Assembly (NCBI RefSeq): GCF_026278245.1
Contig: NZ_CP111079.1
Location: 2,234,501-2,298,500 of the forward strand
Source: Pontibacter kalidii
Lineage (GTDB): Bacteria > Bacteroidota > Bacteroidia > Cytophagales > Hymenobacteraceae
Length of the DNA: 64,000 nucleotides
Direction of reading: 5' to 3'
Below are positions 1-64,000 of this stretch, piece by piece. The notes beneath the pieces are model-generated. The model saw only the letters and a program-made list of their open reading frames with translations, did not search any database and was not told the origin of the DNA. Each line of letters starts with the position of its first letter. Within the stretch, counting starts at the first letter, position 1. A program made the position numbers and the translations under genes.

Positions 1-1086
1 ACGGTACTTGCCGTCCACATCCATGTAAGTGGTTGGCCCCAGGAAAGTATGGTACATGGCGGTGTAGAAGTTCACCAGGTCATCGGAGCGGAGCGCCTTT
101 ACCTGTATCTTGTTGAGCTCCTGGTTCCAGAGCGCCTGGCTTTGCTGCTTTACCTGCTCAAAGTCCCAGCCCGGCACCTCAGCCTGCATGTTGGCCAGTG
201 CCCCCTCGGTGCTGACCGGCGAGAGGGCGAACTTCACCTGCAGCTGCTCCCCTGCCTGCACATCAAAGTTAAAATAGGCGCGCAGCTTGGTGCCGGCAAA
301 CTCCGGGAAATCCTTCGTCTGGTCGAACTTACGCCAGAAGCCTTTGTATACCTGCGGCTCCGAGAAATCCTTGTTGCCATAGCTCTTGATCGGCTTGCTG
401 AAGGACATGGCAAAGTATACCGTGCGGGTGCGGGCCCAGCCGTTGGTCTGGCGGTAGCCAGTTACGAGGGTATCGTTCTCCACGCGCACAAAGGTCCACA
501 CGTTTTTGCCGTCGTAGTTATAGATGCCGTGCATCAGGTCCAGGATCACGTGCGCCTCCTCGGTTTTTGGGAAAGTATACTGGTGCATGCCCACGCGGTT
601 GGTGGCGGTGAGTTCGGCGGTGATGTTGTGGTCGTCGAGCTGTACTTTATAGTACCCCGGTTCGGCAAATTCATTTTGGTGAGAAAAAACGGAGCGATAG
701 CCGCTCTCGGGCCGATCTTCGGTGCCCGGATTTAGCTGCAGCTCGCCGGTGGTGGGCATCAGCAGGAAATCCCCCAGGTCGGAGTGACCGGTGCCGCTGA
801 AATGCGTGTGGCTGAAGCCGACAATGGTGGGGTCGTCGTACTGATAACCCGCGCAGTATTTATAGACATCCTTGTTATACTTGCCATCCACCGCATACGG
901 TATGGTATCGGTGTCGGGACTAAGCTGCACCATCCCGAAGGGCACGGTGGCACCGGGGTAAGTATGGCCCATCTTGGCCGTACCGATCATGGGATTCACA
1001 TACTTTACCAGGTCCTGCGGGCTTTTAGACTGTGCCATCGCCAGCAGGGGCAGCAGGAGAAGTACCGTCAGAAATGTCTTTTTCAT
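1..1086 (-). CDS. GH92 family alpha-mannosidase, N-terminal part (runs off the left edge)
   Basis: Reading leftward from an ATG at 1086, 362 codons are open to the window edge, so the C-terminal half is missing. Residues 1-19 form a signal peptide (KKTF followed by a Leu-rich core ending AMA). The mature start VNPMIGT, then PGATVPFGMVQLSPDT and GFSHTHFSGTG, are hallmarks of glycoside hydrolase family 92, the Ca-dependent exo-mannosidases common in Bacteroidota that trim alpha-mannose from N-glycans or yeast mannan. The catalytic acids lie in the unseen C-terminal part. Export to periplasm or surface is inferred from the signal. No SusC/SusD pair is visible nearby. Confidence 0.9.
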   Translation of the reverse strand, partial: MKKTFLTVLLLLPLLAMAQSKSPQDLVKYVNPMIGTAKMGHTYPGATVPFGMVQLSPDTDTIPYAVDGKYNKDVYKYCAGYQYDDPTIVGFSHTHFSGTGHSDLGDFLLMPTTGELQLNPGTEDRPESGYRSVFSHQNEFAEPGYYKVQLDDHNITAELTATNRVGMHQYTFPKTEEAHVILDLMHGIYNYDGKNVWTFVRVENDTLVTGYRQTNGWARTRTVYFAMSFSKPIKSYGNKDFSEPQVYKGFWRKFDQTKDFPEFAGTKLRAYFNFDVQAGEQLQVKFALSPVSTEGALANMQAEVPGWDFEQVKQQSQALWNQELNKIQVKALRSDDLVNFYTAMYHTFLGPTTYMDVDGKYR

Positions 1087-1265
1087 ACGTTAGGGGAGCT
1101 TATACTTTAGAGCGAATCGCTAAAGATAAAATTTACTTTATTAAACTCCTCTTCCACAGTATAAAAGCTACGGCTCCGGCGAGGTGCCGGCCATCCAACC
1201 TCAAACCTTATAAAGTGGAAGCTGTTAAGCAGGGAATAACCATACACAAACGAAGAACAAATACC

Positions 1266-2339
1266 ATGTCTATACTTTTCTCCCCCCTCACCCTCCGGGG
1301 CATCACCTTTAAAAACCGTATTGCCGTGTCGCCCATGTGCATGTACAGCAGCCAGGATGGCTTCGCTACCGATTGGCACCTGGTACACCTGGGCAGCCGG
1401 GCCGTGGGTGGCGCCGGACTGATTATTGCAGAGGCCACTGCCGTCGTGCCGGAAGGCCGTATTACGCCGCACGACCTGGGCATCTGGAAGGATGAACACA
1501 TCGAAGGGCTGCAGCGCATTACGAATTTTATCTCCGAGCAAGGATCCGTACCGGGTATACAGCTTGCCCACGCGGGCCGTAAAGCCAGCCACCGCCGCCC
1601 CTGGGAGGGCGGAGCAGCCATACTTCCGGAAGAGGAGAACGGCTGGCAAACCGTGGCCCCCAGTGCTATTCCGTTCTCTGAGGAAAACCCGGTGCCGCAC
1701 GAAATGACGCTGCAGGAGATCGAGGATTTTAAGGATGCTTTTGAAGCTGCTGCCATACGTTCGCTGAAGGCAGGTTTTAAAGTGATCGAGATACATGCCG
1801 CACACGGCTACCTGCTGCACGAATTCTATTCCCCGCTCAGCAACCAGCGCACCGATAAGTATGGCGGCTCCTTTGAGAACCGCATCCGGCTGCTGCTGGA
1901 GGTAACCGAGCGGGTGCGGCAAGTATGGCCGGAGGAGCTGCCGCTGCTCGTGCGTATCTCGGCCACCGACTGGACGGATGGCGGCTGGACCGGCGAAGAC
2001 TCCGTGGCGCTGGCCAAAGAACTAAAGAAGCTGGGCGTAGATCTGATCGACTGCTCCACCGGGGCCAACGTGCCACGCGCATCCATACCCGTTGGGCCTG
2101 GCTATCAGGTGCCATTTGCCGAGCAGGTGAAGCAGCAGGCAGGTATACCGACAGGCGCCGTGGGCGTGATTACGGAGGCAAGGCAGGCGGAGGAGATTCT
2201 GGCAAAGGGGCAGGCCGATATGGTGCTGCTGGCTCGCGAGCTGCTCCGCGACCCATACTTCCCGATGCACGCTGCCCTGGAACTAGGTGCCGAGCACGCC
2301 TGGGCACCGCAATATGAACGCGCCAAGCCCCGCTCCTAG
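1266..2339 (+). CDS. namA: NADH:flavin oxidoreductase, old yellow enzyme of the YqjM/NamA class
   Basis: 357-residue FMN-dependent TIM-barrel ene-reductase that reduces activated C=C bonds with NAD(P)H. The start MSILFSPLTLRG fits the family N terminus; the frame is open further upstream, but that stretch overlaps the divergent GH92 start region and is not family-like. The SPMCMYSS motif carries the Cys and Tyr typical of the YqjM class (Cys tunes the flavin redox state), and HAAHGYLLHEFYSPLSNQR contains the two active-site His. A C-terminal phosphate-binding stretch (GVITEARQAEE) precedes the usual Arg-rich tail. Cytosolic, probably electrophile or oxidative-stress detoxification. The symbol is by family resemblance. 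Confidence 0.9.
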   Translation: MSILFSPLTLRGITFKNRIAVSPMCMYSSQDGFATDWHLVHLGSRAVGGAGLIIAEATAVVPEGRITPHDLGIWKDEHIEGLQRITNFISEQGSVPGIQLAHAGRKASHRRPWEGGAAILPEEENGWQTVAPSAIPFSEENPVPHEMTLQEIEDFKDAFEAAAIRSLKAGFKVIEIHAAHGYLLHEFYSPLSNQRTDKYGGSFENRIRLLLEVTERVRQVWPEELPLLVRISATDWTDGGWTGEDSVALAKELKKLGVDLIDCSTGANVPRASIPVGPGYQVPFAEQVKQQAGIPTGAVGVITEARQAEEILAKGQADMVLLARELLRDPYFPMHAALELGAEHAWAPQYERAKPRS

Positions 2340-2394
2340 CCCGAACAAGTATACCCAGCGGCCGTTAAAGTATCACATCCTAATACCTATAAGT

Positions 2395-2679
2395 ATGAGC
2401 GCAGAAATAATTCATGATGAGGAAGACCTCCGGTTCTACATACCCTTCGGAGAGGAAGAGGCGGAACTGACCTACTCTTACACCGAGGACAAAATCCTCG
2501 ACTTTGAACATACCTTTGTGCCGGACAGCCAGCGTGGCAAAGGCCTGGCAGGCAAGCTGGTAAAGAAGGGGCTGGAGTTTGCCAGGTCGAATAAATACAA
2601 GATCATCCCCTCGTGCCCGGTGGTGGAGGCCTACATTGAGCGCTACCCGGAGTACAAGAAGATCGTGCATCCTGTTTAA
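2395..2679 (+). CDS. Small GNAT-type N-acetyltransferase (YidJ/COG2388-like)
   Basis: 94-residue protein. The central VPDSQRGKGLAGKLVKKGLEFARS is the acetyl-CoA pyrophosphate-binding loop (Q/RxxGxG/A) of minimal GNAT folds, and the C-terminal IIPSCPVVEAYIERYPEY matches the compact COG2388 subgroup, including its conserved Cys-Pro. I start at the ATG at 2395 because this gives the usual family N terminus and avoids overlap with the upstream oxidoreductase, which ends 55 bp before. The substrate is unknown for the family. A terminator follows. Confidence 0.85.
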   Translation: MSAEIIHDEEDLRFYIPFGEEEAELTYSYTEDKILDFEHTFVPDSQRGKGLAGKLVKKGLEFARSNKYKIIPSCPVVEAYIERYPEYKKIVHPV

Positions 2680-2737
2680 GGTATAAATTGCAATGGCATT
2701 GTTGCCATACTTCATAAAACAGCTATCTTAGCTACTA

Positions 2738-2774
2738 CATCCTGCTTAAAGTAATTTAGGCAGGATGTTTTTTT
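2738..2774 (+). terminator. Rho-independent terminator after the GNAT gene
   Basis: CATCCTGC (2738-2745) pairs with GCAGGATG (2760-2767), followed by seven T. It lies between two same-strand genes, so the M1 peptidase downstream should have its own promoter. Confidence 0.8.
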
Positions 2775-2798
2775 GATGATCACCCTTAAAACGTATTT

Positions 2799-4445
2799 AT
2801 GAAAACTCCTCACATAGTCCGTACACTGGCGCTGGGCGGCATACTTTCCCTGGGTGCCACAGCGGTGCAGGCGCAGGAATATACCCGCCAGGACACACTG
2901 CGCGGCAGCATTACCCCAGAGCGCGCCTGGTGGGACCTCTCCTTTTACCACCTCAACGTGGCTGTAAACCCGCAAGACAGCAGCATCTCAGGCAGCAACA
3001 CCATCCGCTACAAAGTGCTGGAGCCGCAGCAGCGCATGCAGGTGGACCTGCAGCCTCCTATGCGCATCCAGCGGGTAACGCAGAACGGCAAAGAGCTACA
3101 GGTGCAACAGGACGGAAATGCCTGGTTTGTGCAGCTGCAGGAGCCACAGCAAGTGGGCCAGGAGAAAGAGGTTGAAGTATACTTTGGCGGTAAACCACAA
3201 GTCAGCGTAAACCCGCCCTGGAGCGGCGGTATTACTTGGGCCCGGGACGCCAACGGCAATCCCTGGATAGCCAACTCCAACCAAGGCGACGGCGCCAGCC
3301 TCTGGTGGCCCAACAAGGACCACATGTACGACGAGCCGGACAGCATGCGCATCAGCGTGCGGGCGCCGAAGGGTTTGATGGACGTGAGCAACGGCCAGCT
3401 GAAGGGCGTGCAGGAGCATCCGGACGGCAGCAAGACCTACACCTGGTTTGTAGCCAACCCGATCAACAATTATGGCGTGAACCTGAGCATCGGTGATTAT
3501 GCCCACTTCTCTGACACCTATCTGGGCGAGAAAGGAGAATTGGACTTGAACTTTTACCCGCTAAGCTACAACCTCGAAAAGGCTAAAAAGCAGTTTACGC
3601 AGACACACCAGATGCTGCAGGCCTTCGAGCACTGGTTCGGCCCCTACCCTTTTTATGAGGATGGCTTTAAGCTGATAGAGGTGCCGTACCTGGGCATGGA
3701 GCACCAGAGCGCGGTAACCTATGGCAACGGGTACCAAAACGGCTACCGGGGCCGCGACCTGAGCGGCACGGGCTGGGGACTTAAATTCGACTTCATCATC
3801 ATACACGAGGCGGGGCACGAGTGGTTTGCCAACAACATCACTTACAAGGATGCCGCTGACATGTGGATACATGAGAGCTTCACCAACTACTCCGAGTCCC
3901 TTTTCCTGGATTACCACTACGGCACCAAGGCGGCGAACGAGTACGTGATCGGGCTGCGGAACATCATCCAGAACGACAAGCCGATCATTGGCGTGTATGG
4001 TGTTAACAAGGAAGGCTCCGGCGATATGTACCCGAAAGGAGCTAACATGCTGCACAACCTGCGCCAGATCACGAACAACGATGAAAAGTGGAGAAGCATC
4101 CTCCGCGGCCTGAATCAAGAGTTCTACCACCAGACGGTAACCACGCAGCAGATCGAGGACTACCTGAGCCAGCACATCGGGCGCGACCTGACACCGGTGT
4201 TCGACCAGTACCTGCGCGATGTGCGCATTCCGAGGCTGGAGTATAAAGTAGATGGCAAAAAGCTGCAGTACCGCTGGGCCAACGCAGTAGACAACTTCGA
4301 CATGCCGGTGAAAGTATACCTGAACGGCAAGGAGCAATGGCTGGAGCCAACCACCCAGTGGCAGGAGTTGAAGGTAAAGAAGAGAACCAAGGTTGAGGTG
4401 GATCCGAACTTCTATGTAACAGCGCAAAACACGAAGGCAGCCTAA
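2799..4445 (+). CDS. Secreted M1-family zinc aminopeptidase
   Basis: 548 residues. Residues 1-25 are a Sec signal peptide ending in VQAQ. An N-terminal beta domain is followed by the exopeptidase motif as GMEHQ (299-303), then HEAGH (336-340) with the third zinc ligand E359 in WIHESFTNY, i.e. HExxH-18x-E. Length and order match gluzincin M1 peptidases lacking the long C-terminal ARM-repeat domain; a short beta region (about 460-548) ends the protein. It would trim N-terminal residues from peptides in the periplasm or outside. It sits alone between two terminators. Confidence 0.93.
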   Translation: MKTPHIVRTLALGGILSLGATAVQAQEYTRQDTLRGSITPERAWWDLSFYHLNVAVNPQDSSISGSNTIRYKVLEPQQRMQVDLQPPMRIQRVTQNGKELQVQQDGNAWFVQLQEPQQVGQEKEVEVYFGGKPQVSVNPPWSGGITWARDANGNPWIANSNQGDGASLWWPNKDHMYDEPDSMRISVRAPKGLMDVSNGQLKGVQEHPDGSKTYTWFVANPINNYGVNLSIGDYAHFSDTYLGEKGELDLNFYPLSYNLEKAKKQFTQTHQMLQAFEHWFGPYPFYEDGFKLIEVPYLGMEHQSAVTYGNGYQNGYRGRDLSGTGWGLKFDFIIIHEAGHEWFANNITYKDAADMWIHESFTNYSESLFLDYHYGTKAANEYVIGLRNIIQNDKPIIGVYGVNKEGSGDMYPKGANMLHNLRQITNNDEKWRSILRGLNQEFYHQTVTTQQIEDYLSQHIGRDLTPVFDQYLRDVRIPRLEYKVDGKKLQYRWANAVDNFDMPVKVYLNGKEQWLEPTTQWQELKVKKRTKVEVDPNFYVTAQNTKAA

Positions 4446-4466
4446 CCCTGCCGTATTATACCCCTA

Positions 4467-4499
4467 GAACCACCGCCCTGCCTGCCGGGGCGGTGGTTC
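4467..4499 (+). terminator. Terminator-like hairpin after the M1 peptidase
   Basis: GAACCACCGCCC (4467-4478) pairs with GGGCGGTGGTTC (4488-4499), a perfect 12-bp stem. The downstream T-run is weak (ATCTTTC), so efficiency is uncertain. Confidence 0.65.
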
Positions 4500-4780
4500 A
4501 TCTTTCAGGGGGAGCATGTCAAGCCCTTTTATACTTGCGGCGGCAACAAAGCCTAAACTTTCCCTCCTGCTCATAACTATCTCAGGTAAAAGGTGCACTA
4601 TTCCTTTTGGTTGCCTATACCTGGGAAGAATCCTCGCCCCTCGGGCCGTCCTCTTTTCATTGAAGAAAAAAAACGCCTCTACAGCGCCTAAAGCCAACTG
4701 TAGCAGGTGAGTACACACCCAGTGTTTAAACAACTTTTTAAGTACCAGGCCGCATTATTTTAATTATATATTTATATTGA

Positions 4781-4788
4781 TAAATTTG
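4781..4788 (+). promoter_or_regulatory. Candidate -7 box for the ECF sigma gene; rest of the 4500-4944 gap has no gene
   Basis: TAAATTTG matches the Bacteroidota -7 consensus TAnnTTTG in a locally AT-rich stretch. No clear TTG was seen 19-21 bp upstream. If used, the transcript has a 5' leader of about 150 nt. I see no credible gene elsewhere in 4500-4944. Confidence 0.35.
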
Positions 4789-4944
4789 AGGGATTCTGGC
4801 TCCTAGAGCGTTGTGCTCCTAGTCTTTGGCATAGTCGGAGACGCGATGGGCAGGAACTAGGTAGCAGAAGTATGAGGTACGGGTGCCTCAGCCGCTGGGG
4901 CAGAAGCACTCAGGCATCAGAGTTGGACAAAAACTACGGTTCGC

Positions 4945-5613
4945 ATGGAAGAGCTGGAAATATGGAATAGGTTTAGGGAAGGTAGTGAGGCTGATTTTAC
5001 CCTCTTGTACAGGCGCTATGCACCCGTAATGCTACGCTATGGGCAACGCCTTACCTCAGACCCTGATCTGGTGAAGGATAGTATACAGCAGGTTTTCTTT
5101 CAGGTATGGAAAAGCAGGCAGAACCTTTCTGCTCCGCCCAGCGTGAGAAACTACCTGCTGAAGGCCTTCCGCTGTGAGCTGGTTAAAAAAGCTACCTTTA
5201 AAAGCAGGCACGAACCCCTCCCCGACGACGCAAAGATGGGCATGGAGGCTTCGCATGAGGCTGAACTCATCCAACTGCAAACCTCCGAACTGGACAGGCA
5301 GAAGGTTCACCTCCTGCTCAAGAACCTGCCGGAGCGGCAGCGCGAAGTGATCTTTCTGAAATATTACACCGGGCTGCAGTACGATGAGATCTCCGATATC
5401 ATGGGCATCGACCAGAAATCGGTGTATAAGCTCACCTATAAGGCCATCGATAAACTGCACAAGCTCTTTCATGGGAAGGAACAGGAGGATACGTCTTCTA
5501 TACGCAAACGTGTGCGCGGTTTGGCCAGCAGCCTGAGCTCCGCCTCAGAGGCACCTGCCAACGAACTGGATTCGTTAGGCGGCAGCCGCTCACTAGCGCT
5601 TAACTTTGAGTAA
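4945..5613 (+). CDS. ECF-type RNA polymerase sigma-70 factor
   Basis: 222 residues. Region 2 (about 5-75) contains FTLLYRRYAPVMLRYGQRL and DLVKDSIQQVFFQVWKSR, which bind core polymerase and the -10 element; region 4 (about 115-175) contains LPERQREVIFLKYYTGLQY and the helix-turn-helix EISDIMGIDQKSVYKLTYKA. A Ser-rich tail of about 45 residues extends past region 4. The type resembles Bacteroidota FecI-like sigmas, which usually neighbour a FecR anti-sigma and SusC/SusD genes; none is present here. The next genes are a sugar mutarotase and a sugar permease. Confidence 0.92.
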   Translation: MEELEIWNRFREGSEADFTLLYRRYAPVMLRYGQRLTSDPDLVKDSIQQVFFQVWKSRQNLSAPPSVRNYLLKAFRCELVKKATFKSRHEPLPDDAKMGMEASHEAELIQLQTSELDRQKVHLLLKNLPERQREVIFLKYYTGLQYDEISDIMGIDQKSVYKLTYKAIDKLHKLFHGKEQEDTSSIRKRVRGLASSLSSASEAPANELDSLGGSRSLALNFE

Positions 5614-5816
5614 GCCCGGCCCTATTTCTCTCGGAAACTACCGTTATCGCCTCCCTTGGTGTTGGCTTTTAACGCGAAACCCTCTAACTTATCCCCCGGT
5701 TATACGGATGCTGGCAACAGGTTCTTTTCTTGCTAACACTGTCTCTTTGCCGTTGCGGCCACAAAGGAGAGGCACAGCAGCAGGTTGCCGGCCAAAACAA
5801 CTACCGAAATCATACT

Positions 5817-6866
5817 ATGGATATAAAGAAAGAAGCCTTTGGCAGCGCCCCGGACGGGCAACAAGTATACCTGTACACCCTTACAAACCAGCGGGGCATT
5901 ACGGTGAAGATCACCAACTATGGCGCCATCGTAACCTCCTTTATAACACCGGATAAGCAGGGCGAACCGGGAGACGTGGTGGCTGGCTTTGATGAGTTGA
6001 GTGGCTACATCCCCAACAACCCACACTTTGGCGGTGTGGTGGGTCGCTTTGCCAACCGCATTGCCCAGGGCAGGTTTACGCTGGATGGGCAGGCACATAT
6101 TTTACCTGTAAACGATGCGCCACATCACCTCCACGGCGGCAACAAAGGCTTTGACCGGGTCGTGTGGCAGGCTGAGGAGCTACCGCAGCAGAATGCTCTG
6201 AAGCTAACGTACCGGAGCCCTGACGGGGAGGAAGGCTACCCTGGCAATCTGACAGCCACCGTGGTTTATACGTTAACAGACGACAACGCCCTACGGATTG
6301 ACTACAGCGCCACGACGGATAAAGCCACTCCGGTAAACCTGACGAACCACAGCTATTTTAATCTCTCGGCGGGGAAGGCTAAAGATGTGAGCGGGCACCT
6401 TATCCAGATCAATGCGGAGCAGTACACCCCCGTGGACGACACCTTTATACCGACCGGGGAGCTGGCAACGGTGGCAGGCACGCCTATGGACCTGCGGCAG
6501 CCACAGCTGGTAGGCAAGCACCTGCACGAGATCGCGGGCGGCGGGTACGACCACAACTATGTGCTGAACCTGGGCAACGAAAGGATAGTGAAGGCCGCTG
6601 AAGTATACGAACCTGCCTCGGGGCGCGTGCTGGAAGTATACACCACCCAGCCGGGCATTCAGTTCTACACCGGCAACTTCCTGGATGGCTCCCTGACAGG
6701 CAGAGACGGCAGAAGGTATACCAGGCACTATGCCTTCTGCCTTGAGACGCAGCACTTTCCGGACTCACCGAACCAGCCTGCTTTCCCGGATACCATACTC
6801 AGGCCCGGCGAAGTATATGAGCAGACGACCATCTACAAACTATCCGTTAGAAAGCAGGGACAGTAA
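5817..6866 (+). CDS. galM: Aldose 1-epimerase (galactose mutarotase)
   Basis: 349 residues from the ATG at 5817. The text ITNYGAIVTSFITPDK, HFGGVVGRFANRIAQGRF, HHLHGGNKGFDRVVW and LTNHSYFNLS is diagnostic of GalM, which interconverts alpha and beta anomers of hexoses; catalytic His and Glu regions are present. Upstream the same frame stays open without an ATG, through a hydrophobic run and a lipobox-like LSLC from a TTG at 5730, so an exported lipoprotein form, or a frame lesion before it, is possible. It precedes a sugar permease, suggesting joint hexose use. Confidence 0.93.
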   Translation: MDIKKEAFGSAPDGQQVYLYTLTNQRGITVKITNYGAIVTSFITPDKQGEPGDVVAGFDELSGYIPNNPHFGGVVGRFANRIAQGRFTLDGQAHILPVNDAPHHLHGGNKGFDRVVWQAEELPQQNALKLTYRSPDGEEGYPGNLTATVVYTLTDDNALRIDYSATTDKATPVNLTNHSYFNLSAGKAKDVSGHLIQINAEQYTPVDDTFIPTGELATVAGTPMDLRQPQLVGKHLHEIAGGGYDHNYVLNLGNERIVKAAEVYEPASGRVLEVYTTQPGIQFYTGNFLDGSLTGRDGRRYTRHYAFCLETQHFPDSPNQPAFPDTILRPGEVYEQTTIYKLSVRKQGQ

Positions 6867-7053
6867 CCTATACTTTTGTAGTGCAATAAACTCGTGCAAC
6901 AGCTAATTTTAAAGTGTAAATTGCCCGCTGCTGCAAGGTTTGCTGCGTAAAAAAGGAGGCATCTTCTTTCCCTTAAACCCGCTGCAGCTCGACAATCATG
7001 CTGCCCGCGCAGATCCTATCAAAACCTAAACAAGTATAAACTTACGTATTACT

Positions 7054-8463
7054 ATGGCTGGCACTTCGCACACCAATGTTAAAACACCCGCTTCGCAGGA
7101 AGTAACCGAGAACTACAGAGGTCCTCTGGTTACCGTAACCCTTCTCTTTTTCATGTGGGGGTTCATCACCTGCCTCAACGACATCCTCATACCGAAACTA
7201 CAGCAGGTGTTCACGCTGGAGCTATGGCAGGCGATGCTCATACAGACAGCTTTCTTCGGGGCTTACTTCTTCGTCTCGCTCCTATACTTTATCCTCTCCA
7301 TCACCAAAGGAGACCCTATCCGCCAGATCGGGTACAAAAACGGCATCATTGTCGGGCTGATCGTGGCGGCGGTGGGCTGTGCGTTGTTTTACCCGGCGGC
7401 CTCTACGCTGAGCTACGGCTTCTTCCTCGGCGCTTTGTTCGTGCTGGCCTCGGGCATCACCATCCTGCAGATAGCGGCTAACCCCTATGTGGCCATACTT
7501 GGCCCGCAGGAAGGAGCTGCCAGCCGCCTGAACATGACGCAGGCCCTGAACTCGCTGGGAACCACGGTGGCCCCTATCATTGGCGGTTACCTTATCTTCG
7601 GTGCGGTAAACGCTACGGACACCGGTGCCGACTCCGTGAAAATGCCGTACCTGGGCCTGGCTGCCACCCTGCTGGCCATCGCACTGCTCATTAAAGTCTC
7701 GAAGCTGCCCAGCATACAGAACACAGACGAGATTACGCCAGGCGCAGGCGCCCTGCGGTACCGCCACCTGGTGCTGGGCATCATCTGTATTTTTGCCTAT
7801 GTGGGTGGTGAGGTAGCCATTGGCAGCGCGCTCATTAACTTCTTCAGGCTGCCGGAAATTGCCGGCCTGGAGGAGGCAGAGGCCGGGCACTTCCTAGCCT
7901 TTTACTGGGGAGGTGCCATGGTGGGCCGATTCTTTGGCGCCGTAGCCCTCTCTAACTCGAAAAACGCTGGCGGAAAGTATATCGTGATGGGCGGCATTGC
8001 GGCAGTGGTATTTGTGCTATTATACTTTGCCTACGGCTTAAACGAGGCCCTGATTGTGCTGGGCCTGATCGCCCTGAATTTTGCCGTGCTAATGTTGGGC
8101 CGCTTTATCCCGAACAGAACACTGGGCTACTTTGCCGCCACCGTGGTCGTGCTGCTGCTCATTACCAGCTTTGCCTCCGGCGCGGTGGCCATGTGGTCGG
8201 TTATTGCCATCGGCCTATTCAACTCCATCATGTTCCCAACGATCTTCACGCTGGCTATCAAAGGCTTGGGCGTGCATACCAGCCAGGCCTCTTCGCTGCT
8301 GGTGATGGCTATTGTGGGTGGCGCCATTGTGCCGCCGCTGCAGGGCGCCGTGGCCGACATTACCGGGGACCTTCAAATATCGTTCCTGGTGCCGCTGGTG
8401 TGTTACCTCTACATCATGTACTATGGTTTCTCCGGATCAAAGATTACTGACGAGACGATCTAA
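7054..8463 (+). CDS. Sugar MFS transporter, FucP/GluP (glucose-galactose) type
   Basis: 469 residues with about 12 hydrophobic segments. LLFFMWGFITCLNDILIP in the first helix, the AANPYVAILGP segment and SRLNMTQALNSLGTTVAPIIGG are characteristic of the FucP subfamily (fucose/glucose/galactose:H+ symporters). Residues 1-25 are a cytosolic tail. It follows galM by 187 bp with no terminator between, so co-transcription is likely. Specificity for glucose/galactose over fucose is inferred from galM. The stop codon overlaps an AAGTATAA motif. Confidence 0.92.
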   Translation: MAGTSHTNVKTPASQEVTENYRGPLVTVTLLFFMWGFITCLNDILIPKLQQVFTLELWQAMLIQTAFFGAYFFVSLLYFILSITKGDPIRQIGYKNGIIVGLIVAAVGCALFYPAASTLSYGFFLGALFVLASGITILQIAANPYVAILGPQEGAASRLNMTQALNSLGTTVAPIIGGYLIFGAVNATDTGADSVKMPYLGLAATLLAIALLIKVSKLPSIQNTDEITPGAGALRYRHLVLGIICIFAYVGGEVAIGSALINFFRLPEIAGLEEAEAGHFLAFYWGGAMVGRFFGAVALSNSKNAGGKYIVMGGIAAVVFVLLYFAYGLNEALIVLGLIALNFAVLMLGRFIPNRTLGYFAATVVVLLLITSFASGAVAMWSVIAIGLFNSIMFPTIFTLAIKGLGVHTSQASSLLVMAIVGGAIVPPLQGAVADITGDLQISFLVPLVCYLYIMYYGFSGSKITDETI

Positions 8464-8481
8464 GTATAAACTTTTTCTTTT

Positions 8482-8516
8482 AAAAAGCCGGCCTGCACCC
8501 ACAGGCCGGCTTTTTT
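8482..8516 (+). terminator. Rho-independent terminator after the sugar transporter
   Basis: AAAAAGCCGGCCTG (8482-8495) pairs with CAGGCCGGCTTTTTT (8502-8516), loop of 6 nt, ending in T6. Confidence 0.9.
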
Positions 8517-8657
8517 ATGGCCCACTGCCCAGAAACGAGTTCATCCTTTAGCAGCTTGTACAGAAATGCTTATCTTTCCGCTTTCAGGATGCTCCATACT
8601 CCAGCCCATACTTTTATAGTTTAATAGAGAGGCATCCGCGCAACCCGACACTACCTG

Positions 8658-10949
8658 ATGAGCCGCTATCTCCTTTTCCTACTGCTGCTGCTTTATACCT
8701 GCATGCCTGCGCGGGTAACGGCTCAGGCATGGCCAGAGCGCCCGGCCAAGCGCCCGAAGATCGGGCTGGTGCTGAGCGGTGGCGGAGCAAAAGGCATGGC
8801 GCACATCGGATTCCTGAAAGTCATGGAAGAGGCCGGCATTCGCCCGGATTATATCACAGGCACCAGTATGGGCAGCCTGGTGGGTGCCCTGTATGCCCTC
8901 GGATACTCGCCCGACGAAATAGAGGAGATAGCGCTGCGCCAGGATTGGGAGATGCTGCTGAGCAACCAGGTGCCCTTAAGCCAGATCGCGATGGAAGAGA
9001 AGGAGTACTACGGCCGCTACCTGCTCGAGCTCCCCGTCAATGGCACCCGGATCAGCTTCCCGAGCGGGCTTATCGAAGGGCAGGCGCTGAACAACCTGCT
9101 CATTCGGCTTACGCGCGGGGCGCACAACATACGTGATTTCAGGCAGCTGCCCATCCCCTTCGCCTGCCTGGCCACCGACCTGGCCACAGGTGAGAAGGTT
9201 GTGCTGCAGCAGGGCTTCCTGCCGGAGGCCCTGCGGGCAAGTATGGCTATCCCCACCGTGTTCACACCCATCAAAATTGATGGCCGAATGCTGGTAGATG
9301 GTGGCCTGGTGCAGAACTTTCCGGTGCAGGAGGTGCTCGACATGGGGGCTGATTTTGTGATCGGCGTGAACGTGGGCAGTGGCCTGGAGCCGGAGAAGAA
9401 CCTGAAATCCATGCTGGATGTGCTGGTGCAGGCCACCTTCTTTACCAGTGCCGCTAACCTGGAGAGCGAGAAGAAAAAAACGGACTTCCTGATAGATATT
9501 CTCCCCTACCTGGAAGGTTACAAGACCGGCAGCTTCGCCGATGCGGAGAAAGTCATCAGGATTGGGGAGCATGTGGCACGGGAGTACGAGGACAGCCTGC
9601 GCGCCCTGGCGGCGTACATGCACTCGTTCCGGGAGCCGATGCACCACTCTGAACGCAGTAGCCTGGAGGATTCGGTAAAGGTGGGCAAAGTGCTCATCAG
9701 CGGTACTAACGCCACCCCACGGCGTATTCTGCGCCGCCGACTGCGCCTGCAGGAGAACGAGCCCACTACCATCGGCACCATCGAGAACCGCATCGAGATC
9801 CTTTACGGCACCGGTCATTTTAACAAGGTTTCCTACGCCTTGGTGCCCACCGACAGCAGCCACATGTTGCAGGTAAATGTAGAGGAGGCAGCAGAGGGTG
9901 CCCTCAAAACCGCCATCTACTACGATTCCGAAAACCGGGCCGGGGCTACCGTTAACTTTACCCGCCGCAACCTGTTCTGGCAGGGCTCCCGCTTTGTGGC
10001 CGAGGTAGACCTGGGCCAGAACATCCGCAGTGATGTAAATTACCTCAAGTACATGGGCTACCGCTACCACATCGCCGCCAAACTGGGGAGCCAGTATTAT
10101 AAAAACGACATCTCAATTTTTAACGAGAGTGGCAACAAAGTGGCCATCCTGCAGCAGAACACCAACTTGGGCACCCTGGGCTGGCAAACCACCACCAACA
10201 ACGCCTGGACACTGGGGCAGCAACTCGAGTACAAACTCGCACGCCTTTACCCGCAGGTGGCCGGGCAGATCACCCTGGATTCGCTAACGGTGGATATCAG
10301 TACGCTGGAGCAACTGAAGGTGCGTAACTGGACCTTTTCTACCTTCTTCCGCCTGAACACGCTGGACCGGCCTGCCTTCCCCACCCGCGGCTGGAAGGCT
10401 GAGGTGCAGGGCAGCTATATCTTTGGCAACCGGTTTACCATCCGCGCCCGGCAAGGGCAGCAGGACCTGGAGAACAGTATCCCCAGCGATATTGCCCCCT
10501 ACTTCCGTGTCTCGCTCAGGGCGAACGGTGTGGTGCCGCTGCGCCGCAATCTCAGTTTGCTCCTGCGCCAGGGCCTGGTCATGTACACTAGTAATGACCT
10601 GCCTGTGGGCGAGGAGAGCCTGATAGGAGGCTATACTTCGGTGCTGCCCAACATGGTGGAGTTCCGCGCTGCGGAGCCTTTTGCCTACTCTGCCGACAAC
10701 CTGGTGTACACGGGCTTGGGCCTGCAGGCGGAGCTTCGGAAGAAGCTATACTTTCAGCTTAGCTCCACTCTGATGAACACCAGCCTGCTGCACGGCTACC
10801 GCACCCTGCGCGGCGAAACCACCCGCCTTGGCTACAGCGCCACCCTTGGCTATCTCACCCATGCAGGCCCCATTACGGCAGGCATTGCCCACGAGAGTCG
10901 GTCTGACTGGCGTGGCTTTATCAGCCTTGGGTTCAGGCTGCCGTGGTAA
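8658..10949 (+). CDS. Patatin-like phospholipase fused to an outer-membrane Omp85-type barrel
   Basis: 763 residues. Residues 1-23 are a signal peptide. The patatin domain (about 34-330) has the oxyanion loop GGGAKG (41-46), nucleophile elbow GTSMG (Ser70) and catalytic Asp in DGG (214-216). A POTRA-like region (about 345-420, KVLISGTNATPRRILRRRL) is followed by a bacterial surface antigen (Omp85) barrel to the C terminus, ending in an aromatic Trp. The order is that of PlpD-like type Vd autotransporters. Inferred role: lipid hydrolysis at or beyond the outer membrane. Single-gene unit after a strong terminator. Confidence 0.9.
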   Translation: MSRYLLFLLLLLYTCMPARVTAQAWPERPAKRPKIGLVLSGGGAKGMAHIGFLKVMEEAGIRPDYITGTSMGSLVGALYALGYSPDEIEEIALRQDWEMLLSNQVPLSQIAMEEKEYYGRYLLELPVNGTRISFPSGLIEGQALNNLLIRLTRGAHNIRDFRQLPIPFACLATDLATGEKVVLQQGFLPEALRASMAIPTVFTPIKIDGRMLVDGGLVQNFPVQEVLDMGADFVIGVNVGSGLEPEKNLKSMLDVLVQATFFTSAANLESEKKKTDFLIDILPYLEGYKTGSFADAEKVIRIGEHVAREYEDSLRALAAYMHSFREPMHHSERSSLEDSVKVGKVLISGTNATPRRILRRRLRLQENEPTTIGTIENRIEILYGTGHFNKVSYALVPTDSSHMLQVNVEEAAEGALKTAIYYDSENRAGATVNFTRRNLFWQGSRFVAEVDLGQNIRSDVNYLKYMGYRYHIAAKLGSQYYKNDISIFNESGNKVAILQQNTNLGTLGWQTTTNNAWTLGQQLEYKLARLYPQVAGQITLDSLTVDISTLEQLKVRNWTFSTFFRLNTLDRPAFPTRGWKAEVQGSYIFGNRFTIRARQGQQDLENSIPSDIAPYFRVSLRANGVVPLRRNLSLLLRQGLVMYTSNDLPVGEESLIGGYTSVLPNMVEFRAAEPFAYSADNLVYTGLGLQAELRKKLYFQLSSTLMNTSLLHGYRTLRGETTRLGYSATLGYLTHAGPITAGIAHESRSDWRGFISLGFRLPW

Positions 10950-11001
10950 TGTCCTATTCGTAGGATTAAGTTAAAGCAATGCAGACGCTAGCAGGGCCGC
11001 A

Positions 11002-11223
11002 ATGGCAGGAGCCGTTCACACAGACGTCAAAATCAAGGGAGGCCATTGCATAGGGGTTGCCTCGGGCAATAAGCCTGCCTCCATCAAAGTGCAGCTTAGA
11101 AGTATAAAGGGAGACAAAACGGATGTGAAGGATTTAGTTGGTATCATTACCGTTACCTTCAGCGACCCATACTGTGGCCATGGCCACGCGAATGCTTTCA
11201 GAGCTGTACCTTCGGAGAAGTAA
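11002..11223 (+). CDS. Small hypothetical protein, doubtful
   Basis: 73 codons from ATG to TAA with no family I recognise. The sequence is moderately protein-like (IKVQLRSIKGDKTD, GIITVTFSD). The main support is position: it ends 17 bp before a terminator on the same strand and fills the gap after the patatin gene. An overlapping antisense frame is equally open, so this may be non-coding. Confidence 0.25.
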   Translation: MAGAVHTDVKIKGGHCIGVASGNKPASIKVQLRSIKGDKTDVKDLVGIITVTFSDPYCGHGHANAFRAVPSEK

Positions 11224-11240
11224 GAGTATAGCAACTCGTA

Positions 11241-11274
11241 AAAAAACCTTCCTGATAGTTCCGTGAAGGTTTTT
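11241..11274 (+). terminator. Hairpin terminator
   Basis: AAAAAACCTTC (11241-11251) and GAAGGTTTTT (11265-11274) flank a 13-nt loop. It would end either the patatin transcript or the small frame before it. A-runs on the other side make it potentially bidirectional. Confidence 0.7.
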
Positions 11275-11433
11275 CATACTTCGCTTTCTGCTGAGCTCAT
11301 AGTCTGGGCGGAAGAATCATATACCTCCTCTTAATGTATAAAGTGAGAAGCCATTTAGGTTGATGAGCAATGTTACTGTAGAAAGCATATATTTTCCCGA
11401 TATTTGTGCTACCACCAAGGAAAGAACCGATCT

Positions 11434-12846
11434 ATGAAAGTAGAACAGATCTATACAGGCTGCCTGGCACAGGGCGCCTACTACATCGAAAGCAAGGGCG
11501 AAGCCGCCATCATCGACCCGCTCCGCGAGGTGAAGCCATACATCGAAAAGGCCGCGAAAGACGGCGCCAAGATAAAGTATGTCCTGGAAACGCATTTCCA
11601 CGCCGACTTCGTATCGGGCCATGTGGACCTGGCTAAGGCTACCGGTGCCACCATCGTTTTCGGGCCAAACGCACATCCAAAATTTGAAGCACACCTGGCA
11701 GAGGATGGCGAGGAGCTGAAGGTGGGTGAGGTTACCATCCGAGTGCTGCACACCCCGGGCCACACCATGGAGTCCACCACCTACCTGCTGCTCGACGAGA
11801 ACGGCCGGGAGCACGCGATCTTCTCTGGCGACACGCTCTTCATCGGCGACGTAGGCCGCCCGGACCTAGCCGTGAAGTCGGACCTGACCGAGGAGCAGCT
11901 GGCGGCGCACCTGTACGATTCGCTCCGCAACAAGATCATGCCCTTGCCGGATGATGTGATCGTGTACCCTGCCCACGGCGCGGGTTCCGCCTGCGGCAAG
12001 AACATGAGCAAGGAAACCACTGACCTGCTGGGTAATCAGAAGAACACGAACTACGCCCTGCGCGCCGACATGACCCGCGAGGAGTTCGTGAAGGAGGTAA
12101 CCGAGGGCTTATTACCCCCTCCGGCTTACTTCCCGTTGAACGTGAAGATGAACCGGGAGGGCTACGCCAGCATCAACGACGTGATGGCGCAGGGCCTGCG
12201 GGAGCTGTCGCCGGAGGAATTTGAGGCTACGGCAAACGAAACGGGCGCGCTGATGCTTGACACCCGCAAGCCCGGCGATTTCGCCCAGGGCTTTATCCCC
12301 AACGCAGTGAACATCGGCATCGACGGCGGCTTCGCCCCGTGGGTGGGCGCGCTCATTCCCGACATACAGCAACCGATCCTGATTGTGGCGGAGCAAGGCC
12401 GCGAAGAGGAGGTGGTTACCCGTTTAGCGCGCGTGGGCTACGACAACGCCATCGGCTTCCTAAAGGGCGGCTTCCAAAGTTGGAGAGACGCAGGAAAGGA
12501 AGTAGACACCTTGGTTTCCATACCCGCCACAGAGCTGGCAGCCAAATTTGAGCAGGACAATAGCATCTGCATCGTGGATGTTCGCAAGCCAGGCGAGTAC
12601 CAGGCAGAGCACCTGGAGACGGCCCTGAGCGCCCCTCTGGATTACCTGAACGAGCACCTGACCGCGCTGCCGAAAGACCGGACGCTTTATATCCACTGCG
12701 CTGGTGGCTACCGCTCTATGATTGCGGCGTCTATACTTAGAGCAAGGGGATTCCAAGACATTGTAGATGTGCAGGGCGGATACAAGGCCATCGCCGAAAC
12801 AAACATGCCGCGCACCAACTTCGTGTGCCCTACCTCGCCCAGGTAA
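11434..12846 (+). CDS. Persulfide dioxygenase-rhodanese fusion (CstB-like MBL-fold protein)
   Basis: 470 residues from MKVEQIYTGCLAQG. The metallo-beta-lactamase domain (1-250) has THFHADFVSGH (H54, H56, D58), the ETHE1-type iron site that oxidises persulfides to sulfite. Two rhodanese domains follow. The first (about 265-360) has AEQGRE with Ala319 where the catalytic Cys should be, so it is a pseudo-domain; the second (about 370-470) keeps the active loop HCAGGYRS with Cys422. The layout matches CstB-type sulfide detoxification enzymes. Cytosolic. No CstR-type repressor or quinone reductase is adjacent. Confidence 0.9.
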   Translation: MKVEQIYTGCLAQGAYYIESKGEAAIIDPLREVKPYIEKAAKDGAKIKYVLETHFHADFVSGHVDLAKATGATIVFGPNAHPKFEAHLAEDGEELKVGEVTIRVLHTPGHTMESTTYLLLDENGREHAIFSGDTLFIGDVGRPDLAVKSDLTEEQLAAHLYDSLRNKIMPLPDDVIVYPAHGAGSACGKNMSKETTDLLGNQKNTNYALRADMTREEFVKEVTEGLLPPPAYFPLNVKMNREGYASINDVMAQGLRELSPEEFEATANETGALMLDTRKPGDFAQGFIPNAVNIGIDGGFAPWVGALIPDIQQPILIVAEQGREEEVVTRLARVGYDNAIGFLKGGFQSWRDAGKEVDTLVSIPATELAAKFEQDNSICIVDVRKPGEYQAEHLETALSAPLDYLNEHLTALPKDRTLYIHCAGGYRSMIAASILRARGFQDIVDVQGGYKAIAETNMPRTNFVCPTSPR

Positions 12847-12857
12847 TAGCTGTATAA

Positions 12858-12914
12858 GTATAAAACAGTGAACCCGGCAGAGGCTTATCCTCTGCCGGGT
12901 TCACTGTTTTATAC
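12858..12914. terminator. Long perfect bidirectional terminator hairpin
   Basis: Perfect 26-bp arms (12858-12883 and 12889-12914) with a 5-nt loop CTTAT. The outer part is T/A rich on both sides (TTTTATAC), so it can end transcripts from both strands; the next gene is convergent. The left arm begins within an AAGTATA motif. Confidence 0.9.
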
Positions 12915-12955
12915 CTGTAGTCTTAAGTTGCTACTCTCTAATGCCGTCAAAGGAT

Positions 12956-12992
12956 ACACCCACCCCAGCCCCTCCGGGGAGGCGAATTCCTG
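12956..12992. repeat. C-rich dispersed palindromic repeat
   Basis: CACCCCAGCCCCTCCGGGGA and following bases form a short CCCCTCC/GGAGG fold-back. The same kind of unit (ACCCC-n-CCCCTCC...GGAGGGG-AGTTCTG) recurs around 45.68-45.82 kb and, in variant form, near 54.77, 54.96 and 57.2 kb. Confidence 0.55.
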
Positions 12993-13017
12993 TAAATTTA
13001 GCGATTTAGCTTTGTCG

Positions 13018-13596
13018 CTAATCCTGCACCTTATCCAACGTTTTCCGCTTCTCGCTCTTAACCTGTTTAAAATGGCTTGGGGTGAGCCCGGTTATTTTTT
13101 TGAACTGGTTGGAGAGATGGGCCACGCTGCTGTAGCCCAGTTCATAGGCAATCTCTTTCAGGCTGAGTTCGCCGTATACGAGCAGCTCTTTTACCCGCTC
13201 GATGCGCTGCAGGATGAGGTATTTCTCTATCGTTATCCCCTCGAATGAGGAAAAGAGCGAACTGATATAGTTGTAGTCCATCCCCAGCTTGTCGGCTATG
13301 TAGTCCGAGGTGTTGATGTGCAGCTCCTGCTCGCCGGTCTGGTGCACCAGCTCAATAATGGCCAGCTTCACCTTTTCGATCAGCTGCGTCCTGCGGTCGT
13401 CGAGCAGCTCAAAGCCATTGCTCTCGAGCACCTCCCGCAGTTCCTCCACATTCACCTGAGCGCCATCAGTGGCCAGCTCGGCCTCGCCCAGACCTACCTG
13501 CAGCACGGTGTAGCCCAGTTTCTGCAGCTCCTCGGCCACCACACGCTTGCAGCGGTCGCACACCATGTTCTTGATGTATATCTTATTCGTTGCCAT
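13018..13596 (-). CDS. AraC-family regulator with an N-terminal HMA-like metal-binding domain
   Basis: 192 residues. Residues 1-70 look like a heavy-metal-associated (ferredoxin-like) domain with the MVCDRC CxxC motif. Residues about 95-185 form an AraC-type double helix-turn-helix with SLKEIAYELGYSSVAHLSNQFKKITGLTPSHFK. In other Bacteroidota such regulators sit beside metal P-type ATPases; none is nearby here, so the target is unknown. A metal (copper-like) or redox input is inferred from the CxxC. Confidence 0.85.
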   Translation of the reverse strand: MATNKIYIKNMVCDRCKRVVAEELQKLGYTVLQVGLGEAELATDGAQVNVEELREVLESNGFELLDDRRTQLIEKVKLAIIELVHQTGEQELHINTSDYIADKLGMDYNYISSLFSSFEGITIEKYLILQRIERVKELLVYGELSLKEIAYELGYSSVAHLSNQFKKITGLTPSHFKQVKSEKRKTLDKVQD

Positions 13597-13724
13597 ACTA
13601 TAAAGTTAGCTTTTCCGTTTTTAACGCGTGTTCTTCAGGGAGGCAAGGTATGAATTTTATACTTCATCCTTCTTTTTATACTGCATCCATGGCTATATAC
13701 ACTATGTTATATAGGTAAAATGCA

Positions 13725-13732
13725 TAGTTTTG
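13725..13732 (+). promoter_or_regulatory. -7 box for the 13750 gene
   Basis: TAGTTTTG matches TAnnTTTG exactly. It overlaps a possible upstream ATG (13720), which argues that translation begins at the ATG at 13750. Confidence 0.45.
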
Positions 13733-13749
13733 CGCACTATTATAAGACT

Positions 13750-14157
13750 ATGACACCTGCTGAACTTCCGGATTACCTGACTGGCCACATCATCCCAGAG
13801 GAAAGCCTGCTGCATATCACCTGGTTGCGGCCCGTAAGCAGCGCCGAGTACCGGGAAGGGATGCGCGCCCTCAAGCAGCTCCTTCTGGACCAGTGCACCC
13901 GGCTCTGGCTGGCCGATTCCCGGCTGCTCTCCCACGTCACCTTCGAGGATCAGCAATGGATTCTCAAGGAGTTCATCCCCCTGCTGCTCACAAGCCAGCT
14001 GCAAAAGGTGGCACGTGTGGTAAAAGCCGATGTGTTCAGTTACATCTCCTTCGAAAACATGATGAGCAAGGCGCAGGAGAGCTTAAACGTGCACGCGCAA
14101 ATGGAGCAGTTCACCACCGTGGACTCAGCTCTGGGCTGGCTCCGCATGCAGGATTAA
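13750..14157 (+). CDS. Conserved hypothetical protein, STAS/SpoIIAA-like size
   Basis: 135 residues from MTPAELPDYL. The pattern ITWLRPVSSAEYREGM, LWLADSRLLSHVTFEDQQWI and VVKADVFSYISFENM recalls Bacteroidota single-domain proteins with a SpoIIAA-like fold, but I cannot name a family firmly. No signal peptide or membrane segment. An ATG 30 bp upstream is in frame but overlaps the -7 box, so I prefer 13750. It converges with the pirin gene, 5 bp between stops. Confidence 0.7.
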   Translation: MTPAELPDYLTGHIIPEESLLHITWLRPVSSAEYREGMRALKQLLLDQCTRLWLADSRLLSHVTFEDQQWILKEFIPLLLTSQLQKVARVVKADVFSYISFENMMSKAQESLNVHAQMEQFTTVDSALGWLRMQD

Positions 14158-14162
14158 GCCCC

Positions 14163-15026
14163 TCAATCCTCTATCAGTATCCCCAGCTTGCCCATCTGGT
14201 AATCGCGCATGGCCTGCATGATCTCGGTCTGGCTGTTCATCACGAAGGGTCCGCTGGCCACCACCGGCTCCTCCAACGGCTTACCCGCCATCAGCAGCGC
14301 CCGCGTGTTTTCCCTGGCCGTTAGGGTAATACCTTCCCCATCCTGGTTAAACAGCACCTGGTGCAGCCCCTCCACCAGGCCAAAGCCTGCTACCTGCACG
14401 GCGCCATCCAGCAAGTATAAAAAGGCGTTGTAGTTTTTTGGGAGCGGGAAAGTATGGCTGGCCCCCGCCTGTAGTTCCAGGCGCAGCGCCTGCACCGGAG
14501 ACTTAGCTCTGATGGGCCCGCTCGCGCCCCCGTGCTCACCTGCCACCACCTGCACGCTTACGCCCGCTGCCGTTACAGTAGGCGTGTCACCGGCCTGCAA
14601 GGCGAAATACTCCGGCTGGTCCAGTTTGTGTGCGGCGGGAGTGTTCACCCAAAGCTGAATGATTTCCTGCACCCCTCCCTGCTCCATGATGTCTTTTGGG
14701 GGCCGCTCGCTGTGCACGATGCCCCTGCCAGCGTTCATCCACTGTGTACCGCCGGCATACACCACGCTGTTGTTGCCGCGCGAGTCGCGGTGGTGCACCC
14801 CACCACGATACACAAACGTGACCGGGGAGAAGCCACGGTGCGGGTGCGGCCCCACACCGGTTTTATGCGGGAGAACGTGCTCCGGCATTTCATGGATGTG
14901 GTGGTGCAGCAGCAAAAACGGGTCTATCAGGTCTACCTGTTGTGTGGGGAAAGGCTGGCGCACCGGCATACCGCCCATATCAATGGTATCGGCGTAAAGC
15001 AGGCGGGCTACGGTTCTGTTCTTCAT
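14163..15026 (-). CDS. Pirin family protein
   Basis: 287 residues, a bicupin. The N-terminal cupin has PHPHRGFSPVTFVYRGGVHHRDS and a following Glu region (MNAGRGIVHSERP), the metal ligands of pirins. Pirins act as iron-dependent quercetin dioxygenases or redox-responsive co-regulators; which applies here cannot be told. Cytosolic. A single gene in a run of minus-strand units. Confidence 0.9.
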   Translation of the reverse strand: MKNRTVARLLYADTIDMGGMPVRQPFPTQQVDLIDPFLLLHHHIHEMPEHVLPHKTGVGPHPHRGFSPVTFVYRGGVHHRDSRGNNSVVYAGGTQWMNAGRGIVHSERPPKDIMEQGGVQEIIQLWVNTPAAHKLDQPEYFALQAGDTPTVTAAGVSVQVVAGEHGGASGPIRAKSPVQALRLELQAGASHTFPLPKNYNAFLYLLDGAVQVAGFGLVEGLHQVLFNQDGEGITLTARENTRALLMAGKPLEEPVVASGPFVMNSQTEIMQAMRDYQMGKLGILIED

Positions 15027-15099
15027 GTTCTAAAGCTACCTTTTAAGATATAAAACAAGTCCACTGTGTAGATGTTTTGCGGAACTCCCGAGCCTCCCC

Positions 15100-15141
15100 A
15101 AAAGCAACAGCACCTACTGGTATGGCAGGTGCTGTTGCTTT
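15100..15141 (-). terminator. Hairpin after the disordered-protein gene
   Basis: AAAGCAACAGCACCT pairs with AGGTGCTGTTGCTTT across 15100-15141. It lies 22 bp downstream of the minus-strand gene ending at 15164. Confidence 0.7.
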
Positions 15142-15163
15142 ATCCGTCTATGTAAGTATAAAA

Positions 15164-15904
15164 TCAGTAGTTCGGGTTCCTGTCTCTGTACCCGCCTCTG
15201 TCGGTGTTGTTGCCCCTGCTGTAGCGACTTCGGTCGGAGTCGTGAGCGCTTTGTTCATCCCACTTGCTGTTACCGCTGAATGCCTGCTGCTCCCGTGGGT
15301 TGCGGTTGCCTCCCAGGTAGTTTGGCTCTCCCCTGTCTGAATGCGTGCTTCTGTCTGGGTGCATAGAGTCATTGCTGTGCCCGCCGCCGTACCCGGACAT
15401 GGAAACGTAATCATCCACATTGCCACTGTCTCCGCTCATAGAGCCGTAGCGTGAGGAGCCACCGAAGTCGCCGTGGGCGCTGTAGTTGGCGCCACCAAAA
15501 CGGGAGCCGCTGTAGCCGCTCATCCGGCCGGAGCCATAGCCCTGCTCCTGCTGCGCGCGGCGCTCACGCTCCATGTTGCGCATTTCATCATGGCGACCGG
15601 TGTTGCTGCCAAAGCTGGAAAATCCGTAACCTTGGCGAATGTTGCCGAGTTCATGATGGCGGCCGCGTGTGTTCTCATTGTAATTGTCTTCCAGGTCGTA
15701 GTCGCGGCTGCGGTAGTTCTGGAAGCGGTTAGCGTCAAAGTCACGCCGGTCGCGGAAATCCCTGGGGTTGTTGCCGTCGCGGTAGCGGTCCTGATACTCC
15801 CGCCCGAAATCGCCGTCGCGCGTGTCGCGGTCAAAGTCATACACATCCCTGCCGCTCCAAAGGCCACTGTGGTAGTATCTGTCGTTATCCCTGTCGTTTC
15901 TCAT
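15164..15904 (-). CDS. Low-complexity, predicted disordered protein rich in Arg, Asp, Gly, Tyr and Ser
   Basis: 246 residues without signal peptide or hydrophobic segment. The N-terminal half is an Arg/Asp/Tyr polyampholyte (for example RDFRDRRDFDANRFQNYRSR); the middle and C-terminal parts are Gly/Ser/Tyr with repeated SGY, RYG and GG steps and further RG pairs. I know no family. Composition resembles RGG/SYG disordered segments that bind nucleic acids or condense, which is inference only. It has its own terminator, and a similar-composition gene lies just upstream on the same strand. Confidence 0.75.
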   Translation of the reverse strand: MRNDRDNDRYYHSGLWSGRDVYDFDRDTRDGDFGREYQDRYRDGNNPRDFRDRRDFDANRFQNYRSRDYDLEDNYNENTRGRHHELGNIRQGYGFSSFGSNTGRHDEMRNMERERRAQQEQGYGSGRMSGYSGSRFGGANYSAHGDFGGSSRYGSMSGDSGNVDDYVSMSGYGGGHSNDSMHPDRSTHSDRGEPNYLGGNRNPREQQAFSGNSKWDEQSAHDSDRSRYSRGNNTDRGGYRDRNPNY

Positions 15905-15981
15905 AGCTTATGTGTGTTAGTTGTACATCAATTCAATTTATACTTAACGGGGGCAAAGCCGAACGGTTTCCCGGTAAAGCA

Positions 15982-16008
15982 AAAGGCCCGCTTATGCAGC
16001 GGGCCTTT
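15982..16008 (-). terminator. Terminator after the second disordered-protein gene
   Basis: AAAGGCCCGC (15982-15991) pairs with GCGGGCCTTT (15999-16008), loop of 7; the minus-strand product ends in T-rich sequence. An outer CCGG pair extends the stem. Confidence 0.8.
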
Positions 16009-16034
16009 CCGGTATGTAAAAGTATGAACTGTTG

Positions 16035-16565
16035 CTATCTGCGGCGACCGTCGTTCTCGCTGTAGCGCGATTGGTTAGCCGACCTGAACGGGGCACGTAA
16101 AGCCGGCGCATCCGACTTATGATCGTAGGCGCTCCGGAGTTTTTTCTCATCTAGGGTACTGTAGCTGCTGGAGCTATACCTGCCACTGCCCAGCCCTGAC
16201 TTGGAGTAGCCATAGTTATGGTTTATGAAATCGGTATAGGCCCGGCTGCCGGCATAGCTGCCGTACGTGGGTCTGTTGCTATAATCTGGAAACTCGATGT
16301 AGTTTTTATCCATGCTCCCAGACTGGCTGGCGCTATAGCCACCCTTACTGCTGCGGCCGCTGCCGTAGGTAGAGGCGCTGTAGTTGCCACGGCTGTAGTC
16401 GTTGCTGTAGCCATGCGTGCCATAATAGTCGTTGCCTCGCATACTGGCGTTATCACGCCCATAGTACGGCCTGCTGCTGGCGGAGCTCATAGGGCTGCTT
16501 TCCTTGTTGCTGCCCTCATCGTGCTGGCCAAAAGCGTTACGGTCATTACGAAAGTCTAAGTTCAT
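16035..16565 (-). CDS. Low-complexity, predicted disordered Ser/Gly/Tyr/Asn-rich protein
   Basis: 176 residues, no signal peptide or membrane segment. Tyr recurs every few residues in SGNY contexts (GNDYYGTHGYSNDYSRGNYS, STYGSGRSSKGGYSAS); the C terminus is more basic (SANQSRYSENDGRRR). It shares composition with its downstream neighbour but no alignable domain, and is separated from it by a terminator. I recognise no family. Roles in stress, desiccation or condensate formation are speculation. Confidence 0.72.
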   Translation of the reverse strand: MNLDFRNDRNAFGQHDEGSNKESSPMSSASSRPYYGRDNASMRGNDYYGTHGYSNDYSRGNYSASTYGSGRSSKGGYSASQSGSMDKNYIEFPDYSNRPTYGSYAGSRAYTDFINHNYGYSKSGLGSGRYSSSSYSTLDEKKLRSAYDHKSDAPALRAPFRSANQSRYSENDGRRR

Positions 16566-16861
16566 GGTATGCGGATTTAATTTATAAAACTTCTTACTTA
16601 ATTAAACGCTTTGGCAAAAAGGCAAGTTCTGCGATTCACTTCATAATCCGGTATGCTTACCCTCAAAAAGACTCTATTCCTTCTTTCTATTGTTTAAACC
16701 TTTTCCATATATACGATTTTTACGTATGCTTTAGGATACTTTTTCCGCTTCTTTAGAAGCTGATCCGCCCCCTGAAATAGCTACTGGTTATACTTACAAG
16801 CTTTTGGTTTCCGAACAATTGCACTGCTCCGCAGGTATAAGCCCACAAAAAATAGCGGCAC

Positions 16862-17599
16862 ATGGAGCAACAGATTCACATCGGCACTTCGGGCTGGCAC
16901 TACAAGCACTGGGTGGGAATCTTCTATCCGAAAGGCCTACGGCCAAATGCCTTCACGGGTTACTACACCCGCCACTTCCGCACCGTCGAGATCAACAATT
17001 CTTTTTATAAACTGCCTTCGGCCGACACGTTTGCCAGCTGGCGCAAGTCCGTTCCGGATGATTTCATCTTCGCCGTAAAGGCCAGCCGCTACCTCACCCA
17101 CATGAAAAAGCTACTGGAGCCACAAGAACCCCTGAGTCGCTTTTTCTCTGCGGCCAACGCCCTGGAGCACAAGTTGGGGCCGGTGCTCTTTCAGCTGCCG
17201 CCGGGCTGGAAGATGAACGCCGGCCGCCTCCGCAATTTCATGGCGCAGCTTCCTCCTTACTACAAGTATACTTTCGAGTTTAGGCATACCAGCTGGTATA
17301 CGGATGAAATATTGGACCTCCTCCGAAAACATAATGCCGCTTTTTGTATTTATGAACTGGATGGCCATCACTCGCCGCTGCACGTAACGGCCGGTTTCGT
17401 GTACGTGCGTCTGCACGGCCCTGGGGGCAAGTACGCGGGCTCCTATACCGAAGAGGCGCTGCAGGGGTGGGCGCAGCAATGTCTGGCCTGGCAGCTGCAG
17501 GGGCTGGAGGTATATGTATACTTCGACAACGACCAGCTGGGCTACGCCGCCTATAACGCCCTCAGACTACAGGAGATCGTGCGGCAGAAAAGGCTGTAG
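16862..17599 (+). CDS. DUF72 (YecE-like) TIM-barrel protein
   Basis: 245 residues. The start IHIGTSGWHYKHWVGIFYPKG, then VEINNSFYKLPSADTFASW, FAVKASRYLTHMKKL, FEFRHTSWY and VYVRLHGPGGKYAGSY follow the DUF72 family end to end. The fold is a TIM barrel related to sugar-phosphate isomerase-like enzymes; the reaction is unknown. Cytosolic single gene. The 296-bp gap before it (16566-16861) is AT-rich and holds no gene I can see. Confidence 0.92.
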   Translation: MEQQIHIGTSGWHYKHWVGIFYPKGLRPNAFTGYYTRHFRTVEINNSFYKLPSADTFASWRKSVPDDFIFAVKASRYLTHMKKLLEPQEPLSRFFSAANALEHKLGPVLFQLPPGWKMNAGRLRNFMAQLPPYYKYTFEFRHTSWYTDEILDLLRKHNAAFCIYELDGHHSPLHVTAGFVYVRLHGPGGKYAGSYTEEALQGWAQQCLAWQLQGLEVYVYFDNDQLGYAAYNALRLQEIVRQKRL

Positions 17600-17713
17600 G
17601 TTTGCACTGGTTAGCTCCTGGAAAGCCTCCGAGAAAGTATAGAAATTACTATGTTAGCTGCCCTTCGGTGGCTACCTTTACCTTGTATTTTATTCGAAAA
17701 CCTAACATAAACC

Positions 17714-18727
17714 ATGAACAAAATAACAACGGATATATGCATCGTGGGCGCAGGCCCGGTAGGTTTGTTTGCCGTGTTCGAGGCAGGCCTGCTCAAGATG
17801 CGTTGCCACGTAGTAGACGCGCTGCCAGCCGTAGGAGGTCAGCTGTCTGAGATTTACCCTAAAAAACCCATTTACGACATACCCGGTTTTCCGGAAATTC
17901 TGGCCGGTGATCTTATCAAGAACCTGGAGCAGCAGATTGCACCCTTCCACCCCACCTTTACGCTGGGCGAGCGCGTGGAGGACCTGGAGAAACAGGAGGA
18001 TGGCTCGTTTATAGTTCGTACGGTGGACGGCACTGAGATTGCCTGTAAGGTGGTAGCGATAGCCGGGGGGCTTGGCTCCTTTGAGCCGCGCAAACCCGCC
18101 ATCGAGCACCTGGAGAAGTATGAGCGCAAAGGCGTGGAGTACATGGTGCGCGACCCGGAGCAATTCCATAACAAGCGTGTCGTGATAGCCGGTGGTGGCG
18201 ACTCCGCCCTGGACTGGACCATTTACCTGGCCGGCCTCTGCAAAGAGTTGACCCTGGTGCACCGTGGCACAACCTTTAGAGGCGCACCCGAGTCTGCGGC
18301 CAAGGTGCTGAGCATGGCGGAGGAAGGCCAGATAAGGCTTATCCTGAAGTCTAACGTGACGGAGGTGCACGGCGAGGACAACCTGGAAGCTGTGACCGTG
18401 ATGGTAGACAATGCAGAACCTTACAGGATTGAGGTGGATAACTTCATCCCGCTGTTCGGGCTGGTGCCAAAGCTGGGCCCGATCGAGAACTGGGGCCTGG
18501 AGCTGGAAAAGAACGCCATTGTAGTAGATACAGAGGATTACTCTACCAACGTTGAAGGCGTGTATGCTATCGGTGATGTGAACACGTACCCGGGCAAGCT
18601 GAAGCTTATACTTTGCGGCTTCCATGAGGCGGCCCTGATGGCGCAGAGTGCCTACAACATCATCTACCCGGACAAAAAATTTGTGTTAAAGTATACGACC
18701 GTTAACGGTATTCAGGAGTTACAATAA
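17714..18727 (+). CDS. Ferredoxin--NADP reductase, thioredoxin-reductase-like type
   Basis: 337 residues. N-terminal FAD motif ICIVGAGPVGLFAVFEAG; PAVGGQLSEIYPKKPIYDIPGFPEI is the conserved flavin loop of TrxR-type FNRs; a second dinucleotide motif VVIAGGGDSALDW binds NADP(H). There is no CxxC thioredoxin-reductase active site, which separates FNR from TrxB. The C terminus carries GDVNTYPGKLKLILCGFHEAA. The stop codon overlaps the start of the ferredoxin gene by one base, so the two proteins are almost certainly partners. Confidence 0.92.
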   Translation: MNKITTDICIVGAGPVGLFAVFEAGLLKMRCHVVDALPAVGGQLSEIYPKKPIYDIPGFPEILAGDLIKNLEQQIAPFHPTFTLGERVEDLEKQEDGSFIVRTVDGTEIACKVVAIAGGLGSFEPRKPAIEHLEKYERKGVEYMVRDPEQFHNKRVVIAGGGDSALDWTIYLAGLCKELTLVHRGTTFRGAPESAAKVLSMAEEGQIRLILKSNVTEVHGEDNLEAVTVMVDNAEPYRIEVDNFIPLFGLVPKLGPIENWGLELEKNAIVVDTEDYSTNVEGVYAIGDVNTYPGKLKLILCGFHEAALMAQSAYNIIYPDKKFVLKYTTVNGIQELQ

Positions 18728-19050
18728 TGGAGGACGCAATCAAGATCTATGTAGAGCAGGAAAGCGGAGAGCGCATCGAGCTCGAGGCACCACTGGACAT
18801 GAACCTCTCGGTAATGGAAGTGCTGAAGGCGAATGAGTTTCCGGTGCAGGCCGTGTGCGGCGGCATGGCCATCTGCGCCACCTGCCACGTGGAGGTGCTG
18901 GAAAGCGGAGAGCTTCCGGAAATGAACGATGACGAAGCTTATATGCTCGAGACCCTGCCCCACGCTACCGAAAGCAGCCGCCTTTCGTGCCAGCTGCGCG
19001 TAAACCCCGACCTAGACGGCCTGGTGGTGCGCATCATGCCGGAGGCATAG
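18727..19050 (+). CDS. 2Fe-2S ferredoxin, adrenodoxin type
   Basis: 107 residues. The cluster ligands C44, C50, C53 and C88 follow Cx5Cx2C...C, with the CGGMAICATCHV loop typical of adrenodoxin-like ferredoxins, and an acidic MNDDEAYML segment for partner docking. Translationally coupled (TAATG) to the ferredoxin reductase before it, giving a complete NADPH to FNR to ferredoxin chain. The electron acceptor is not encoded nearby. Confidence 0.93.
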   Translation: MEDAIKIYVEQESGERIELEAPLDMNLSVMEVLKANEFPVQAVCGGMAICATCHVEVLESGELPEMNDDEAYMLETLPHATESSRLSCQLRVNPDLDGLVVRIMPEA

Positions 19051-19074
19051 CGTTTAACTTCTTGTTTTATACTT

Positions 19075-19108
19075 CAGAAAAGGTGCTGCTACGGCGGCAC
19101 CTTTTCTG
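19075..19108. terminator. Terminator between the ferredoxin operon and the convergent TIGR02588 gene
   Basis: CAGAAAAGGTGC (19075-19086) pairs with GCACCTTTTCTG (19097-19108), followed by TTTT. The symmetric stem can serve both strands. Confidence 0.8.
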
Positions 19109-19133
19109 TTTTGGGAGGATGTATAAATCACAA

Positions 19134-19547
19134 CTACGGCTTCTTGTAGCTCACCACTTTCACCACCACCGTGTCTGCGGCCGTGGGATCCTCTTCAAAA
19201 ATAACCCAGCCCTCCCGCATCGACTCCCGGGGGGCATACGGAAAGTCCAGGTCTGCTGTCTCCACGGCTTTCGCTCCGGTTAGCACTTCCACTTCAAGCT
19301 TTACCTCTTCGGCGGTTTCGCCACCTTTGTTGTGCAGCACAATGCGGTAGCGGTAAGGTGCGTGTTCGCTTGGGTCGGCAAAGCTTTCAGCCACCAGATC
19401 CGGTGAATTATACTTCTGATGATACGTCTGGTAAACCAGATAACCGATTATACTTAGCATCAGCAACAAACCTAGACTAAACACCACCCACTCAAACCAG
19501 TTTTTCCGGTCCTTTATATCGTCGCTATATTCTTCATTTTGTTCCAT
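19134..19547 (-). CDS. TIGR02588-like membrane-anchored protein
   Basis: 137 residues: short acidic cytosolic N terminus, one transmembrane helix (about 18-42, WVVFSLGLLLMLSIIGYLVY), then a soluble beta domain of about 90 residues (YRYRIVLHNKGGETAEEVKLE, REGWVIFEEDP). This architecture and its partnership with a TIGR02587 protein match the TIGR02588 family of unknown function. It is the second gene of a pair, 9 bp downstream of the larger membrane protein. Confidence 0.8.
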   Translation of the reverse strand: MEQNEEYSDDIKDRKNWFEWVVFSLGLLLMLSIIGYLVYQTYHQKYNSPDLVAESFADPSEHAPYRYRIVLHNKGGETAEEVKLEVEVLTGAKAVETADLDFPYAPRESMREGWVIFEEDPTAADTVVVKVVSYKKP

Positions 19548-19556
19548 AAAGCAAAC

Positions 19557-20465
19557 CTATCTAATTAGCAGGCGACCCGCCGATGCGCCCAGCGAGGTAA
19601 GCACCCCCAACGTTATACTTTGACTAAAGGCCATCCAGAAACCGATACCATCAAACCGGCCGAAATACCAAAGCATAAAGGCCGCCGCGCCCAGGCCTAC
19701 CAGGTAGCTGATGCAGGTGTCGAAGGCAATGTTGTAAAGCAGCCCGTTCACACTGCGACCGCCATTGCCTTTGATATCGCTGAAATAAAGTACAATGGTG
19801 CTGAGTATGATGGATACCAACGCCATAGCCAGGATGTTGCCGGCTGTAGAGTCCACCGCAATCTTCAGCACCTCCTCGGTAGGAGCCACGTTGCCGCCTA
19901 CCAGTATAGCACCGCACAGGGCCAGCACCGCACTTCCCAGCTTCGATCTGTAAAGCGAGTCCTTGTTCTCCCGCTCCGCCTGTTCCTTTAGTTTCCGCTC
20001 AGTTTCATCGTCATCAACCGTTTCTCCCTCGTTCACTCCCAGCTGCGCCGTTCCCACCGATACGCCAATCGACACTGCCATGGCCTCGATGATCACCTTG
20101 CCCATTATTTCGTCGGTCGACATGTGCCCGAACTCAATGCGGTTAAGCATGTAGAGTACCCCGAACGAGAGCAGTAAGCCAATGCCCATCTCCTCCACCG
20201 AGTCCACCATAACGCTGCGCCACGACACATCAGGGCGCATGCCGGCAAAACGGTTATAGCCCAACAACAGCAGGTAGGTAACCGCCACCAGCAGCAGCAG
20301 TTGCTGTGGTGATGCAATAAAACCCGCCCACCACACCTCCATGGTGTAAAGCAGTGGAAAACTGAACAGCAGTCCGCCAGTTATCCCCCGCGCATACTCC
20401 TTCAGCGACTGCCGCAGGGGCCGGTTGTTGCTCGTTACCTTTGAGTCTTGTTTATAATTTGTCAC
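19557..20465 (-). CDS. TIGR02587/DUF2391 integral membrane protein
   Basis: 302 residues with about 7-8 hydrophobic segments. The N-terminal YARGITGGLLFSFPLLYTMEVWW and the charged loop VDSVEEMGIG are typical of TIGR02587 (DUF2391). A cytosolic stretch at about 150-170 (DDDETERKLKEQAEREN) is strongly charged. Members regularly occur next to TIGR02588 genes, as here. Function unknown; both likely form one inner-membrane complex. Confidence 0.85.
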   Translation of the reverse strand: MTNYKQDSKVTSNNRPLRQSLKEYARGITGGLLFSFPLLYTMEVWWAGFIASPQQLLLLVAVTYLLLLGYNRFAGMRPDVSWRSVMVDSVEEMGIGLLLSFGVLYMLNRIEFGHMSTDEIMGKVIIEAMAVSIGVSVGTAQLGVNEGETVDDDETERKLKEQAERENKDSLYRSKLGSAVLALCGAILVGGNVAPTEEVLKIAVDSTAGNILAMALVSIILSTIVLYFSDIKGNGGRSVNGLLYNIAFDTCISYLVGLGAAAFMLWYFGRFDGIGFWMAFSQSITLGVLTSLGASAGRLLIR

Positions 20466-20561
20466 TTCTGAATATTTGGAGGCTTATACGGCAGTGGATC
20501 GTTTCAGGCTGCTTTGGGGACAGGTTGAGGTTCGGAAAGCCTTATGCTTAAGGGGTAAATA

Positions 20562-20591
20562 TTGACAAAGCTTAATATTTATATATCTTTG
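20562..20591 (+). promoter_or_regulatory. Strong Bacteroidota promoter for the tandem barrel genes
   Basis: TTG at 20562-20564 (-33) and TATCTTTG at 20584-20591 (-7, exact TAnnTTTG) are 19 bp apart. Start of transcription is expected near 20597, giving a leader of about 30 nt before the ATG at 20628. Confidence 0.75.
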
Positions 20592-20627
20592 ATCACTAAA
20601 CATCCTTTAAGCCTAAAGAAAACAAAC

Positions 20628-21275
20628 ATGAAAAAGCTTTTAGCAGCCGTAGTCTTCGCTTTGATTGGCACTGGCGCCTTTGCGCAGACGTCCCAGGGAA
20701 CCGTTGTGGTAACAGGCAGCCTTTCCCTTAGAACTTCCACCTCGGAATCCAAACAGAACGATACCATCAGCCATGAATCCAGTGAAACTGCATTCAGAAT
20801 AGGCCCTACTCTTGGTTATATGCTTGGCAATAACTTTGAGCTTGGTGCTGCTTTGGGTTACACCCATTCAACAACCAAGAATATAAACTTCAACAGTGAG
20901 GGAGATAGCAATGAAATGACAACTAAAACAAACGGCTTCGTTATTAGCCCTTATTTGAAAAAGTATTTTATGCTCTCTGAGCAGTTTGCCCTTACCGGCC
21001 AACTTTCCGCCGGCCTAGGGGTCTACAAAACCAAGTATGACCCTAACACTAATTACCAGCCGAGAAGCATTTCTTTTACTGCAACGCTAGCCCCTGGAAT
21101 TACCTATTTCCCTTCTGATAAACTTGGTATAAGTACTGGCCTTGGGGGGCTGCAATATGCGCAGACATTAAAGAGAAAAGAATCCGGTGAGGCCCCTAAG
21201 AAGACTAATTCCGAATTACGTATTGGTTTTGAGGATGCACTATTCTTCAGTTTAAGCTATTACATCAACCGCTAA
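20628..21275 (+). CDS. Outer-membrane beta-barrel protein, paralogue 1
   Basis: 215 residues: signal peptide (1-19, ending GAFAQ) and an eight-strand OmpA/OmpX-like porin-family barrel with alternating strands (FRIGPTLGYMLGNNFELGAALGY, FVISPYLKKYFMLSEQFALTG, LGISTGLGGLQY). It ends in Tyr-Ile-Asn-Arg. The start at 20628 is set by the signal peptide and by the promoter just upstream. The next gene is a diverged copy with the same leader text CCTAAAGAAnACAAAC before its ATG, pointing to tandem duplication. Function unknown. Confidence 0.85.
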   Translation: MKKLLAAVVFALIGTGAFAQTSQGTVVVTGSLSLRTSTSESKQNDTISHESSETAFRIGPTLGYMLGNNFELGAALGYTHSTTKNINFNSEGDSNEMTTKTNGFVISPYLKKYFMLSEQFALTGQLSAGLGVYKTKYDPNTNYQPRSISFTATLAPGITYFPSDKLGISTGLGGLQYAQTLKRKESGEAPKKTNSELRIGFEDALFFSLSYYINR

Positions 21276-21425
21276 TTAAATACCATTTACGTCTGAGCAG
21301 GTATCTATTTTCATCGATTATCCTAAATGATGAAGTATGAAAAATTTCACACTGACCCGCTCTTCCCAAAATACTTCTCTTAATTCACCCAGGTATAAAT
21401 CCTAAATTCCTAAAGAAGACAAACC

Positions 21426-22097
21426 ATGAAGAAATTAATACTTACTACTCTACTCGCCTGCATCGGTTCCGCTGCTCTCGCCCAAATATCCCAAGGTACC
21501 GTTGTGGCCTCCGGCTCTCTAAGCTATTATGATCACACTAACACGGCTGAGGACAAAATAAGCTCAACAGACAACAGATCCTTTTCTATTGCGCCGGGGA
21601 TAGGGTACATGATCAAAGAAAGTCTTGAGGCTGGCATCAGTTTCCGTTTCACTACCTCTACATATGCGTCAAACTCAGCTCATTTGGATGAGTCGGGCAA
21701 TCGTGAACCATATTCATTCAGTGAGAGCAAGGACAATAGCTTTGCCATTTCCCCTTATTTGAAGAAATACTTTGCTGTTTCAGAGAAAATCGCATTTACC
21801 GGCGAAGCATATCTTAGCTTCTCAAAGGGAAACAGCCGCTATAAGTCAGAAATACTGGAGTATAGTAGCACTGAATCTAATAGAAGCAACACGGGATTCG
21901 GCGTAGGCATTAGACCAGGTATAACCTTTTTTCCAACCGAGAAGATAGGCTTGAGCGCAAACTTCGGACGTCTAGGATATAATCATACTACGTACAAAAA
22001 TGAAGAATATAACTTTAAGTCAAAATCCTCATACTTCGGCTTAAGCCTAGATGGTAGCACCCTTACCTTTGGCTTCGGCTACTTCATCAGCCGCTAA
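21426..22097 (+). CDS. Outer-membrane beta-barrel protein, paralogue 2
   Basis: 223 residues with signal peptide (1-19, ending ALAQ). It shares with the previous gene the SQGTVVxSGSLS mature start, ISPYLKKYFAVSEKIAFTGE and GITFFPTEKIGLSANFG, and the C-terminal YFISR. The 150-bp spacer has no exact -7 box I could find, so it may be read from the upstream promoter. Both copies are more AT-rich than their neighbours. Confidence 0.85.
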   Translation: MKKLILTTLLACIGSAALAQISQGTVVASGSLSYYDHTNTAEDKISSTDNRSFSIAPGIGYMIKESLEAGISFRFTTSTYASNSAHLDESGNREPYSFSESKDNSFAISPYLKKYFAVSEKIAFTGEAYLSFSKGNSRYKSEILEYSSTESNRSNTGFGVGIRPGITFFPTEKIGLSANFGRLGYNHTTYKNEEYNFKSKSSYFGLSLDGSTLTFGFGYFISR

Positions 22098-22108
22098 CCT
22101 AGTATAAC

Positions 22109-22167
22109 AAGTATAAAAAGAGCGTCCTGCGCAAGTATAGCTTACGCAGGACGCTCTTTTTATACTT
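22109..22167. terminator. Bidirectional terminator with AAGTATA at both arm ends
   Basis: Perfect 23-bp arms at 22109-22131 and 22145-22167, with a 13-nt loop that itself contains AAGTATA. Arms end in TTTTTATACTT on either strand. It separates the barrel genes from the convergent LutA-like gene. Confidence 0.88.
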
Positions 22168-22183
22168 TGGCAGCTATTTATAC

Positions 22184-22924
22184 TTACCAGCCGCTTGCCA
22201 GCACGTCGGCGATGTGCATGGTTTTGATCGGTTTGTTCTGTCTTTTGATGTAGGCCTCCAGGTGCATCAGACAACTGCTGTCGGTGGAGACGATGTAATC
22301 GGCGCCGGTGGCCAGGGCATTGTCTACCTTTTGCTCGGCCATGGCCGTAGAGATCGCCTCAAACTTCACGGCAAAAGTACCTCCGAAGCCGCAGCAGGTT
22401 TCATTATCCTCCATTTCCACCAGCTCCAGCCCGCGCACGTGGCTCAGGAGCTCGCGCGGGCCGGCTTTTATGCCGCACTCGCGCAGTGCGCTGCAGGAGT
22501 CGTGGTACGTATACTTGCCTGGCAGCGAAGCCCCCTCAATGCGCGTAATATCCAGCACGTCGGTCAGGAACTCGGTTAGCTCATACACCTTCTTCTGCAT
22601 GGCCCGGTACTGCACCAGCTTCGACGACTTCACGAAAATATCCTGGTAGGCGTTTCGCACCATGCCTACGCAAGAAGCCGATGGCGCTACAATGTAGTGG
22701 GAGGTATCGCTCGTGAAATCCTCCAGGAACTTATCGGCTACTTCGCGGGCCTCATCAAAGAAGCCGGCGTTATAGGCGGGCTGTCCGCAGCAGGTCTGGT
22801 TGGGGTTGTAGCGCACATCGCAGCCCACCTTCTCCAGTACCTTCACCATGTTCATGGCCGTGTCCGGGAAGAGCTGGTCCACGAAGCACGGGACGAATAT
22901 ATCAACTATGTGTCTTCTTGCCAT
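22184..22924 (-). CDS. LutA/GlcF-like (Fe-S)-binding oxidoreductase subunit
   Basis: 246 residues made of two cysteine-rich CCG domains: PNQTCCGQPAYNAGF (C45, C46) and DNETCCGFGGTFAVK, plus FVPCFVDQ and YHDSC. This is the LutA/YkgE pattern, part of L-lactate utilisation complexes or heterodisulfide-reductase-like proteins. No LutB or LutC lies beside it; instead it follows an HMG-CoA lyase gene by 1 bp, so the two are co-transcribed. Physiological substrate uncertain. Confidence 0.88.
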   Translation of the reverse strand: MARRHIVDIFVPCFVDQLFPDTAMNMVKVLEKVGCDVRYNPNQTCCGQPAYNAGFFDEAREVADKFLEDFTSDTSHYIVAPSASCVGMVRNAYQDIFVKSSKLVQYRAMQKKVYELTEFLTDVLDITRIEGASLPGKYTYHDSCSALRECGIKAGPRELLSHVRGLELVEMEDNETCCGFGGTFAVKFEAISTAMAEQKVDNALATGADYIVSTDSSCLMHLEAYIKRQNKPIKTMHIADVLASGW

Positions 22925-22925
22925 A

Positions 22926-23771
22926 CTATAGAAACACCGCCCCGGATTCGGCCATGGCGGCCTGCAGGGCAGCTTTGTTGAGGTGCAAATCTACGCCAAT
23001 ATTTTCGAAGTAGCCTATCATATTTTCGGTGGGCATGTTGCCCACCAACTCGTCCTTGGCCATGGGGCAGCCGCCATAGCCGCGCAGGGCCCCGTCGAAG
23101 CGGCGGCAGCCGGCGCGGTAGGCCGCCGCTATTTTCTCTTGCCAGGCAGTGGGCGTGGTGTGCAGGTGCGCCCCAAACTCCATATGCGTAAAAGCCGGGA
23201 TCAGATGGCTGAACAGATAAGTGATGCTCTCTGGCGTAGCCACGCCGATGGTATCCGACAGCGACACGACTTTTACCTGCAGCCTGTCCAACTCCTGCAC
23301 GACGCTAATTACCGTCTCCACATCCCAGGGGTCATTGTAGGGATTTCCGAAGCCCATGGAGATATAGGTAACAAGTGTTTTGTTGTGCCGGTGGCAGGTT
23401 TCCTGGATCTCGGCCAGCTGCTGCATGGCCTCGGCTATACTTTTGTTGGTGTTGCGCTGCTGAAACGTTTCCGATACCGACAGCGGGAAACCCAGGTAAT
23501 CTATCTGCGCATACTTGGCGGCCTCTTCGGCGCCGCGGGTATTGGCGATGATGGCGAGTAGTTTGGAAGAGGTTCCGTCCAGCTCCAGTCCTGCCAGCAC
23601 CTGGGCCGTGTCGGCCATCTGCGGAATGGCTTTGGGCGACACAAAGCTTCCGAAATCAATGGTATCGAAGCCTACCTGCAGCAACTGGTTAATGTACTTT
23701 ACTTTGGTCTCGGTAGGTATAAAGTCCTTGATACCTTGCATGGCATCGCGGGGGCACTCAATTATTTTCAT
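22926..23771 (-). CDS. Hydroxymethylglutaryl-CoA lyase family protein
   Basis: 281 residues, a DRE-TIM metallolyase. The N-terminal ECPRDAMQGIKDFIPT replaces the usual PRDGxQ motif, so the canonical Arg-Asp pair is kept. The central SDTIGVATPE, HLHTT metal site and C-terminal GYGGCPMAKDELVGNMPTE (catalytic Cys loop) match HMG-CoA lyases, which split HMG-CoA to acetoacetate and acetyl-CoA in leucine breakdown. First gene of a two-gene unit with the LutA-like protein. Confidence 0.88.
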   Translation of the reverse strand: MKIIECPRDAMQGIKDFIPTETKVKYINQLLQVGFDTIDFGSFVSPKAIPQMADTAQVLAGLELDGTSSKLLAIIANTRGAEEAAKYAQIDYLGFPLSVSETFQQRNTNKSIAEAMQQLAEIQETCHRHNKTLVTYISMGFGNPYNDPWDVETVISVVQELDRLQVKVVSLSDTIGVATPESITYLFSHLIPAFTHMEFGAHLHTTPTAWQEKIAAAYRAGCRRFDGALRGYGGCPMAKDELVGNMPTENMIGYFENIGVDLHLNKAALQAAMAESGAVFL

Positions 23772-23813
23772 CGTTTCAGCTTAATTTTTAAAGTATAGCA
23801 GGGCTGCCTTTCC

Positions 23814-23855
23814 CAAAGGTACAGTTATCTAATAAACTAAAAAAGTACAAAGGTA
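23814..23855 (-). promoter_or_regulatory. Two minus-strand -7 boxes ahead of the HMG-CoA lyase operon
   Basis: TACCTTTG occurs twice on the minus strand (23821-23814 and 23855-23848), 34 bp apart, both exact TAnnTTTG. No TTG at the ideal distance was found for either. Confidence 0.4.
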
Positions 23856-24197
23856 TACTTTGATATCCGACTGAGATTAAATAACTTATCTATCAAAAAC
23901 ATACTGTTGCAACAGCAGCAGCCACCCATGATGACGAAGATACGCAGTCGTATAGTGCTGACAGCCGGAGGTGCCGCTGGCCTTGTTGGTCAAACACACG
24001 GTCATGTTTGCCAGCGTAAAGGCGCCGCTCCTTATACCTGCCCCTCTTGCAAAAGTATACAGGATGCCAGGCGTAGCGCAAAACAGAATCATACCTCGCC
24101 GCCAGGCCGTGGCTTTAACGTATACTCCTCCATGGACCAGTTTGCAGGGCGACCGGCTGCTGAGGCTGCTCCTGGTAATTCTTCTAACATATAACCT
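23856..24197. other. Gene-free stretch
   Basis: Frames are open on both strands but none encodes recognisable protein, and codon use is unlike neighbours. I see only two AAGTATA copies near 24053 and 23853. It should contain the promoter for the aldehyde dehydrogenase. Confidence 0.5.
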
Positions 24198-25625
24198 ATG
24201 CCTCGCATCAATACCATACGCATGACCCCAACCATAGTAGAGACAGACCTGCAGCGCATACAATCGGTGTTAAAGAAACAGCGTGAGTTCTTCTCGACAG
24301 GCCATACCTTAGAACTGGCTTTCCGGAAAGAGCGGCTGCAGGAATTGCAGCGGGCCATCGGGCAGCATGAGCAGGAACTGATGGATGCCATGTACACCGA
24401 TTTTCACAAGCCGGAGATGGAGGCTTACAGCACCGAGGTCGGGTTTGTGGAACTGGAACTGAAACTGGTGCTGAAAAACCTGCGCAAATGGTCGGAGCCG
24501 AAGCGGGTGAAGGAGTCGCTCATCAATTTCCCGTCGCGCAGCTACGTTCATTCCGACCCCTATGGCGTAGCACTGATCATCGGCCCCTGGAACTACCCGT
24601 TTCAACTGCTGCTAAATCCACTGATCGGGGCCATGGCCGCCGGCAACTGCGCCATCGTGAAGCCGTCTGAGCTTACGCCCACCACCTCGGCAGTGGTAGC
24701 AAAAATGATCCGCCAGCACTTCGATGATTCCTACATTGCCACCGTGGAGGGAGGCGTACAAACAACGCAGCACCTGCTGCAGCAGCGCTTCGACTACATC
24801 TTTTTCACGGGTAGCACCCAGGTGGGCAAAATTGTGATGAAGGCTGCGGCCGAGCACCTAACGCCGGTAACACTGGAGCTGGGCGGAAAGAGCCCCGCCA
24901 TTGTGGCCGAAGACGCCGACCTGGGCCTGGCGGCGCGGCGCATCGCCTGGGGAAAATTTCTGAATGCCGGGCAGACCTGCATCGCCCCGGATTACCTGCT
25001 GGTGCAGGAAAGTGTAAAAGAGGAGCTCCTGCAGCTCATCAGCCAGTACATCAGCGACTTTTACAGCGAAGACCCCAGGCAAAGCCCCGACTTTGCCCGC
25101 ATTGTGAACGACAGGCATTTTAACCGGCTCAGCAGTTTTCTGCGGGATGGCATGGTTCGCACCGGGGGCATAACCGATGCTGCCAGCCGCTACATCGCCC
25201 CTACCCTACTGGACAAGGTGACGTGGCAGCACCCCATTATGCAGGAGGAGATTTTCGGGCCGATACTGCCGGTGCTCACCTTTCAGCAGCTGGACGAGGC
25301 CATCAACCAGGTGCGGGGGCGCGAGAAACCCCTGGCCTTGTACTTCTTCTCGAACGATGACCGGAAGAAAGCACAGGTCCTCAAGTATACCTCCTTTGGA
25401 GGAGGCTGCATCAACGATACAGTCTCACACATCATTAACCCGCACCTGCCCTTTGGCGGCGTGGGCCAGAGCGGCATGGGCAGCTACCACGGCCAGAGCA
25501 GCTTCGAGTTGTTTTCGCAGCAGAAGAGCGTACTGCACCGCGGCACCTGGCTGGACCTGCCGCTGCGCTACCCGCCTTACGGCAACCGCCTGCCCATGCT
25601 GCGCAAGCTCTTTAAATGGCTCTGA
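24198..25625 (+). CDS. Aldehyde dehydrogenase, class 3-like
   Basis: 475 residues. IIGPWNYPFQLLLNPLIGAMAAGN and FTGSTQVGK bind NAD(P); the general base is E227 in LELGGKSP and the nucleophile C261 in GQTCIAPDY. The long C-terminal extension with a basic hydrophobic end (PYGNRLPMLRKLFKWL) resembles ALDH3-type fatty-aldehyde dehydrogenases. The ATG at 24222 is an equally good start, giving MTPTIVETDL. Single gene; oxidises medium or long-chain or aromatic aldehydes by family knowledge. Confidence 0.93.
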   Translation: MPRINTIRMTPTIVETDLQRIQSVLKKQREFFSTGHTLELAFRKERLQELQRAIGQHEQELMDAMYTDFHKPEMEAYSTEVGFVELELKLVLKNLRKWSEPKRVKESLINFPSRSYVHSDPYGVALIIGPWNYPFQLLLNPLIGAMAAGNCAIVKPSELTPTTSAVVAKMIRQHFDDSYIATVEGGVQTTQHLLQQRFDYIFFTGSTQVGKIVMKAAAEHLTPVTLELGGKSPAIVAEDADLGLAARRIAWGKFLNAGQTCIAPDYLLVQESVKEELLQLISQYISDFYSEDPRQSPDFARIVNDRHFNRLSSFLRDGMVRTGGITDAASRYIAPTLLDKVTWQHPIMQEEIFGPILPVLTFQQLDEAINQVRGREKPLALYFFSNDDRKKAQVLKYTSFGGGCINDTVSHIINPHLPFGGVGQSGMGSYHGQSSFELFSQQKSVLHRGTWLDLPLRYPPYGNRLPMLRKLFKWL

Positions 25626-25723
25626 TCCCGGGCCGCCATGCTTAACCTACCGGTAGTATACTTCGTTTCAGGAACATGCGCGGACATGCTTTGCGCCGAT
25701 ACACGTTTACAAAGTATAAGACC

Positions 25724-26098
25724 ATGGAAAACCTGATTCAATACCTGGACGACTCGCTGGTGCCGCTGGAGCAGAAAGTGATCGCATACCTGAACCTGGA
25801 GAAAGACATCCGCAAGGCGGAGGTGGATATGCTGACCAAGAAGCACGGGCCCGTTGAGGAGGCGGCAGAGAACACAGCCACCACCTTACAGGAAGTGCCT
25901 GAGGTGTCGCAGGAGCAGTTGCAGGAGATGGTGCAGCAACTGGACACGCTGCGCGAGGAGATTATACAGCTGCTGCCCGAGAAGAACAAGTTTATTGAGG
26001 TAAACCTGGGCTACGGTCCCAGCATGGTAGGCTACTTCACAGCCGACCACGAGACGCACGTGCCACTGCCGGAGCCCATCCTGCGGGTGGTGCATTAA
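25724..26098 (+). CDS. Hypothetical coiled-coil protein
   Basis: 124 residues from MENLIQYLDD. Highly charged and Glu/Gln-rich with heptad-like leucines (residues 10-100), no signal peptide. A short conserved-looking tail NLGYGPSMVGYFTADHE ends it. I recognise no family. It may be co-transcribed with the aldehyde dehydrogenase (98 bp gap, no terminator). Confidence 0.7.
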   Translation: MENLIQYLDDSLVPLEQKVIAYLNLEKDIRKAEVDMLTKKHGPVEEAAENTATTLQEVPEVSQEQLQEMVQQLDTLREEIIQLLPEKNKFIEVNLGYGPSMVGYFTADHETHVPLPEPILRVVH

Positions 26099-26178
26099 GC
26101 AGGGCAAAGCGTAGTATGGTTTCACTGCCGTTTTAAAACGCTATATTTATACCCGAAACAACCAACACAGACCACTAA

Positions 26179-27234
26179 ATGGGTTTACTCCTCTTATACC
26201 TTACCATTGCCCTCGTCTTTTCCTTTCTCTGCTCACTGCTGGAGGCTTCGCTGCTCAGCATCACCCCCTCCCACGTAAATGTGATCAGCAAGGAAAATCC
26301 CGCGCTGGGCAAGGACCTGCAGCACTTCAAAGACAACATCGACAGGCCGCTGGCTGCCATCCTCACCCTCAACACCTTCGCCCACACCATCGGGGCGGCT
26401 GGCGTGGGCGCGCAGGCGCAGATTATCTGGGGAGAAGAAGTTCTGACCCTGGTCTCCATAATCCTGACGATCATTATCCTCATCCTCACGGAGATCATCC
26501 CGAAGACACTCGGAGCTAACTACTGGCGCCAGCTTACCCCCTTTACCGCGCGCACGCTCAAGATCATGATCTACTCCCCACTCTACCCCATCATCCTCTT
26601 CTCTCAATTTATTACCAGAAGGATGAAACAGGATAAGAGCAAAAGCGTACTCAGCCGCGCCGACTTTACGGCCATGGCTGAGATCGGCACCAAAGAAGGC
26701 GTGCTGCGCCAGGATGAGTCGCGGGTGATCAACAACGTACTGCGCTTCAGTGTAGTGCAGGCCAGCCACATCATGACGCCGCGCACCGTGATAAAGGCGG
26801 CCCCGGAGGAGCAGTACATCCGCGAGTTTTACGACAACTCCGTGAATATGCGTTTCTCCAGGATACCCGTTTTTGACGACTCCATTGACAACATCACAGG
26901 CTATGTGCTCAAGGATCAGGTGCTCGAGCGCATCATAGAAGGAAAGGGTGGCCTGTCGCTCGCTGAGATAAAGCGCCCGATCCAGGTGGTGCATGGTGGC
27001 GCGCCGGTGCCGGAGCTATTTGCCCGCTTGGTGGAAAAGAAAGAACACATCGCTCTGGTGGTGGACGAGTACGGCGGCACGGCGGGGCTGGTCACGATGG
27101 AGGACATCATTGAAACGCTGCTCGGCCTGGAGATTACGGATGAGTTCGACGCCGTGGAGGACCTGCAGAAATGGGCCCGCGAGAAGTGGGAGAAGCGCGC
27201 CAAGCGATTCGACAACCAGGCTGACAATGACTAA
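26179..27234 (+). CDS. CNNM/HlyC-CorC family transporter-like protein (DUF21 plus CBS pair)
   Basis: 351 residues. The DUF21 membrane domain (1-150, four hydrophobic segments, with ITLTEIIPKTLGANYW-like text) is followed by two CBS domains (about 195-320; IMTPRTVIKAAP, SRIPVFDDSIDNITGYVLKD, VDEYGGTAGLVTMEDIIETLLG). The usual C-terminal CorC/HlyC transporter-associated domain is absent; the protein stops in a short charged tail. The family handles Mg2+ or Co2+ efflux, but substrate here is unproven. Confidence 0.9.
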   Translation: MGLLLLYLTIALVFSFLCSLLEASLLSITPSHVNVISKENPALGKDLQHFKDNIDRPLAAILTLNTFAHTIGAAGVGAQAQIIWGEEVLTLVSIILTIIILILTEIIPKTLGANYWRQLTPFTARTLKIMIYSPLYPIILFSQFITRRMKQDKSKSVLSRADFTAMAEIGTKEGVLRQDESRVINNVLRFSVVQASHIMTPRTVIKAAPEEQYIREFYDNSVNMRFSRIPVFDDSIDNITGYVLKDQVLERIIEGKGGLSLAEIKRPIQVVHGGAPVPELFARLVEKKEHIALVVDEYGGTAGLVTMEDIIETLLGLEITDEFDAVEDLQKWAREKWEKRAKRFDNQADND

Positions 27235-27280
27235 AGCAGCCCCTCTTTAGCTAACACTTACCCCAACCAGGGCAGTTGCA

Positions 27281-27319
27281 AGGCGGCCTCCGGACAACAT
27301 TTTGCCTGGAGGCCGCTTT
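27281..27319. terminator. Terminator between convergent CNNM and deaminase genes
   Basis: GCGGCCTCC (27283-27291) pairs with GGAGGCCGC (27308-27316), then TTTA. A 16-nt loop; moderately convincing. Confidence 0.6.
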
Positions 27320-27362
27320 AACCCCGCTGACGGGCACCAGGTCTCGGCCAGTTTGTTGGGCA

Positions 27363-27800
27363 TCAAACGCCGATATCCTCGTTCCAAAGATCAGGCTTCT
27401 CAGCGATAAATTGCTCCATTAGCTGCACGCATTCCGGGTTATCGGCCACCTCCACTCCCACGCCCCTGGAGCGCAGCAGTTCTTCTTCGCCCCTAAAAGT
27501 GCGGTTTTCGCCGATCACCACCTTCGGGATGCCATAGAGCAAGATGGTGCCCGAGCACATGGGGCAAGGCGACAGGGTGGTGTAGAGCACGCACTCGCGG
27601 TAAACGGCGGCTGGCTGACGCCCGGCGTTTTCCAGCGCGTCCATCTCGCCGTGCAGCACCACGCTTCCCTCCTGCACCCGCTTGTTATGGCCGCGGCCGA
27701 TGATCCTGCCCTTGTGCACCAGCACCGATCCGATCGGGATGCCGCCTTCCGCGTAGCCTTTCTTTGCCTCTTCCAAGGCTGCCTGTAAATACTGATCCAT
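27363..27800 (-). CDS. Cytosine/nucleoside deaminase resembling yeast cytosine deaminase
   Basis: 145 residues. The zinc site is H50-G-E52 (HGEMDALENAG) and C79-P-M-C82 (TLSPCPMC). Beyond the shared deaminase core, the text LYTTLSPCxMCxGxIxxYGIPKVVIGEN and the end DLWNEDIG parallel fungal Fcy1, which converts cytosine to uracil; bacterial relatives of this subgroup exist. It is not TadA, which has different flanks. Substrate is inferred from that resemblance. Single gene. Confidence 0.85.
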   Translation of the reverse strand: MDQYLQAALEEAKKGYAEGGIPIGSVLVHKGRIIGRGHNKRVQEGSVVLHGEMDALENAGRQPAAVYRECVLYTTLSPCPMCSGTILLYGIPKVVIGENRTFRGEEELLRSRGVGVEVADNPECVQLMEQFIAEKPDLWNEDIGV

Positions 27801-27946
27801 AGTATATCAATTTATACTTTATTGTTTCGGTTTATACTTTGAGGTTTATACTGGTGGCGTTGCCCTCATTCCCTTGCAAAGTATCATCCGATCTTACGAA
27901 AGAATCCGGCAACTAATCAAGTTCCTGCCTGTTCTGAAAGTATAAA

Positions 27947-27954
27947 TACTTTTG
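27947..27954 (+). promoter_or_regulatory. -7 box for the SDR-DUF2867 gene
   Basis: TACTTTTG is an exact TAnnTTTG match, 18 bp before the ATG at 27973, and overlaps an AAGTATAAATACTT stretch. Confidence 0.5.
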
Positions 27955-27972
27955 CACCTTTCCATCTAGACT

Positions 27973-29454
27973 ATGAAAATTCTGCTGACAGGGGCTAACG
28001 GATATATTGGCAGGCGGCTATTGCCTTTGCTGGTGGAGCAGCGGCACGAGGTGATCTGTATGGTGCGCGACCCGCGCCGCTTTGATCTGCCTGAGACACT
28101 GAAGGAACAAGTGCAGGTGGTAAAAGGGGACCTGCTGCAGCCGGAAGGGCTCACGCAACTACCCCAGGATATCGAGGCGGCGTATTACCTGGTGCACTCC
28201 ATGGGCTCCGGCGGCATTGATTTCTCTTCTGCCGAACGTATGGCCGCGGAGAATTTCGCTGCTTACCTCAACACCACTGCAGCCAGGCAGATCATCTACC
28301 TCAGCGGCATTTCCAATGATCAACAATTGTCTAAACACCTGGCCTCACGCCGGCACGTAGAAGATGTCCTCAGCACGGCCCGCGCTGAGGTAACCGTACT
28401 CCGGGCGGCCATCATCATTGGCTCCGGCAGCGCCTCCTTCGAGATCATCCGTGACCTGGTGGAAAAGCTGCCGGTGATGGTGACGCCGAAATGGCTGAAA
28501 TCCCGCTGCCAGCCCATCGCCATTCGCGACGTGCTTTTCTACCTGACTGCGGTGCTGGGGCGGGAAGACTGCTACGGCAAACGCTTTGAGATCGGAGGCC
28601 CCAATGTACTCACCTGCAAAGAGATGCTCCTGAAACTGGCTGGAGTTCGCCGCCTGAGACGCTACATCATCACCTTGCCCATCCTTACGCCGCGCCTCTC
28701 CTCCTACTGGCTATACTTTGTGACCAGCACCAACTATACCTTAGCCCGCAGCCTGGTGGATAGTCTTCGCAATGATGCCGTGGTGCAGGACCAGCATATA
28801 CAGGAGCTGATCCCGCACCGCTGTTTGCCATACGAGCATGCCGTGCGCCTGGCCTACACCAAAATAGAGCAGAACTCGGTGGTTTCCAGCTGGAAGGATG
28901 CCCTTGTGAGCGGCACCATGCGCCTCAATTACATGGATTTCATTCAGATACCCGAGCATGGCGTGCTGACGGATAAACAGCGCCTGAAGTTTGACCGTGC
29001 CCCTGAAGAGGTGCTGGCCAACATCTGGAGCATCGGCGGGGAGCGCGGCTGGTATAAAACCGATTTCCTGTGGCGCATGCGCGGGCTGCTGGATAAAATG
29101 GTGGGGGGCGTGGGGCTGAGGCGCGGCCGCCGTAGTCCGCATGAGGTAAAAGCCGGCGACACGATAGACTTCTGGCGCGTACTGCTGGCCGATACAAAGA
29201 ACGGGCGCTTGCTGCTCTACGCCGAGATGAAACTGCCCGGCGAGGCCTGGCTGCAGTTCAGGGTTTGCCAGGAGGCGGACGGGTATTACCTCGAGCAGCT
29301 GGCTGCCTTCCGCCCCGACGGCTTGCTGGGCCGCCTCTACTGGTACGCCGTGCTGCCGTTCCACTTCATTATCTTCGGGGGGATGGCCCATAACATCGTG
29401 CGCTATGGTATGGCAGAAAGTAAACCAGGCCACCTAAGGCATAATTCCATGTAA
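27973..29454 (+). CDS. NAD(P)-binding SDR-type protein fused to DUF2867
   Basis: 493 residues. The N-terminal Rossmann domain begins with GANGYIGRR (7-15) and has the atypical-SDR features VVKGDLL, YYLVHSMG and YLSGI; the C-terminal domain (about 330-490; DRAPEEVLANIWSIGGERGWY, DFWRVLLADTKNGRLLLYAEMKLPGEAWLQF) is DUF2867, a START-like fold. Such fusions are widespread but uncharacterised. Two C-terminal hydrophobic stretches may associate with membrane. Single gene. Confidence 0.9.
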   Translation: MKILLTGANGYIGRRLLPLLVEQRHEVICMVRDPRRFDLPETLKEQVQVVKGDLLQPEGLTQLPQDIEAAYYLVHSMGSGGIDFSSAERMAAENFAAYLNTTAARQIIYLSGISNDQQLSKHLASRRHVEDVLSTARAEVTVLRAAIIIGSGSASFEIIRDLVEKLPVMVTPKWLKSRCQPIAIRDVLFYLTAVLGREDCYGKRFEIGGPNVLTCKEMLLKLAGVRRLRRYIITLPILTPRLSSYWLYFVTSTNYTLARSLVDSLRNDAVVQDQHIQELIPHRCLPYEHAVRLAYTKIEQNSVVSSWKDALVSGTMRLNYMDFIQIPEHGVLTDKQRLKFDRAPEEVLANIWSIGGERGWYKTDFLWRMRGLLDKMVGGVGLRRGRRSPHEVKAGDTIDFWRVLLADTKNGRLLLYAEMKLPGEAWLQFRVCQEADGYYLEQLAAFRPDGLLGRLYWYAVLPFHFIIFGGMAHNIVRYGMAESKPGHLRHNSM

Positions 29455-29597
29455 TATTCAAACTATAGCCTCTATAATATAAAACCAAAAGCAATTCCCT
29501 TAGTATACTTCAATATCTTTTACAGGCTATATTTTTAGGCCTACACCCTAGTTGTTTATCATCTTTTAGAATTATTTCCTGCCCTGTAAAATATACT

Positions 29598-29605
29598 TAA
29601 CTTTG
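29598..29605 (+). promoter_or_regulatory. -7 box for purC
   Basis: TAACTTTG matches TAnnTTTG exactly, with only a partial -33 (TTTC at 29575-29578). It shows that translation starts at the ATG at 29631, not at a TTG (29607) just past the box. Confidence 0.55.
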
Positions 29606-29630
29606 CTTGCCTATAACGACACTAAATTTA

Positions 29631-30578
29631 ATGGAGGCCATTAAAGAAACCAACTTCTCCTTTGCCGGCCAAACCGGCTTTTACAGGGGCAAAGTACGCG
29701 ATGTTTATTATTTTGAGGACAAGATAGCCGTGGTTGCCACAGACCGCATCTCTGCGTTTGACGTGGTGCTGCCACGCGCCATACCCTTCAAGGGACAGGT
29801 GCTGAACCAGATCGCTAGCCTGAACCTGAAGGCCACCTCCGATGTTGTTCCGAACTGGGTGCTCAGCACGCCAGACCCCAACGTGACCATCGGGCACCGG
29901 TGTGAACCTTTTAAGGTGGAGATGGTGATACGCGGTTACCTGGCGGGCCATGCCTGGCGCGAGTACAAAGCGGGCCGGCGCACGGTTTGCGGCGTTCACT
30001 TACCGGAGGGCCTGCGTGAGAACGACAAGCTGCCCGAGCCTATCATCACCCCGACCACCAAGGCCGACGAAGGCCATGACGAGGACATCTCGCGGGAGGA
30101 GATTCTGGCAAAAGGCATTGTGTCGGAGCAAGATTATCTTACCTTGGAACGTTATACCCGAACCTTGTTCGCGCGCGGAACCGAGCTGGCAAAGGAACGC
30201 GGCCTTATACTGGTGGATACCAAGTATGAATTTGGCAAGTACAACGGCCAGGTGTACCTGATCGATGAGATACACACGCCGGACTCTTCGCGCTACTTCT
30301 ACAGTGAAGGCTATGAGGAGCGCCAGCAGAAGGGCGAGCCGCAGCGCCAACTCTCGAAAGAGTTCGTCCGCCAGTGGCTTATCGAGAACGGTTTCCAGGG
30401 CAAGGAGGGGCAGCGCGTGCCAGAAATGACCGATGAGGTCGTGAAAAATATCTCGGAGCGCTATATAGAGCTGTACGAGGTGTTTACAGGCGAAAAATTC
30501 CTAAAAGAAGATGACCGTTCAGTGCGCGATCGCATTGAGAAACACATTAATGACAATATTTTTACTACCAAAAATTAA
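29631..30578 (+). CDS. purC: Phosphoribosylaminoimidazolesuccinocarboxamide synthase
   Basis: 315 residues. GKVRDVYYF near the N terminus binds [46 protein letters not shown] and [29 protein letters not shown] are SAICAR synthetase signatures. Length near 310 fits the longer eukaryote/Bacteroidota form. It joins aspartate to CAIR in purine synthesis. Other pur genes are not adjacent. A short unit with the STAS and rnz genes downstream is possible. Confidence 0.95.
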
Positions 30579-30632
30579 GTTTCTTAAAGTAGATTTTGGT
30601 ACATTCGCATTTAAATCCTTTACTGGTTGACT

Positions 30633-31010
30633 ATGAAGTACACGATAGATAAGAAAGAAAACTATACGATTATCACGATTGATGAGAAGAAGTTGGATAC
30701 TTCAATCGCACCAGACCTGAAGTCTGAGTTCGTGAAATTGAATGCCGAAGGGATCAACAACCTGATTCTTGACCTGAACGAAGTAAAATATACAGACTCC
30801 TCCGGGCTTAGCTCTATCCTGATCGCGAACCGTCTTTGCAACTCCTCCAGCGGCCTCCTGATCCTGACAGGTCTGCAGGACCATGTGATGAAGCTGATCT
30901 CGATCTCCAAGCTGGAGTCGGTGCTGAACATTCTGCCAACCGTGGAAGAGGCCATCGACCGTGTTTTTCTGCACGAGATTGAGCAGGATCTGACCAACAA
31001 GGAAGACTAA
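30633..31010 (+). CDS. STAS-domain anti-sigma-factor antagonist-like protein
   Basis: 125 residues from MKYTIDKKEN. A single STAS domain with LILDLNEVKYTDSSGLSSIL; Ser56 or Ser57 is at the position phosphorylated in SpoIIAA/RsbV. The acidic tail (HEIEQDLTNKED) is unusual. No switch kinase or phosphatase is nearby. It lies 14 bp before rnz and is very likely co-transcribed with it. Confidence 0.9.
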   Translation: MKYTIDKKENYTIITIDEKKLDTSIAPDLKSEFVKLNAEGINNLILDLNEVKYTDSSGLSSILIANRLCNSSSGLLILTGLQDHVMKLISISKLESVLNILPTVEEAIDRVFLHEIEQDLTNKED

Positions 31011-31024
31011 GAAGCAACGCCGTA

Positions 31025-31948
31025 GTGGATTTCGAACTCAGGATTCTTGGTAGTTCGTCGGCCACACCCTCGGCAAACAGACACCATACCGCCCAGGTTC
31101 TCACCCTTGGCAATCAGCACCACCTGATTGATTGCGGCGAAGGTACGCAGATGCAGCTGATGCTTTACAAGATAAAGCATCAGCGCATCTGCAATATCTA
31201 CATCAGCCACCTGCACGGCGACCATTATTTCGGGCTGGCAGGGCTCCTTTCCACCATGCACCTGCAGGGCCGCCAAACGCCACTGCACCTCTTTGGCCCA
31301 CCCGGCCTCTCCGAAATCCTTAGCCTGCAGTTCAGGTATTCGGGGACCAACCTCAACTTTAAGCTTGTTTTCCACGAGCTCGACACCACTAGCTACAGGA
31401 AGATTTTCGAGGATAAAAGTATAACGGTGCATACCATCCCCATGGAGCACCGGGTGCCCTGCTGCGGCTTTATCTTCCGGGAGAAACCCAAGCCGCGCCC
31501 GCTCATCAAAGAGAAGCTCCCTGACTTTCTGAGGCCTCCGCAGCTCGTGCGCCTGAAGTGGGGTGAGGACGTAAAGGACGAGGCCGGAAACATACTGGTG
31601 CGAAACGAGGAGGTGACGCTGGAGCCAAAGCGCAGCCGCAGCTACGCCTACTGCTCCGACAGCCGCTACAAGCCCTCGCTGCTCCCCTACCTGCACCACG
31701 TAGACCTGCTTTACCACGAGGCCACTTTTGCCGACGACCTGCGCGAGCGCGCGGAGTATACGTTCCACAGCACCGCCCGGCAGGCCGCGGAGTTGGCCGC
31801 CGCCGCACAGGTGCGCCACCTGCTCATCGGCCACTTCTCGGTGCGCTACAAAGACCTGACGCCGCTGCTGCTCGAGGCCCAAGAGGTATTCCCCGCCACT
31901 GACCTGGCCACGGAAGGAAGTGTATTTGCCGTAAAAGACCAGGACTGA
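31025..31948 (+). CDS. rnz: Ribonuclease Z (tRNA 3'-processing endonuclease)
   Basis: 307 residues beginning with GTG. FELRILGSSSATPSANRHHTAQ and IDCGEGTQMQL lead to the zinc motif SHLHGDHYFGL (H62, H64, D66, H67); the exosite arm (about 165-205) and the C-terminal GHFSVRY complete the family layout. It trims tRNA 3' trailers. The GTG is the only start matching the family N terminus. A STAS gene precedes it by 14 bp. Confidence 0.95.
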   Translation: MDFELRILGSSSATPSANRHHTAQVLTLGNQHHLIDCGEGTQMQLMLYKIKHQRICNIYISHLHGDHYFGLAGLLSTMHLQGRQTPLHLFGPPGLSEILSLQFRYSGTNLNFKLVFHELDTTSYRKIFEDKSITVHTIPMEHRVPCCGFIFREKPKPRPLIKEKLPDFLRPPQLVRLKWGEDVKDEAGNILVRNEEVTLEPKRSRSYAYCSDSRYKPSLLPYLHHVDLLYHEATFADDLRERAEYTFHSTARQAAELAAAAQVRHLLIGHFSVRYKDLTPLLLEAQEVFPATDLATEGSVFAVKDQD

Positions 31949-32112
31949 TACCTTCGGACTGAGAGGGTTATAGTTTATACTTCGCTCCCGCACCTTACCC
32001 ACTGCCTCTTAAGGCTGGAAGTATGGCATAGGATCACTAACTTTATACTTTGTCTGGCGGCACCGCCTTACATCCTGAAATCAAAGTCATCCTAAATATC
32101 CCCGGCCCTACA

Positions 32113-32910
32113 ATGGAGAAAAACGCCACAGCCCTACAGCAGCGCAAGCGCACCAACCTCTTCCTGGTGCTCAGCGGCATTTTTATCGCCAATGCTTTGC
32201 TGGCCGAGCTGATCGGTGTAAAGATTTTCTCGGGAGAGGCAGTTTTGGGGCTGCCCGGCGCACAGATACCGGTTGGCGGCGAGAAACTCGACTTTAACCT
32301 GACGGCCGGCGTGATCATCTGGCCCATTGTATTCGTTACCACCGACATCATCAACGAGTATTTCGGAAAATCCGGGGTGAAGAAGGTAAGTGTACTGACG
32401 GTTATACTTATACTTTATGCCTTTGTGGTGATCTCTGCCGTTACCGGCTTACCGCCCGCCCAGTTCTGGCTTGACGTGAACAGCACCGACGCCAGCGGCA
32501 ACCCTTTCGATATAAATTACGCCTACAACAGCGTGTACCGCCAGGGCCTGGGCATTATACTTGGTTCGGTGGCCGCTTTCCTGCTCTCGCAGTTCCTTGA
32601 TGCCACGGTATTCCACTGGCTGCGCCGCTTCACCGGCAGCAAAAAAATATGGCTCCGCGCCACCGGCTCCACCCTCGTCTCGCAGGTCATCGATTCGCTG
32701 GTGGTGCTCTTCATTGCTTTCTTTGTATTCGGTAACTGGAGCATGAAGCAGGTGCTGTCGGTGGCCCTGATCAATTACCTCTACAAGTTCAGCGTAGCCA
32801 TACTCCTCACCCCGCTCCTGTACCTGGCCCACTACCTCATCGACGGATATCTGGGCGAGCGGCAGGCGGCACAGCAGATAGAAGAGGCCGCCATGAGAAG
32901 CGAGGGCTAA
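32113..32910 (+). CDS. Queuosine precursor transporter (YhhQ/VUT family)
   Basis: 265 residues with six or seven hydrophobic segments. ANALLAELIGVKIF, TAGVIIWPIVFVTTDIINEYFGK and SQVIDSLVVLFIAFFVFG are the conserved Asp/Glu-bearing motifs of the YhhQ family, which imports preQ0/preQ1 for queuosine. I looked for a preQ1 riboswitch upstream and found none. The start MEKNAT is chosen because the in-frame upstream stretch is not membrane-protein-like. Confidence 0.9.
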   Translation: MEKNATALQQRKRTNLFLVLSGIFIANALLAELIGVKIFSGEAVLGLPGAQIPVGGEKLDFNLTAGVIIWPIVFVTTDIINEYFGKSGVKKVSVLTVILILYAFVVISAVTGLPPAQFWLDVNSTDASGNPFDINYAYNSVYRQGLGIILGSVAAFLLSQFLDATVFHWLRRFTGSKKIWLRATGSTLVSQVIDSLVVLFIAFFVFGNWSMKQVLSVALINYLYKFSVAILLTPLLYLAHYLIDGYLGERQAAQQIEEAAMRSEG

Positions 32911-32965
32911 CCCTTAAAAATATCAGCCTCAAGCCCACCTTATTAAAGTTTAAACAGCTTTCCGC

Positions 32966-32997
32966 TTGCATTTATACTTGCTGGCGCTGTACCTTTG
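32966..32997 (+). promoter_or_regulatory. Promoter for the leader ORF and EamA transporter
   Basis: TTG at 32966-32968 and TACCTTTG at 32990-32997 (exact TAnnTTTG) are 21 bp apart. Transcription should begin near 33003, about 13 nt before the leader ORF and 160 nt before the transporter. Confidence 0.65.
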
Positions 32998-33016
32998 TAG
33001 TCTTGCAAAATAGAAA

Positions 33017-33079
33017 ATGCCTGCACATTTAGCACATACTCAGATTTTCATCACAGGCTACGAGCTGCACGACCTGTAA
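33017..33079 (+). CDS. Putative 20-residue leader peptide
   Basis: ATG to TAA, encoding MPAHLAHTQIFITGYELHDL. It begins about 13 nt after the predicted transcription start and its last codons overlap the left arm and loop of a terminator-type hairpin. No single amino acid is repeated, so the sensed signal is unclear. It could also be a chance short frame. Confidence 0.4.
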   Translation: MPAHLAHTQIFITGYELHDL

Positions 33080-33131
33080 CAGCTCTTTTTATCTCTTTTG
33101 GGGCTGTATCGGCCCCTCCTTTACTTTTTTT
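33062..33131 (+). terminator. Attenuator-like double hairpin in the EamA leader
   Basis: Hairpin 1: GAGCTG (33062-33067) pairs with CAGCTC (33080-33085), followed by TTTTT; it overlaps the leader ORF stop. Hairpin 2: GGGGC (33100-33104) with GCCCC (33112-33116), followed after 7 nt by a T-run at 33124-33131. Both lie between the promoter and the transporter start at 33165, so read-through must be permitted or regulated. Confidence 0.5.
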
Positions 33132-33164
33132 ATTTGATTGATTTTTTAGACTGGAGGGACTATT

Positions 33165-34076
33165 ATGTTCAGAGGAGTCGCCTTGGTATTTTTGGGCGCA
33201 TGTAGTTTTGGCATACTTTCTACTTTTGTAAAGCTGGCCTATAAGGAAGGCTTTAACCTGGGTGAAGTAACGGGCACGCAGGTTTTTTTTGGGTTGATTA
33301 TTCTTTGGACTATCGTGTTGTTGCGTACGCTGCTTGGCAGCAAAAGCAACAACACGTCGTTCAGGGATAAGCTTAAACTGGTAGCCATGGGCACCAGCAC
33401 CGGCCTTGTCAGCATCTTCTATTACAAGTGCGTACAGGAGGTTCCGGCCTCTATCGCTATCCTGCTGCTGATGCAGTTTACTTGGATGAGCCTGCTACTG
33501 GAATCGATTATAAAGCGCAGGCTGCCCAGCCGGTTTCAGCTAAGCATGGCAGTGCTTATACTGGTGGGCACTGCCCTGGCAGGCCGCCTTTTCTCTGGCA
33601 GCATCCCGGACTTTGAAATAACAGGTATCGTGTACGGTTTGCTGGCCGCGCTCTGTTATACGTTCTTTTTGATGATAAACGGGGCGGCCGGTAATGCGCT
33701 GCACCCTACAACAAAGAGCGCACTGCTGCTTACAGGAGCCTGCATACTTGTCTTAAGCATATTCCCGCCAGTTTTCCTGGTAAACGGGGCCTTGTTTAAC
33801 GGGTTAATGAAATGGGGCCTCGTGCTGGCGCTGTTCGGCACAGTTATTCCGCCGCTCTTCTACGCCTACGGCATTCCGAAAACCGGCCTCGGCCTTAGCG
33901 CCATACTCAGCGCCGCGGAGTTACCGGTAGCCGTGCTGATGTCGAGCCTGGTGCTGCAGGAGGAGGTGTGGGCGGTGCAATGGCTGGGCGTGGCGCTGAT
34001 CCTGCTGGCCATTATACTTTCCAATATCAGTTCTGTAAGGCAAAGAAAGCGGCAGCGCGAGTTATCTACCGCCTAA
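33165..34076 (+). CDS. EamA/DMT-superfamily transporter
   Basis: 303 residues, ten hydrophobic segments in two five-helix repeats. GACSFGILSTFVKLAYKEGF at the N terminus and ALFGTVIPPLFYAYGIPKTGLGLSAILSAAELPVAVLMS in the second repeat are EamA features. Substrate unknown (amino acids, purines or drugs in relatives). It follows a 160-nt leader with a short ORF and two hairpins, suggesting regulated read-through. Confidence 0.9.
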   Translation: MFRGVALVFLGACSFGILSTFVKLAYKEGFNLGEVTGTQVFFGLIILWTIVLLRTLLGSKSNNTSFRDKLKLVAMGTSTGLVSIFYYKCVQEVPASIAILLLMQFTWMSLLLESIIKRRLPSRFQLSMAVLILVGTALAGRLFSGSIPDFEITGIVYGLLAALCYTFFLMINGAAGNALHPTTKSALLLTGACILVLSIFPPVFLVNGALFNGLMKWGLVLALFGTVIPPLFYAYGIPKTGLGLSAILSAAELPVAVLMSSLVLQEEVWAVQWLGVALILLAIILSNISSVRQRKRQRELSTA

Positions 34077-34408
34077 AATTTTGGTTGATGGTTAATGACA
34101 GAATGGTCAGGTGTTGCCTTGTGCAGTTGCCTGGCCATTTCTGTTTCAGGGCAACACAACTGTATTTCCTGCCGAAAGGATTCAAAAGTACCTATCGCAT
34201 GGTTCTCCTTCAACCCCATCGCGCTGCGTCGCGTATCTCACTTCATGGTACGTGGCACCCGCTCCCGCGCTGCATTTCAATGGCTTTAAAGCACAATAAT
34301 CCAGCTTGCGGAGCAGTTAAATCAGAAATAGCTTAGCAGACCAGCTGCCTATGACGGTACTGGTATGTTTTCTGATAGCATCACCCGGAACCACAAATAG
34401 CCAACACC
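34077..34408. other. Gene-free stretch between EamA and NlpE-like genes
   Basis: Several short frames are open but none is protein-like or has a recognisable start context. No clear terminator, promoter or repeat was found. Confidence 0.5.
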
Positions 34409-34969
34409 ATGAGAACAATCACCGCATTTTTTATCCTATTCGCGCTCACCTTTGGGCTGCAGCAGGCGGCGCAGGCGCAGTCCGGCAAGAGCTACGAGGA
34501 GTGGCTGAAGGAAAGCCGCAGCAGCAGTAAAAAAGCCACACCCAAAAAGACGCCGGCAAAAAGTAAAAGCAAAGCCACGGCTGCCAAAGCGAACACAAAA
34601 GATACTGCTCCTGCCATGGCGCCCCCAAGCGGCACTTTCCGGGGTATACTTGCCTGCCCCGACTGCAAAGGCGTTCGCACCGAGCTGATCCTGACCGGTG
34701 ACCCGAAGGACGCTAACCGTTCGTTCACGATGCGGCAAATGTATGTGGGCAAGCCGGACGACAAAAGCGTGGTGACCGGCAGCGGCAAGTGGATACTGGC
34801 TAAGGGAAACAAACAGAATCCGGACGCCGTGATACTGCAGCTCATCCCGACAACAGGCGACCTGGACCTGATGTATTTCCTGCAGGTGAGCGAAACGGAA
34901 GTAAGGCTGCTCAACAACCGGCAGGAGGAGATCGGCAACTCTGAGAACTACTCCCTCCGCAAACTTTAA
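34409..34969 (+). CDS. NlpE-domain secreted protein with a Lys/Ser/Thr-rich linker
   Basis: 186 residues. Signal peptide 1-23 ends AQAQ with no lipobox Cys, so it is probably periplasmic rather than a lipoprotein. Residues about 30-72 are a basic low-complexity linker (KKATPKKTPAKSKSKATAAK). The C-terminal domain (about 75-186) begins GTFRGILACPDCKGVRTEL, the NlpE-N CxxC motif linked in E. coli to copper and envelope stress sensing. Function here is inferred only. Confidence 0.82.
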   Translation: MRTITAFFILFALTFGLQQAAQAQSGKSYEEWLKESRSSSKKATPKKTPAKSKSKATAAKANTKDTAPAMAPPSGTFRGILACPDCKGVRTELILTGDPKDANRSFTMRQMYVGKPDDKSVVTGSGKWILAKGNKQNPDAVILQLIPTTGDLDLMYFLQVSETEVRLLNNRQEEIGNSENYSLRKL

Positions 34970-35058
34970 GCAGCCGGAGTCGAAATGTCGTGGGCGGGCT
35001 AGGCAAGTTTTGCGCATTTTCGCGTAATTTGCACATCAAACAAAGAACACCCTAACCT

Positions 35059-36033
35059 ATGGCACGTTATCTTACAGGCATCCAGAGCACGGGCCGCCCG
35101 CACCTGGGCAACCTGCTGGGCGCTATCATTCCGGCTATCAAGTTCTCCGAAACATCCGGCCAGGAGGCGATGTACTTTATCGCAGACTTGCACTCGCTCA
35201 CTACCATCCGCGATGCTGAAACCCTGCGTCACAATACCTACTCGGTGGCAGCGGCCTGGCTTGCTTTCGGTTTTGATACGGACAAGCATATCTTCTACCG
35301 CCAGTCGGATGTGCCGATGGTGACGGAGCTAAGCTGGTACCTGAGCTGCTTTACGCCGTTCCCGATGCTGGCCAACGCCCACTCGTTTAAAGATAAATCC
35401 TCGCGTCGTGGCCTTGCCGACGTAAACGCCGGCTTGTTTACCTACCCGGTGCTGATGGCGGCTGATATCCTGATGTATGACGCCAACTTTGTGCCGGTGG
35501 GCAAGGACCAGGTACAGCACCTGGAGATCGCCCGCGACATTGCTAGCTCGTTTAACCACATTTACGGTGAGACGTTTGTGCTTCCGGAGGCAAAGACCGA
35601 TGAAACTGTGATGACCGTACCAGGCATTAACGGCGAGAAGATGAGCAAGTCGTACGGCAACATCATTGATATTTTTGAGGCTGACAAGCCGCTTCGCAAG
35701 ACGATCATGAGCATCGTAACCGACAGCACCGCGCTGGAGGAGCCCAAGAACCCGGATGAGGATACTACCTTTAAGCTCTACAGCCTGCTGGCATCGCCGG
35801 AGGAAGTGGAGGCGATGCGCCAGAACTACCTGGCTGGTGGCTACGGCTACGGCCATGCCAAGCAGGCGCTCTACGAGCTCATCATCCGGAAGTATGCCAA
35901 AGAGCGCGAGGTGTTTAGCTACTACATGAGCAACCTGCCCGAGCTCGACAAGAAGCTGAAGGAAGGCGCGGAGAAGGCCAAGGCCATTGCCACACCCGTA
36001 CTGCAGCGCGTGCGCCAGAAACTGGGGTACTAG
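35059..36033 (+). CDS. trpS: Tryptophan--tRNA ligase
   Basis: 324 residues, class Ic synthetase. HIGH-type motif TGRPHLGN (11-18), KMSKS at 194-198, and tryptophan-site texts YFIADLHSLTT, YPVLMAADILMYDANFVPVGKDQVQHLE. Length is normal. It charges tRNA-Trp. No T-box or leader peptide is evident upstream. Single gene. Confidence 0.96.
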   Translation: MARYLTGIQSTGRPHLGNLLGAIIPAIKFSETSGQEAMYFIADLHSLTTIRDAETLRHNTYSVAAAWLAFGFDTDKHIFYRQSDVPMVTELSWYLSCFTPFPMLANAHSFKDKSSRRGLADVNAGLFTYPVLMAADILMYDANFVPVGKDQVQHLEIARDIASSFNHIYGETFVLPEAKTDETVMTVPGINGEKMSKSYGNIIDIFEADKPLRKTIMSIVTDSTALEEPKNPDEDTTFKLYSLLASPEEVEAMRQNYLAGGYGYGHAKQALYELIIRKYAKEREVFSYYMSNLPELDKKLKEGAEKAKAIATPVLQRVRQKLGY

Positions 36034-36236
36034 GCGCGCCAGGGCAGTTAAGCTCCAAAGAAGATAAGTAAAAGGAATCCTGTTATTCTGTAAAGCATCT
36101 TGGGCACAGGGTAGGTAAGCTGTTGCCAATGGCCTAAAAAGATCCTTTCAGGATGACAAGAAGGATAGAATAGCCCATTCATACTTGCCGAAAGGACCCT
36201 TTGAAGTGGGTTGTTGAATGCTAATCGTTTGAAAAG

Positions 36237-36273
36237 AAAGCGGCAGCTGCGCGAAACCGGCTGCCGCTTTTTT
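36237..36273 (+). terminator. Terminator in the trpS-acyltransferase gap
   Basis: AAAGCGGCAGC (36237-36247) pairs with GCTGCCGCTTT (36260-36270), ending in TTT. It lies 200 bp past trpS. The rest of the 343-bp gap (36034-36376) shows nothing else except an AAGTAT copy. Confidence 0.85.
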
Positions 36274-36376
36274 GTGTGTCTCCACGCAGACTTGCCTGCA
36301 GCTCTTTAACATATCACATAATATCTATATCTTAAGGCAATAATTTATACTTTACCTGAACCCTGACCTTTATAGT

Positions 36377-37540
36377 ATGGCAAACGCAGTTGCAGCATCA
36401 GAACCCTTAACCCTGAAAAAGTCGGCCCGATACCTCTCGCTGGATGTGCTGCGGGGGCTCACCGTGGCGCTGATGGTGATCGTGAACACCCCGGGTAGTT
36501 GGAGCACCATTTATCCGCCACTGCGCCACGCTCCCTGGCATGGCTTCACCGTAACCGACCTGGTTTTCCCGGCATTCCTGTTTGCCGTGGGCAACGCCAT
36601 GAGCTTTAGTATGCGCAAGTTCGAGCTGCAACCCGACAGCGTTTTCCTGGCGAAAGTGTTTAAGCGCACGGCCATTATTTTCCTGATCGGCCTGGTGCTG
36701 CGTGCCTTCCCGTTTGTGGCGCATGCCGAGGGCGGGGGCCTGGAGATGATCGACTGGACCGGCATCCGTGTGATGGGGGTGCTGCAGCGCATTGCGCTTG
36801 CCTATCTTATTGGCTCACTGGTGGTGCACTACCTCAAAATAAAGGGTGCCATCATCTTCAGTGCGGTGGTGCTGCTGGGTTACTGGGCCGTTTTATACTT
36901 CTTCGGCGACCAGCCGGACCCGTACTCCCTAGAAGGGAACGCGGCCCTGAAATTCGATCTGCTGTTCTTCTCCCCGGAAGTGCTCTACAAAGGCTACGGC
37001 ATTCCGTTCGATCCGGAAGGCCTGCTGAGTACGCTGCCCGCCGCTGTAAACGTGATTGCAGGCTACCTGGTAGGCATGGCTATCCAACGGTATGGAAACA
37101 ACCTGAGTACTGTGTTTAAGCTAAGTATAGCCGGGGCTGCCGTAATTGCTGTTGCCCTGCTGTGGGACCTGGTTTTCCCGATCAACAAAGCGCTCTGGAC
37201 CAGCTCTTATACTTTACACACTGTGGGTTTGGTGATGCTGGTGCTAGCCATGCTTATGCTTCTGATCGAGGTGCTGAACTATAAAAAATGGGCCTACTTC
37301 TTTGAGGTGTTCGGCAAGAACCCGCTGTTCATCTACGCCATGTCTATCCTGATCATTAAAACTCTGAGCTTTATAAAAGTGGATGAACAGACACGCCTGA
37401 GCCGCTGGATTTACCAGAACTGGTTCCTGAGTTGGGGCGAGGGAGAGTTTGCCTCTTTGATGTTTGCCCTGGCTTACATGCTGGTGCACTGGCTGATGGG
37501 CTACCTGATGGACCGCAACCGCATCTACGTAAAAGTATAA
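36377..37540 (+). CDS. HGSNAT/DUF5009-like membrane acyltransferase
   Basis: 387 residues with about 11 transmembrane segments. SLDVLRGLTVALMVIVNTPGSW, PWHGFTVTDLVFPAFLFAVGNAMSFS and GVLQRIALAYLIGSLVV match the heparan-alpha-glucosaminide N-acetyltransferase-like (NagX/DUF5009) family, which transfers acetyl groups across a membrane to amino sugars. The stop codon is part of AAAGTATAA. It ends at a strong bidirectional terminator. Confidence 0.9.
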   Translation: MANAVAASEPLTLKKSARYLSLDVLRGLTVALMVIVNTPGSWSTIYPPLRHAPWHGFTVTDLVFPAFLFAVGNAMSFSMRKFELQPDSVFLAKVFKRTAIIFLIGLVLRAFPFVAHAEGGGLEMIDWTGIRVMGVLQRIALAYLIGSLVVHYLKIKGAIIFSAVVLLGYWAVLYFFGDQPDPYSLEGNAALKFDLLFFSPEVLYKGYGIPFDPEGLLSTLPAAVNVIAGYLVGMAIQRYGNNLSTVFKLSIAGAAVIAVALLWDLVFPINKALWTSSYTLHTVGLVMLVLAMLMLLIEVLNYKKWAYFFEVFGKNPLFIYAMSILIIKTLSFIKVDEQTRLSRWIYQNWFLSWGEGEFASLMFALAYMLVHWLMGYLMDRNRIYVKV

Positions 37541-37553
37541 AAGGCATTCCGGT

Positions 37554-37600
37554 AAAGCACGAGGGCCTGCCACATTGGAAGTGGCAGGCCCTCGTGCTTT
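37554..37600. terminator. Perfect 20-bp bidirectional terminator
   Basis: Arms 37554-37573 and 37581-37600 are perfectly complementary with a 7-nt loop ATTGGAA; AAAG/CTTT at the base. It serves the convergent acyltransferase and EF-hand genes. Confidence 0.9.
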
Positions 37601-37616
37601 ATACTACGAAGCAGGA

Positions 37617-38213
37617 CTATTCCGTATCGTAATAGCGGCTGTATCTCTCGTTGTACTCATTGTTGTCCAGGACATCATCATCGTTCTCATCCCACAGACC
37701 AAAGATTCCGTCTGTATACTCACGCTCGTTAATCATTTTGTTGCGGTCAGCATCCCAATCGGTGTAGTAATTGGTATTGGCCATACCGGTTCTGAACTCT
37801 TTCTCGTCTAGGCTGTTGTCTTTGTTCACATCCCAATCATTCCAGTTCTGGTTCTCAATACCATAGTCTGCTGTAGCGGTGGTCCACTCATTCTCGTCGA
37901 GGCTGTTATCATCGTTCACGTCCCAGGTGTCGTAGAAGCCGCCATAAAATTCATTCTCATCCAGGTTGTTGTCATCGTTGGCATCCCACTCTCCGTAGCG
38001 ATTGTTAGAGGCAAAGGTGGTGTTAAACCTGTTGGTGTCCCAATTATCCATTACACCGGCATCTGCCTCGGTTTGTTCCTCAGCAACCATCTCGTTGTCT
38101 GTAGTGGCGACAGTCTCTTGCCCTTCACCGCCACAGGCTACTAGGCCAGTCAGCAGGGCGAAGCAAACACTGTTGGTAATATACGTCAATAATTTTCTCT
38201 TTGTAGTTTTCAT
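37617..38213 (-). CDS. EF-hand lipoprotein with five calcium-binding loops
   Basis: 198 residues. Lipoprotein signal with lipobox LVAC (Cys27), then an acidic linker, then five 12-residue EF-hand loops at 77-88 (DANDDNNLDENE), 98-109 (DVNDDNSLDENE), 128-139 (DVNKDNSLDEKE), 154-165 (DADRNKMINERE) and 175-186 (DENDDDVLDNNE), each preceded by a Trp. The loops keep Asp at 1, Asp/Asn at 3 and 5 and Glu at 12; the fourth is the most diverged. Likely a periplasmic or surface Ca2+ binder. A sixth degenerate copy (WDTNRFNTTF, about 58) is possible. Single gene. Confidence 0.9.
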   Translation of the reverse strand: MKTTKRKLLTYITNSVCFALLTGLVACGGEGQETVATTDNEMVAEEQTEADAGVMDNWDTNRFNTTFASNNRYGEWDANDDNNLDENEFYGGFYDTWDVNDDNSLDENEWTTATADYGIENQNWNDWDVNKDNSLDEKEFRTGMANTNYYTDWDADRNKMINEREYTDGIFGLWDENDDDVLDNNEYNERYSRYYDTE

Positions 38214-38395
38214 AGTTCTGGTTTTTTAGTTCAATTATGTAGCTATTAATAACTTACGGGTCTGGTTGTTAAGGAGGTTTAATTTTAACTACAAGAGAAG
38301 TAAATACACCCCTAGATGAAGTATAAACTAGCCTCTACATAGTAGATAACCAAAACAGTGCAATTCCTGGTACGTAGCAAGGCAACTGCCCCAAA

Positions 38396-38435
38396 ATAAA
38401 AAAGCACTTACCGCTGCCAAGGCAGCCATAAGTGC
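38396..38435 (-). terminator. Terminator after mgsA
   Basis: Read on the minus strand, GCACTTATGGCTGCC pairs imperfectly with GGCAGCGGTAAGTGC, then T6. It sits 24 bp past the mgsA stop. Confidence 0.75.
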
Positions 38436-38459
38436 AACACCTTTAACAAGAAGAGCTGC

Positions 38460-38837
38460 TTATACTTCTTCTGGCGTTTCCAGGATAACCAGGTCGGCCG
38501 TCGCGCGGTTCAGGGCGATCGGAATGTTGTTGATAACGGCGGTACGGATCAGCGTCTGGATGTCGTGCTCGTGGCCGTGGGGGGTTTCGGCGTCGATGAA
38601 GAAAATAACCTTATCCACCTCGTGCTGCAGCATTTTAGCCGCCAGCAGTATGTCGCCGCCGCTGGGGCCGTGTCCGAAGGGCTTCACATCGAGCTCCAGC
38701 ATGTCGTTTAGCAGTTTGGAGGTGTTGCTGGTGCCGATCAACTCGTGCTTTACAAGTTCCTCGCGGTGTACCTTGGCCCAATTGAGCAGCTCAGTTTTCT
38801 TCTGGTTATGGGCGATTAGCGCAATGGTAGTTTTCAT
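38460..38837 (-). CDS. mgsA: Methylglyoxal synthase
   Basis: 125 residues from MKTTIALIAHNQKK. GHGPSGGDILLAA holds the catalytic Asp after GG; IDAETPHGHEHDIQTLIRTAVINNIPIALNRATADLVI matches the second catalytic Asp and phosphate region of MgsA, which turns dihydroxyacetone phosphate into methylglyoxal. GTSNTS replaces the more usual GTTG phosphate loop. A TTG six bases upstream is in frame, but the ATG fits the family. Single gene. Confidence 0.9.
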   Translation of the reverse strand: MKTTIALIAHNQKKTELLNWAKVHREELVKHELIGTSNTSKLLNDMLELDVKPFGHGPSGGDILLAAKMLQHEVDKVIFFIDAETPHGHEHDIQTLIRTAVINNIPIALNRATADLVILETPEEV

Positions 38838-39005
38838 AAGCAATATTTTGTCTCTGGCCCCCTCTATGGAAGCCTGCCTAAAGATACTGTTTTTTTGGAA
38901 ACAGCAGGTGTTAAGGTTTCATCTCTCCTGCACCAGCCTGTGGCGTACTCTCCTATCCTGCGCCAGATACTTGGAATAACGTCTGGGTTTCTCCCAGAAT
39001 TTTAC

Positions 39006-39278
39006 TATCTTTGTCTTCTTGTTACATCCTGATTTCGCCTCTGATCTTCGCTTGTAGCCGCTCCTATTGGTACAATTTCTCCCGCGGCACCGTCAGATAC
39101 TACTCGTCAGGGTCCATACGTTGGCAGCTCCCTCAGCATTGGTGTTTAAGCGAAGGAACATGTTAGTGCTACAGCATCAGCATGGTGTTTTTTGCCGGGC
39201 AGTTGCCGCCTTTGTACCGCCTCCGCCAGCCATACTTTAACATAGGCCGGGGCGCATTTCTCACTTAAAATTTTTACT
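39006..39278 (+). promoter_or_regulatory. -7 box and long leader of the cold-shock-type small protein
   Basis: TATCTTTG at 39006-39013 is an exact -7 box; transcription would begin near 39019, giving a leader of about 260 nt before the ATG at 39279. The leader is rich in short inverted stretches and has no ORF of note. Long leaders are typical of cold-shock mRNAs, which is inference here. Confidence 0.45.
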
Positions 39279-39497
39279 ATGGCCAGATCACAGAACACTT
39301 TCCTGAAGAAGCAACGTGAAAAACAACGCAAGCAGAAGAAGGAGGAAAAGCTGCAGCGCAAGCAGGAACGCCAGGAAAACTCCTCCGGCGGAAGCCTGGA
39401 CGCCATGATTGCCTATGTGGATGAGTTCGGCAACATTACCGATACGCCCCCGGAAGAAAGGGAGGAAACCAAATCCAAAGAAGAAGACATAGCTTAA
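39279..39497 (+). CDS. Stand-alone N-terminal domain of Bacteroidota cold-shock proteins
   Basis: 72 residues. A very basic N-terminal helix (KKQREKQRKQKKEEKLQRKQ) followed by SLDAMIAYVDEFGNITDTPP. In many Bacteroidota this exact arrangement is the N-terminal extension of a cold-shock-domain protein; here the protein stops before any RNA-binding fold and a terminator follows 8 bp later, so no CSD is encoded. Probably RNA or ribosome associated, by inference. Confidence 0.8.
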   Translation: MARSQNTFLKKQREKQRKQKKEEKLQRKQERQENSSGGSLDAMIAYVDEFGNITDTPPEEREETKSKEEDIA

Positions 39498-39505
39498 AGC
39501 GCAGC

Positions 39506-39543
39506 AAAGGCAGGTAAGAATCCGTTTCTAACCTGCCTTTTTT
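39506..39543 (+). terminator. Terminator after the small basic protein
   Basis: AAAGGCAGGT (39506-39515) pairs with ACCTGCCTTT (39531-39540), ending T6. Confidence 0.88.
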
Positions 39544-39562
39544 AGTAACATTATACTTTGGA

Positions 39563-40264
39563 TTACTTCTTAGCTTTCCGGGCCAGCGCTTTGGCGATAG
39601 CGGCCTCGGCCAGCGGGGCCATTACTTTATACCCGGCTTCATTCGGGTGCACGCCATCATAAGTATACTCCTGCTTCAGCCCCTGCTGCGCATCTGCCAT
39701 GGCCGAGAAGTAGTCCAAATACACCAGGTTTTTCTCCGCAGCGTAGCCTTTGATCATCTCGTTCAGGGCAACCACTTTTGGAGCCGGCTCCTGCCCCGGG
39801 TTCCATTTAAAATCCAGCGCGGGCAGCACAGAGCTCAGCACCACTTTAATATTATTGGCCTTTGCCAGTTCCGTCATCGAGACAATGTTGTCCATGATCA
39901 TTTCAAGGGTGGAAGGGCCGGTGTTACCCGCGATGTCGTTGATGCCCGCTAAGATTACCACCACCTCCGGCTTCAGGTCGATCACGTCTTGCCGGAAACG
40001 CACCAACATTTGCGGTGTAGTTTGTCCGCCAATGCCGCGGTTAAGGTAAGGTTTCCCTTCGAAGAATGCCGGATGGTGGTTGCTCCAGCCCTCGGTAATG
40101 GAGTTACCCATAAACACCACGCGCTTCTCACCTGGGGCTGGTACTTTCAGCTTTGCATTCTCGGCTTTATACTTGTTTAACTGCGCCCAGTCCTGGGCAA
40201 AAGCAAAATTTGAGGATAGCATGGTGATGAGGAGAAGGGTGATGGTAAGTTTGATGTTTCTCAT
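39563..40264 (-). CDS. Secreted SGNH/GDSL-type esterase
   Basis: 233 residues. Signal peptide 1-23 (FAFAQ). Block I FMGNSITEGW has the nucleophile Ser55; block II NRGIGGQTT supplies Gly; block III LAGINDIAGN the Asn; block V YDGVHPNEAGY the Asp-His pair. This is the periplasmic GDSL family often acting as a carbohydrate or platelet-activating-factor-type acetylhydrolase. Single gene, at the edge of the AT-rich island. Confidence 0.92.
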   Translation of the reverse strand: MRNIKLTITLLLITMLSSNFAFAQDWAQLNKYKAENAKLKVPAPGEKRVVFMGNSITEGWSNHHPAFFEGKPYLNRGIGGQTTPQMLVRFRQDVIDLKPEVVVILAGINDIAGNTGPSTLEMIMDNIVSMTELAKANNIKVVLSSVLPALDFKWNPGQEPAPKVVALNEMIKGYAAEKNLVYLDYFSAMADAQQGLKQEYTYDGVHPNEAGYKVMAPLAEAAIAKALARKAKK

Positions 40265-40327
40265 GTTGGTGGATAGGTTAAGGGTTTGGTACGTGAGGTG
40301 AGTAAGGTATTAGCAGAAGTTTGACTC

Positions 40328-40350
40328 ATGTGCCGGGCTAGCTGTTGTTT
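40328..40350. repeat. attC-like boundary element b (no hairpin)
   Basis: GTGCCGGGCTAGCTGTTGTT matches both ends of element a (GTGCTGGGCTA ... GTGTTGTT) with the stem-loop missing. It abuts the stop codon of the hypothetical lipoprotein. Confidence 0.4.
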
Positions 40351-40968
40351 TTATTCCTTATAGATTGCGAGTCTTATTTGTCTATATCCATTTTGGCTGT
40401 TCCCAAACATAAATAAGTAGGCATTTAACCCGTCATTATTCAGCCATTTTATACCGTCTCTATAGCTCGATTGTCCACTGTTTGAATTGATTTCAATTTG
40501 TGTTGGTTCACCTAACCTTTTGGTTAGCTCCTTCCGCAAGTACTCGAACTTTTTCTGAAATGCGGTATACATTTTATCCAGTTCCTTTTTAGACTTCTCT
40601 TCTAATAGATTCTGATTGCTATTAGTCTGTTGATTCCATTCATAAAGTATGATTTTCACCGAACTATCTTGAGGAGCATAAAAATACTCCACCTCCAAAT
40701 CGAAAACTTGTTTCTCTGTTCTTGTAAAGGTTACTGGGGTAGCTAACTCAAAGCCCTTTTTGTTAGGGTAAATGCTTTCTCCAATTTTAATAAAATGGTT
40801 AGGTGTTACATCTATTGAGCCTTTGCCTTTTTCATACTCGATTGCCTCTGGTACCGTTAAACCTTCTAACTCATTAAATCTGTCAGACTTAAAAATCATT
40901 CTACTCGGGTTACAAGAAACAAGTAGGCTGGCAAGGATTACAAAAGGTATATTTTTTATCATCTGCAT
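40351..40968 (-). CDS. Hypothetical lipoprotein
   Basis: 205 residues from MQMIKN (MIKN, six bases later, is also possible). Lipobox LVSC near residue 20. The body alternates beta-like segments (FELATPVTFTRTEKQVFDLEVEYFYAP) with a charged helical part (EEKSKKELDKMYTAFQKKFEYLRKELTKRLG). No family recognised. Base composition is clearly more AT-rich than neighbours (two sampled lines in this island are about 37 percent GC), and attC-like elements flank it, so it looks acquired. Confidence 0.75.
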   Translation of the reverse strand: MQMIKNIPFVILASLLVSCNPSRMIFKSDRFNELEGLTVPEAIEYEKGKGSIDVTPNHFIKIGESIYPNKKGFELATPVTFTRTEKQVFDLEVEYFYAPQDSSVKIILYEWNQQTNSNQNLLEEKSKKELDKMYTAFQKKFEYLRKELTKRLGEPTQIEINSNSGQSSYRDGIKWLNNDGLNAYLFMFGNSQNGYRQIRLAIYKE

Positions 40969-40969
40969 G

Positions 40970-41028
40970 AACAACGTGCTGGGCTAAATAGTGGCGCAGC
41001 TACTATTTAGGTGTTGTTGTGGGTTGTT
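40970..41028. repeat. attC-like hairpin element a
   Basis: AACAAC (40970-40975) and GTTGTT (41013-41018, repeated 41023-41028) flank a perfect 9-bp stem CTAAATAGT/ACTATTTAG (40984-40992, 41002-41010) with a 9-nt GC-rich loop. It lies exactly between two minus-strand genes and contains the stop codon of the upstream one, the geometry of an integron cassette junction. Confidence 0.45.
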
Positions 41029-41459
41029 GTACTTATTTTTAAATCTGCTAAGAAACCTATTAGTATTAAAGAAAGACTTGCCAGTGGCCCAGAATAAAGG
41101 CACGCCAAAAGAGTTTGCCCGTCCCCATTACACGCTAAGTCAGTTCCAATAATTAGGATAAGAGCGGCTGTATTAACTAAAGTATAAATAGCAAGATTAA
41201 ATACTCTAAAACTATCTTTGACTACATTTTTGCCTTTGGCTAATTTCTGCTCAAGCCTACCAAAGTAGTATAAGGTTGAAAGTAAAATTAAGGCTACAGA
41301 GATAGATAGAATCAATCTATAGCTTGTCTCACAGTTGAATACTTTGCCGGTCAAGAACTCCGCTACCAAGACGCCAGGAAATAATGTCCAAGCAGGAAAT
41401 ATGGGTATCAAAGACCACAAGGCATTAGTAAATCCTAACTTGGTAAATCTAAAGCTCAT
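41007..41459 (-). CDS. Hypothetical small membrane protein
   Basis: 150 residues with four hydrophobic segments (about 13-35, 48-68, 85-105, 118-140). No family recognised. AT-rich like its neighbour. Its stop codon lies inside the attC-like hairpin a, and a second hairpin (41493-41514) lies just before its start, so it looks like one cassette of an island. Confidence 0.7.
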   Translation of the reverse strand: MSFRFTKLGFTNALWSLIPIFPAWTLFPGVLVAEFLTGKVFNCETSYRLILSISVALILLSTLYYFGRLEQKLAKGKNVVKDSFRVFNLAIYTLVNTAALILIIGTDLACNGDGQTLLACLYSGPLASLSLILIGFLADLKISTTTHNNT

Positions 41460-41480
41460 TTTAATTAACTATGAATACCC

Positions 41481-41520
41481 CACAACTACGGTATAAGCGT
41501 AAACCTACGCTTATCCGCAC
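41481..41520. repeat. attC-like hairpin element c (inverted relative to a)
   Basis: Perfect 9-bp stem ATAAGCGTA/TACGCTTAT (41493-41501, 41506-41514) with loop AACC. Read on the minus strand its flanks are GTGCGG before and ACCGTAGTTGTGGGG after, paralleling element a on the plus strand. Confidence 0.4.
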
Positions 41521-41602
41521 TATATCAATAGGGCTAATAACTTAGTACACCGCTGATGACATTCACTTATTACAATATATTCAAAATATCTATAAATCAA
41601 CC

Positions 41603-41647
41603 AAAAAAGCCGCACCCACCTCGGCTCGAAGCCTTGGCAAGTGCGGC
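41603..41647 (-). terminator. Terminator after the acidic hypothetical gene
   Basis: On the minus strand GCCGCAC pairs with GTGCGGC, followed by T6 (plus-strand A-run at 41603-41608); the 25-nt interior also folds partly. Confidence 0.6.
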
Positions 41648-41694
41648 AAGTATATATCAGCAGCCAGGCAGGCTACTAAAGTATAAATTCCGGT

Positions 41695-42093
41695 CTATTC
41701 GGCGGTCCAGAGTACGCGCTCCTGGTCTGCGAGCACCAGCAGTACACGAGGCGGGTTGGCTACCAGCACCAGGCGCATCTCCACACCCGGGAAAGAGTCA
41801 GACTCCACCCAAACACCTTCGTTATCGTCGCCTTCCTCCAGCTCTTTGCCGTCCAACGAGCTGGCCAGGTATGCGGTTGGCAACAGGATATCGGCATCAG
41901 ACTTTATCTTGCCGTGCACATCCTCCAGCACATCTTCCAGCTCATCGCCGTATTCTTCGTTAAAATCGTCTTCCAGGTCGTGCAGCTCTTCTTCTATGTC
42001 ATCATAGCGCGCATCGTTGTAGTCAAGCGCTCGTAACTCTTGCTTCTTCTCCAGGATGGCCACGATGGACTCGTTCAGGGCTTTTGCGTTCAT
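41695..42093 (-). CDS. Acidic conserved hypothetical protein
   Basis: 132 residues from MNAKALNESI. Strongly acidic middle (DIEEELHDLEDDFNEEYGDELEDVLEDVHGK), then a small beta domain (WVESDSFPGVEMRLVLVANPPRVLLVL). No signal peptide, no family I can name. In-frame codons upstream of the ATG look non-coding. It is divergent from hppD. Confidence 0.75.
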   Translation of the reverse strand: MNAKALNESIVAILEKKQELRALDYNDARYDDIEEELHDLEDDFNEEYGDELEDVLEDVHGKIKSDADILLPTAYLASSLDGKELEEGDDNEGVWVESDSFPGVEMRLVLVANPPRVLLVLADQERVLWTAE

Positions 42094-42239
42094 AATCGTC
42101 TTATTTTTTACAAAGTTGAAAACATGCCTCAGCAATTGCAAGAAATAGGTTTGATAATTTACCCTGGGCTGCCATCGTTTTGATAGTTGCGCAAAAGATG
42201 TATTTTTACGTAACCCATTATAAACTAATCAAACAAACT

Positions 42240-43364
42240 ATGAATACACAGCCCGCAACCTCAGAAGCAGTCACCAAAGATATCCTGCCCTTAAACGGCA
42301 CCGACCACATTGAGTTTTATGTAGGCAACGCCAAGCAGGCCGCCCACTTTTACCAAACCGCTTTCGGCTTTAAGCTCGTAGCCTACGCCGGCCCCGAAAC
42401 CGGCGTGCGCGACCGAGCCTCCTATGTAGTGCAGCAGGAAAAGATCCGCCTGGTACTTACCACAGCCATATATCCCGATTCGGAGATTGCCCGGCACGTG
42501 CACCAGCACGGCGACGGCGTAAAAGTGCTGGCCCTGTGGGTGGATGATGCCGAAGAAGCATTTAGAGGAACGGTGGCACGTGGCGCAAAACCAGCCATGG
42601 AGCCCAAAACAATAACCGACGAGTTTGGTGAAGTGAAGATGGCTTCTATCCATACCTACGGCGACACCATTCATACTTTTGTGGAGCGCAAAAACTATGA
42701 TGGCGTGTTTATGCCGGGTTACGTGGAGCGTACTTCCGAACTGATGGTGGAGCCTGTTGGCCTGAAGTACGTAGACCACTGCGTAGGCAACGTGGAGCTG
42801 GGCCGCATGAACGAGTGGGTGAAGTTTTACGAAGATGTGATGGGCTTCAGACTACTCCTCACGTTTGATGATAATGATATCAGCACCGAGTATACCGCCC
42901 TGATGTCTAAAGTGGTTTCGAACGGTAACGGCTATATCAAATTCCCGATCAACGAGCCGGCCGAAGGCAAGAAGAAGTCGCAGATAGACGAGTACCTGGA
43001 GTTTTACCGCGGGGCGGGCGTGCAGCACATTGCCGTGGCCACCCACGACATCCTGCACACCGTGTCTGAATTGCGCCGCCGTGGCGTGGAGTTCCTGCGT
43101 GTGCCGGAAACCTATTACGAAGACCTGATCGGGCGCATCGGCCACATCGACGAGGACATGGAAGACCTGAAGAAACTCAACATCCTGGTGGACCGCGACG
43201 ACGAGGGTTACCTGCTGCAGATCTTCACCAAGCCGGTGCAAGATCGCCCTACCGTGTTTTATGAGATCATCCAGCGCAAAGGGGCCAAGTCTTTCGGCAA
43301 GGGCAACTTCAAGGCCTTGTTCGAGGCCATCGAGCGCGAACAGGCGCTCAGGGGCAACCTTTAG
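42240..43364 (+). CDS. hppD: 4-hydroxyphenylpyruvate dioxygenase
   Basis: 374 residues, two vicinal-oxygen-chelate domains. Fe(II) ligands H180 (VDHCVGN), H263 (VQHIAVAT) and E342 (FYEIIQRKG); the C-terminal helix RKGAKSFGKGNFKALFEAIE gates the active site. It converts 4-hydroxyphenylpyruvate to homogentisate in tyrosine breakdown. Homogentisate dioxygenase, often next door in Bacteroidota, is not within the window. Confidence 0.96.
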   Translation: MNTQPATSEAVTKDILPLNGTDHIEFYVGNAKQAAHFYQTAFGFKLVAYAGPETGVRDRASYVVQQEKIRLVLTTAIYPDSEIARHVHQHGDGVKVLALWVDDAEEAFRGTVARGAKPAMEPKTITDEFGEVKMASIHTYGDTIHTFVERKNYDGVFMPGYVERTSELMVEPVGLKYVDHCVGNVELGRMNEWVKFYEDVMGFRLLLTFDDNDISTEYTALMSKVVSNGNGYIKFPINEPAEGKKKSQIDEYLEFYRGAGVQHIAVATHDILHTVSELRRRGVEFLRVPETYYEDLIGRIGHIDEDMEDLKKLNILVDRDDEGYLLQIFTKPVQDRPTVFYEIIQRKGAKSFGKGNFKALFEAIEREQALRGNL

Positions 43365-43678
43365 CAGAAATTTAAAGTATAGCCGCGTGTAATTGTGGCC
43401 AAAATACCTTTATTTTGATATAACTATACTTCACACCAGTTCTAGGGCTGTGCTTCGGGTACGGCGAGGGCTGGTGTGATTTTTTGTCTTAGAATGATAC
43501 TTGCTATACTTTGCCTGCCGCAAGTACAGCAAGTATAAACCTTACCCTTCTCCGCTCTTTCGGATTTCTGAATCCGGAACAGCGGAAGAAATTGAAGTAT
43601 AAAGTATAGGTATGGATCTCCCTTTCCTGGAGACTTACGCCAAAAATAACGCTACTAAAACATCAGCATTAACAGACT
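43365..43678. other. Gap after hppD with a dense AAGTATA cluster
   Basis: No gene. Contains about eight AAGTAT/ATACTT copies between 43375 and 43610 (by eye) and a possible hppD terminator: CACACCAG (43432-43439) with CTGGTGTG (43471-43478) then ATTTTTT, though the 31-nt loop is long. Confidence 0.5.
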
Positions 43679-45412
43679 ATGATAGATGCATCTATAAAAC
43701 AGAAAATTGACCAGTGGCTGTCCGGCAGCTACGACCAGGAGACGAAAAGCGAGATAAGCGGCATGCTGGAGCGCAATGAGCACGAGGCACTGTCAGATGC
43801 TTTTTACAAAGACCTGGAGTTTGGCACCGGCGGGTTGCGCGGCATCATGGGCGCCGGCAGCAACCGCATGAACCGCTATACTTTAGGTATGGCCACACAG
43901 GGCCTGTGCAACTACCTGAAGCAGAATTTTCCGGGGGAGCAGGTAAAAGTGGCCATCGCCCATGACTGCCGCAACAATTCCGATGTGTTTGCCCGCATCG
44001 CCGCTGAGATCTTCTCGGCCAATGGCATCAAAGTATACTTGTTCGAGGCACTGCGCCCAACGCCGGAGCTTTCGTTTGCCATCCGCCACCTGGGCTGCCA
44101 GAGCGGCGTGGTAGTAACAGCATCACACAACCCGAAAGAGTATAACGGCTATAAAGTATACTGGAACGATGGCGCCCAGGTGACCGCCCCGCACGACAAA
44201 AACATCATTGGCGAAGTAAACAAGATCACGTCCATCGACGAGGTGAAGTTTGAACCGAACCCGGCGCTGATCGAGCTGATTGGCCAGGAGTTGGATGAGG
44301 CCTACATGCAGGAAGTGCAGAAGCTGTCTATCTCCCAGGAGGCTATTAAACGCCAGCACGACCTCAAGATCGTGTTCTCTTCTATCCATGGCACGGGCAT
44401 TACGCTGGTGCCGGAGGTGCTACAGCGCTATGGCTTCACCAACGTGCATGTGGTGGAGGAGCAGGCTGAGCCGAACGGAGATTTCCCAACCGTGGTGTAC
44501 CCGAACCCGGAGGAGAAAGAAGCGATGACCCTCGCCCTGAACAAGGCGAAAGAGATCGACGCTGACCTGGTGCTGGCCACTGACCCTGACTCGGACCGTG
44601 TAGGCATCGCGGTAAAAAACCAGGAGGGCAACTTTGTGCTGCTGAACGGCAACCAGACCGGTGCCCTGCTCATTAACTACCTGCTGCAGGCCTGGCAGAA
44701 AGCCGGTAAACTCACGGGCAAGGAGTACGTGGTGAAAACGATCGTGACCACGGATCTCATCAAGGAGATTGCCGACAGCTACAACGTAACCATGTACGAA
44801 ACCCTGACCGGCTTCAAGTATATCGCGCAGCTCATCCGGGAGAAGGAAGGACAGGAAGTATACATTGGTGGTGGCGAGGAAAGCTACGGCTATATGATCG
44901 GCGACTTCGTGCGCGACAAGGACGCTATCTCGGCCTGCGCCCTGATCGCGGAGATGGCGGCCGTGGCCAAAGACAATGGCCAGAGCCTGTTCGAGATGAT
45001 GCTAGCCATGTACGAAAAGTATAACTTCTACAAAGAAGAGCTGGTGTCGATCACGAAGAAGGGGATGCGCGGCGCAGAGGAGATTCAGCAGATGATGGCC
45101 GACATGCGCAGCAACCCGCCAAAGCAAATAGCCGGCTCCGACGTGGTGGAAGTGCGCGACTACAAGATGAGCACACGCAAACTTATCCTGACGGGCGAAG
45201 AACACAAGCTGGACCTGGAGAGCTCGAACGTGCTGCAGTACCTGACCAAAGACGGAAGCAAAATATCGGCTCGCCCGTCCGGCACCGAGCCCAAGATCAA
45301 GTTCTACATCAGCGTAAATGAGCCCCTCGCCTCTGCCGCTGACTACCACGCCACGGAGCAGAAGCTGAACCAGAAAATCGAGCAGATGCTGAAAGACCTG
45401 AAGCTGAAGTAG
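43679..45412 (+). CDS. Phosphoglucomutase/phosphomannomutase (alpha-D-phosphohexomutase)
   Basis: 577 residues. FGTGGLRGIMGAGSNRMN opens domain 1; the phosphoserine is S149 in TASHNPKEYNGYKVY; Mg site DPDSDRVG; sugar loop GGGEESYGY; C-terminal phosphate loop RPSGTEPKIKFY. Length matches the long PgcA-type mutases that link glucose-1-P and glucose-6-P. A strong terminator follows. Single gene. Confidence 0.94.
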   Translation: MIDASIKQKIDQWLSGSYDQETKSEISGMLERNEHEALSDAFYKDLEFGTGGLRGIMGAGSNRMNRYTLGMATQGLCNYLKQNFPGEQVKVAIAHDCRNNSDVFARIAAEIFSANGIKVYLFEALRPTPELSFAIRHLGCQSGVVVTASHNPKEYNGYKVYWNDGAQVTAPHDKNIIGEVNKITSIDEVKFEPNPALIELIGQELDEAYMQEVQKLSISQEAIKRQHDLKIVFSSIHGTGITLVPEVLQRYGFTNVHVVEEQAEPNGDFPTVVYPNPEEKEAMTLALNKAKEIDADLVLATDPDSDRVGIAVKNQEGNFVLLNGNQTGALLINYLLQAWQKAGKLTGKEYVVKTIVTTDLIKEIADSYNVTMYETLTGFKYIAQLIREKEGQEVYIGGGEESYGYMIGDFVRDKDAISACALIAEMAAVAKDNGQSLFEMMLAMYEKYNFYKEELVSITKKGMRGAEEIQQMMADMRSNPPKQIAGSDVVEVRDYKMSTRKLILTGEEHKLDLESSNVLQYLTKDGSKISARPSGTEPKIKFYISVNEPLASAADYHATEQKLNQKIEQMLKDLKLK

Positions 45413-45431
45413 GGATAATTGCTACATAGTT

Positions 45432-45479
45432 AAATGGCTAAATTGCTGAAGTATAAATCGGCAGTTTAGCCATTTTTTT
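45432..45479 (+). terminator. Terminator after phosphoglucomutase
   Basis: AAATGGCTAAATTGC (45432-45446) pairs with GCAGTTTAGCCATTT (45461-45475) and T7 follows; the loop contains GAAGTATA. Confidence 0.85.
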
Positions 45480-45639
45480 GTCTGGATTAGGGTGTGTGTT
45501 GTTACTCCACTCCAGTTCTCTTTTGTAGCACAGGTTCCGACTGCCCCTACCCTTCCTCGAAACAAGTTCGGGACCCAAGGCTTCTCCAAAGATGTGAGCC
45601 TGTAGCTGCTTTAGCCAAAGTATAAGTTTTATACCCGCT

Positions 45640-45822
45640 GTTCTTGCACGGACAGGTCGAGACTGTCCCTACACAAGTGTAAACCCACCCCTAGCCCCTC
45701 CAAGGAAGGGAATTTCACCTCACCCCAACCCTCTCCTAAAAACAGGAGAGGGAGTTCTGCAGTACCGAATCCAACCACCCCTGCCCCTCCTTAGCCAAGG
45801 AGGGGAGTTCTGTTCTAGTTGC
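45640..45822. repeat. Cluster of dispersed palindromic repeats
   Basis: Contains GGACAGGTCGAGACTGTCC (45650-45668), an imperfect copy in opposite orientation of the 54886-54905 palindrome, followed by three C-rich fold-back units (about 45681-45712, 45721-45757, 45774-45812), the last two ending GGAG(A)GGGAGTTCTG. No coding capacity. These look like REP-type or MITE remnants. Confidence 0.6.
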
Positions 45823-46407
45823 ATAAGCTGTAGCTATCGAACTGATCCCAGTCCTTGGGTTGAGCGCCTTGTAGATTTCTGGTTTCGCTTTAGCGAAATT
45901 GCGGAGACCGCAGGTCAAGCAAAGGAAATGTACACCGCGCGATGCCCTTATCGAGGGCCCCTACCCCCAGGACGAGCCCTCTCGGGCTGGAGAGCACCAA
46001 AGTATACTATGAAACAATTAAGGTTGTAAAGCTGTGGATGAACGGCAGCTAGCAAGTATAGCTTGCCTCCAGTTGTAGGAAGCAGGGGCTAAAGGCACAA
46101 ACGGACGCTTGCGCCAGTGAAAGTATAGCAGCAAGTATAAACTGAAGTATAAAAGTATAGCCTAAGTATGAAGCACGGCTCTCCGAGCAAGTCGAGTTAC
46201 ACACCCGACATCATAGAAGGCACGCGCGCCAGCGATAGGTATAGCTCGTGTCAAGCTGCGGGAAGCGAAAGTTATGGAAGTATAGCCCAAGTATAACATA
46301 TGGCCGCAGCAGTTTTTAACCGGGTCCGGATAACATTTTCATACTTCAGCAGCTTTGTTAATAGATGCCTATATTTACCAGGGGCTGAAAAAAGAAAAGC
46401 ATAACAC
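45823..46407. repeat. Gene-free stretch with an AAGTATA array
   Basis: No gene seen. Between about 46000 and 46350 I count about ten AAGTAT/ATACTT copies, several spaced by only 10-15 bp (46118-46170). GCTTTAGCGAAATTGC-type short inverted segments also occur near 45885. Confidence 0.55.
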
Positions 46408-46995
46408 ATGAACACACTATTCCAAAGTATAAAACAGGTAATCGAAACGCGCCGCACCACCAAACCACCCAAGATGAACGGGCAGCGCATACCTGATGAG
46501 CAAATTACACAGCTGCTGCAGCTCGCCGACTGGGCCCCTACCCACGGCCACACCGAACCCTGGCGGTTTATAGTGTATGCCGATAAGGCCCTGAAAACCT
46601 TCTGTCAGAACCACGCTGAGCTGTACCGGCAAAACATCCCTTCCGAAAAGTTTATGCCTGAAAAGTATGAAAAACTGCAGCACATGGGCGAGAAGGCGTC
46701 GCACATTTTAGTAGCTTACATGCGCCGCGGTGATCTGCCCAAGATACCGGAACTGGAGGAAATTGCCGCCACCTCCTGCGCCATTCAGAACCTGTTGCTG
46801 GGCGCCTCTGCCCTGGGCATGGCCACGTACTGGGGCTCCGGAGGCATGGCCTATCATCCAAGTATGAAAAAGCACCTGCAGTTGCGCGAGCAGGACGTGG
46901 TGCTGGGCATCTTATACCTGGGCTACGCTGAGAATGCCGCCTACCAGGGCAAGCGTAACGTGCCGCTGCAGGAAAAGGTAATGTGGGTGAAATAA
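46408..46995 (+). CDS. Nitroreductase family protein (YdjA-like)
   Basis: 195 residues. IETRRTTKPPKMNGQRIPDEQI binds FMN phosphate; LADWAPTHGHTEPWRFIVY, CAIQNLLLGASALGMATYWGSGG and VVLGILYLGY are family blocks. Short size fits the compact YdjA class with NAD(P)H-dependent reduction of nitro or quinone compounds. It follows the repeat-rich gap; pgk is downstream with its own -7 box. Confidence 0.9.
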   Translation: MNTLFQSIKQVIETRRTTKPPKMNGQRIPDEQITQLLQLADWAPTHGHTEPWRFIVYADKALKTFCQNHAELYRQNIPSEKFMPEKYEKLQHMGEKASHILVAYMRRGDLPKIPELEEIAATSCAIQNLLLGASALGMATYWGSGGMAYHPSMKKHLQLREQDVVLGILYLGYAENAAYQGKRNVPLQEKVMWVK

Positions 46996-47080
46996 GTTAA
47001 AGAAGTTAAAGAAGTCGAACTTACGGCAGGAACACGATTTCTTTTGCCCTTCTCTCATTCCCTTGCTATAGGCAATTCGC

Positions 47081-47088
47081 TATATTTG
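47081..47088 (+). promoter_or_regulatory. -7 box for pgk
   Basis: TATATTTG is an exact TAnnTTTG, 68 bp before the pgk ATG. The nearest TTG (47063-47065) is only 15 bp upstream, shorter than usual. Confidence 0.5.
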
Positions 47089-47156
47089 TAGAGCAACAAA
47101 ATTCCGCGAAACACGAAAAACGAGTGAACGCTTTTACAAAATCATAACCATACCCC

Positions 47157-48356
47157 ATGAGAACAATTGACGAGTATAATTTTGCCGGCAAGAAGGCTTT
47201 GGTGCGCGTAGACTTCAACGTGCCCCTCGACAGCGAGTACAGGATCACCGACGATACCCGCATTCGTGCGGCCGTACCCACCATCAACAAGATCCTGAAC
47301 GATGGCGGAGCCGTGATCCTGATGTCGCACCTGGGCCGCCCTAAAAGCGGGCCGGAGGAGAAATTCTCGCTGCGCCACCTGGTGCCGCGCCTGGAGCAGG
47401 AGTTCAAGACCAAGGTGCTGTTCGCCCCTGACTGCGTAGGCCCGGAGGCGGCACAACTGGCACAGGAACTGCAGCCCGGCGAAATTCTGCTGCTCGAAAA
47501 CCTGCGCTTCCATAAGGCGGAGGAAAAAGGCGACCCGGATTTTGCCCGTGCGCTCTCTACCTTGGGTGATGTGTACGTAAACGATGCCTTCGGCACGGCG
47601 CACCGCGAGCACGCCTCCACAGCCGTTATTGCGCGCTACTTCCCCAACGATAAGATGATGGGGTACGTAATGCAGGCCGAGCTGGAGAACGCCCGCCGCG
47701 TGCTGGAGAACTCCGAGCGCCCTTACACGGCCATCATGGGCGGGGCCAAGATCTCTGATAAGATCCTGATCATCGAAAAGCTGCTCGACCGCGTGGATAA
47801 CCTGCTGATTGGTGGGGGTATGTCTTATACTTTCGTGAAGGCTGATGGTGGCGAGATCGGCTCCTCGCTGGTGGAAGAGGATAAGCTGGAACTGGCTAAC
47901 CGCCTCATCAAGATGGCCAAAGAAAAAGGCGTTAACATCATGATCCCCGTGGATTCTGTGATCGCAGACGCCTTCAGCAACGACGCCAACGTCGACACGA
48001 AGCTGAGCCACCACATTCCGCAGAACTGGATGGGGCTGGATATCGGCCCCGACGCGCGCGAGCAGTATGCTGCCGTTATCGCCAACTCCAAGACCATCCT
48101 GTGGAACGGCCCGATGGGCGTGTTCGAAATGTCAAATTTCTCGGTGGGCACTGAGGCCGTGGCTGATGCCGTGGTAGCCGCGACAGCCAATGGAGCATAC
48201 TCGCTGATAGGTGGCGGAGACTCTGCCGCAGCCGTAAACAAATTTGGATACGCCGATCGCGTGTCCTATGTATCAACAGGCGGCGGGGCGCTGCTGGAGT
48301 ACATGGAAGGCAAAACCCTGCCTGGCGTTGCCGCCCTCGAACGCACCGATTACTAA
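47157..48356 (+). CDS. pgk: Phosphoglycerate kinase
   Basis: 399 residues. [79 protein letters not shown] [10 protein letters not shown] and GGGDSAAAV run in family order. It makes ATP from 1,3-bisphosphoglycerate in glycolysis. A terminator lies 11 bp past the stop. Confidence 0.97.
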
Positions 48357-48367
48357 TGTCTTACCCC

Positions 48368-48402
48368 CTGCCTTTCCCTAACCCGGAAAGGCAGTATTTT
48401 TT
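48368..48402 (+). terminator. Terminator between pgk and the CoA-transferase
   Basis: CTGCCTTTCC (48368-48377) pairs with GGAAAGGCAG (48385-48394), followed by TATTTTTTA. It ends only 6 bp before the next ATG, so the CoA-transferase may be fed by read-through or by a promoter inside this segment. Confidence 0.85.
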
Positions 48403-48408
48403 ATAAAT

Positions 48409-49698
48409 ATGTCCGATAATAAAGTAACCTACCAGTCAGCTGAGGAAGCCCTCTCAGTTATTAGATCCGGGGATCGTGTTTTTATACAGGGCAGCGCCGC
48501 CACGCCGCAGTACCTGGTACGCAAACTAGCCGAGCGTGCCGATGAGTTGCGTGACGTGGAGTTGGTAAGCATCACCACCTATGGCGAGTTTCCGCTGTCG
48601 GAGGAGCAGTATAAAGACTCGTTCTTCATCAACTCCCTGTTTGTCTCGGCCAATGTGCGCGATGCCGTGAACAGCGGCCGCGGCGATTATGTGCCGATCT
48701 TCCTGAGCGAGATCCCGGGACTGTTCAGGACCGGTAAGATGCCTTTGGATGTGGCCATCGTGCACGTATCCCCGCCTGACCGCCATGGCTACTGCTCGCT
48801 GGGCGTCTCGGTGGATATTACCCGGGAGGCCGTACTTAGCGCCAAGCATGTTATTGCCCAGGTAAACCCGCAGATGCCACGCACCCACGGGGATGGCCTG
48901 ATACACGTAAGCCGCTTTGATGTGTTGGTGGAAATAGACGAGGCACTGCCAGAGGTAGACTACAGCCTGCGCATCACTGACAGGGAAAGAGCGATTGCCA
49001 GGTATGTGGCCGAGATGGTGGAAGATGGTGCCACGCTGCAAATGGGTATCGGGGCTATACCGGATGCCGTGCTCAACAGCCTGACCAACCATAAGGAGCT
49101 GGGTATCCATACCGAGATGATGTCGAACGGGGTGATGGACCTGGTGGAGAAAGGCGTGATCACCAACGAGCACAAGTACAGGCACCCGGGCCGTATTGCT
49201 ACGGGCTTTATAGTAGGCAACCGCAAGTTCTACGATTTTGTGGATGACAACCCGCTTATCCTGATGCAGCGCACCGACTACGTAAACGATGTAACGATCA
49301 TCCGCTCCAACCCGAAGGTAACGGCCATTAACAGTGCCATCGAGATAGACCTGACGGGACAGGTGGTGGCCGATACAATCGGAAAGTATCAGTTCTCAGG
49401 CATTGGCGGGCAGATGGATTTTATCCGTGGCGCGGCACTGTCAGAGGGAGGTAAGCCTATTATCGCCTTGCCATCGGTAACAAACAAGGGTATCTCCAGA
49501 ATCACTCCGCTGATAAACGAGGGGGCTGCCGTAACCACGACCCGGGCGCACGTGCACTACGTGGTAACAGAGTATGGCGTAGCCTACCTGTATGGTAAGA
49601 ACCTGCGCCAGCGTGCCAAGGCACTCATCAACATTGCCCACCCAGACCACCGTGAGCGGCTGGAGAAGGAGGCGGTGGAGCGCTACGGCTACATCTAA
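48409..49698 (+). CDS. Acetyl-CoA hydrolase/transferase family (acyl-CoA:acetate CoA-transferase)
   Basis: 429 residues. VFIQGSAATPQYLV at the N terminus, a catalytic Glu at 236 in GIHTEMMSNGVMDL that forms the glutamyl-CoA intermediate, and GGQMDFIRGAALSEGGKPIIALPS are 4-hydroxybutyrate/acetate CoA-transferase motifs. Probable role is moving CoA between acetate and succinyl- or butyryl-type acids. The start is immediately after a terminator. Confidence 0.92.
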   Translation: MSDNKVTYQSAEEALSVIRSGDRVFIQGSAATPQYLVRKLAERADELRDVELVSITTYGEFPLSEEQYKDSFFINSLFVSANVRDAVNSGRGDYVPIFLSEIPGLFRTGKMPLDVAIVHVSPPDRHGYCSLGVSVDITREAVLSAKHVIAQVNPQMPRTHGDGLIHVSRFDVLVEIDEALPEVDYSLRITDRERAIARYVAEMVEDGATLQMGIGAIPDAVLNSLTNHKELGIHTEMMSNGVMDLVEKGVITNEHKYRHPGRIATGFIVGNRKFYDFVDDNPLILMQRTDYVNDVTIIRSNPKVTAINSAIEIDLTGQVVADTIGKYQFSGIGGQMDFIRGAALSEGGKPIIALPSVTNKGISRITPLINEGAAVTTTRAHVHYVVTEYGVAYLYGKNLRQRAKALINIAHPDHRERLEKEAVERYGYI

Positions 49699-49701
49699 CA
49701 G

Positions 49702-49721
49702 AAAGTATAAATTTATACTTT
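49702..49721. repeat. Perfect 20-bp palindrome of two facing AAGTATA motifs
   Basis: AAAGTATAAATTTATACTTT, 3 bp past the CoA-transferase stop and directly before a terminator. Confidence 0.8.
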
Positions 49722-49728
49722 AACAGAG

Positions 49729-49765
49729 CTCCCTGCTGCTTCATAGTGGCAGGGAGTTTCTTTTT
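49729..49765 (+). terminator. Terminator after the CoA-transferase
   Basis: CTCCCTGC (49729-49736) pairs with GCAGGGAG (49749-49756), then TTTCTTTTT. Nothing else is visible in the gap to 49981. Confidence 0.75.
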
Positions 49766-49981
49766 GGCTTTACATAAGTAATCAACTGCTACTCCTTTCC
49801 AACAGTTTCTGCAGCATGCAGTATGATGGTTTACTGATACTCCGTATCAGGGAGAAGTAAAAGTTCCCAGGCCTGGTAACGCATCAATTTGGCTGCCCAT
49901 AGGCACTGGTTGGGAAGCATTGGATTCCGGAAGAGTATATAGCCCTAGGGCTTAAAAAACTGAAGAAACGCTAGGCAGGAA

Positions 49982-50509
49982 TCAGGCCTGCTCTTTCCGC
50001 TGCAACACCTTAATCGTTACCAGCAACTGCCCCACGTGGCGCATGGTGTGCTCGGCAGCGTGGAACAGGAGTCCCAAAACCGTGGAGGGGAGCTGTGCCC
50101 TGCCTACACCCCTAAAGTCGGTAAGAGAGGCTTCGTCCGTTCGCCGCAGCTGCTCCAGCGCCTGATCCACCTGCCGGTCAAAATTCCTCACCAGGTCCTG
50201 TACAGGGTATGCCTTATCATCTGCCGGCTTACCCTCGGCACGCAGGTTACTCAGCTGTTCCTCCGAGAGTTGCTCCCCCCGGGCATAGGTAAACAACCGT
50301 TCGATCACTCCCTTCAGGTGCTGCAGGTGAAAACCTACCGAAGCCACACCGGCAGGCTGTTCCCACAGCAATTCCTCCGGGAAACCCTCCATTAAAGTGT
50401 GTACCTCCTCCCGTGCCTGCAGGAGCGCATGGGCCACAGGCTGCAGCAATGCCGGCACCCCGTCCACCGGCCCGCTTTGCCATGCCTCAAGTTTTTTAGA
50501 TTGTGCCAT
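49982..50509 (-). CDS. DinB-family four-helix protein
   Basis: 175 residues, helical. Candidate metal ligands: H in VGFHLQHLKG (residue about 62) and H in LLFHAAEHTMRHVGQL near 151-158, the DinB/YfiT three-His pattern. Members act as thiol transferases or hydrolases; specific substrate unknown. 36 bp separate it from the DUF218-like gene upstream on the same strand, so they may be co-transcribed. Confidence 0.88.
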   Translation of the reverse strand: MAQSKKLEAWQSGPVDGVPALLQPVAHALLQAREEVHTLMEGFPEELLWEQPAGVASVGFHLQHLKGVIERLFTYARGEQLSEEQLSNLRAEGKPADDKAYPVQDLVRNFDRQVDQALEQLRRTDEASLTDFRGVGRAQLPSTVLGLLFHAAEHTMRHVGQLLVTIKVLQRKEQA

Positions 50510-50545
50510 ATGTGTTGTTGCTTTGCTCTATGATGAAATTATTCT

Positions 50546-51166
50546 CTACAACTGCTTTTGGTCGCGGCGGCTGAGGTAGTCCAGCACCTCCTCCACTGCC
50601 TCCAGGTCGCCTTGTGCGTTATACTTACGGATGCGCTCCATCTCCCCTTTTATCAGTCCGGCGCGCGTATCTTCCACCTTCCCCTGCGAGTGAGTTACCT
50701 TCCGGCACCACGGCAATGGCTTGCCCGGTTGGCTATACAAGTATAGCTGCGGGTAGTGGCGGTGTGCTGCGGTAACGGCCGTCATGAACGCACGCGGCTG
50801 CTGGAATGGCGCTGCCGCCACAGCTATGCTTTTGTAGCCTTTGTCTTTGGCGTGTTTGGCCATGGCCTCCGCCTCTATGAGCGTGTGCAGGTACGCTTTT
50901 CCGGGATCGGGAACACCCTCCAGTTTATCGGAAAGAATGCCTCTTTTTATCATTTCCTCGTACCAGGCTTCATAGCCCGGGTAACCGCTGAGGGGCTCCG
51001 CTTGCAGAAAAAGCACTTTTTGTACCTGCCCCTCCTGTACCAGGCGCTTGGCAATTGAGAAGCTGGATTCCTGGTTATCCTCCGTCTGCCCGAACAGGAA
51101 CAGCGCATCTAAGGGTTTATCTGGCAAGGTATCGGCAAGGGTGCGGATAATGAGTTCTTCTAGCAT
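50546..51166 (-). CDS. YdcF/DUF218-like ElyC/SanA family protein
   Basis: 206 residues. [28 protein letters not shown] resembles the N-terminal alpha/beta segment of DUF218 proteins, followed by [34 protein letters not shown], where such proteins carry TxxxH-type motifs. No membrane anchor, unlike SanA. Function unknown. Co-directional with the DinB gene. Confidence 0.7.
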
Positions 51167-51226
51167 AGCTCCCTTATACGCTCGTTACCTGCACTGGGGT
51201 GTCGTTATACTTTAGGCGGAAATACG

Positions 51227-51234
51227 TACTTTTG
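51227..51234 (+). promoter_or_regulatory. -7 box directly before the VF530 start codon
   Basis: TACTTTTG is an exact TAnnTTTG and ends 4 bp before the ATG at 51239, so the mRNA may be leaderless or nearly so. Confidence 0.45.
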
Positions 51235-51238
51235 CGGT

Positions 51239-51466
51239 ATGGCAGAAGAACAGAAAAAGAACCCGCTCCACGGCGTAACGCTGCAAATGATGCTGGAGCA
51301 CCTGGTAGAAGTATATGGCTGGGAGCACCTGAGCCACAAGATCAACCTGAACTGCTTCAAGAACGACCCGAGCATCAAATCCAGCCTCACGTTTCTGCGC
51401 CGCACCCCCTGGGCACGCAACAAGGTGGAGCATTTATACTTGTACACCCTCCGGAAGTTTAAGTAA
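51239..51466 (+). CDS. VF530 family (DUF2132) small protein
   Basis: 75 residues. [60 protein letters not shown] cover the full VF530 domain, a small helical fold proposed to bind DNA. Start fixed by the family N terminus. Its -7 box lies just before the ATG. Single gene. Confidence 0.92.
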
Positions 51467-51543
51467 GGAACAGCTTCATGTCCTGAAAGTATAAGCCATA
51501 CTTTATTCTTTGATACATAGCCTATATTTTATATATTAAAACC

Positions 51544-51792
51544 ATGATGATAAACGACAAACTACAGATGGTAAAGTATGGGCTATTATATTTTATATCC
51601 TTTGCTCTTGGTGTTACTCTCCTGAAGCTGTGGGATACATGGAAATGCCTACTGGCAGGTAATACGATAGATTGGCAAACCACATTGAGCGGGTTAGACT
51701 TGAGTGTAATAGCCGCCATAGCCTTACCCATCTCTGTATCCTTATCCTTAGCTAGTAGGAAGAAGCGAAAGAGCAAAGCTTTAACCAGTTAA
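51544..51792 (+). CDS. Hypothetical two-helix membrane protein
   Basis: 82 residues, two hydrophobic segments (about 12-30 and 52-70) and a basic tail RKKRKSKA, predicting both ends cytosolic. More AT-rich than neighbours. No family recognised. It converges with the DUF2807 gene, 6 bp apart. Confidence 0.6.
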   Translation: MMINDKLQMVKYGLLYFISFALGVTLLKLWDTWKCLLAGNTIDWQTTLSGLDLSVIAAIALPISVSLSLASRKKRKSKALTS

Positions 51793-51798
51793 GCAGCG

Positions 51799-52512
51799 CT
51801 ACCTTTTCACCACTTTGCCGGAGCCGGAGATATTGGTGGTTACAGCCGGATTTCCCAGGTAGTATACTACTCCGCTTCCCGAAATATCAGCGGCCAGTGC
51901 CTCGGAAGCGTTTACCTCTGCCACACCGGACCCGGAGAGGTTCACGGTCACGTTCTTGGATTGCAGGTCGAAGGCAGCGGCCTTGCCAGAGCCAGAGATA
52001 TTCACAGTATACAGAGGCGCCTCCCCATGCAGCGCCACCTCGCCGGAGCCTGTTACACGGGCGATCACTTTCGCCGCTACTACGTCAAAATCGATCTTAC
52101 CCGAACCATTAATCTCTACCGCCAACTCGTTTGCTGTAAACTCATCCTGACTAACAATGCGCCCGGAGCCGTTTAGGTACAGCGACTGCACCTGCGGCAT
52201 GGTAATATATACCTCCACCGTTTTGCTCCTCCTTACGCAGTCGCGGTGCTCGATCTCCCAAGTGTTGTTGCTGATGCTGGTTTCTAGCTGGTCCAGGATA
52301 TTGGGCTCTCCCCTTACCTCCACCAGTTGCGTTTCGCCCTGGGTAATGTATACTTTAAAATCGCCGTTGGCCTCCACCCTGCTGAACGGCTGCAGGTTTA
52401 GCGTGCGTGTCTCAAGATCTCCCTCTCCTTTAATGCAGTTGTTATCCTCGCAGGCACTTAATGTGCCAGCAGACATTAGAGCAAAGAGAACGCTTCTCCC
52501 TTCGTAATCCAT
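51799..52512 (-). CDS. DUF2807 head-GIN domain lipoprotein
   Basis: 237 residues. Right-handed beta-helix repeats with the recurrent turn GSGK/GSGE/GSGV (about 110-235), typical of DUF2807 putative autotransporter adhesins. A lipobox LSAC sits near residue 21. The N terminus MDYEGRS is acidic and poor for a signal; in another frame the DNA just upstream encodes MRWITKG, and one extra G in the GGG run would join it to RSVLFALMSAGTLSAC, a proper lipoprotein signal. A frame lesion here is therefore likely. Confidence 0.85.
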   Translation of the reverse strand: MDYEGRSVLFALMSAGTLSACEDNNCIKGEGDLETRTLNLQPFSRVEANGDFKVYITQGETQLVEVRGEPNILDQLETSISNNTWEIEHRDCVRRSKTVEVYITMPQVQSLYLNGSGRIVSQDEFTANELAVEINGSGKIDFDVVAAKVIARVTGSGEVALHGEAPLYTVNISGSGKAAAFDLQSKNVTVNLSGSGVAEVNASEALAADISGSGVVYYLGNPAVTTNISGSGKVVKR

Positions 52513-52669
52513 CTCATAGTTTCATTTTTTAAATGCACCATGATAAGTAGATACCTGCAGCTGTGAATGCGTTGCATTGGGTAGAGAAAATCCAGCACCA
52601 AAGTATGCGGTATTGTGCCGACGAGCAGTAACACCTGGTGAGGGTGTGGTGGTAGGGGGTAAGGGATAG

Positions 52670-54580
52670 CTAATCCTTTACCTCCAGCTTCCCACTCTCC
52701 TGGTAGCGCAGCCTGCCCACGTCCACTAGCTCACGGATGAGCTCGGTTACTGCCTCGGCGTGCCGGGGTTCGAACTGCTGCACCAGTTCCTTGGGAAGAT
52801 AAGGGCGCACCTGCACCAGTTCCATTAATTTGAGGCGCAAAACCGCATGGTCCTCCTGCTTTCGCTGCTTCTTACGCACGGCCAGGCAGTAGTCGCAGAT
52901 GCGGCAGCTCGTGTCAGAGATCTCCCCGAAATACTCCAGCAGCAGTTGGGTGCGGCAGCGGTTCTGCGTCTGTACATAGCGGCCCATCTCCCTGGCTTTT
53001 TGCAGGGCTCTCTCGCGCAAACTCTCCAGCTTTCTGGTGTTTGTAATAACCCTGCTGGCATCCTCCCGAGGGGCCGTAAAGACAAGTTGGGGCGCATCGT
53101 GCTGCGGCTCGTAGTTGATGACCTGCAGCTTGTGCAGGTACTCCAGCTTTCGGCGTAGCTCCTGCTCGGGCACCTTCAGCAGCTCGGCCATCTTCCCCTC
53201 CCGCACCTTCACAAAGTTCACAAAAACCTCTCCGCCATACATCCGGAGTATAAGCTGTATGAGTTTGTCGTGTTCCGGGTTCTTAAGCTGAAAGCTGTAA
53301 AGCTCCGTATTCTCCAGAATTACCATCAGGCGGGAAGGCAGGTAGTAACTCTCGTTCAGCTGCAGGTACCCCTCCTGCTCCAGCCGCTTAATGGCGTGGT
53401 GGGTTTCCAGCGGGTTCAGTTTATACTGCTTGGCAAACTCTGCGACATCAAAATCAAAACTGCTGAACTGCCCGCTGCCCACGGCCAGCTGGTAGTAGTT
53501 GGCCAGGCATTGGTATACCCTGCGGATAAACTCTACCGGCGGGTGCGATTCCTCCACTTTCCGCTGCAGCTCCGCCACATCGTTGGGCCCGACAAGTATG
53601 GTGGCGTAGGCATAGCGCTCATCGCGGCCGGCACGGCCAGCCTCCTGGTAGTATGCCTCCAAACTCTCGGGCAGGTCCAGGTGCACTACCAGCCGCACGT
53701 CCGGCTTGTCGATGCCCATGCCGAAGGCATTGGTCGCCACCATCACGCGCACCTTATCCTCTACCCACAGCTGCTGCACTGCGCTTCGCTCCTGGAACTT
53801 TAGACCGGCATGATAGGCGGCGGCAGAAATGCGGCGGCTCTGCAGAAACCTGGCTATCTCCACGGTTTGGCGGCGGCTGCGCACATACACGATGCTTTGG
53901 CCGGGCATGCGTTGCAGGATCTCCAGCAAGCGGTTTGCTTTAGCCTCGGTCTCCAGGCACGAATAAGATAAGTTGGCTCGGGCGAAGCTCTTTTGGAAAA
54001 CGTTTGGCTTCGGGAACTTCAGCTTTTCCTGTATGTCCTGCTTTACCTGTTCTGTGGCCGTGGCGGTAAGGGCGATGACAGGCACGTTGGGCAGCAATGC
54101 TCGCAGCTCGGCTAGCTGCAGGTACGGCGGCCTGAAGTCATACCCCCAATGTGAGATACAGTGCGCCTCATCCACGGCAATCAAACCCACTTTCATGCGC
54201 TTTACCCGCTCCTGAAACAGGTCGGTGAGCAGGCGCTCCGGAGATAAGTATAAAAATTTAACACCTCCGTACACGCAGTTATCCAAGGCAATGTCTATCT
54301 CGTGGCGACTCATGCCCGAGTATACTGCTGTGGCAGATACACCTCGCTTTTTCAGGTTCTCCACCTGGTCCTTCATCAAGGCGATGAGGGGCGTAATAAC
54401 CAGGCAAATGCCATCCAGCGCCATGGCCGGCACCTGAAAGCAGATCGACTTGCCGCCACCCGTTGGCAGCAGGGCCAGCGTGTCCTGCCCCGCCAGCACC
54501 GAGGCTACAATATCCTCCTGTAACGGCCGGAAACTGTCGTAGCCCCAATAGGTTTGAAGTATGTGGTGGATGTCTTGCAA
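52670..54580 (-). CDS. recQ: ATP-dependent DNA helicase RecQ
   Basis: 636 residues. Walker A TGGGKS (40-45), DEAH box (137-140), helicase motifs TATAT and GRAGRD, then the RecQ-Ct zinc site (CRTQLLLEYFGEISDTSCRICDYC, about 540-565) and a winged helix. The usual C-terminal HRDC domain is missing; the protein ends in a short helical domain (LPKELVQQFEPRHAEAVTELIREL). 3'-5' unwinding in recombination and fork repair. Single gene. Confidence 0.95.
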   Translation of the reverse strand: MQDIHHILQTYWGYDSFRPLQEDIVASVLAGQDTLALLPTGGGKSICFQVPAMALDGICLVITPLIALMKDQVENLKKRGVSATAVYSGMSRHEIDIALDNCVYGGVKFLYLSPERLLTDLFQERVKRMKVGLIAVDEAHCISHWGYDFRPPYLQLAELRALLPNVPVIALTATATEQVKQDIQEKLKFPKPNVFQKSFARANLSYSCLETEAKANRLLEILQRMPGQSIVYVRSRRQTVEIARFLQSRRISAAAYHAGLKFQERSAVQQLWVEDKVRVMVATNAFGMGIDKPDVRLVVHLDLPESLEAYYQEAGRAGRDERYAYATILVGPNDVAELQRKVEESHPPVEFIRRVYQCLANYYQLAVGSGQFSSFDFDVAEFAKQYKLNPLETHHAIKRLEQEGYLQLNESYYLPSRLMVILENTELYSFQLKNPEHDKLIQLILRMYGGEVFVNFVKVREGKMAELLKVPEQELRRKLEYLHKLQVINYEPQHDAPQLVFTAPREDASRVITNTRKLESLRERALQKAREMGRYVQTQNRCRTQLLLEYFGEISDTSCRICDYCLAVRKKQRKQEDHAVLRLKLMELVQVRPYLPKELVQQFEPRHAEAVTELIRELVDVGRLRYQESGKLEVKD

Positions 54581-54762
54581 CGTATGGCTAGTTTCTGTAC
54601 CGCGAAGATAAGGGTTCGCGAAGAGAAGTCAGTGGCAGGTAGGAGGTTTATACTTTGGGGAAGTATGATTTGCTGCGGCTCACTATTCCGGAAGCTGAAA
54701 GAGAGCCTCTACCCCCACGGAAAGACTGGGATCAGATTCGATAGCCACTGCTTAACACCTTG

Positions 54763-55000
54763 AACCGAGTCCCCCTTGAAAGGGGGCAGGGGGATGACAA
54801 TCATTCGCTGATTCCCCTCCTCTGGACTAGCCAAAGCGCGGATTTTGAGCTAGCGAGCGTAGCTCTCAGGGATGGGTTTATGTAGGGACAGGTCGCGACC
54901 TGTCCGCACAACGGCAGCAACTATGCAACTTATACTTCAGCAGCAATAATGACAGTCCTCCCTCCTCAACCAAGCAGGACCAGGGGTGGTTGAGTGGCCT
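54763..55000. repeat. Repeat-rich gap before recQ (dispersed palindromes)
   Basis: Holds CCCCCTTGAAAGGGGG (about 54771-54786), the perfect palindrome GGACAGGTCGCGACCTGTCC (54886-54905) preceded by TGTAG, shared with 45.65 kb, and an inverted C-rich unit near 54958-54995. No gene is visible in 54581-55009. Confidence 0.6.
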
Positions 55001-55009
55001 CAGTTCAGG

Positions 55010-55786
55010 TTAATGGGGCATTCTAATAGAAAAGCCAGTTCTGAAAACAAAATCCGGTGCGGCATCGCTCAAGCCGGTTGCGGCTGCGAGATCTAGCTGC
55101 AGGTTTGGCCCGAGCCACAAATTGGCTCCTGTGTTTACCAGGTATTCAGCTTTTTCATCATTGGCCTTGCTCCCCAATACTTCTCCGAATACTGCAAGAT
55201 TTTCATGCACTGTACCCGTCAAAACGATCGAATACCCAACTTCTGACTCACCATCAGCCCAGCCGATAGCCAGGTTATAGGCCACCTCTAACCTTTGAGT
55301 AAGTATATTTGATAAGACAAGCCTGAATTCCGGTTCCGGATGATCAGGGCGAAAAGCACGTGATCCAACCGGCAGCACCAACTGAGAAACGAAAGCTCCC
55401 CGAGGCTGCCATCCCTGTTCCCGCCAAAGCTGAAACTTCAACTCAAGGCTTAGCGGAGTCATTCCTGTGACTTTACGCTTGGTACCATTTTCAAAAACGG
55501 AGTCGCCCAGAGCCCCCTCCGCCCTGACCTCCAGCCAGTTGAGCACACCGAACCGAAGCAAGGCAGTCGGATACGCACGCGTTTTGATCGAATATCCTGC
55601 TTCAGAGGTTCTGTCAAACTGATAACCTGCTTCCAGTTGCAGTGCCCCACTCGGCATTAGCGTAGTCGATTCTGTCTGGTCCGGCCTTTCGGTTTGTATT
55701 TTCCCTTCCTGCCCCAAACAGCGACCTACAAAACTAATCAGCAGTACGAGCAGCAAAGTATACCTGGCGCATAAAAACCGTATCAT
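55010..55786 (-). CDS. Outer-membrane channel-like protein (phenol-degradation transporter superfamily)
   Basis: 258 residues. Signal peptide 1-25. IQTERPDQTESTTLMPSGALQLEAGYQFDR is the typical start of pfam13557 (MetA-pathway) barrels, followed by alternating beta strands (LSLELKFQLW, LVLPVGSRAF, EVAYNLAIGW) and an aromatic-free end IRMPH. Likely outer-membrane passive channel; the substrate is unknown. Single gene. Confidence 0.85.
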   Translation of the reverse strand: MIRFLCARYTLLLVLLISFVGRCLGQEGKIQTERPDQTESTTLMPSGALQLEAGYQFDRTSEAGYSIKTRAYPTALLRFGVLNWLEVRAEGALGDSVFENGTKRKVTGMTPLSLELKFQLWREQGWQPRGAFVSQLVLPVGSRAFRPDHPEPEFRLVLSNILTQRLEVAYNLAIGWADGESEVGYSIVLTGTVHENLAVFGEVLGSKANDEKAEYLVNTGANLWLGPNLQLDLAAATGLSDAAPDFVFRTGFSIRMPH

Positions 55787-55871
55787 GCTACATTATGATT
55801 TAAACTTTATACGGCGCTATTGATACCGCTGAATAGAAGTATAAGCAAGATTTGTACTTCATCAAACCGAG

Positions 55872-55907
55872 CAAAACAAAAGCCCCCGCCTCAAAGAAGC
55901 GGGGGCT
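55872..55907 (-). terminator. Terminator after the 55930 gene
   Basis: AGCCCCCGC (55881-55889) pairs with GCGGGGGCT (55899-55907); on the minus strand TTTTGTTTT follows. Confidence 0.85.
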
Positions 55908-55929
55908 AGCATTACTGGTTGATTAATTA

Positions 55930-56727
55930 TTAAGCGGCTGCAGACTGCCCGTCCTCGCGCTCTTCGATCACCTTTTTGAGTTTATCGATAGCCTGTGCGG
56001 CACGTTCCTCGTCGAAGCGGTTGATGTTAAGCAGCATCTTGGTTTTCTCCTGGCGTGTAATGGTCGGGTTATTCAGCAGGCGGATAATCTCCTCCTTCTG
56101 CTTGGCCGATGCATAGCGCACGCTGCCAGACTGCTCTTCCTGCTGCTCAGCAGCTTCAGCCACAGGTTCCGCAGTAGAGGATTTCATCGTTGCTTTCTTC
56201 TCGGTCGGCACCGCCGGCTTGGCCTTGGCAGACGGCTCATTGCCACTGTAGTCCATCTCCTCGGAAGGGGTAGGCTCATAACCGGCAGCACGGATAACCC
56301 ATGCCAGTATGTTGCGGTACGCCTTACCAATGGCCCGCGTCTGCGCCATAGAGGCAATCGCGAACTCCTGGTAGTATTTTTTCCCCTGCTCCCGGTTGGA
56401 ACAGATGGCAAAACCCGCGCCTACTACCTGCTGGCTTCGCAAGTCAAGCAGGTTTACCTTCGCCTGGTACTTTATTTCGTCGTCGGTGCTGATGTTTACA
56501 ACATGCTCCACCACTGGCAAAATGCCCAAGCGCGAACCAGCATACTGCCAGCCCTCCACATTCACATATTCTTTTCCCTGGATGTTCTGGTAAAGGCGGT
56601 TCTCCTTTATGAACTTCGCCAGGTCAACAGCCAGGTGAAGCGTTTCGTCAGACTTGGCTATATCATAGCTCTCAATCTTCGGTTTCTTCTGCACCTTGGT
56701 CTCTTTATCAGGTTGATTCATACTCAT
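55930..56727 (-). CDS. Conserved hypothetical protein with a recombinase-like core
   Basis: 265 residues. N-terminal charged region, a core (about 30-160) with YVNVEGWQYAGSRLGI, FAICSNREQGKK and EFAIASMAQTRAIGKAYRN followed by WVIRAAGYEPTPSEEMDY, then an Ala/Glu/Lys-rich linker and a C-terminal helical part (SAKQKEEIIRLLNN). The SMAQTRAxxKAxR-AGYEPTPxEEMD pattern recalls phage and actinobacterial proteins suspected of single-strand DNA annealing; I cannot assign it firmly. Single gene with terminator. Confidence 0.7.
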   Translation of the reverse strand: MSMNQPDKETKVQKKPKIESYDIAKSDETLHLAVDLAKFIKENRLYQNIQGKEYVNVEGWQYAGSRLGILPVVEHVVNISTDDEIKYQAKVNLLDLRSQQVVGAGFAICSNREQGKKYYQEFAIASMAQTRAIGKAYRNILAWVIRAAGYEPTPSEEMDYSGNEPSAKAKPAVPTEKKATMKSSTAEPVAEAAEQQEEQSGSVRYASAKQKEEIIRLLNNPTITRQEKTKMLLNINRFDEERAAQAIDKLKKVIEEREDGQSAAA

Positions 56728-57114
56728 TTAGCTTTCATAGTTAGTTACATATATTAAACAGAGCAGCAGGGCAAATAGTGCAAAAATTCAAAAATAATAT
56801 GCATTTTATCCACCTGATTATCAAGTAGATATAAATTATTTTCAATTCAGTTTAAGCAGTTGCGGAGGCTCCTGTAAAAAGCTAAAAGTTGAGGGAAGGG
56901 TGAAGTATAAATACGGAGGTTTCAGCGTTTGGGGTTTGGGAAGTTAGAGAGTTAAGGATAAGGAGTTAGAAAGATGAAAAGTTAGGAGGAATGGCAGTAT
57001 CAGCTGGCGTACTTGTGAGGGAACTCGCCTCTGCCGCGATTCAATGAGCAATACCTTTGCGTAAAGACAGTTATATTTAACTGGCGCAAGTAAAAGTATA
57101 AACCGGCACATGTA

Positions 57115-57379
57115 GGCTGAAAGCCTTTTCTTGTTCTATAACTTTTCTAGAATAAGCTCTGATTCTAAAGAATTGTCCCCTTGAGGGGACTACAGGGGTG
57201 TAAAACTACGGAGCGGGCTGCTTGTGTGCGCAAAAACGGGGGAATCTGCAGGTGTAAACACCCCTCTGACCTATGGTCGCAAGTTTCGAACTCTCGTTCT
57301 CACTTGTCCTCAAGGGGATAGTTTAACCTTAAAAAGGCCAAATCTGAAAAAGATATAGAACAAGAAAAGGCTGAAAGCC
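57115..57379. mobile_element. MITE-like fold-back element with 26-bp terminal inverted repeats
   Basis: Left end GGCTGAAAGCC plus TTTTCTTGTTCTATA (57115-57140); right end TATAGAACAAGAAAA plus GGCTGAAAGCC (57354-57379). The outer 11 bp are also direct repeats and internally symmetric (GGCTnnnAGCC). The interior has a GTCCCCTTGAGGGGAC palindrome near 57176 and TCCTCAAGGGGA near 57308, and encodes nothing. Flanks 56900-57000 and 57400-57430 carry AGTTAGAG-type simple repeats. Confidence 0.55.
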
Positions 57380-57429
57380 CGCAGCAGGTTGCCTCCCTTT
57401 ACTCTCTAACTCCAAAACCCTCTAACTTT

Positions 57430-58098
57430 CTAGCTCACTCTCAATTCCTCCACGATCTGCCCATCTTTCATGACAAGGGTGCGGTCGGCCATGGTGGCGA
57501 GTTGCTCGTTGTGGGTTACGATCACAAAGGTCTGGTTGAACTCGCTACGCAGGCGGAAGAAGATGTCGTGCAGCTCCTGTGCGTTCCTGGAGTCGAGGTT
57601 TCCGCTGGGTTCGTCGGCGAAGATGATCTTGGGCGAGTTGATAAGGGCACGGGCAACGGCCGTACGCTGCTGCTCCCCTCCCGACATCTCCGAGGGTTTA
57701 TGGTCGAGGCGATGGGAAAGGTGGAGCATGGTGAGCAGTTCCTCGGCACGCTGCCGCACTTCCTTCTCTGGCCTTCCGGCCAGGAAGCCCGGGAGGCAGA
57801 CGTTCTCGAGCGCCGTGAACTCCGGCAGCAGGTTATGGAACTGGAAGATAAAGCCTATGTGCCTGTTGCGGAAACGCGCCATTTCTGCTGCGTTCATCCG
57901 GGCGATATTCTTATCATCGAACATCACCTCCCCGGTGTCGGCCGTATCCAGCGTACCCAGAATGTGCAACAGTGTGCTTTTCCCGGCTCCGGAGGCTCCC
58001 ACAATTGAGACGACCTCCCCTGCACCAATAGACAAATCGATGCCCTTGAGCACCTCCAGCGAACCGTATTTTTTATGGATATTCGTTACCTGCAGCAC
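57430..58098 (-). CDS. LolD-type ABC transporter ATP-binding protein
   Basis: 222 residues with a GTG start. Walker [10 protein letters not shown] (34-42), Q-loop [16 protein letters not shown], signature [15 protein letters not shown] (S139), Walker B IIFADEP (158-164) and H-loop VTHNE. The MacB/LolD subfamily text NLLPEFTA and [22 protein letters not shown] supports LolD, extracting lipoproteins to the outer membrane with LolCE. No permease is adjacent in the window. Confidence 0.9.
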
Positions 58099-58144
58099 GT
58101 TCTGTAAAGTATGAGTTTGGCCTTGAAGACATAAATTAATCAGC

Positions 58145-58152
58145 CAAAGCTA
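58145..58152 (-). promoter_or_regulatory. -7 box for the LolD-type gene
   Basis: Minus-strand TAGCTTTG (58152-58145), exact TAnnTTTG, about 47 bp before the GTG at 58098. Confidence 0.45.
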
Positions 58153-58218
58153 CAAAAAATTTGCCGTTGATGGATAGCGTATACGATGGAAGCCTTCCCA
58201 TACTTGCCGGCAAGCGGG

Positions 58219-59301
58219 TTATGCCTCAGGTGCCGATGCCTTCGCGATGCCATTCTCCGCTGCATCAGTTGGCTCCGCCTCCAACACGTCCTTCACGTAA
58301 AACTCATTTACCCAAACCATCAGCACGGCAAGTATAGGCGCCGCCAGCAACAGCCCAAGCGCCCCCTGCAATATCCCCAGCAGCACCTGAAAAAACAGCA
58401 GTAGGGCAGGTGGCAGATCTACAGTCTTTTGGAATATAATTGGTGTGATGACGTAACTCTCCACCATCTGTATGCCGCCATACACCAGAATCACGTACAG
58501 TGCCATCTGTGGGCTAACGGTTAACCCAACCAGAACGGCAGGAAGGCCTGCGATCCAGGGACCAATGTTCGGTATAAAGGCCAGGAAAAAGGCGATCAGC
58601 GCCAGCACGAAGGCCAACGGCAAGCCAATGGCGGTGTAGCCTATAGCGGTGCTCACACCGATAATCGCCATAGCCGAGAGCATGCCCACCAGCCAAAGCT
58701 TTAGGGTGGTATAGCTCTTACCCAGCACCTCGATTACACGGCTACGGTTGCGCAGCGGGAAGAGCTTTACAAAACCGGTAGTGTACATGGAGGGGTTAGC
58801 GGCCAGGAAAAGGGCCGTAATGATGACGATGAGCAAATCTGCCAGGAAACTTAAGGTACTGGAGAAGACCCCGAATATCTTAGAGAACAGCGCATCCTGT
58901 TTGGGCATAGCCTTGCTCATATCGCTGGGAACCTGCTCGATGAGCTTCTGCCCCCACCCGTACTGGCTCAGCCAGTCCTGCACCTGCGTAACGGCCTTGG
59001 GTATGGTCTGCCGCATTTCCTGCACCTGCTGGCTCGCTGTGGGGGCCACCAGCCAGAAGGCGGCAACAATCAGCCCGAAGAATAGCAGCACCGACAGCAG
59101 CAGAGCCAAGCCACGCTTCAAGTGGAGCTTACTGGTTAGCCAGTCTGTTATGCCGCAGAAAAGCACCGCCAGCAGTATGGCGGCAAACACCAGCAGGAAG
59201 AAGTACGCGTGCCGGCCAAGCAGGTAAAAACTGCTTGCAATCAGCAGCACCACAAGTGCCGCAATGGCCACACGTTTGGCATATTTGTATACATTCAGCA
59301 T
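58219..59301 (-). CDS. AI-2E family transporter (PerM-like)
   Basis: 360 residues from MLNVYKYAKR. About eight transmembrane segments with a soluble loop at about 75-150; ADLLIVIITALFLAANPSMY, AFFLAFIPNIGPWIAGLPAVLVGL and VYGGIQMVESYVITPIIFQKTVDLPPALLLFFQVLLG are family blocks. Members export AI-2 or act in Na+/H+ exchange; role unknown here. Codons upstream of the ATG are soluble and not family-like. Divergent from sucC. Confidence 0.92.
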   Translation of the reverse strand: MLNVYKYAKRVAIAALVVLLIASSFYLLGRHAYFFLLVFAAILLAVLFCGITDWLTSKLHLKRGLALLLSVLLFFGLIVAAFWLVAPTASQQVQEMRQTIPKAVTQVQDWLSQYGWGQKLIEQVPSDMSKAMPKQDALFSKIFGVFSSTLSFLADLLIVIITALFLAANPSMYTTGFVKLFPLRNRSRVIEVLGKSYTTLKLWLVGMLSAMAIIGVSTAIGYTAIGLPLAFVLALIAFFLAFIPNIGPWIAGLPAVLVGLTVSPQMALYVILVYGGIQMVESYVITPIIFQKTVDLPPALLLFFQVLLGILQGALGLLLAAPILAVLMVWVNEFYVKDVLEAEPTDAAENGIAKASAPEA

Positions 59302-59483
59302 AAAACCACATTTTAAATGAATCAACCTGTGCAAAGGCAAAGTATACTTTGTTACTGATTACACGTAAAGCACGTTACACAAAGAGTCCGGAAGCACAGA
59401 CGGGCAGCTTATATTTTAAAAACACTTTACTTGAAATTAAGCCGACAAAGGCGTACTTTCGTGCGTCCATTAAAACTGAAAGC

Positions 59484-60686
59484 ATGAACATACACGAATA
59501 TCAGGCTAAAGAAATTTTAAAGAGCTACGGAGTACGTATCCAGGAGGGTATCGTGGCTGAGACGCCAGACCAGGCCGTAAAAGCCGCCATGAAACTGACT
59601 GAGGAGACCGGCACAGGCTGGCACGTGATCAAGGCACAGATCCATGCGGGAGGCCGTGGTAAAGGTGGTGGTGTGAAACTGGCCAAGAACCTGGATCAGG
59701 TGAAGCAGATCGCCGACCAGATCCTGGGCATGACGCTGGTAACGCACCAGACAGGCCCTGAAGGCAAGCTGGTACAAAAGGTGCTTGTTGCACAAGACGT
59801 ATACTACCCTGGCGAGTCTGATCCGAAGGAGTTTTACCTGAGCATCCTGCTGGACCGCGCTAAAGGTCAGAACGTAATCATGGCCTCTACAGAAGGTGGT
59901 ATGGACATCGAGGAAGTGGCTGAAAAGACCCCTGAGAAAATTATCAAGGAGTGGATCGACCCGGCTGTAGGTCTGCGCCCTTTCCAGGCCAGCAAGATCG
60001 CTTTCGCGTTCGGCCTGCAGGGCGAAGCCTTCAAGGAGATGGTGAAGTTCATCACCAGCCTTTACAAGGCGTATGTGGAGACGGACTCTTCCATGTTCGA
60101 GATCAACCCGGTACTGAAGACCTCCGACAACAAGATACTGGCAGTAGATGCCAAAGTGGACCTAGACGACAACGCCTTGTTCCGTCATAAGGACTTAGCT
60201 GCCCTGCGCGATACTTCAGAAGAAGATCCGTTAGAAGTTGAGGCAAGCGCGTCTAACCTGAACTACGTGAAGCTGGACGGCAACGTAGGCTGCATGGTAA
60301 ACGGTGCCGGGCTTGCGATGGCCACCATGGACATCATCAAGCTTTCTGGCGGCGAGCCTGCTAACTTCCTGGACGTAGGGGGTGGGGCAAACGCACAGAC
60401 GGTTGAGGCTGGTTTCCGCATCATCCTGAAAGACCCGAACGTGAAGGCTATCCTGATCAACATCTTCGGCGGTATCGTTCGTTGCGACCGTGTGGCCAAT
60501 GGTGTGGTTGAGGCCTACAAGAACATCGGTGACATCAACGTGCCGATCATCGTTCGTCTGCAGGGAACAAACGCCGAAGAAGGTGCCCGCATCATCGACG
60601 AGTCTGGCCTGAAGGTATACTCTGCCGTAGCGCTGAAAGAAGCCGCTGAGAAAGTTGAGCAGGTACTGGCTGAGGTTGGTGCTTAA
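59484..60686 (+). CDS. sucC: Succinyl-CoA synthetase, beta subunit (ADP/GDP-forming)
   Basis: 400 residues from [20 protein letters not shown]-grasp domain (1-240) with [15 protein letters not shown] and [30 protein letters not shown]; CoA-ligase domain with [34 protein letters not shown] and [16 protein letters not shown]. It makes succinyl-CoA or ATP in the TCA cycle. sucD is not adjacent, a common Bacteroidota arrangement. It ends at a 50-bp perfect palindrome. Confidence 0.97.
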
Positions 60687-60698
60687 TCAGCATATCAT

Positions 60699-60748
60699 CA
60701 TAAAAACAGAAGGGGCTGCCAGTACTGGCAGCCCCTTCTGTTTTTATG
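60699..60748. terminator. 50-bp perfect palindromic terminator
   Basis: Every base from 60699 to 60748 is symmetric around AGTACT (60721-60726); outer TTTTTATG/CATAAAAA arms give T-runs on both strands. It separates sucC from the convergent ohr gene. The following 60750-60836 segment has simple CTCAAACTC-type repeats. Confidence 0.92.
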
Positions 60749-60836
60749 CGCTGGAAGTTTAAGAGTTGAGGAGTTTATAGAGTAAAGAAAGTTTATCTCA
60801 TCACTCTTAAACTCCTCTACTCTCAAACTCGCTAAC

Positions 60837-61253
60837 TCAAACAACTTCCAGTTCCACATTGATATTGCCCCGCGTGCCGACAGAGTAAGGACACACCTCG
60901 TGCGCTTCATTTACCAACTGCTCTGCTTTCTCTTTGTCGAGTCCCTGCAGGTGCACCTCCAGCTTCACGCCCAACCCGTATTTCCCGTCTTCAGACTTGA
61001 GCAGATCCACATGCGCCTTTACAGTAGACTCCGGATTCAACCTGATATGCTGCTTACCGGCTACGAGCAGTAACGCGCTCTGAAAGCAGGCGGCATACCC
61101 TGCAGCGAATAGTTGCTCGGGGTTAGACTTCCCCTTCTCACCTCCCAGCCCCTCGGGCAATGAGAGCGGCATATCGAGTACGCCATCTGATGACAAAATA
61201 TGACCTCGGCGACCTCCTGTGGCAGTAACCTCTGCCGTATACACTGTTTCCAT
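60837..61253 (-). CDS. ohr: Organic hydroperoxide resistance protein (Ohr)
   Basis: 138 residues, OsmC fold. The reactive Cys56 in GYAACFQSAL and resolving Cys121 in HEVCPYSVGTRGN; TATGGRRGHILSSDG and PLSLPEGLGG with NPEQLFAAGYAA are Ohr-type rather than OsmC-type. It reduces lipid and organic peroxides using lipoyl thiols. No OhrR repressor is adjacent. Confidence 0.95.
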   Translation of the reverse strand: METVYTAEVTATGGRRGHILSSDGVLDMPLSLPEGLGGEKGKSNPEQLFAAGYAACFQSALLLVAGKQHIRLNPESTVKAHVDLLKSEDGKYGLGVKLEVHLQGLDKEKAEQLVNEAHEVCPYSVGTRGNINVELEVV

Positions 61254-61425
61254 AGCTTTCTGATTTCATTTGCTTGATTTGAAATATTATTTATTAACTC
61301 TCAAATTCTGCTTATTGTTTTAGGTATGAAGCGATTAAGAGTGCATTATCCTATTATACCTTCCCGCTATACCTTTCTGCATTATAATTATCGCCACTAA
61401 AATTTCCTTTTTAGCGCATTGTTTC

Positions 61426-61433
61426 TATTTTTG
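61426..61433 (+). promoter_or_regulatory. -7 box for tRNA-Arg
   Basis: TATTTTTG, exact TAnnTTTG, ending 11 bp before the tRNA. Confidence 0.55.
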
Positions 61434-61444
61434 CAACACGGTAA

Positions 61445-61518
61445 GCACCCGTAGTTCAATTGGATAGAATATCGGATTTCGGCTCCGAGGGTTAGGGGTT
61501 CGAATCCTCTCGGGTGCA
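61445..61518 (+). tRNA. tRNA-Arg (anticodon TCG)
   Basis: 74 nt without CCA. Acceptor GCACCCG/CGGGTGC, D-arm with AGTTCAATTGGATAGAAT, anticodon stem TCGGA/TCCGA with loop TTTCGGC (anticodon TCG at positions 34-36), T-arm AGGGG-TTCGAAT-CCTCT. It reads CGA and probably other CGN codons. A terminator follows, then decayed mobile-element DNA. Confidence 0.93.
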
Positions 61519-61533
61519 CAAGTACAATTTCAG

Positions 61534-61568
61534 GCGCTAGCTACTTTAATAGTGGCTAGCGCTTTTTT
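61534..61568 (+). terminator. Terminator after tRNA-Arg
   Basis: GCGCTAGC (61534-61541) pairs with GCTAGCGC (61555-61562), extended by ACT/AGT after one mismatch, then T6. Confidence 0.88.
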
Positions 61569-61781
61569 GTTTCCATACTGGCTACTTTCGACCTTTTTGC
61601 AGTCCATATACCGTAAAGACAGAATACTCTAAATAGTATAATATTTATATTTTACCCCCTTTACTTAGCCAGGGTATGGGCAGCTTGAATATATGAAGCC
61701 GTTTCGGCCGCTGCAGGGCCAGCGTCTTTAGCTGCCTCGCTCCTTGTTGCCGTCCTCTCCTCCGTTGAGTTCGGCAGGTAG

Positions 61782-62057
61782 GTGGTCGATGGCCCGGACT
61801 GCAGGATAGAACGTAGAGCCTTCCTCTGTGAGATACGGAGCATCCGCCGTGCCCTGAAGCGGGAAGAGGAAGGGCACCGACCTTTCCCTGAGGTGCGCCA
61901 GATTAGCCAGGCAGTGGTGCAGCGGAATTACCTGCAGGTCAAGCAGGACGTGCAGGATATCGTGCAGTCCGAGGTGGAGCGGGTGCTCCATGATCCAGCG
62001 CTGGCGCACCTGGTAATCAGAAGGGAGACGTTAACACGGCATCACCCGTCTCCATAG
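61782..62057 (+). CDS. Unclassified remnant-like ORF next to tRNA-Arg
   Basis: 91 codons; the central helical, charged part (VRQISQAVVQRNYLQVKQDV) looks protein-like, the ends do not. No family recognised. It lies in a region of broken frames between a tRNA and a transposase fragment, so it is probably part of a decayed element. Nothing else is seen in 61569-61781. Confidence 0.3.
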   Translation: MVDGPDCRIERRAFLCEIRSIRRALKREEEGHRPFPEVRQISQAVVQRNYLQVKQDVQDIVQSEVERVLHDPALAHLVIRRETLTRHHPSP

Positions 62058-62133
62058 CCGCTGGGGGAATGAGTGAAGCGGCTAGGCCACCGTTGAGCCG
62101 GTGATGGGGCGAGCAGCCCGAGATGTTGCGGGC

Positions 62134-62310
62134 ATGCGGGAGGTCAGCACCCTGGGACCCGGGCTGGTCCACGAAAGAGTGAATTTTGGCCGCTACAGCC
62201 TATACCCTGCAGAAACTGCTGCGCTTCAGTGAGACGGCCGGCATGGCCCTGCCCAGGCCCGATATGGAGGCGCTTTTCAAGGAAACTTTGGAAAGCCAGG
62301 TGACTTCAGC
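62134..62310 (+). pseudogene. Transposase C-terminal fragment with a frameshift
   Basis: One frame gives GLVHERVNF (near 62164-62192), and the next frame continues ILAATAYTLQKLLRFSE, which together resemble the C-terminal end of IS5/IS1182-group transposases (AxAYNLxKLLxF). A stop in each frame at the junction shows the copy is dead. No terminal repeats or N-terminal part could be found. Confidence 0.4.
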
Positions 62311-62345
62311 CCCTGCGGGGGCAACGGCCTGTCACTCCCCTGCTA

Positions 62346-63947
62346 TTACTTTGTGTTTCCTGCATCGGCAATGGTGATGAAAGTGATGCTTGTTGCTGGC
62401 AGTTGCACCTCGCCGGCTTTTACGGCTTTTCCTGAAAAGACCGGCAGCTCACCATTCTTCCCTAACTGTAGTTCCTGTCCGTTTAATTGTACCGTGGTGC
62501 CCTGAAGTTCATTCGAAGTTAGCGTGTACTGTTCTGCATTTGAAGGGATAGTGATAGGCACTGCTGTTTTGTTGGTATTGATAGCTAAAAGCGTCATGCC
62601 TCCCTGTAGTCCCTTCATGTTATGCGCAAACAAATAAACGCCTGGTGCTCCGGCGCCTGCGTCATACACTTCTGTGCCCATTAACCTGTTCCACAACAAA
62701 GCTGCCCAGTAATTGGGTTTGGGCAAATGCGTATCCTGATCTATCAGGCTGTATTCACTTGCCACCAGGGTATTGTGCATGATTACCTTAATATCTTTTT
62801 TTGCCAAAGAACCCATCTGGTATAAATAGCGGAAGGTATCCAGATAAGTCGCTGCATAAGGATCGCCGCCCCCCGCCGCCTGGGCTGTTTCTGTGATCCA
62901 AACAGGCGCGCCCGGCAGGTATTTATGCCGCATGTCTGTGTAAAAATCAGCTGCAAGATCTGTCCGTTCCAACCAGGTTGAGTCAAGGGCGTTTTCAGGT
63001 TTAATGGAAAATGGTCCGCTGCGTATCATGCGCACGGAGCCAGCACCGTAAAAGTGATATGAAAACACATCAAAAACCGGTTTAGGTTCTGCCGACATCA
63101 GGGCTTCTGTAGAGAGTATTTTGACGCCAAGCTCTGCAAAGGAGATACCCGGAATACCTTCCCCCACAGTACCGGGACCAAGAGTCAACATACCGGGCAC
63201 TTCTCTTTCTACCCAGGCATTAAAAAAAGCTACATCCTTCGCAAAATCGCTGGCATCATAGGCCGTATCTATCTCGCCTCCTGCCGTGGGCATGGTGGGT
63301 TCATTAAACAGTTCGGCTGCAGCAATTTCTCCCCCCAGGCTTTTGGTATAGTTGACAAGTTTCTCTGCTTCCTTTGGCGTCCAGACGCCCTGATCATCCC
63401 GCACTCCATTAGACACGGCAAAGGAGGTAACCAGCTTACCGTCGGTTTCTTTTACAAAGTCAATCACGCCTTTCCATTGGTCACGTGTCAGTACGTTTAC
63501 AAAACCTTCCGGTGCTTTTGCCATCAGAGGTTTGTCATTGTCCTGGAAATAGATGGCATTGGCCCAGGTGCCACTGACCCGCACATAAGCGGGCGCAAGG
63601 CCTTTGGCTAAGGTTAGTAATCGTTTATCGGTCAGATCAACGGGTTCAAGCTTCCGGTACAATTGCTCGTTCTTCTGAGAAATGTCGTAGGTCGATACTG
63701 CCTCTAAAGAAGGCAGGCTGTCCATCATTTTATAGGGCCTCCAGAATTCGCCCCCAACTACTTCTACCATTTCCACATTATAGGATTGGTAGCGTTCATC
63801 TACTTCGCCTATTTTTTTCATTTCAGAAAGGTTGATTTCAATCATAGAACTGTCAGCATTAGTGTCCGAATAGCTTCCTGAATTGCAGGAACCTAAAAAT
63901 GCAGAAACCGAGAAAACGATCAGTGCGCTGAGTTTACAATGATTCAT
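62346..63947 (-). CDS. Heparanase-like GH79 family glycoside hydrolase lipoprotein
   Basis: 533 residues. Lipobox LGSC (Cys21) after a Ser/Ala-rich signal. The (beta/alpha)8 domain has AYVRVSGTWANAIYF, acid/base Glu216 in AELFNEP (N215-E216) and nucleophile Glu353 in VWITETAQAAGGG; MHNTLVASEYSLID and YWAALLWNRLMGTEVY continue the heparanase/beta-glucuronidase order, ending in a C-terminal beta domain (about 450-533). It would cleave uronic-acid-containing glycans at the cell surface. No SusC/SusD is adjacent. Starts at 63947 with 53 bp of AT-rich sequence to the edge. Confidence 0.85.
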   Translation of the reverse strand: MNHCKLSALIVFSVSAFLGSCNSGSYSDTNADSSMIEINLSEMKKIGEVDERYQSYNVEMVEVVGGEFWRPYKMMDSLPSLEAVSTYDISQKNEQLYRKLEPVDLTDKRLLTLAKGLAPAYVRVSGTWANAIYFQDNDKPLMAKAPEGFVNVLTRDQWKGVIDFVKETDGKLVTSFAVSNGVRDDQGVWTPKEAEKLVNYTKSLGGEIAAAELFNEPTMPTAGGEIDTAYDASDFAKDVAFFNAWVEREVPGMLTLGPGTVGEGIPGISFAELGVKILSTEALMSAEPKPVFDVFSYHFYGAGSVRMIRSGPFSIKPENALDSTWLERTDLAADFYTDMRHKYLPGAPVWITETAQAAGGGDPYAATYLDTFRYLYQMGSLAKKDIKVIMHNTLVASEYSLIDQDTHLPKPNYWAALLWNRLMGTEVYDAGAGAPGVYLFAHNMKGLQGGMTLLAINTNKTAVPITIPSNAEQYTLTSNELQGTTVQLNGQELQLGKNGELPVFSGKAVKAGEVQLPATSITFITIADAGNTK

Positions 63948-64000
63948 AGAATCTGATGTTTAAAAAGCTATATTCCGTACTGCCGAAACTATTTTCAGTT

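Follow-up and report, generated by a model that had tools for sequence, protein, structure and literature searches.

AAGTATA, a dispersed word with lineage-specific dialects in Pontibacter, as a putative DNA uptake sequence

Words by which bacteria recognise their own DNA during uptake are known from two proteobacterial families, both of which possess type IV pili. The DNA uptake sequence (DUS) of the Neisseriaceae is 10-12 bp long, is recognised by ComP, a pilin of type IV pili, and frequently occurs in inverted pairs that act as terminators. The uptake signal sequence (USS) of the Pasteurellaceae is distributed genome-wide, mostly inside genes, and is linked to competence. Chi and KOPS are polar sites with a strong leading-strand bias. 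Neisseriaceae DUS are reported to fall into dialects that share a core; a single genome carries two of them, and some members have none (PMC3630211). HIP1 and the alternate HIPs are GC-rich palindromes tied to methyltransferases (PMC4390886).

Searches of the open-licence literature yielded neither an established uptake word nor a dispersed motif for the Bacteroidota. Competence and a preference for own DNA are reported for Riemerella, a member of this phylum (PMC7965970), and R. columbina favours its own DNA (PMC8459023, PMC7965970). In these two reports, transformation of Riemerella involves ComEC, an HHH (helix-hairpin-helix) protein and four essential proteins that do not resemble known machinery, DUF5689 is a domain of a protein essential for transformation, and the k-mer table holds A/T-rich words only, leaving the uptake word open (PMC8459023, PMC7965970).

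The word described here was noticed in a window of 64,000 nucleotides of Pontibacter kalidii. The initial annotation had described the hexamer AAGTAT as over-represented throughout the window, on both strands and in genes as well as gaps, with 35-40 copies in the first 11.6 kb and a GC content of about 55 percent. The count bears this out, with 184 copies (96 + 88 on the two strands) against 24 expected from base composition and 40 copies in the first 11.6 kb, at a measured GC content of 53%. AAGTATAA is present 65 times against 1.3 expected by composition. The features of the window are the following:

1..64000, both strands: AAGTATA, 125 copies through genes and gaps against 5.7 expected by composition
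3175..3184, copies at 3175 (+) and 3178 (-): overlapping opposite pair AAGTATACTT
8462..8468, + strand: AAGTATA on the stop codon of an MFS-transporter-like gene (7054-8463)
43595..43608, + strand: head-to-tail pair AAGTATAAAGTATA (copies at 43595 and 43602), before a phosphoglucomutase-like gene
43679..45412, + strand: phosphoglucomutase/phosphomannomutase-like gene, by which the genome was assigned to Pontibacter (92% identity with a record of Pontibacter mucosus)
46000..46431, + strand: densest cluster, nine AAGTATA, all on the + strand (46000, 46054, 46121, 46133, 46145, 46153, 46278, 46289, 46425), of which eight precede the ORF that begins at 46408 and the ninth lies at the ORF start
52670..54580, - strand: RecQ-family helicase gene (context only)
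59350..64000: motif-poor stretch, truncated by the window end, AAGTATR being absent beyond 59340 and 59343; it includes, among others, a succinyl-CoA synthetase beta subunit gene (read by eye)

The over-representation holds genome-wide. In 5.05 Mb, AAGTATA is found 8,861 times (4451 forward, 4410 reverse), whereas the reversed word, used as a control, is found 356 times (170 + 186); the density of the word is about 1.6 per kb. Under a second-order Markov model of a 444-kb chromosome sample, 57.8 copies of AAGTATA are expected and 734 observed, AAGTATAAA is observed 262 times against 4.5, and nearly all of the highest-scoring words of lengths 7 to 10 are overlaps of the AAGTATA-type word. The outcomes that the initial annotation had named as refuting it, a frequency of the word near expectation or an equal enrichment of all AT-rich hexamers, were thus not observed. 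The 8-bp core AAGTATAA is enriched 28 times, and single changes at positions 1-6 lower this to 0.9-4.4 times, so that it reads like a recognition site with a switch-like core. Within genes, AAGTATR density is 1.2-1.5 per kb below 54% GC and 2.0 per kb above, a trend opposite to the one predicted by composition.

The placement of the copies was analysed on gene calls from our own hexamer caller, made without curated annotation. In all six frame and orientation classes, the counts exceed those of a shuffle preserving each protein and its codon usage by factors of 3.5 to 28 (observed/shuffled, sense frames: 96/27.6, 50/9.9, 71/2.5; antisense frames: 43/3.9, 71/11.7, 81/4.2), and 23 of the 362 genes called, four of which are in the window, have a stop codon overlapped by AAGTATA; both the use of all frames and the overlap with stop codons had been noted beforehand. 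The density of AAGTATA is higher in gaps, with 3.5 copies per kb against 1.1 per kb within genes. The spacing of copies is clumped (CV 1.33), and regular spacing was looked for and not seen. Pairs within 60 bp comprise 185 tandem, 72 convergent and 49 divergent ones; the overlapping form AAGTATACTT makes up 15 of the 72 convergent pairs, and inverted pairs at a preferred stem-loop spacing, as in the terminators of Neisserial DUS, were not seen among them. When the leading strand was assigned from the sign of the GC skew, stretch by stretch, no replication polarity of the kind shown by Chi and KOPS was found in 22 sampled stretches (593 vs 556).

Among 50 genomes of the genus, 20 carry AAGTATA, 12 carry AGGTATA and four carry AACTATA, three (G054, G069 and G091) carry both AAG and AAC, and 11 have none of these. 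The dialects agree with the phylogeny: on a tree of a single gene, ComEC, covering 41 of the 50 genomes, they require five changes, against a mean of 20.3 and a minimum of 16 in 500 shuffles. Conversion of sites in place is rare, since in 179 comparisons of AAG sites with AGG genomes, AGG was met six times, AAG four times and something else 169 times. Same-dialect sites are on average more conserved than control words and off-dialect sites are not, but the excess is modest word by word, with 121 of 362 (AAG), 72 of 416 (AGG) and 31 of 166 (AAC) other 7-mers equally or more conserved. Some off-dialect words at conserved coding positions recur in genomes of different dialects.

Three plasmids, as examples of foreign DNA, are poor in the word. 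The resident 74-kb plasmid has hardly any copies, and neither do the sampled parts of two other Pontibacter plasmids (100 of 204 kb and 50 of 116 kb), the enrichment on these three, one whole and two partial, being 1.4, 2.8 and 1.5 times versus 12.5 times on the chromosome. Together with the frame test and the dialects, this plasmid gap supports selection on the DNA itself, as suggested earlier, or drive at that level.

Of the genes for natural transformation, ComEC is matched in 50 of 50 genomes, and 49 of the 50 have a ComEA-like HHH frame, 304-346 aa long; because ComEC and HHH matches are also retained in the 11 genomes that show no clear dialect, these genes fail to predict the motif. In G021, both genes are split over frames with intact neighbours, and this genome has the lowest word density among the nine of its ComEC clade. 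In G009, the AGG count is high even though ComEC reads as broken; in G018, which has the highest AAC ratio, the ComEC frame is 561 aa long versus about 700 in most others. For PilB/PilT/GspE, the 50 genomes yielded only short partial P-loop matches near the cut-off, just over it in three; PilB/PilT were therefore discarded as candidates, and the known DUS/USS uptake machine, with the type IV pilus assembly ATPase that accompanies a ComP-read DUS, seems to be missing. DUF5689 does not follow the motif: 22 of the 50 genomes carry it, in two architectures that differ from each other; it is absent from G000 and was rejected as part of the machine. By-eye inspection of the ORFs around the ComEC gene of G000 and around the HHH gene revealed no surface receptor beside either of them.

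The initial annotation had raised an uptake or recognition sequence, a nucleoid-protein site, a methylation-linked motif and a HIP1-like motif as possibilities; an uptake sequence is the one favoured by the data, and AAGTATRR is probably a DNA uptake sequence. Some component of a system for natural transformation would read the sequence and prefer extracellular DNA that bears the word, and the pieces taken up would recombine into the chromosome via ComEC, the ComEA-like protein and the usual recombination proteins. Over evolutionary time, the word would accumulate in every frame and gap because uptake and copying would favour alleles bearing it over those without it; this build-up is apparently smallest in genes under strong constraint and next to nil in plasmids. 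If the preference of the reading component switched, a new dialect (AGGTATAG, AACTATAG) would arise at new places and the old one would decay. The low density in G021 speaks for this reading. Against it speak the apparent lack of a pilus motor, the failure of DUF5689 and the competence genes to track the word, the ComEC frames of G009 and G018, the modest excess of conservation, the off-dialect words shared between dialects, and the clumped spacing.

The Pontibacter dialects resemble those of the Neisseriaceae, which also show thousands of copies, lineage variants that follow phylogeny, a common core, one genome with a pair of dialects, and relatives without the word (PMC3630211). The two differ in that the Pontibacter core has 8 bp, no pilus motor or inverted pairs at stem-loop spacing were found, and its role in uptake is a prediction. 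The Pasteurellaceae USS is likewise spread over the genome and mostly intragenic; it is unlike the Pontibacter word in sequence and length, uses pilus-type machinery and is gammaproteobacterial.

The main rival is a HIP-like origin, in which an orphan methyltransferase and linked repair would create and maintain the word and the dialects would track methyltransferase specificity. HIPs are likewise dispersed, extremely abundant, near-absent in some lineages and represented by lineage-specific words, for which cognate methyltransferases are reported (PMC4390886), and in G000 PF01555 is matched once and PF07669 six times. However, HIPs are palindromic, and none of AAGTATAA, AGGTATAG and AACTATAG is. 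A survey of these two methyltransferase families revealed no pattern matching the dialects in the 50 genomes: PF01555 is present in 31, shows no visible link with the dialects and is missing from all four AAC-only genomes, and strong PF07669 matches are scattered and missing in three of these four. The lack of the word on plasmids also speaks against a HIP-like origin, although their recent arrival could account for it, and this origin is considered unlikely. A binding site for a nucleoid-associated protein or a genome-wide regulator would agree with the higher density in gaps, but it is quite improbable, since most positions are lost when the dialect changes and hundreds of copies lie within genes in all frames. 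Gaps between divergent genes contain promoters, and yet they hold 4.35 AAGTATR per kb versus 7.39 in convergent-gene gaps; that thousands of sites were rewired several times within one genus would also seem implausible.

An orienting site for recombination or segregation, like Chi or KOPS, or a self-mark for a defence nuclease would fit a word that, like Chi, is short, non-palindromic, species-specific and plasmid-poor, but the density far exceeds that of Chi and the strands are used evenly, making this very improbable. Mutation bias or a compositional artefact, for which nothing but the A+T-rich letters of the word speaks, is ruled out by the k-mer controls and retains a negligible probability: the reversed word is not enriched, enrichment over composition increases in GC-rich genes, and a plasmid of the same genome lacks the word.

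For an uptake sequence, on the other hand, a short, non-palindromic word that recurs thousands of times, on either strand and both within and between genes, is as expected. If this reading is true, sequence-specific uptake would have evolved anew with a machine other than the pilus, and the case matters because the dialects occur in a phylum, and here in a genus, in which no pilus motor can be recognised. The word would then be a genomic marker of competence where competence is rarely demonstrated, the host's own word could offer a route for DNA into hard-to-transform environmental Bacteroidota, and genomes between dialects would allow the evolution of bacterial mating barriers to be studied directly.

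Whether this extends to the family is an evenly balanced question: Hymenobacteraceae may share a pilus-independent, sequence-reading uptake whose words drifted round a common S-TA core (AAGTATAA, AGGTATAG, AACTATAG, ACCTAGG and further candidates), with a surface protein of a new class, binding DNA sequence-specifically, as receptor and with G054, G069 and G091 caught during a switch. The S-TA core was aligned between genera after the fact, and the match may be due to chance. The candidate words GGGGTAGG, GGGCTAGC, CGCTAGGG and GAAGTAGG come from samples of 20-40 kb only. As a second word of G013, ATAGTATA was dismissed as a 5-bp microsatellite of 23.8 copies, and the AAGTATGA signal in L012 is mostly a tandem array with 7-bp spacing. 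In whole-genome counts, ACCTAGG occurs more than 5,000 times in five of 150 family genomes, which belong to two further Hymenobacteraceae genera.

The Pontibacter kalidii genome (5,054,860 bases in two contigs) is crowded with the word AAGTATA. In the window (C1:2234501-2298500), 125 copies are found against 5.7 expected from composition, and the whole genome holds 8,861 against 356 of the reversed control word, in agreement with the over-representation of AAGTAT-type strings that the initial annotation claimed for the window. Against a second-order Markov model, AAGTATAAA is 58 times over-represented in a 444-kb chromosomal sample. Protein identity places the host in Pontibacter (Bacteroidota, Hymenobacteraceae): of 80 loci retained for one window protein, three are Pontibacter records, at 92% (P. 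mucosus), 87% and 86%, and the remaining 77 do not exceed 64%. One reading frame of the window was described separately:

Window 62346-63947, minus strand: ORF of 533 aa, no NCBIfam match, lipoprotein-like start by eye

The word is non-palindromic and balanced between both strands. In 743 kb pooled from ten genomes of the AAG dialect, AAGTATAA is enriched 28-fold, and every substitution at positions 1-6 drops enrichment to 0.9-4.4-fold; position 7 tolerates G (9.7-fold) and position 8 tolerates G (13-fold) and C (7-fold). The annotated occurrence across genes, gaps and all frames was borne out, as each of the six frame and orientation classes stands 3.5-28 times above a synonymous codon shuffle; AAGTATA occurs at 3.49 per kb between genes, compared with 1.13 per kb within them. 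AAGTATR (AAGTATA or AAGTATG) reaches 2.0 per kb in genes above 54% GC and 1.2-1.5 per kb in lower-GC bins, which is contrary to what its letters predict. By eye, several of the longest stretches free of it appear to hold conserved housekeeping loci (ftsA-ftsZ, atp, ribosomal protein and succinate dehydrogenase genes). The copies cluster instead of being evenly spaced. Tandem arrangement prevails among close pairs, with 185 against 72 convergent and 49 divergent ones, and no stem-loop spacing was seen. No replication polarity was detected over 22 stretches assigned to strands by the sign of GC skew (593 leading, 556 lagging).

Within the genus, the word exists in dialects, scored in 50 genomes from whole-genome counts of AAGTATA (AAG), AGGTATA (AGG) and AACTATA (AAC) at a threshold of at least seven times the reversed word. 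AAG alone is carried by 20 genomes, AGG alone by 12, AAC alone by 4, and AAG together with AAC by 3. The remaining 11 have none of the three, among them G134 with a weak GGTATAA signal, G040 with TATATAA and G007 with weak AAG. On a ComEC tree, which covers 41 of the 50 genomes and follows one competence gene rather than the core genome, the AGG bearers (7 rows) form a single starred clade, as do the AAC and two-dialect bearers (5 rows). The four-state dialect label requires 5 changes on this tree, against a mean of 20.3 and a minimum of 16 in 500 shuffles, and presence or absence of a word requires 3, against a mean of 10.0 and a minimum of 7. One locus (L113 941-1059, genome G013) holds a perfect CTATA microsatellite of 23.8 copies.

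Individual sites were compared in aligned genes flanking comEC from 20 genomes, the comparisons being non-independent. Of 298 comparisons among AAG genomes, 149 find AAG again at an AAG site; of 179 that set AAG sites against AGG genomes, 6 find AGG, 4 find AAG and 169 find another sequence. Retention within a dialect exceeds that of control 7-mers with six A/T (AAG 0.49 versus 0.35, AGG 0.63 versus 0.34, AAC 0.49 versus 0.28), although many individual control 7-mers do just as well (121 of 362, 72 of 416 and 31 of 166, respectively), so that same-dialect conservation lends support only on average. Off-dialect retention is not above control (AAG in AAC genomes 0.24 versus 0.28, AGG in AAG genomes 0.17 versus 0.35), and AAG words of no-dialect genomes are retained in 0 of 19. 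The rare off-dialect words that sit at conserved coding positions are more widely shared, and some words survive across dialects; for example, AGG words of AGG genomes meet AGG 24 times when compared with AAC genomes (n = 162). It seems that word density, not position, is maintained.

The plasmids sampled are poor in the word. The second contig (73.8 kb) matches, at 95% over a 20-kb query, a plasmid of P. actiniarum that bears genes of conjugation type, and carries transposase-like ORFs by eye; AAGTATA stands there at 0.27 per kb (1.4 times expectation) and in 461 kb of chromosome at 1.64 per kb (12.5 times). The values for the P. actiniarum plasmid (2.8 times; 100 of 204 kb) and a P. akesuensis plasmid (1.5 times; 50 of 116 kb) concern hosts whose chromosomal dialect may not be AAG. 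A segment of 38% GC without the motif (L243 2750-5519, genome of the window), with an ORF that resembles a KAP-like P-loop protein by eye, is possibly acquired DNA.

Taken together, the word's abundance in all frames, its strict and non-palindromic core, the dialects by lineage, the genomes with two of them and the lineages with none, turnover and the plasmid gap resemble the neisserial DNA uptake sequence (DUS) dialects, as described in PMC3630211, and on these patterns the word is probably a DNA uptake sequence. It is not classed as neisserial-type, because a pilus motor was not found: searches for type IV pilus and type II motor ATPases returned partial P-loop matches only. The main rival, a methylation-linked origin like that of the cyanobacterial HIP, is judged less likely; the two methyltransferase families searched (PF01555, PF07669) do not fit the word's distribution.

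As for the machinery of the proposed uptake, all 50 genomes have a ComEC match; a stop interrupts the frame in G009 and in G021, and in G018 it is just 561 aa long. A helix-hairpin-helix (HHH) repeat frame of 304-346 aa is listed for 49 of the 50 and is broken in G021. In Riemerella, an HHH protein is essential for transformation (PMC8459023), and so is a protein with a DUF5689 domain; in Pontibacter, this domain occurs in 22 of 50 genomes and does not follow the word. In G021, ComEC lies over two frames in a stretch matched by 6 of 14 other queried genes, all 6 unbroken, and its HHH gene is split into three beside 7 neighbours that each align unbroken. AAGTATA in this genome (1.0 per kb) is the lowest among nine in its ComEC clade, with G020, outside the clade, at 0.8. 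To judge from these frames, the split genes possibly mark a recent loss of competence, or they may be a sequencing fault. Words are still abundant in G009 and G018, which either speaks against a simple link between ComEC and the word or else reflects recent loss or draft errors.

Other words occur beyond the genus. CTAG is ordinarily rare in bacteria. Three members of genus g18 contain ACCTAGG 5,096, 5,341 and 5,823 times, and two from genus g19, the largest of the draw, contain it 8,746 and 6,326 times; here a ACCTAGGT site scores on both strands, and since some of these genomes, being GC-rich, have few copies of the reversed control, the evidence is copy number, not ratio. Across 150 family genomes, 5 exceed 5,000 copies, G092 has 666, 11 have 205-468 and 133 fewer than 200. 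At three loci of G042 and G051 (L156, L266, L268), ACCTAGG is dispersed at high density. Samples of 20-40 kb from each of 24 genomes of other genera gave no clear word in most, and yielded the candidates GGGGTAGG (G086), GGGCTAGC (G067) and GAAGTAGG (G039). Two strong words in 20-kb samples of genus g19 have no TA core, namely AGGGCCCC (L280, G108) and AAATTCAT (L282, G127). In a Bacteroidales UBA1756 locus (L012 14441-14530), AAGTATGA was rejected as a motif mimic, its 7-bp-multiple spacing being that of a short tandem repeat. The Hymenobacter sp. BT559 record (L005, 21.7 kb) offers the candidate CGCTAGGG, and CTAGCG, a candidate dispersed word, occurs there 37 times, including 14 CCTAGCG. 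Spirosoma profusum (L006, 21.8 kb), of another family, carries dispersed AACGTATC (13 times) and ACGTAGCA (10 times) as a candidate word.
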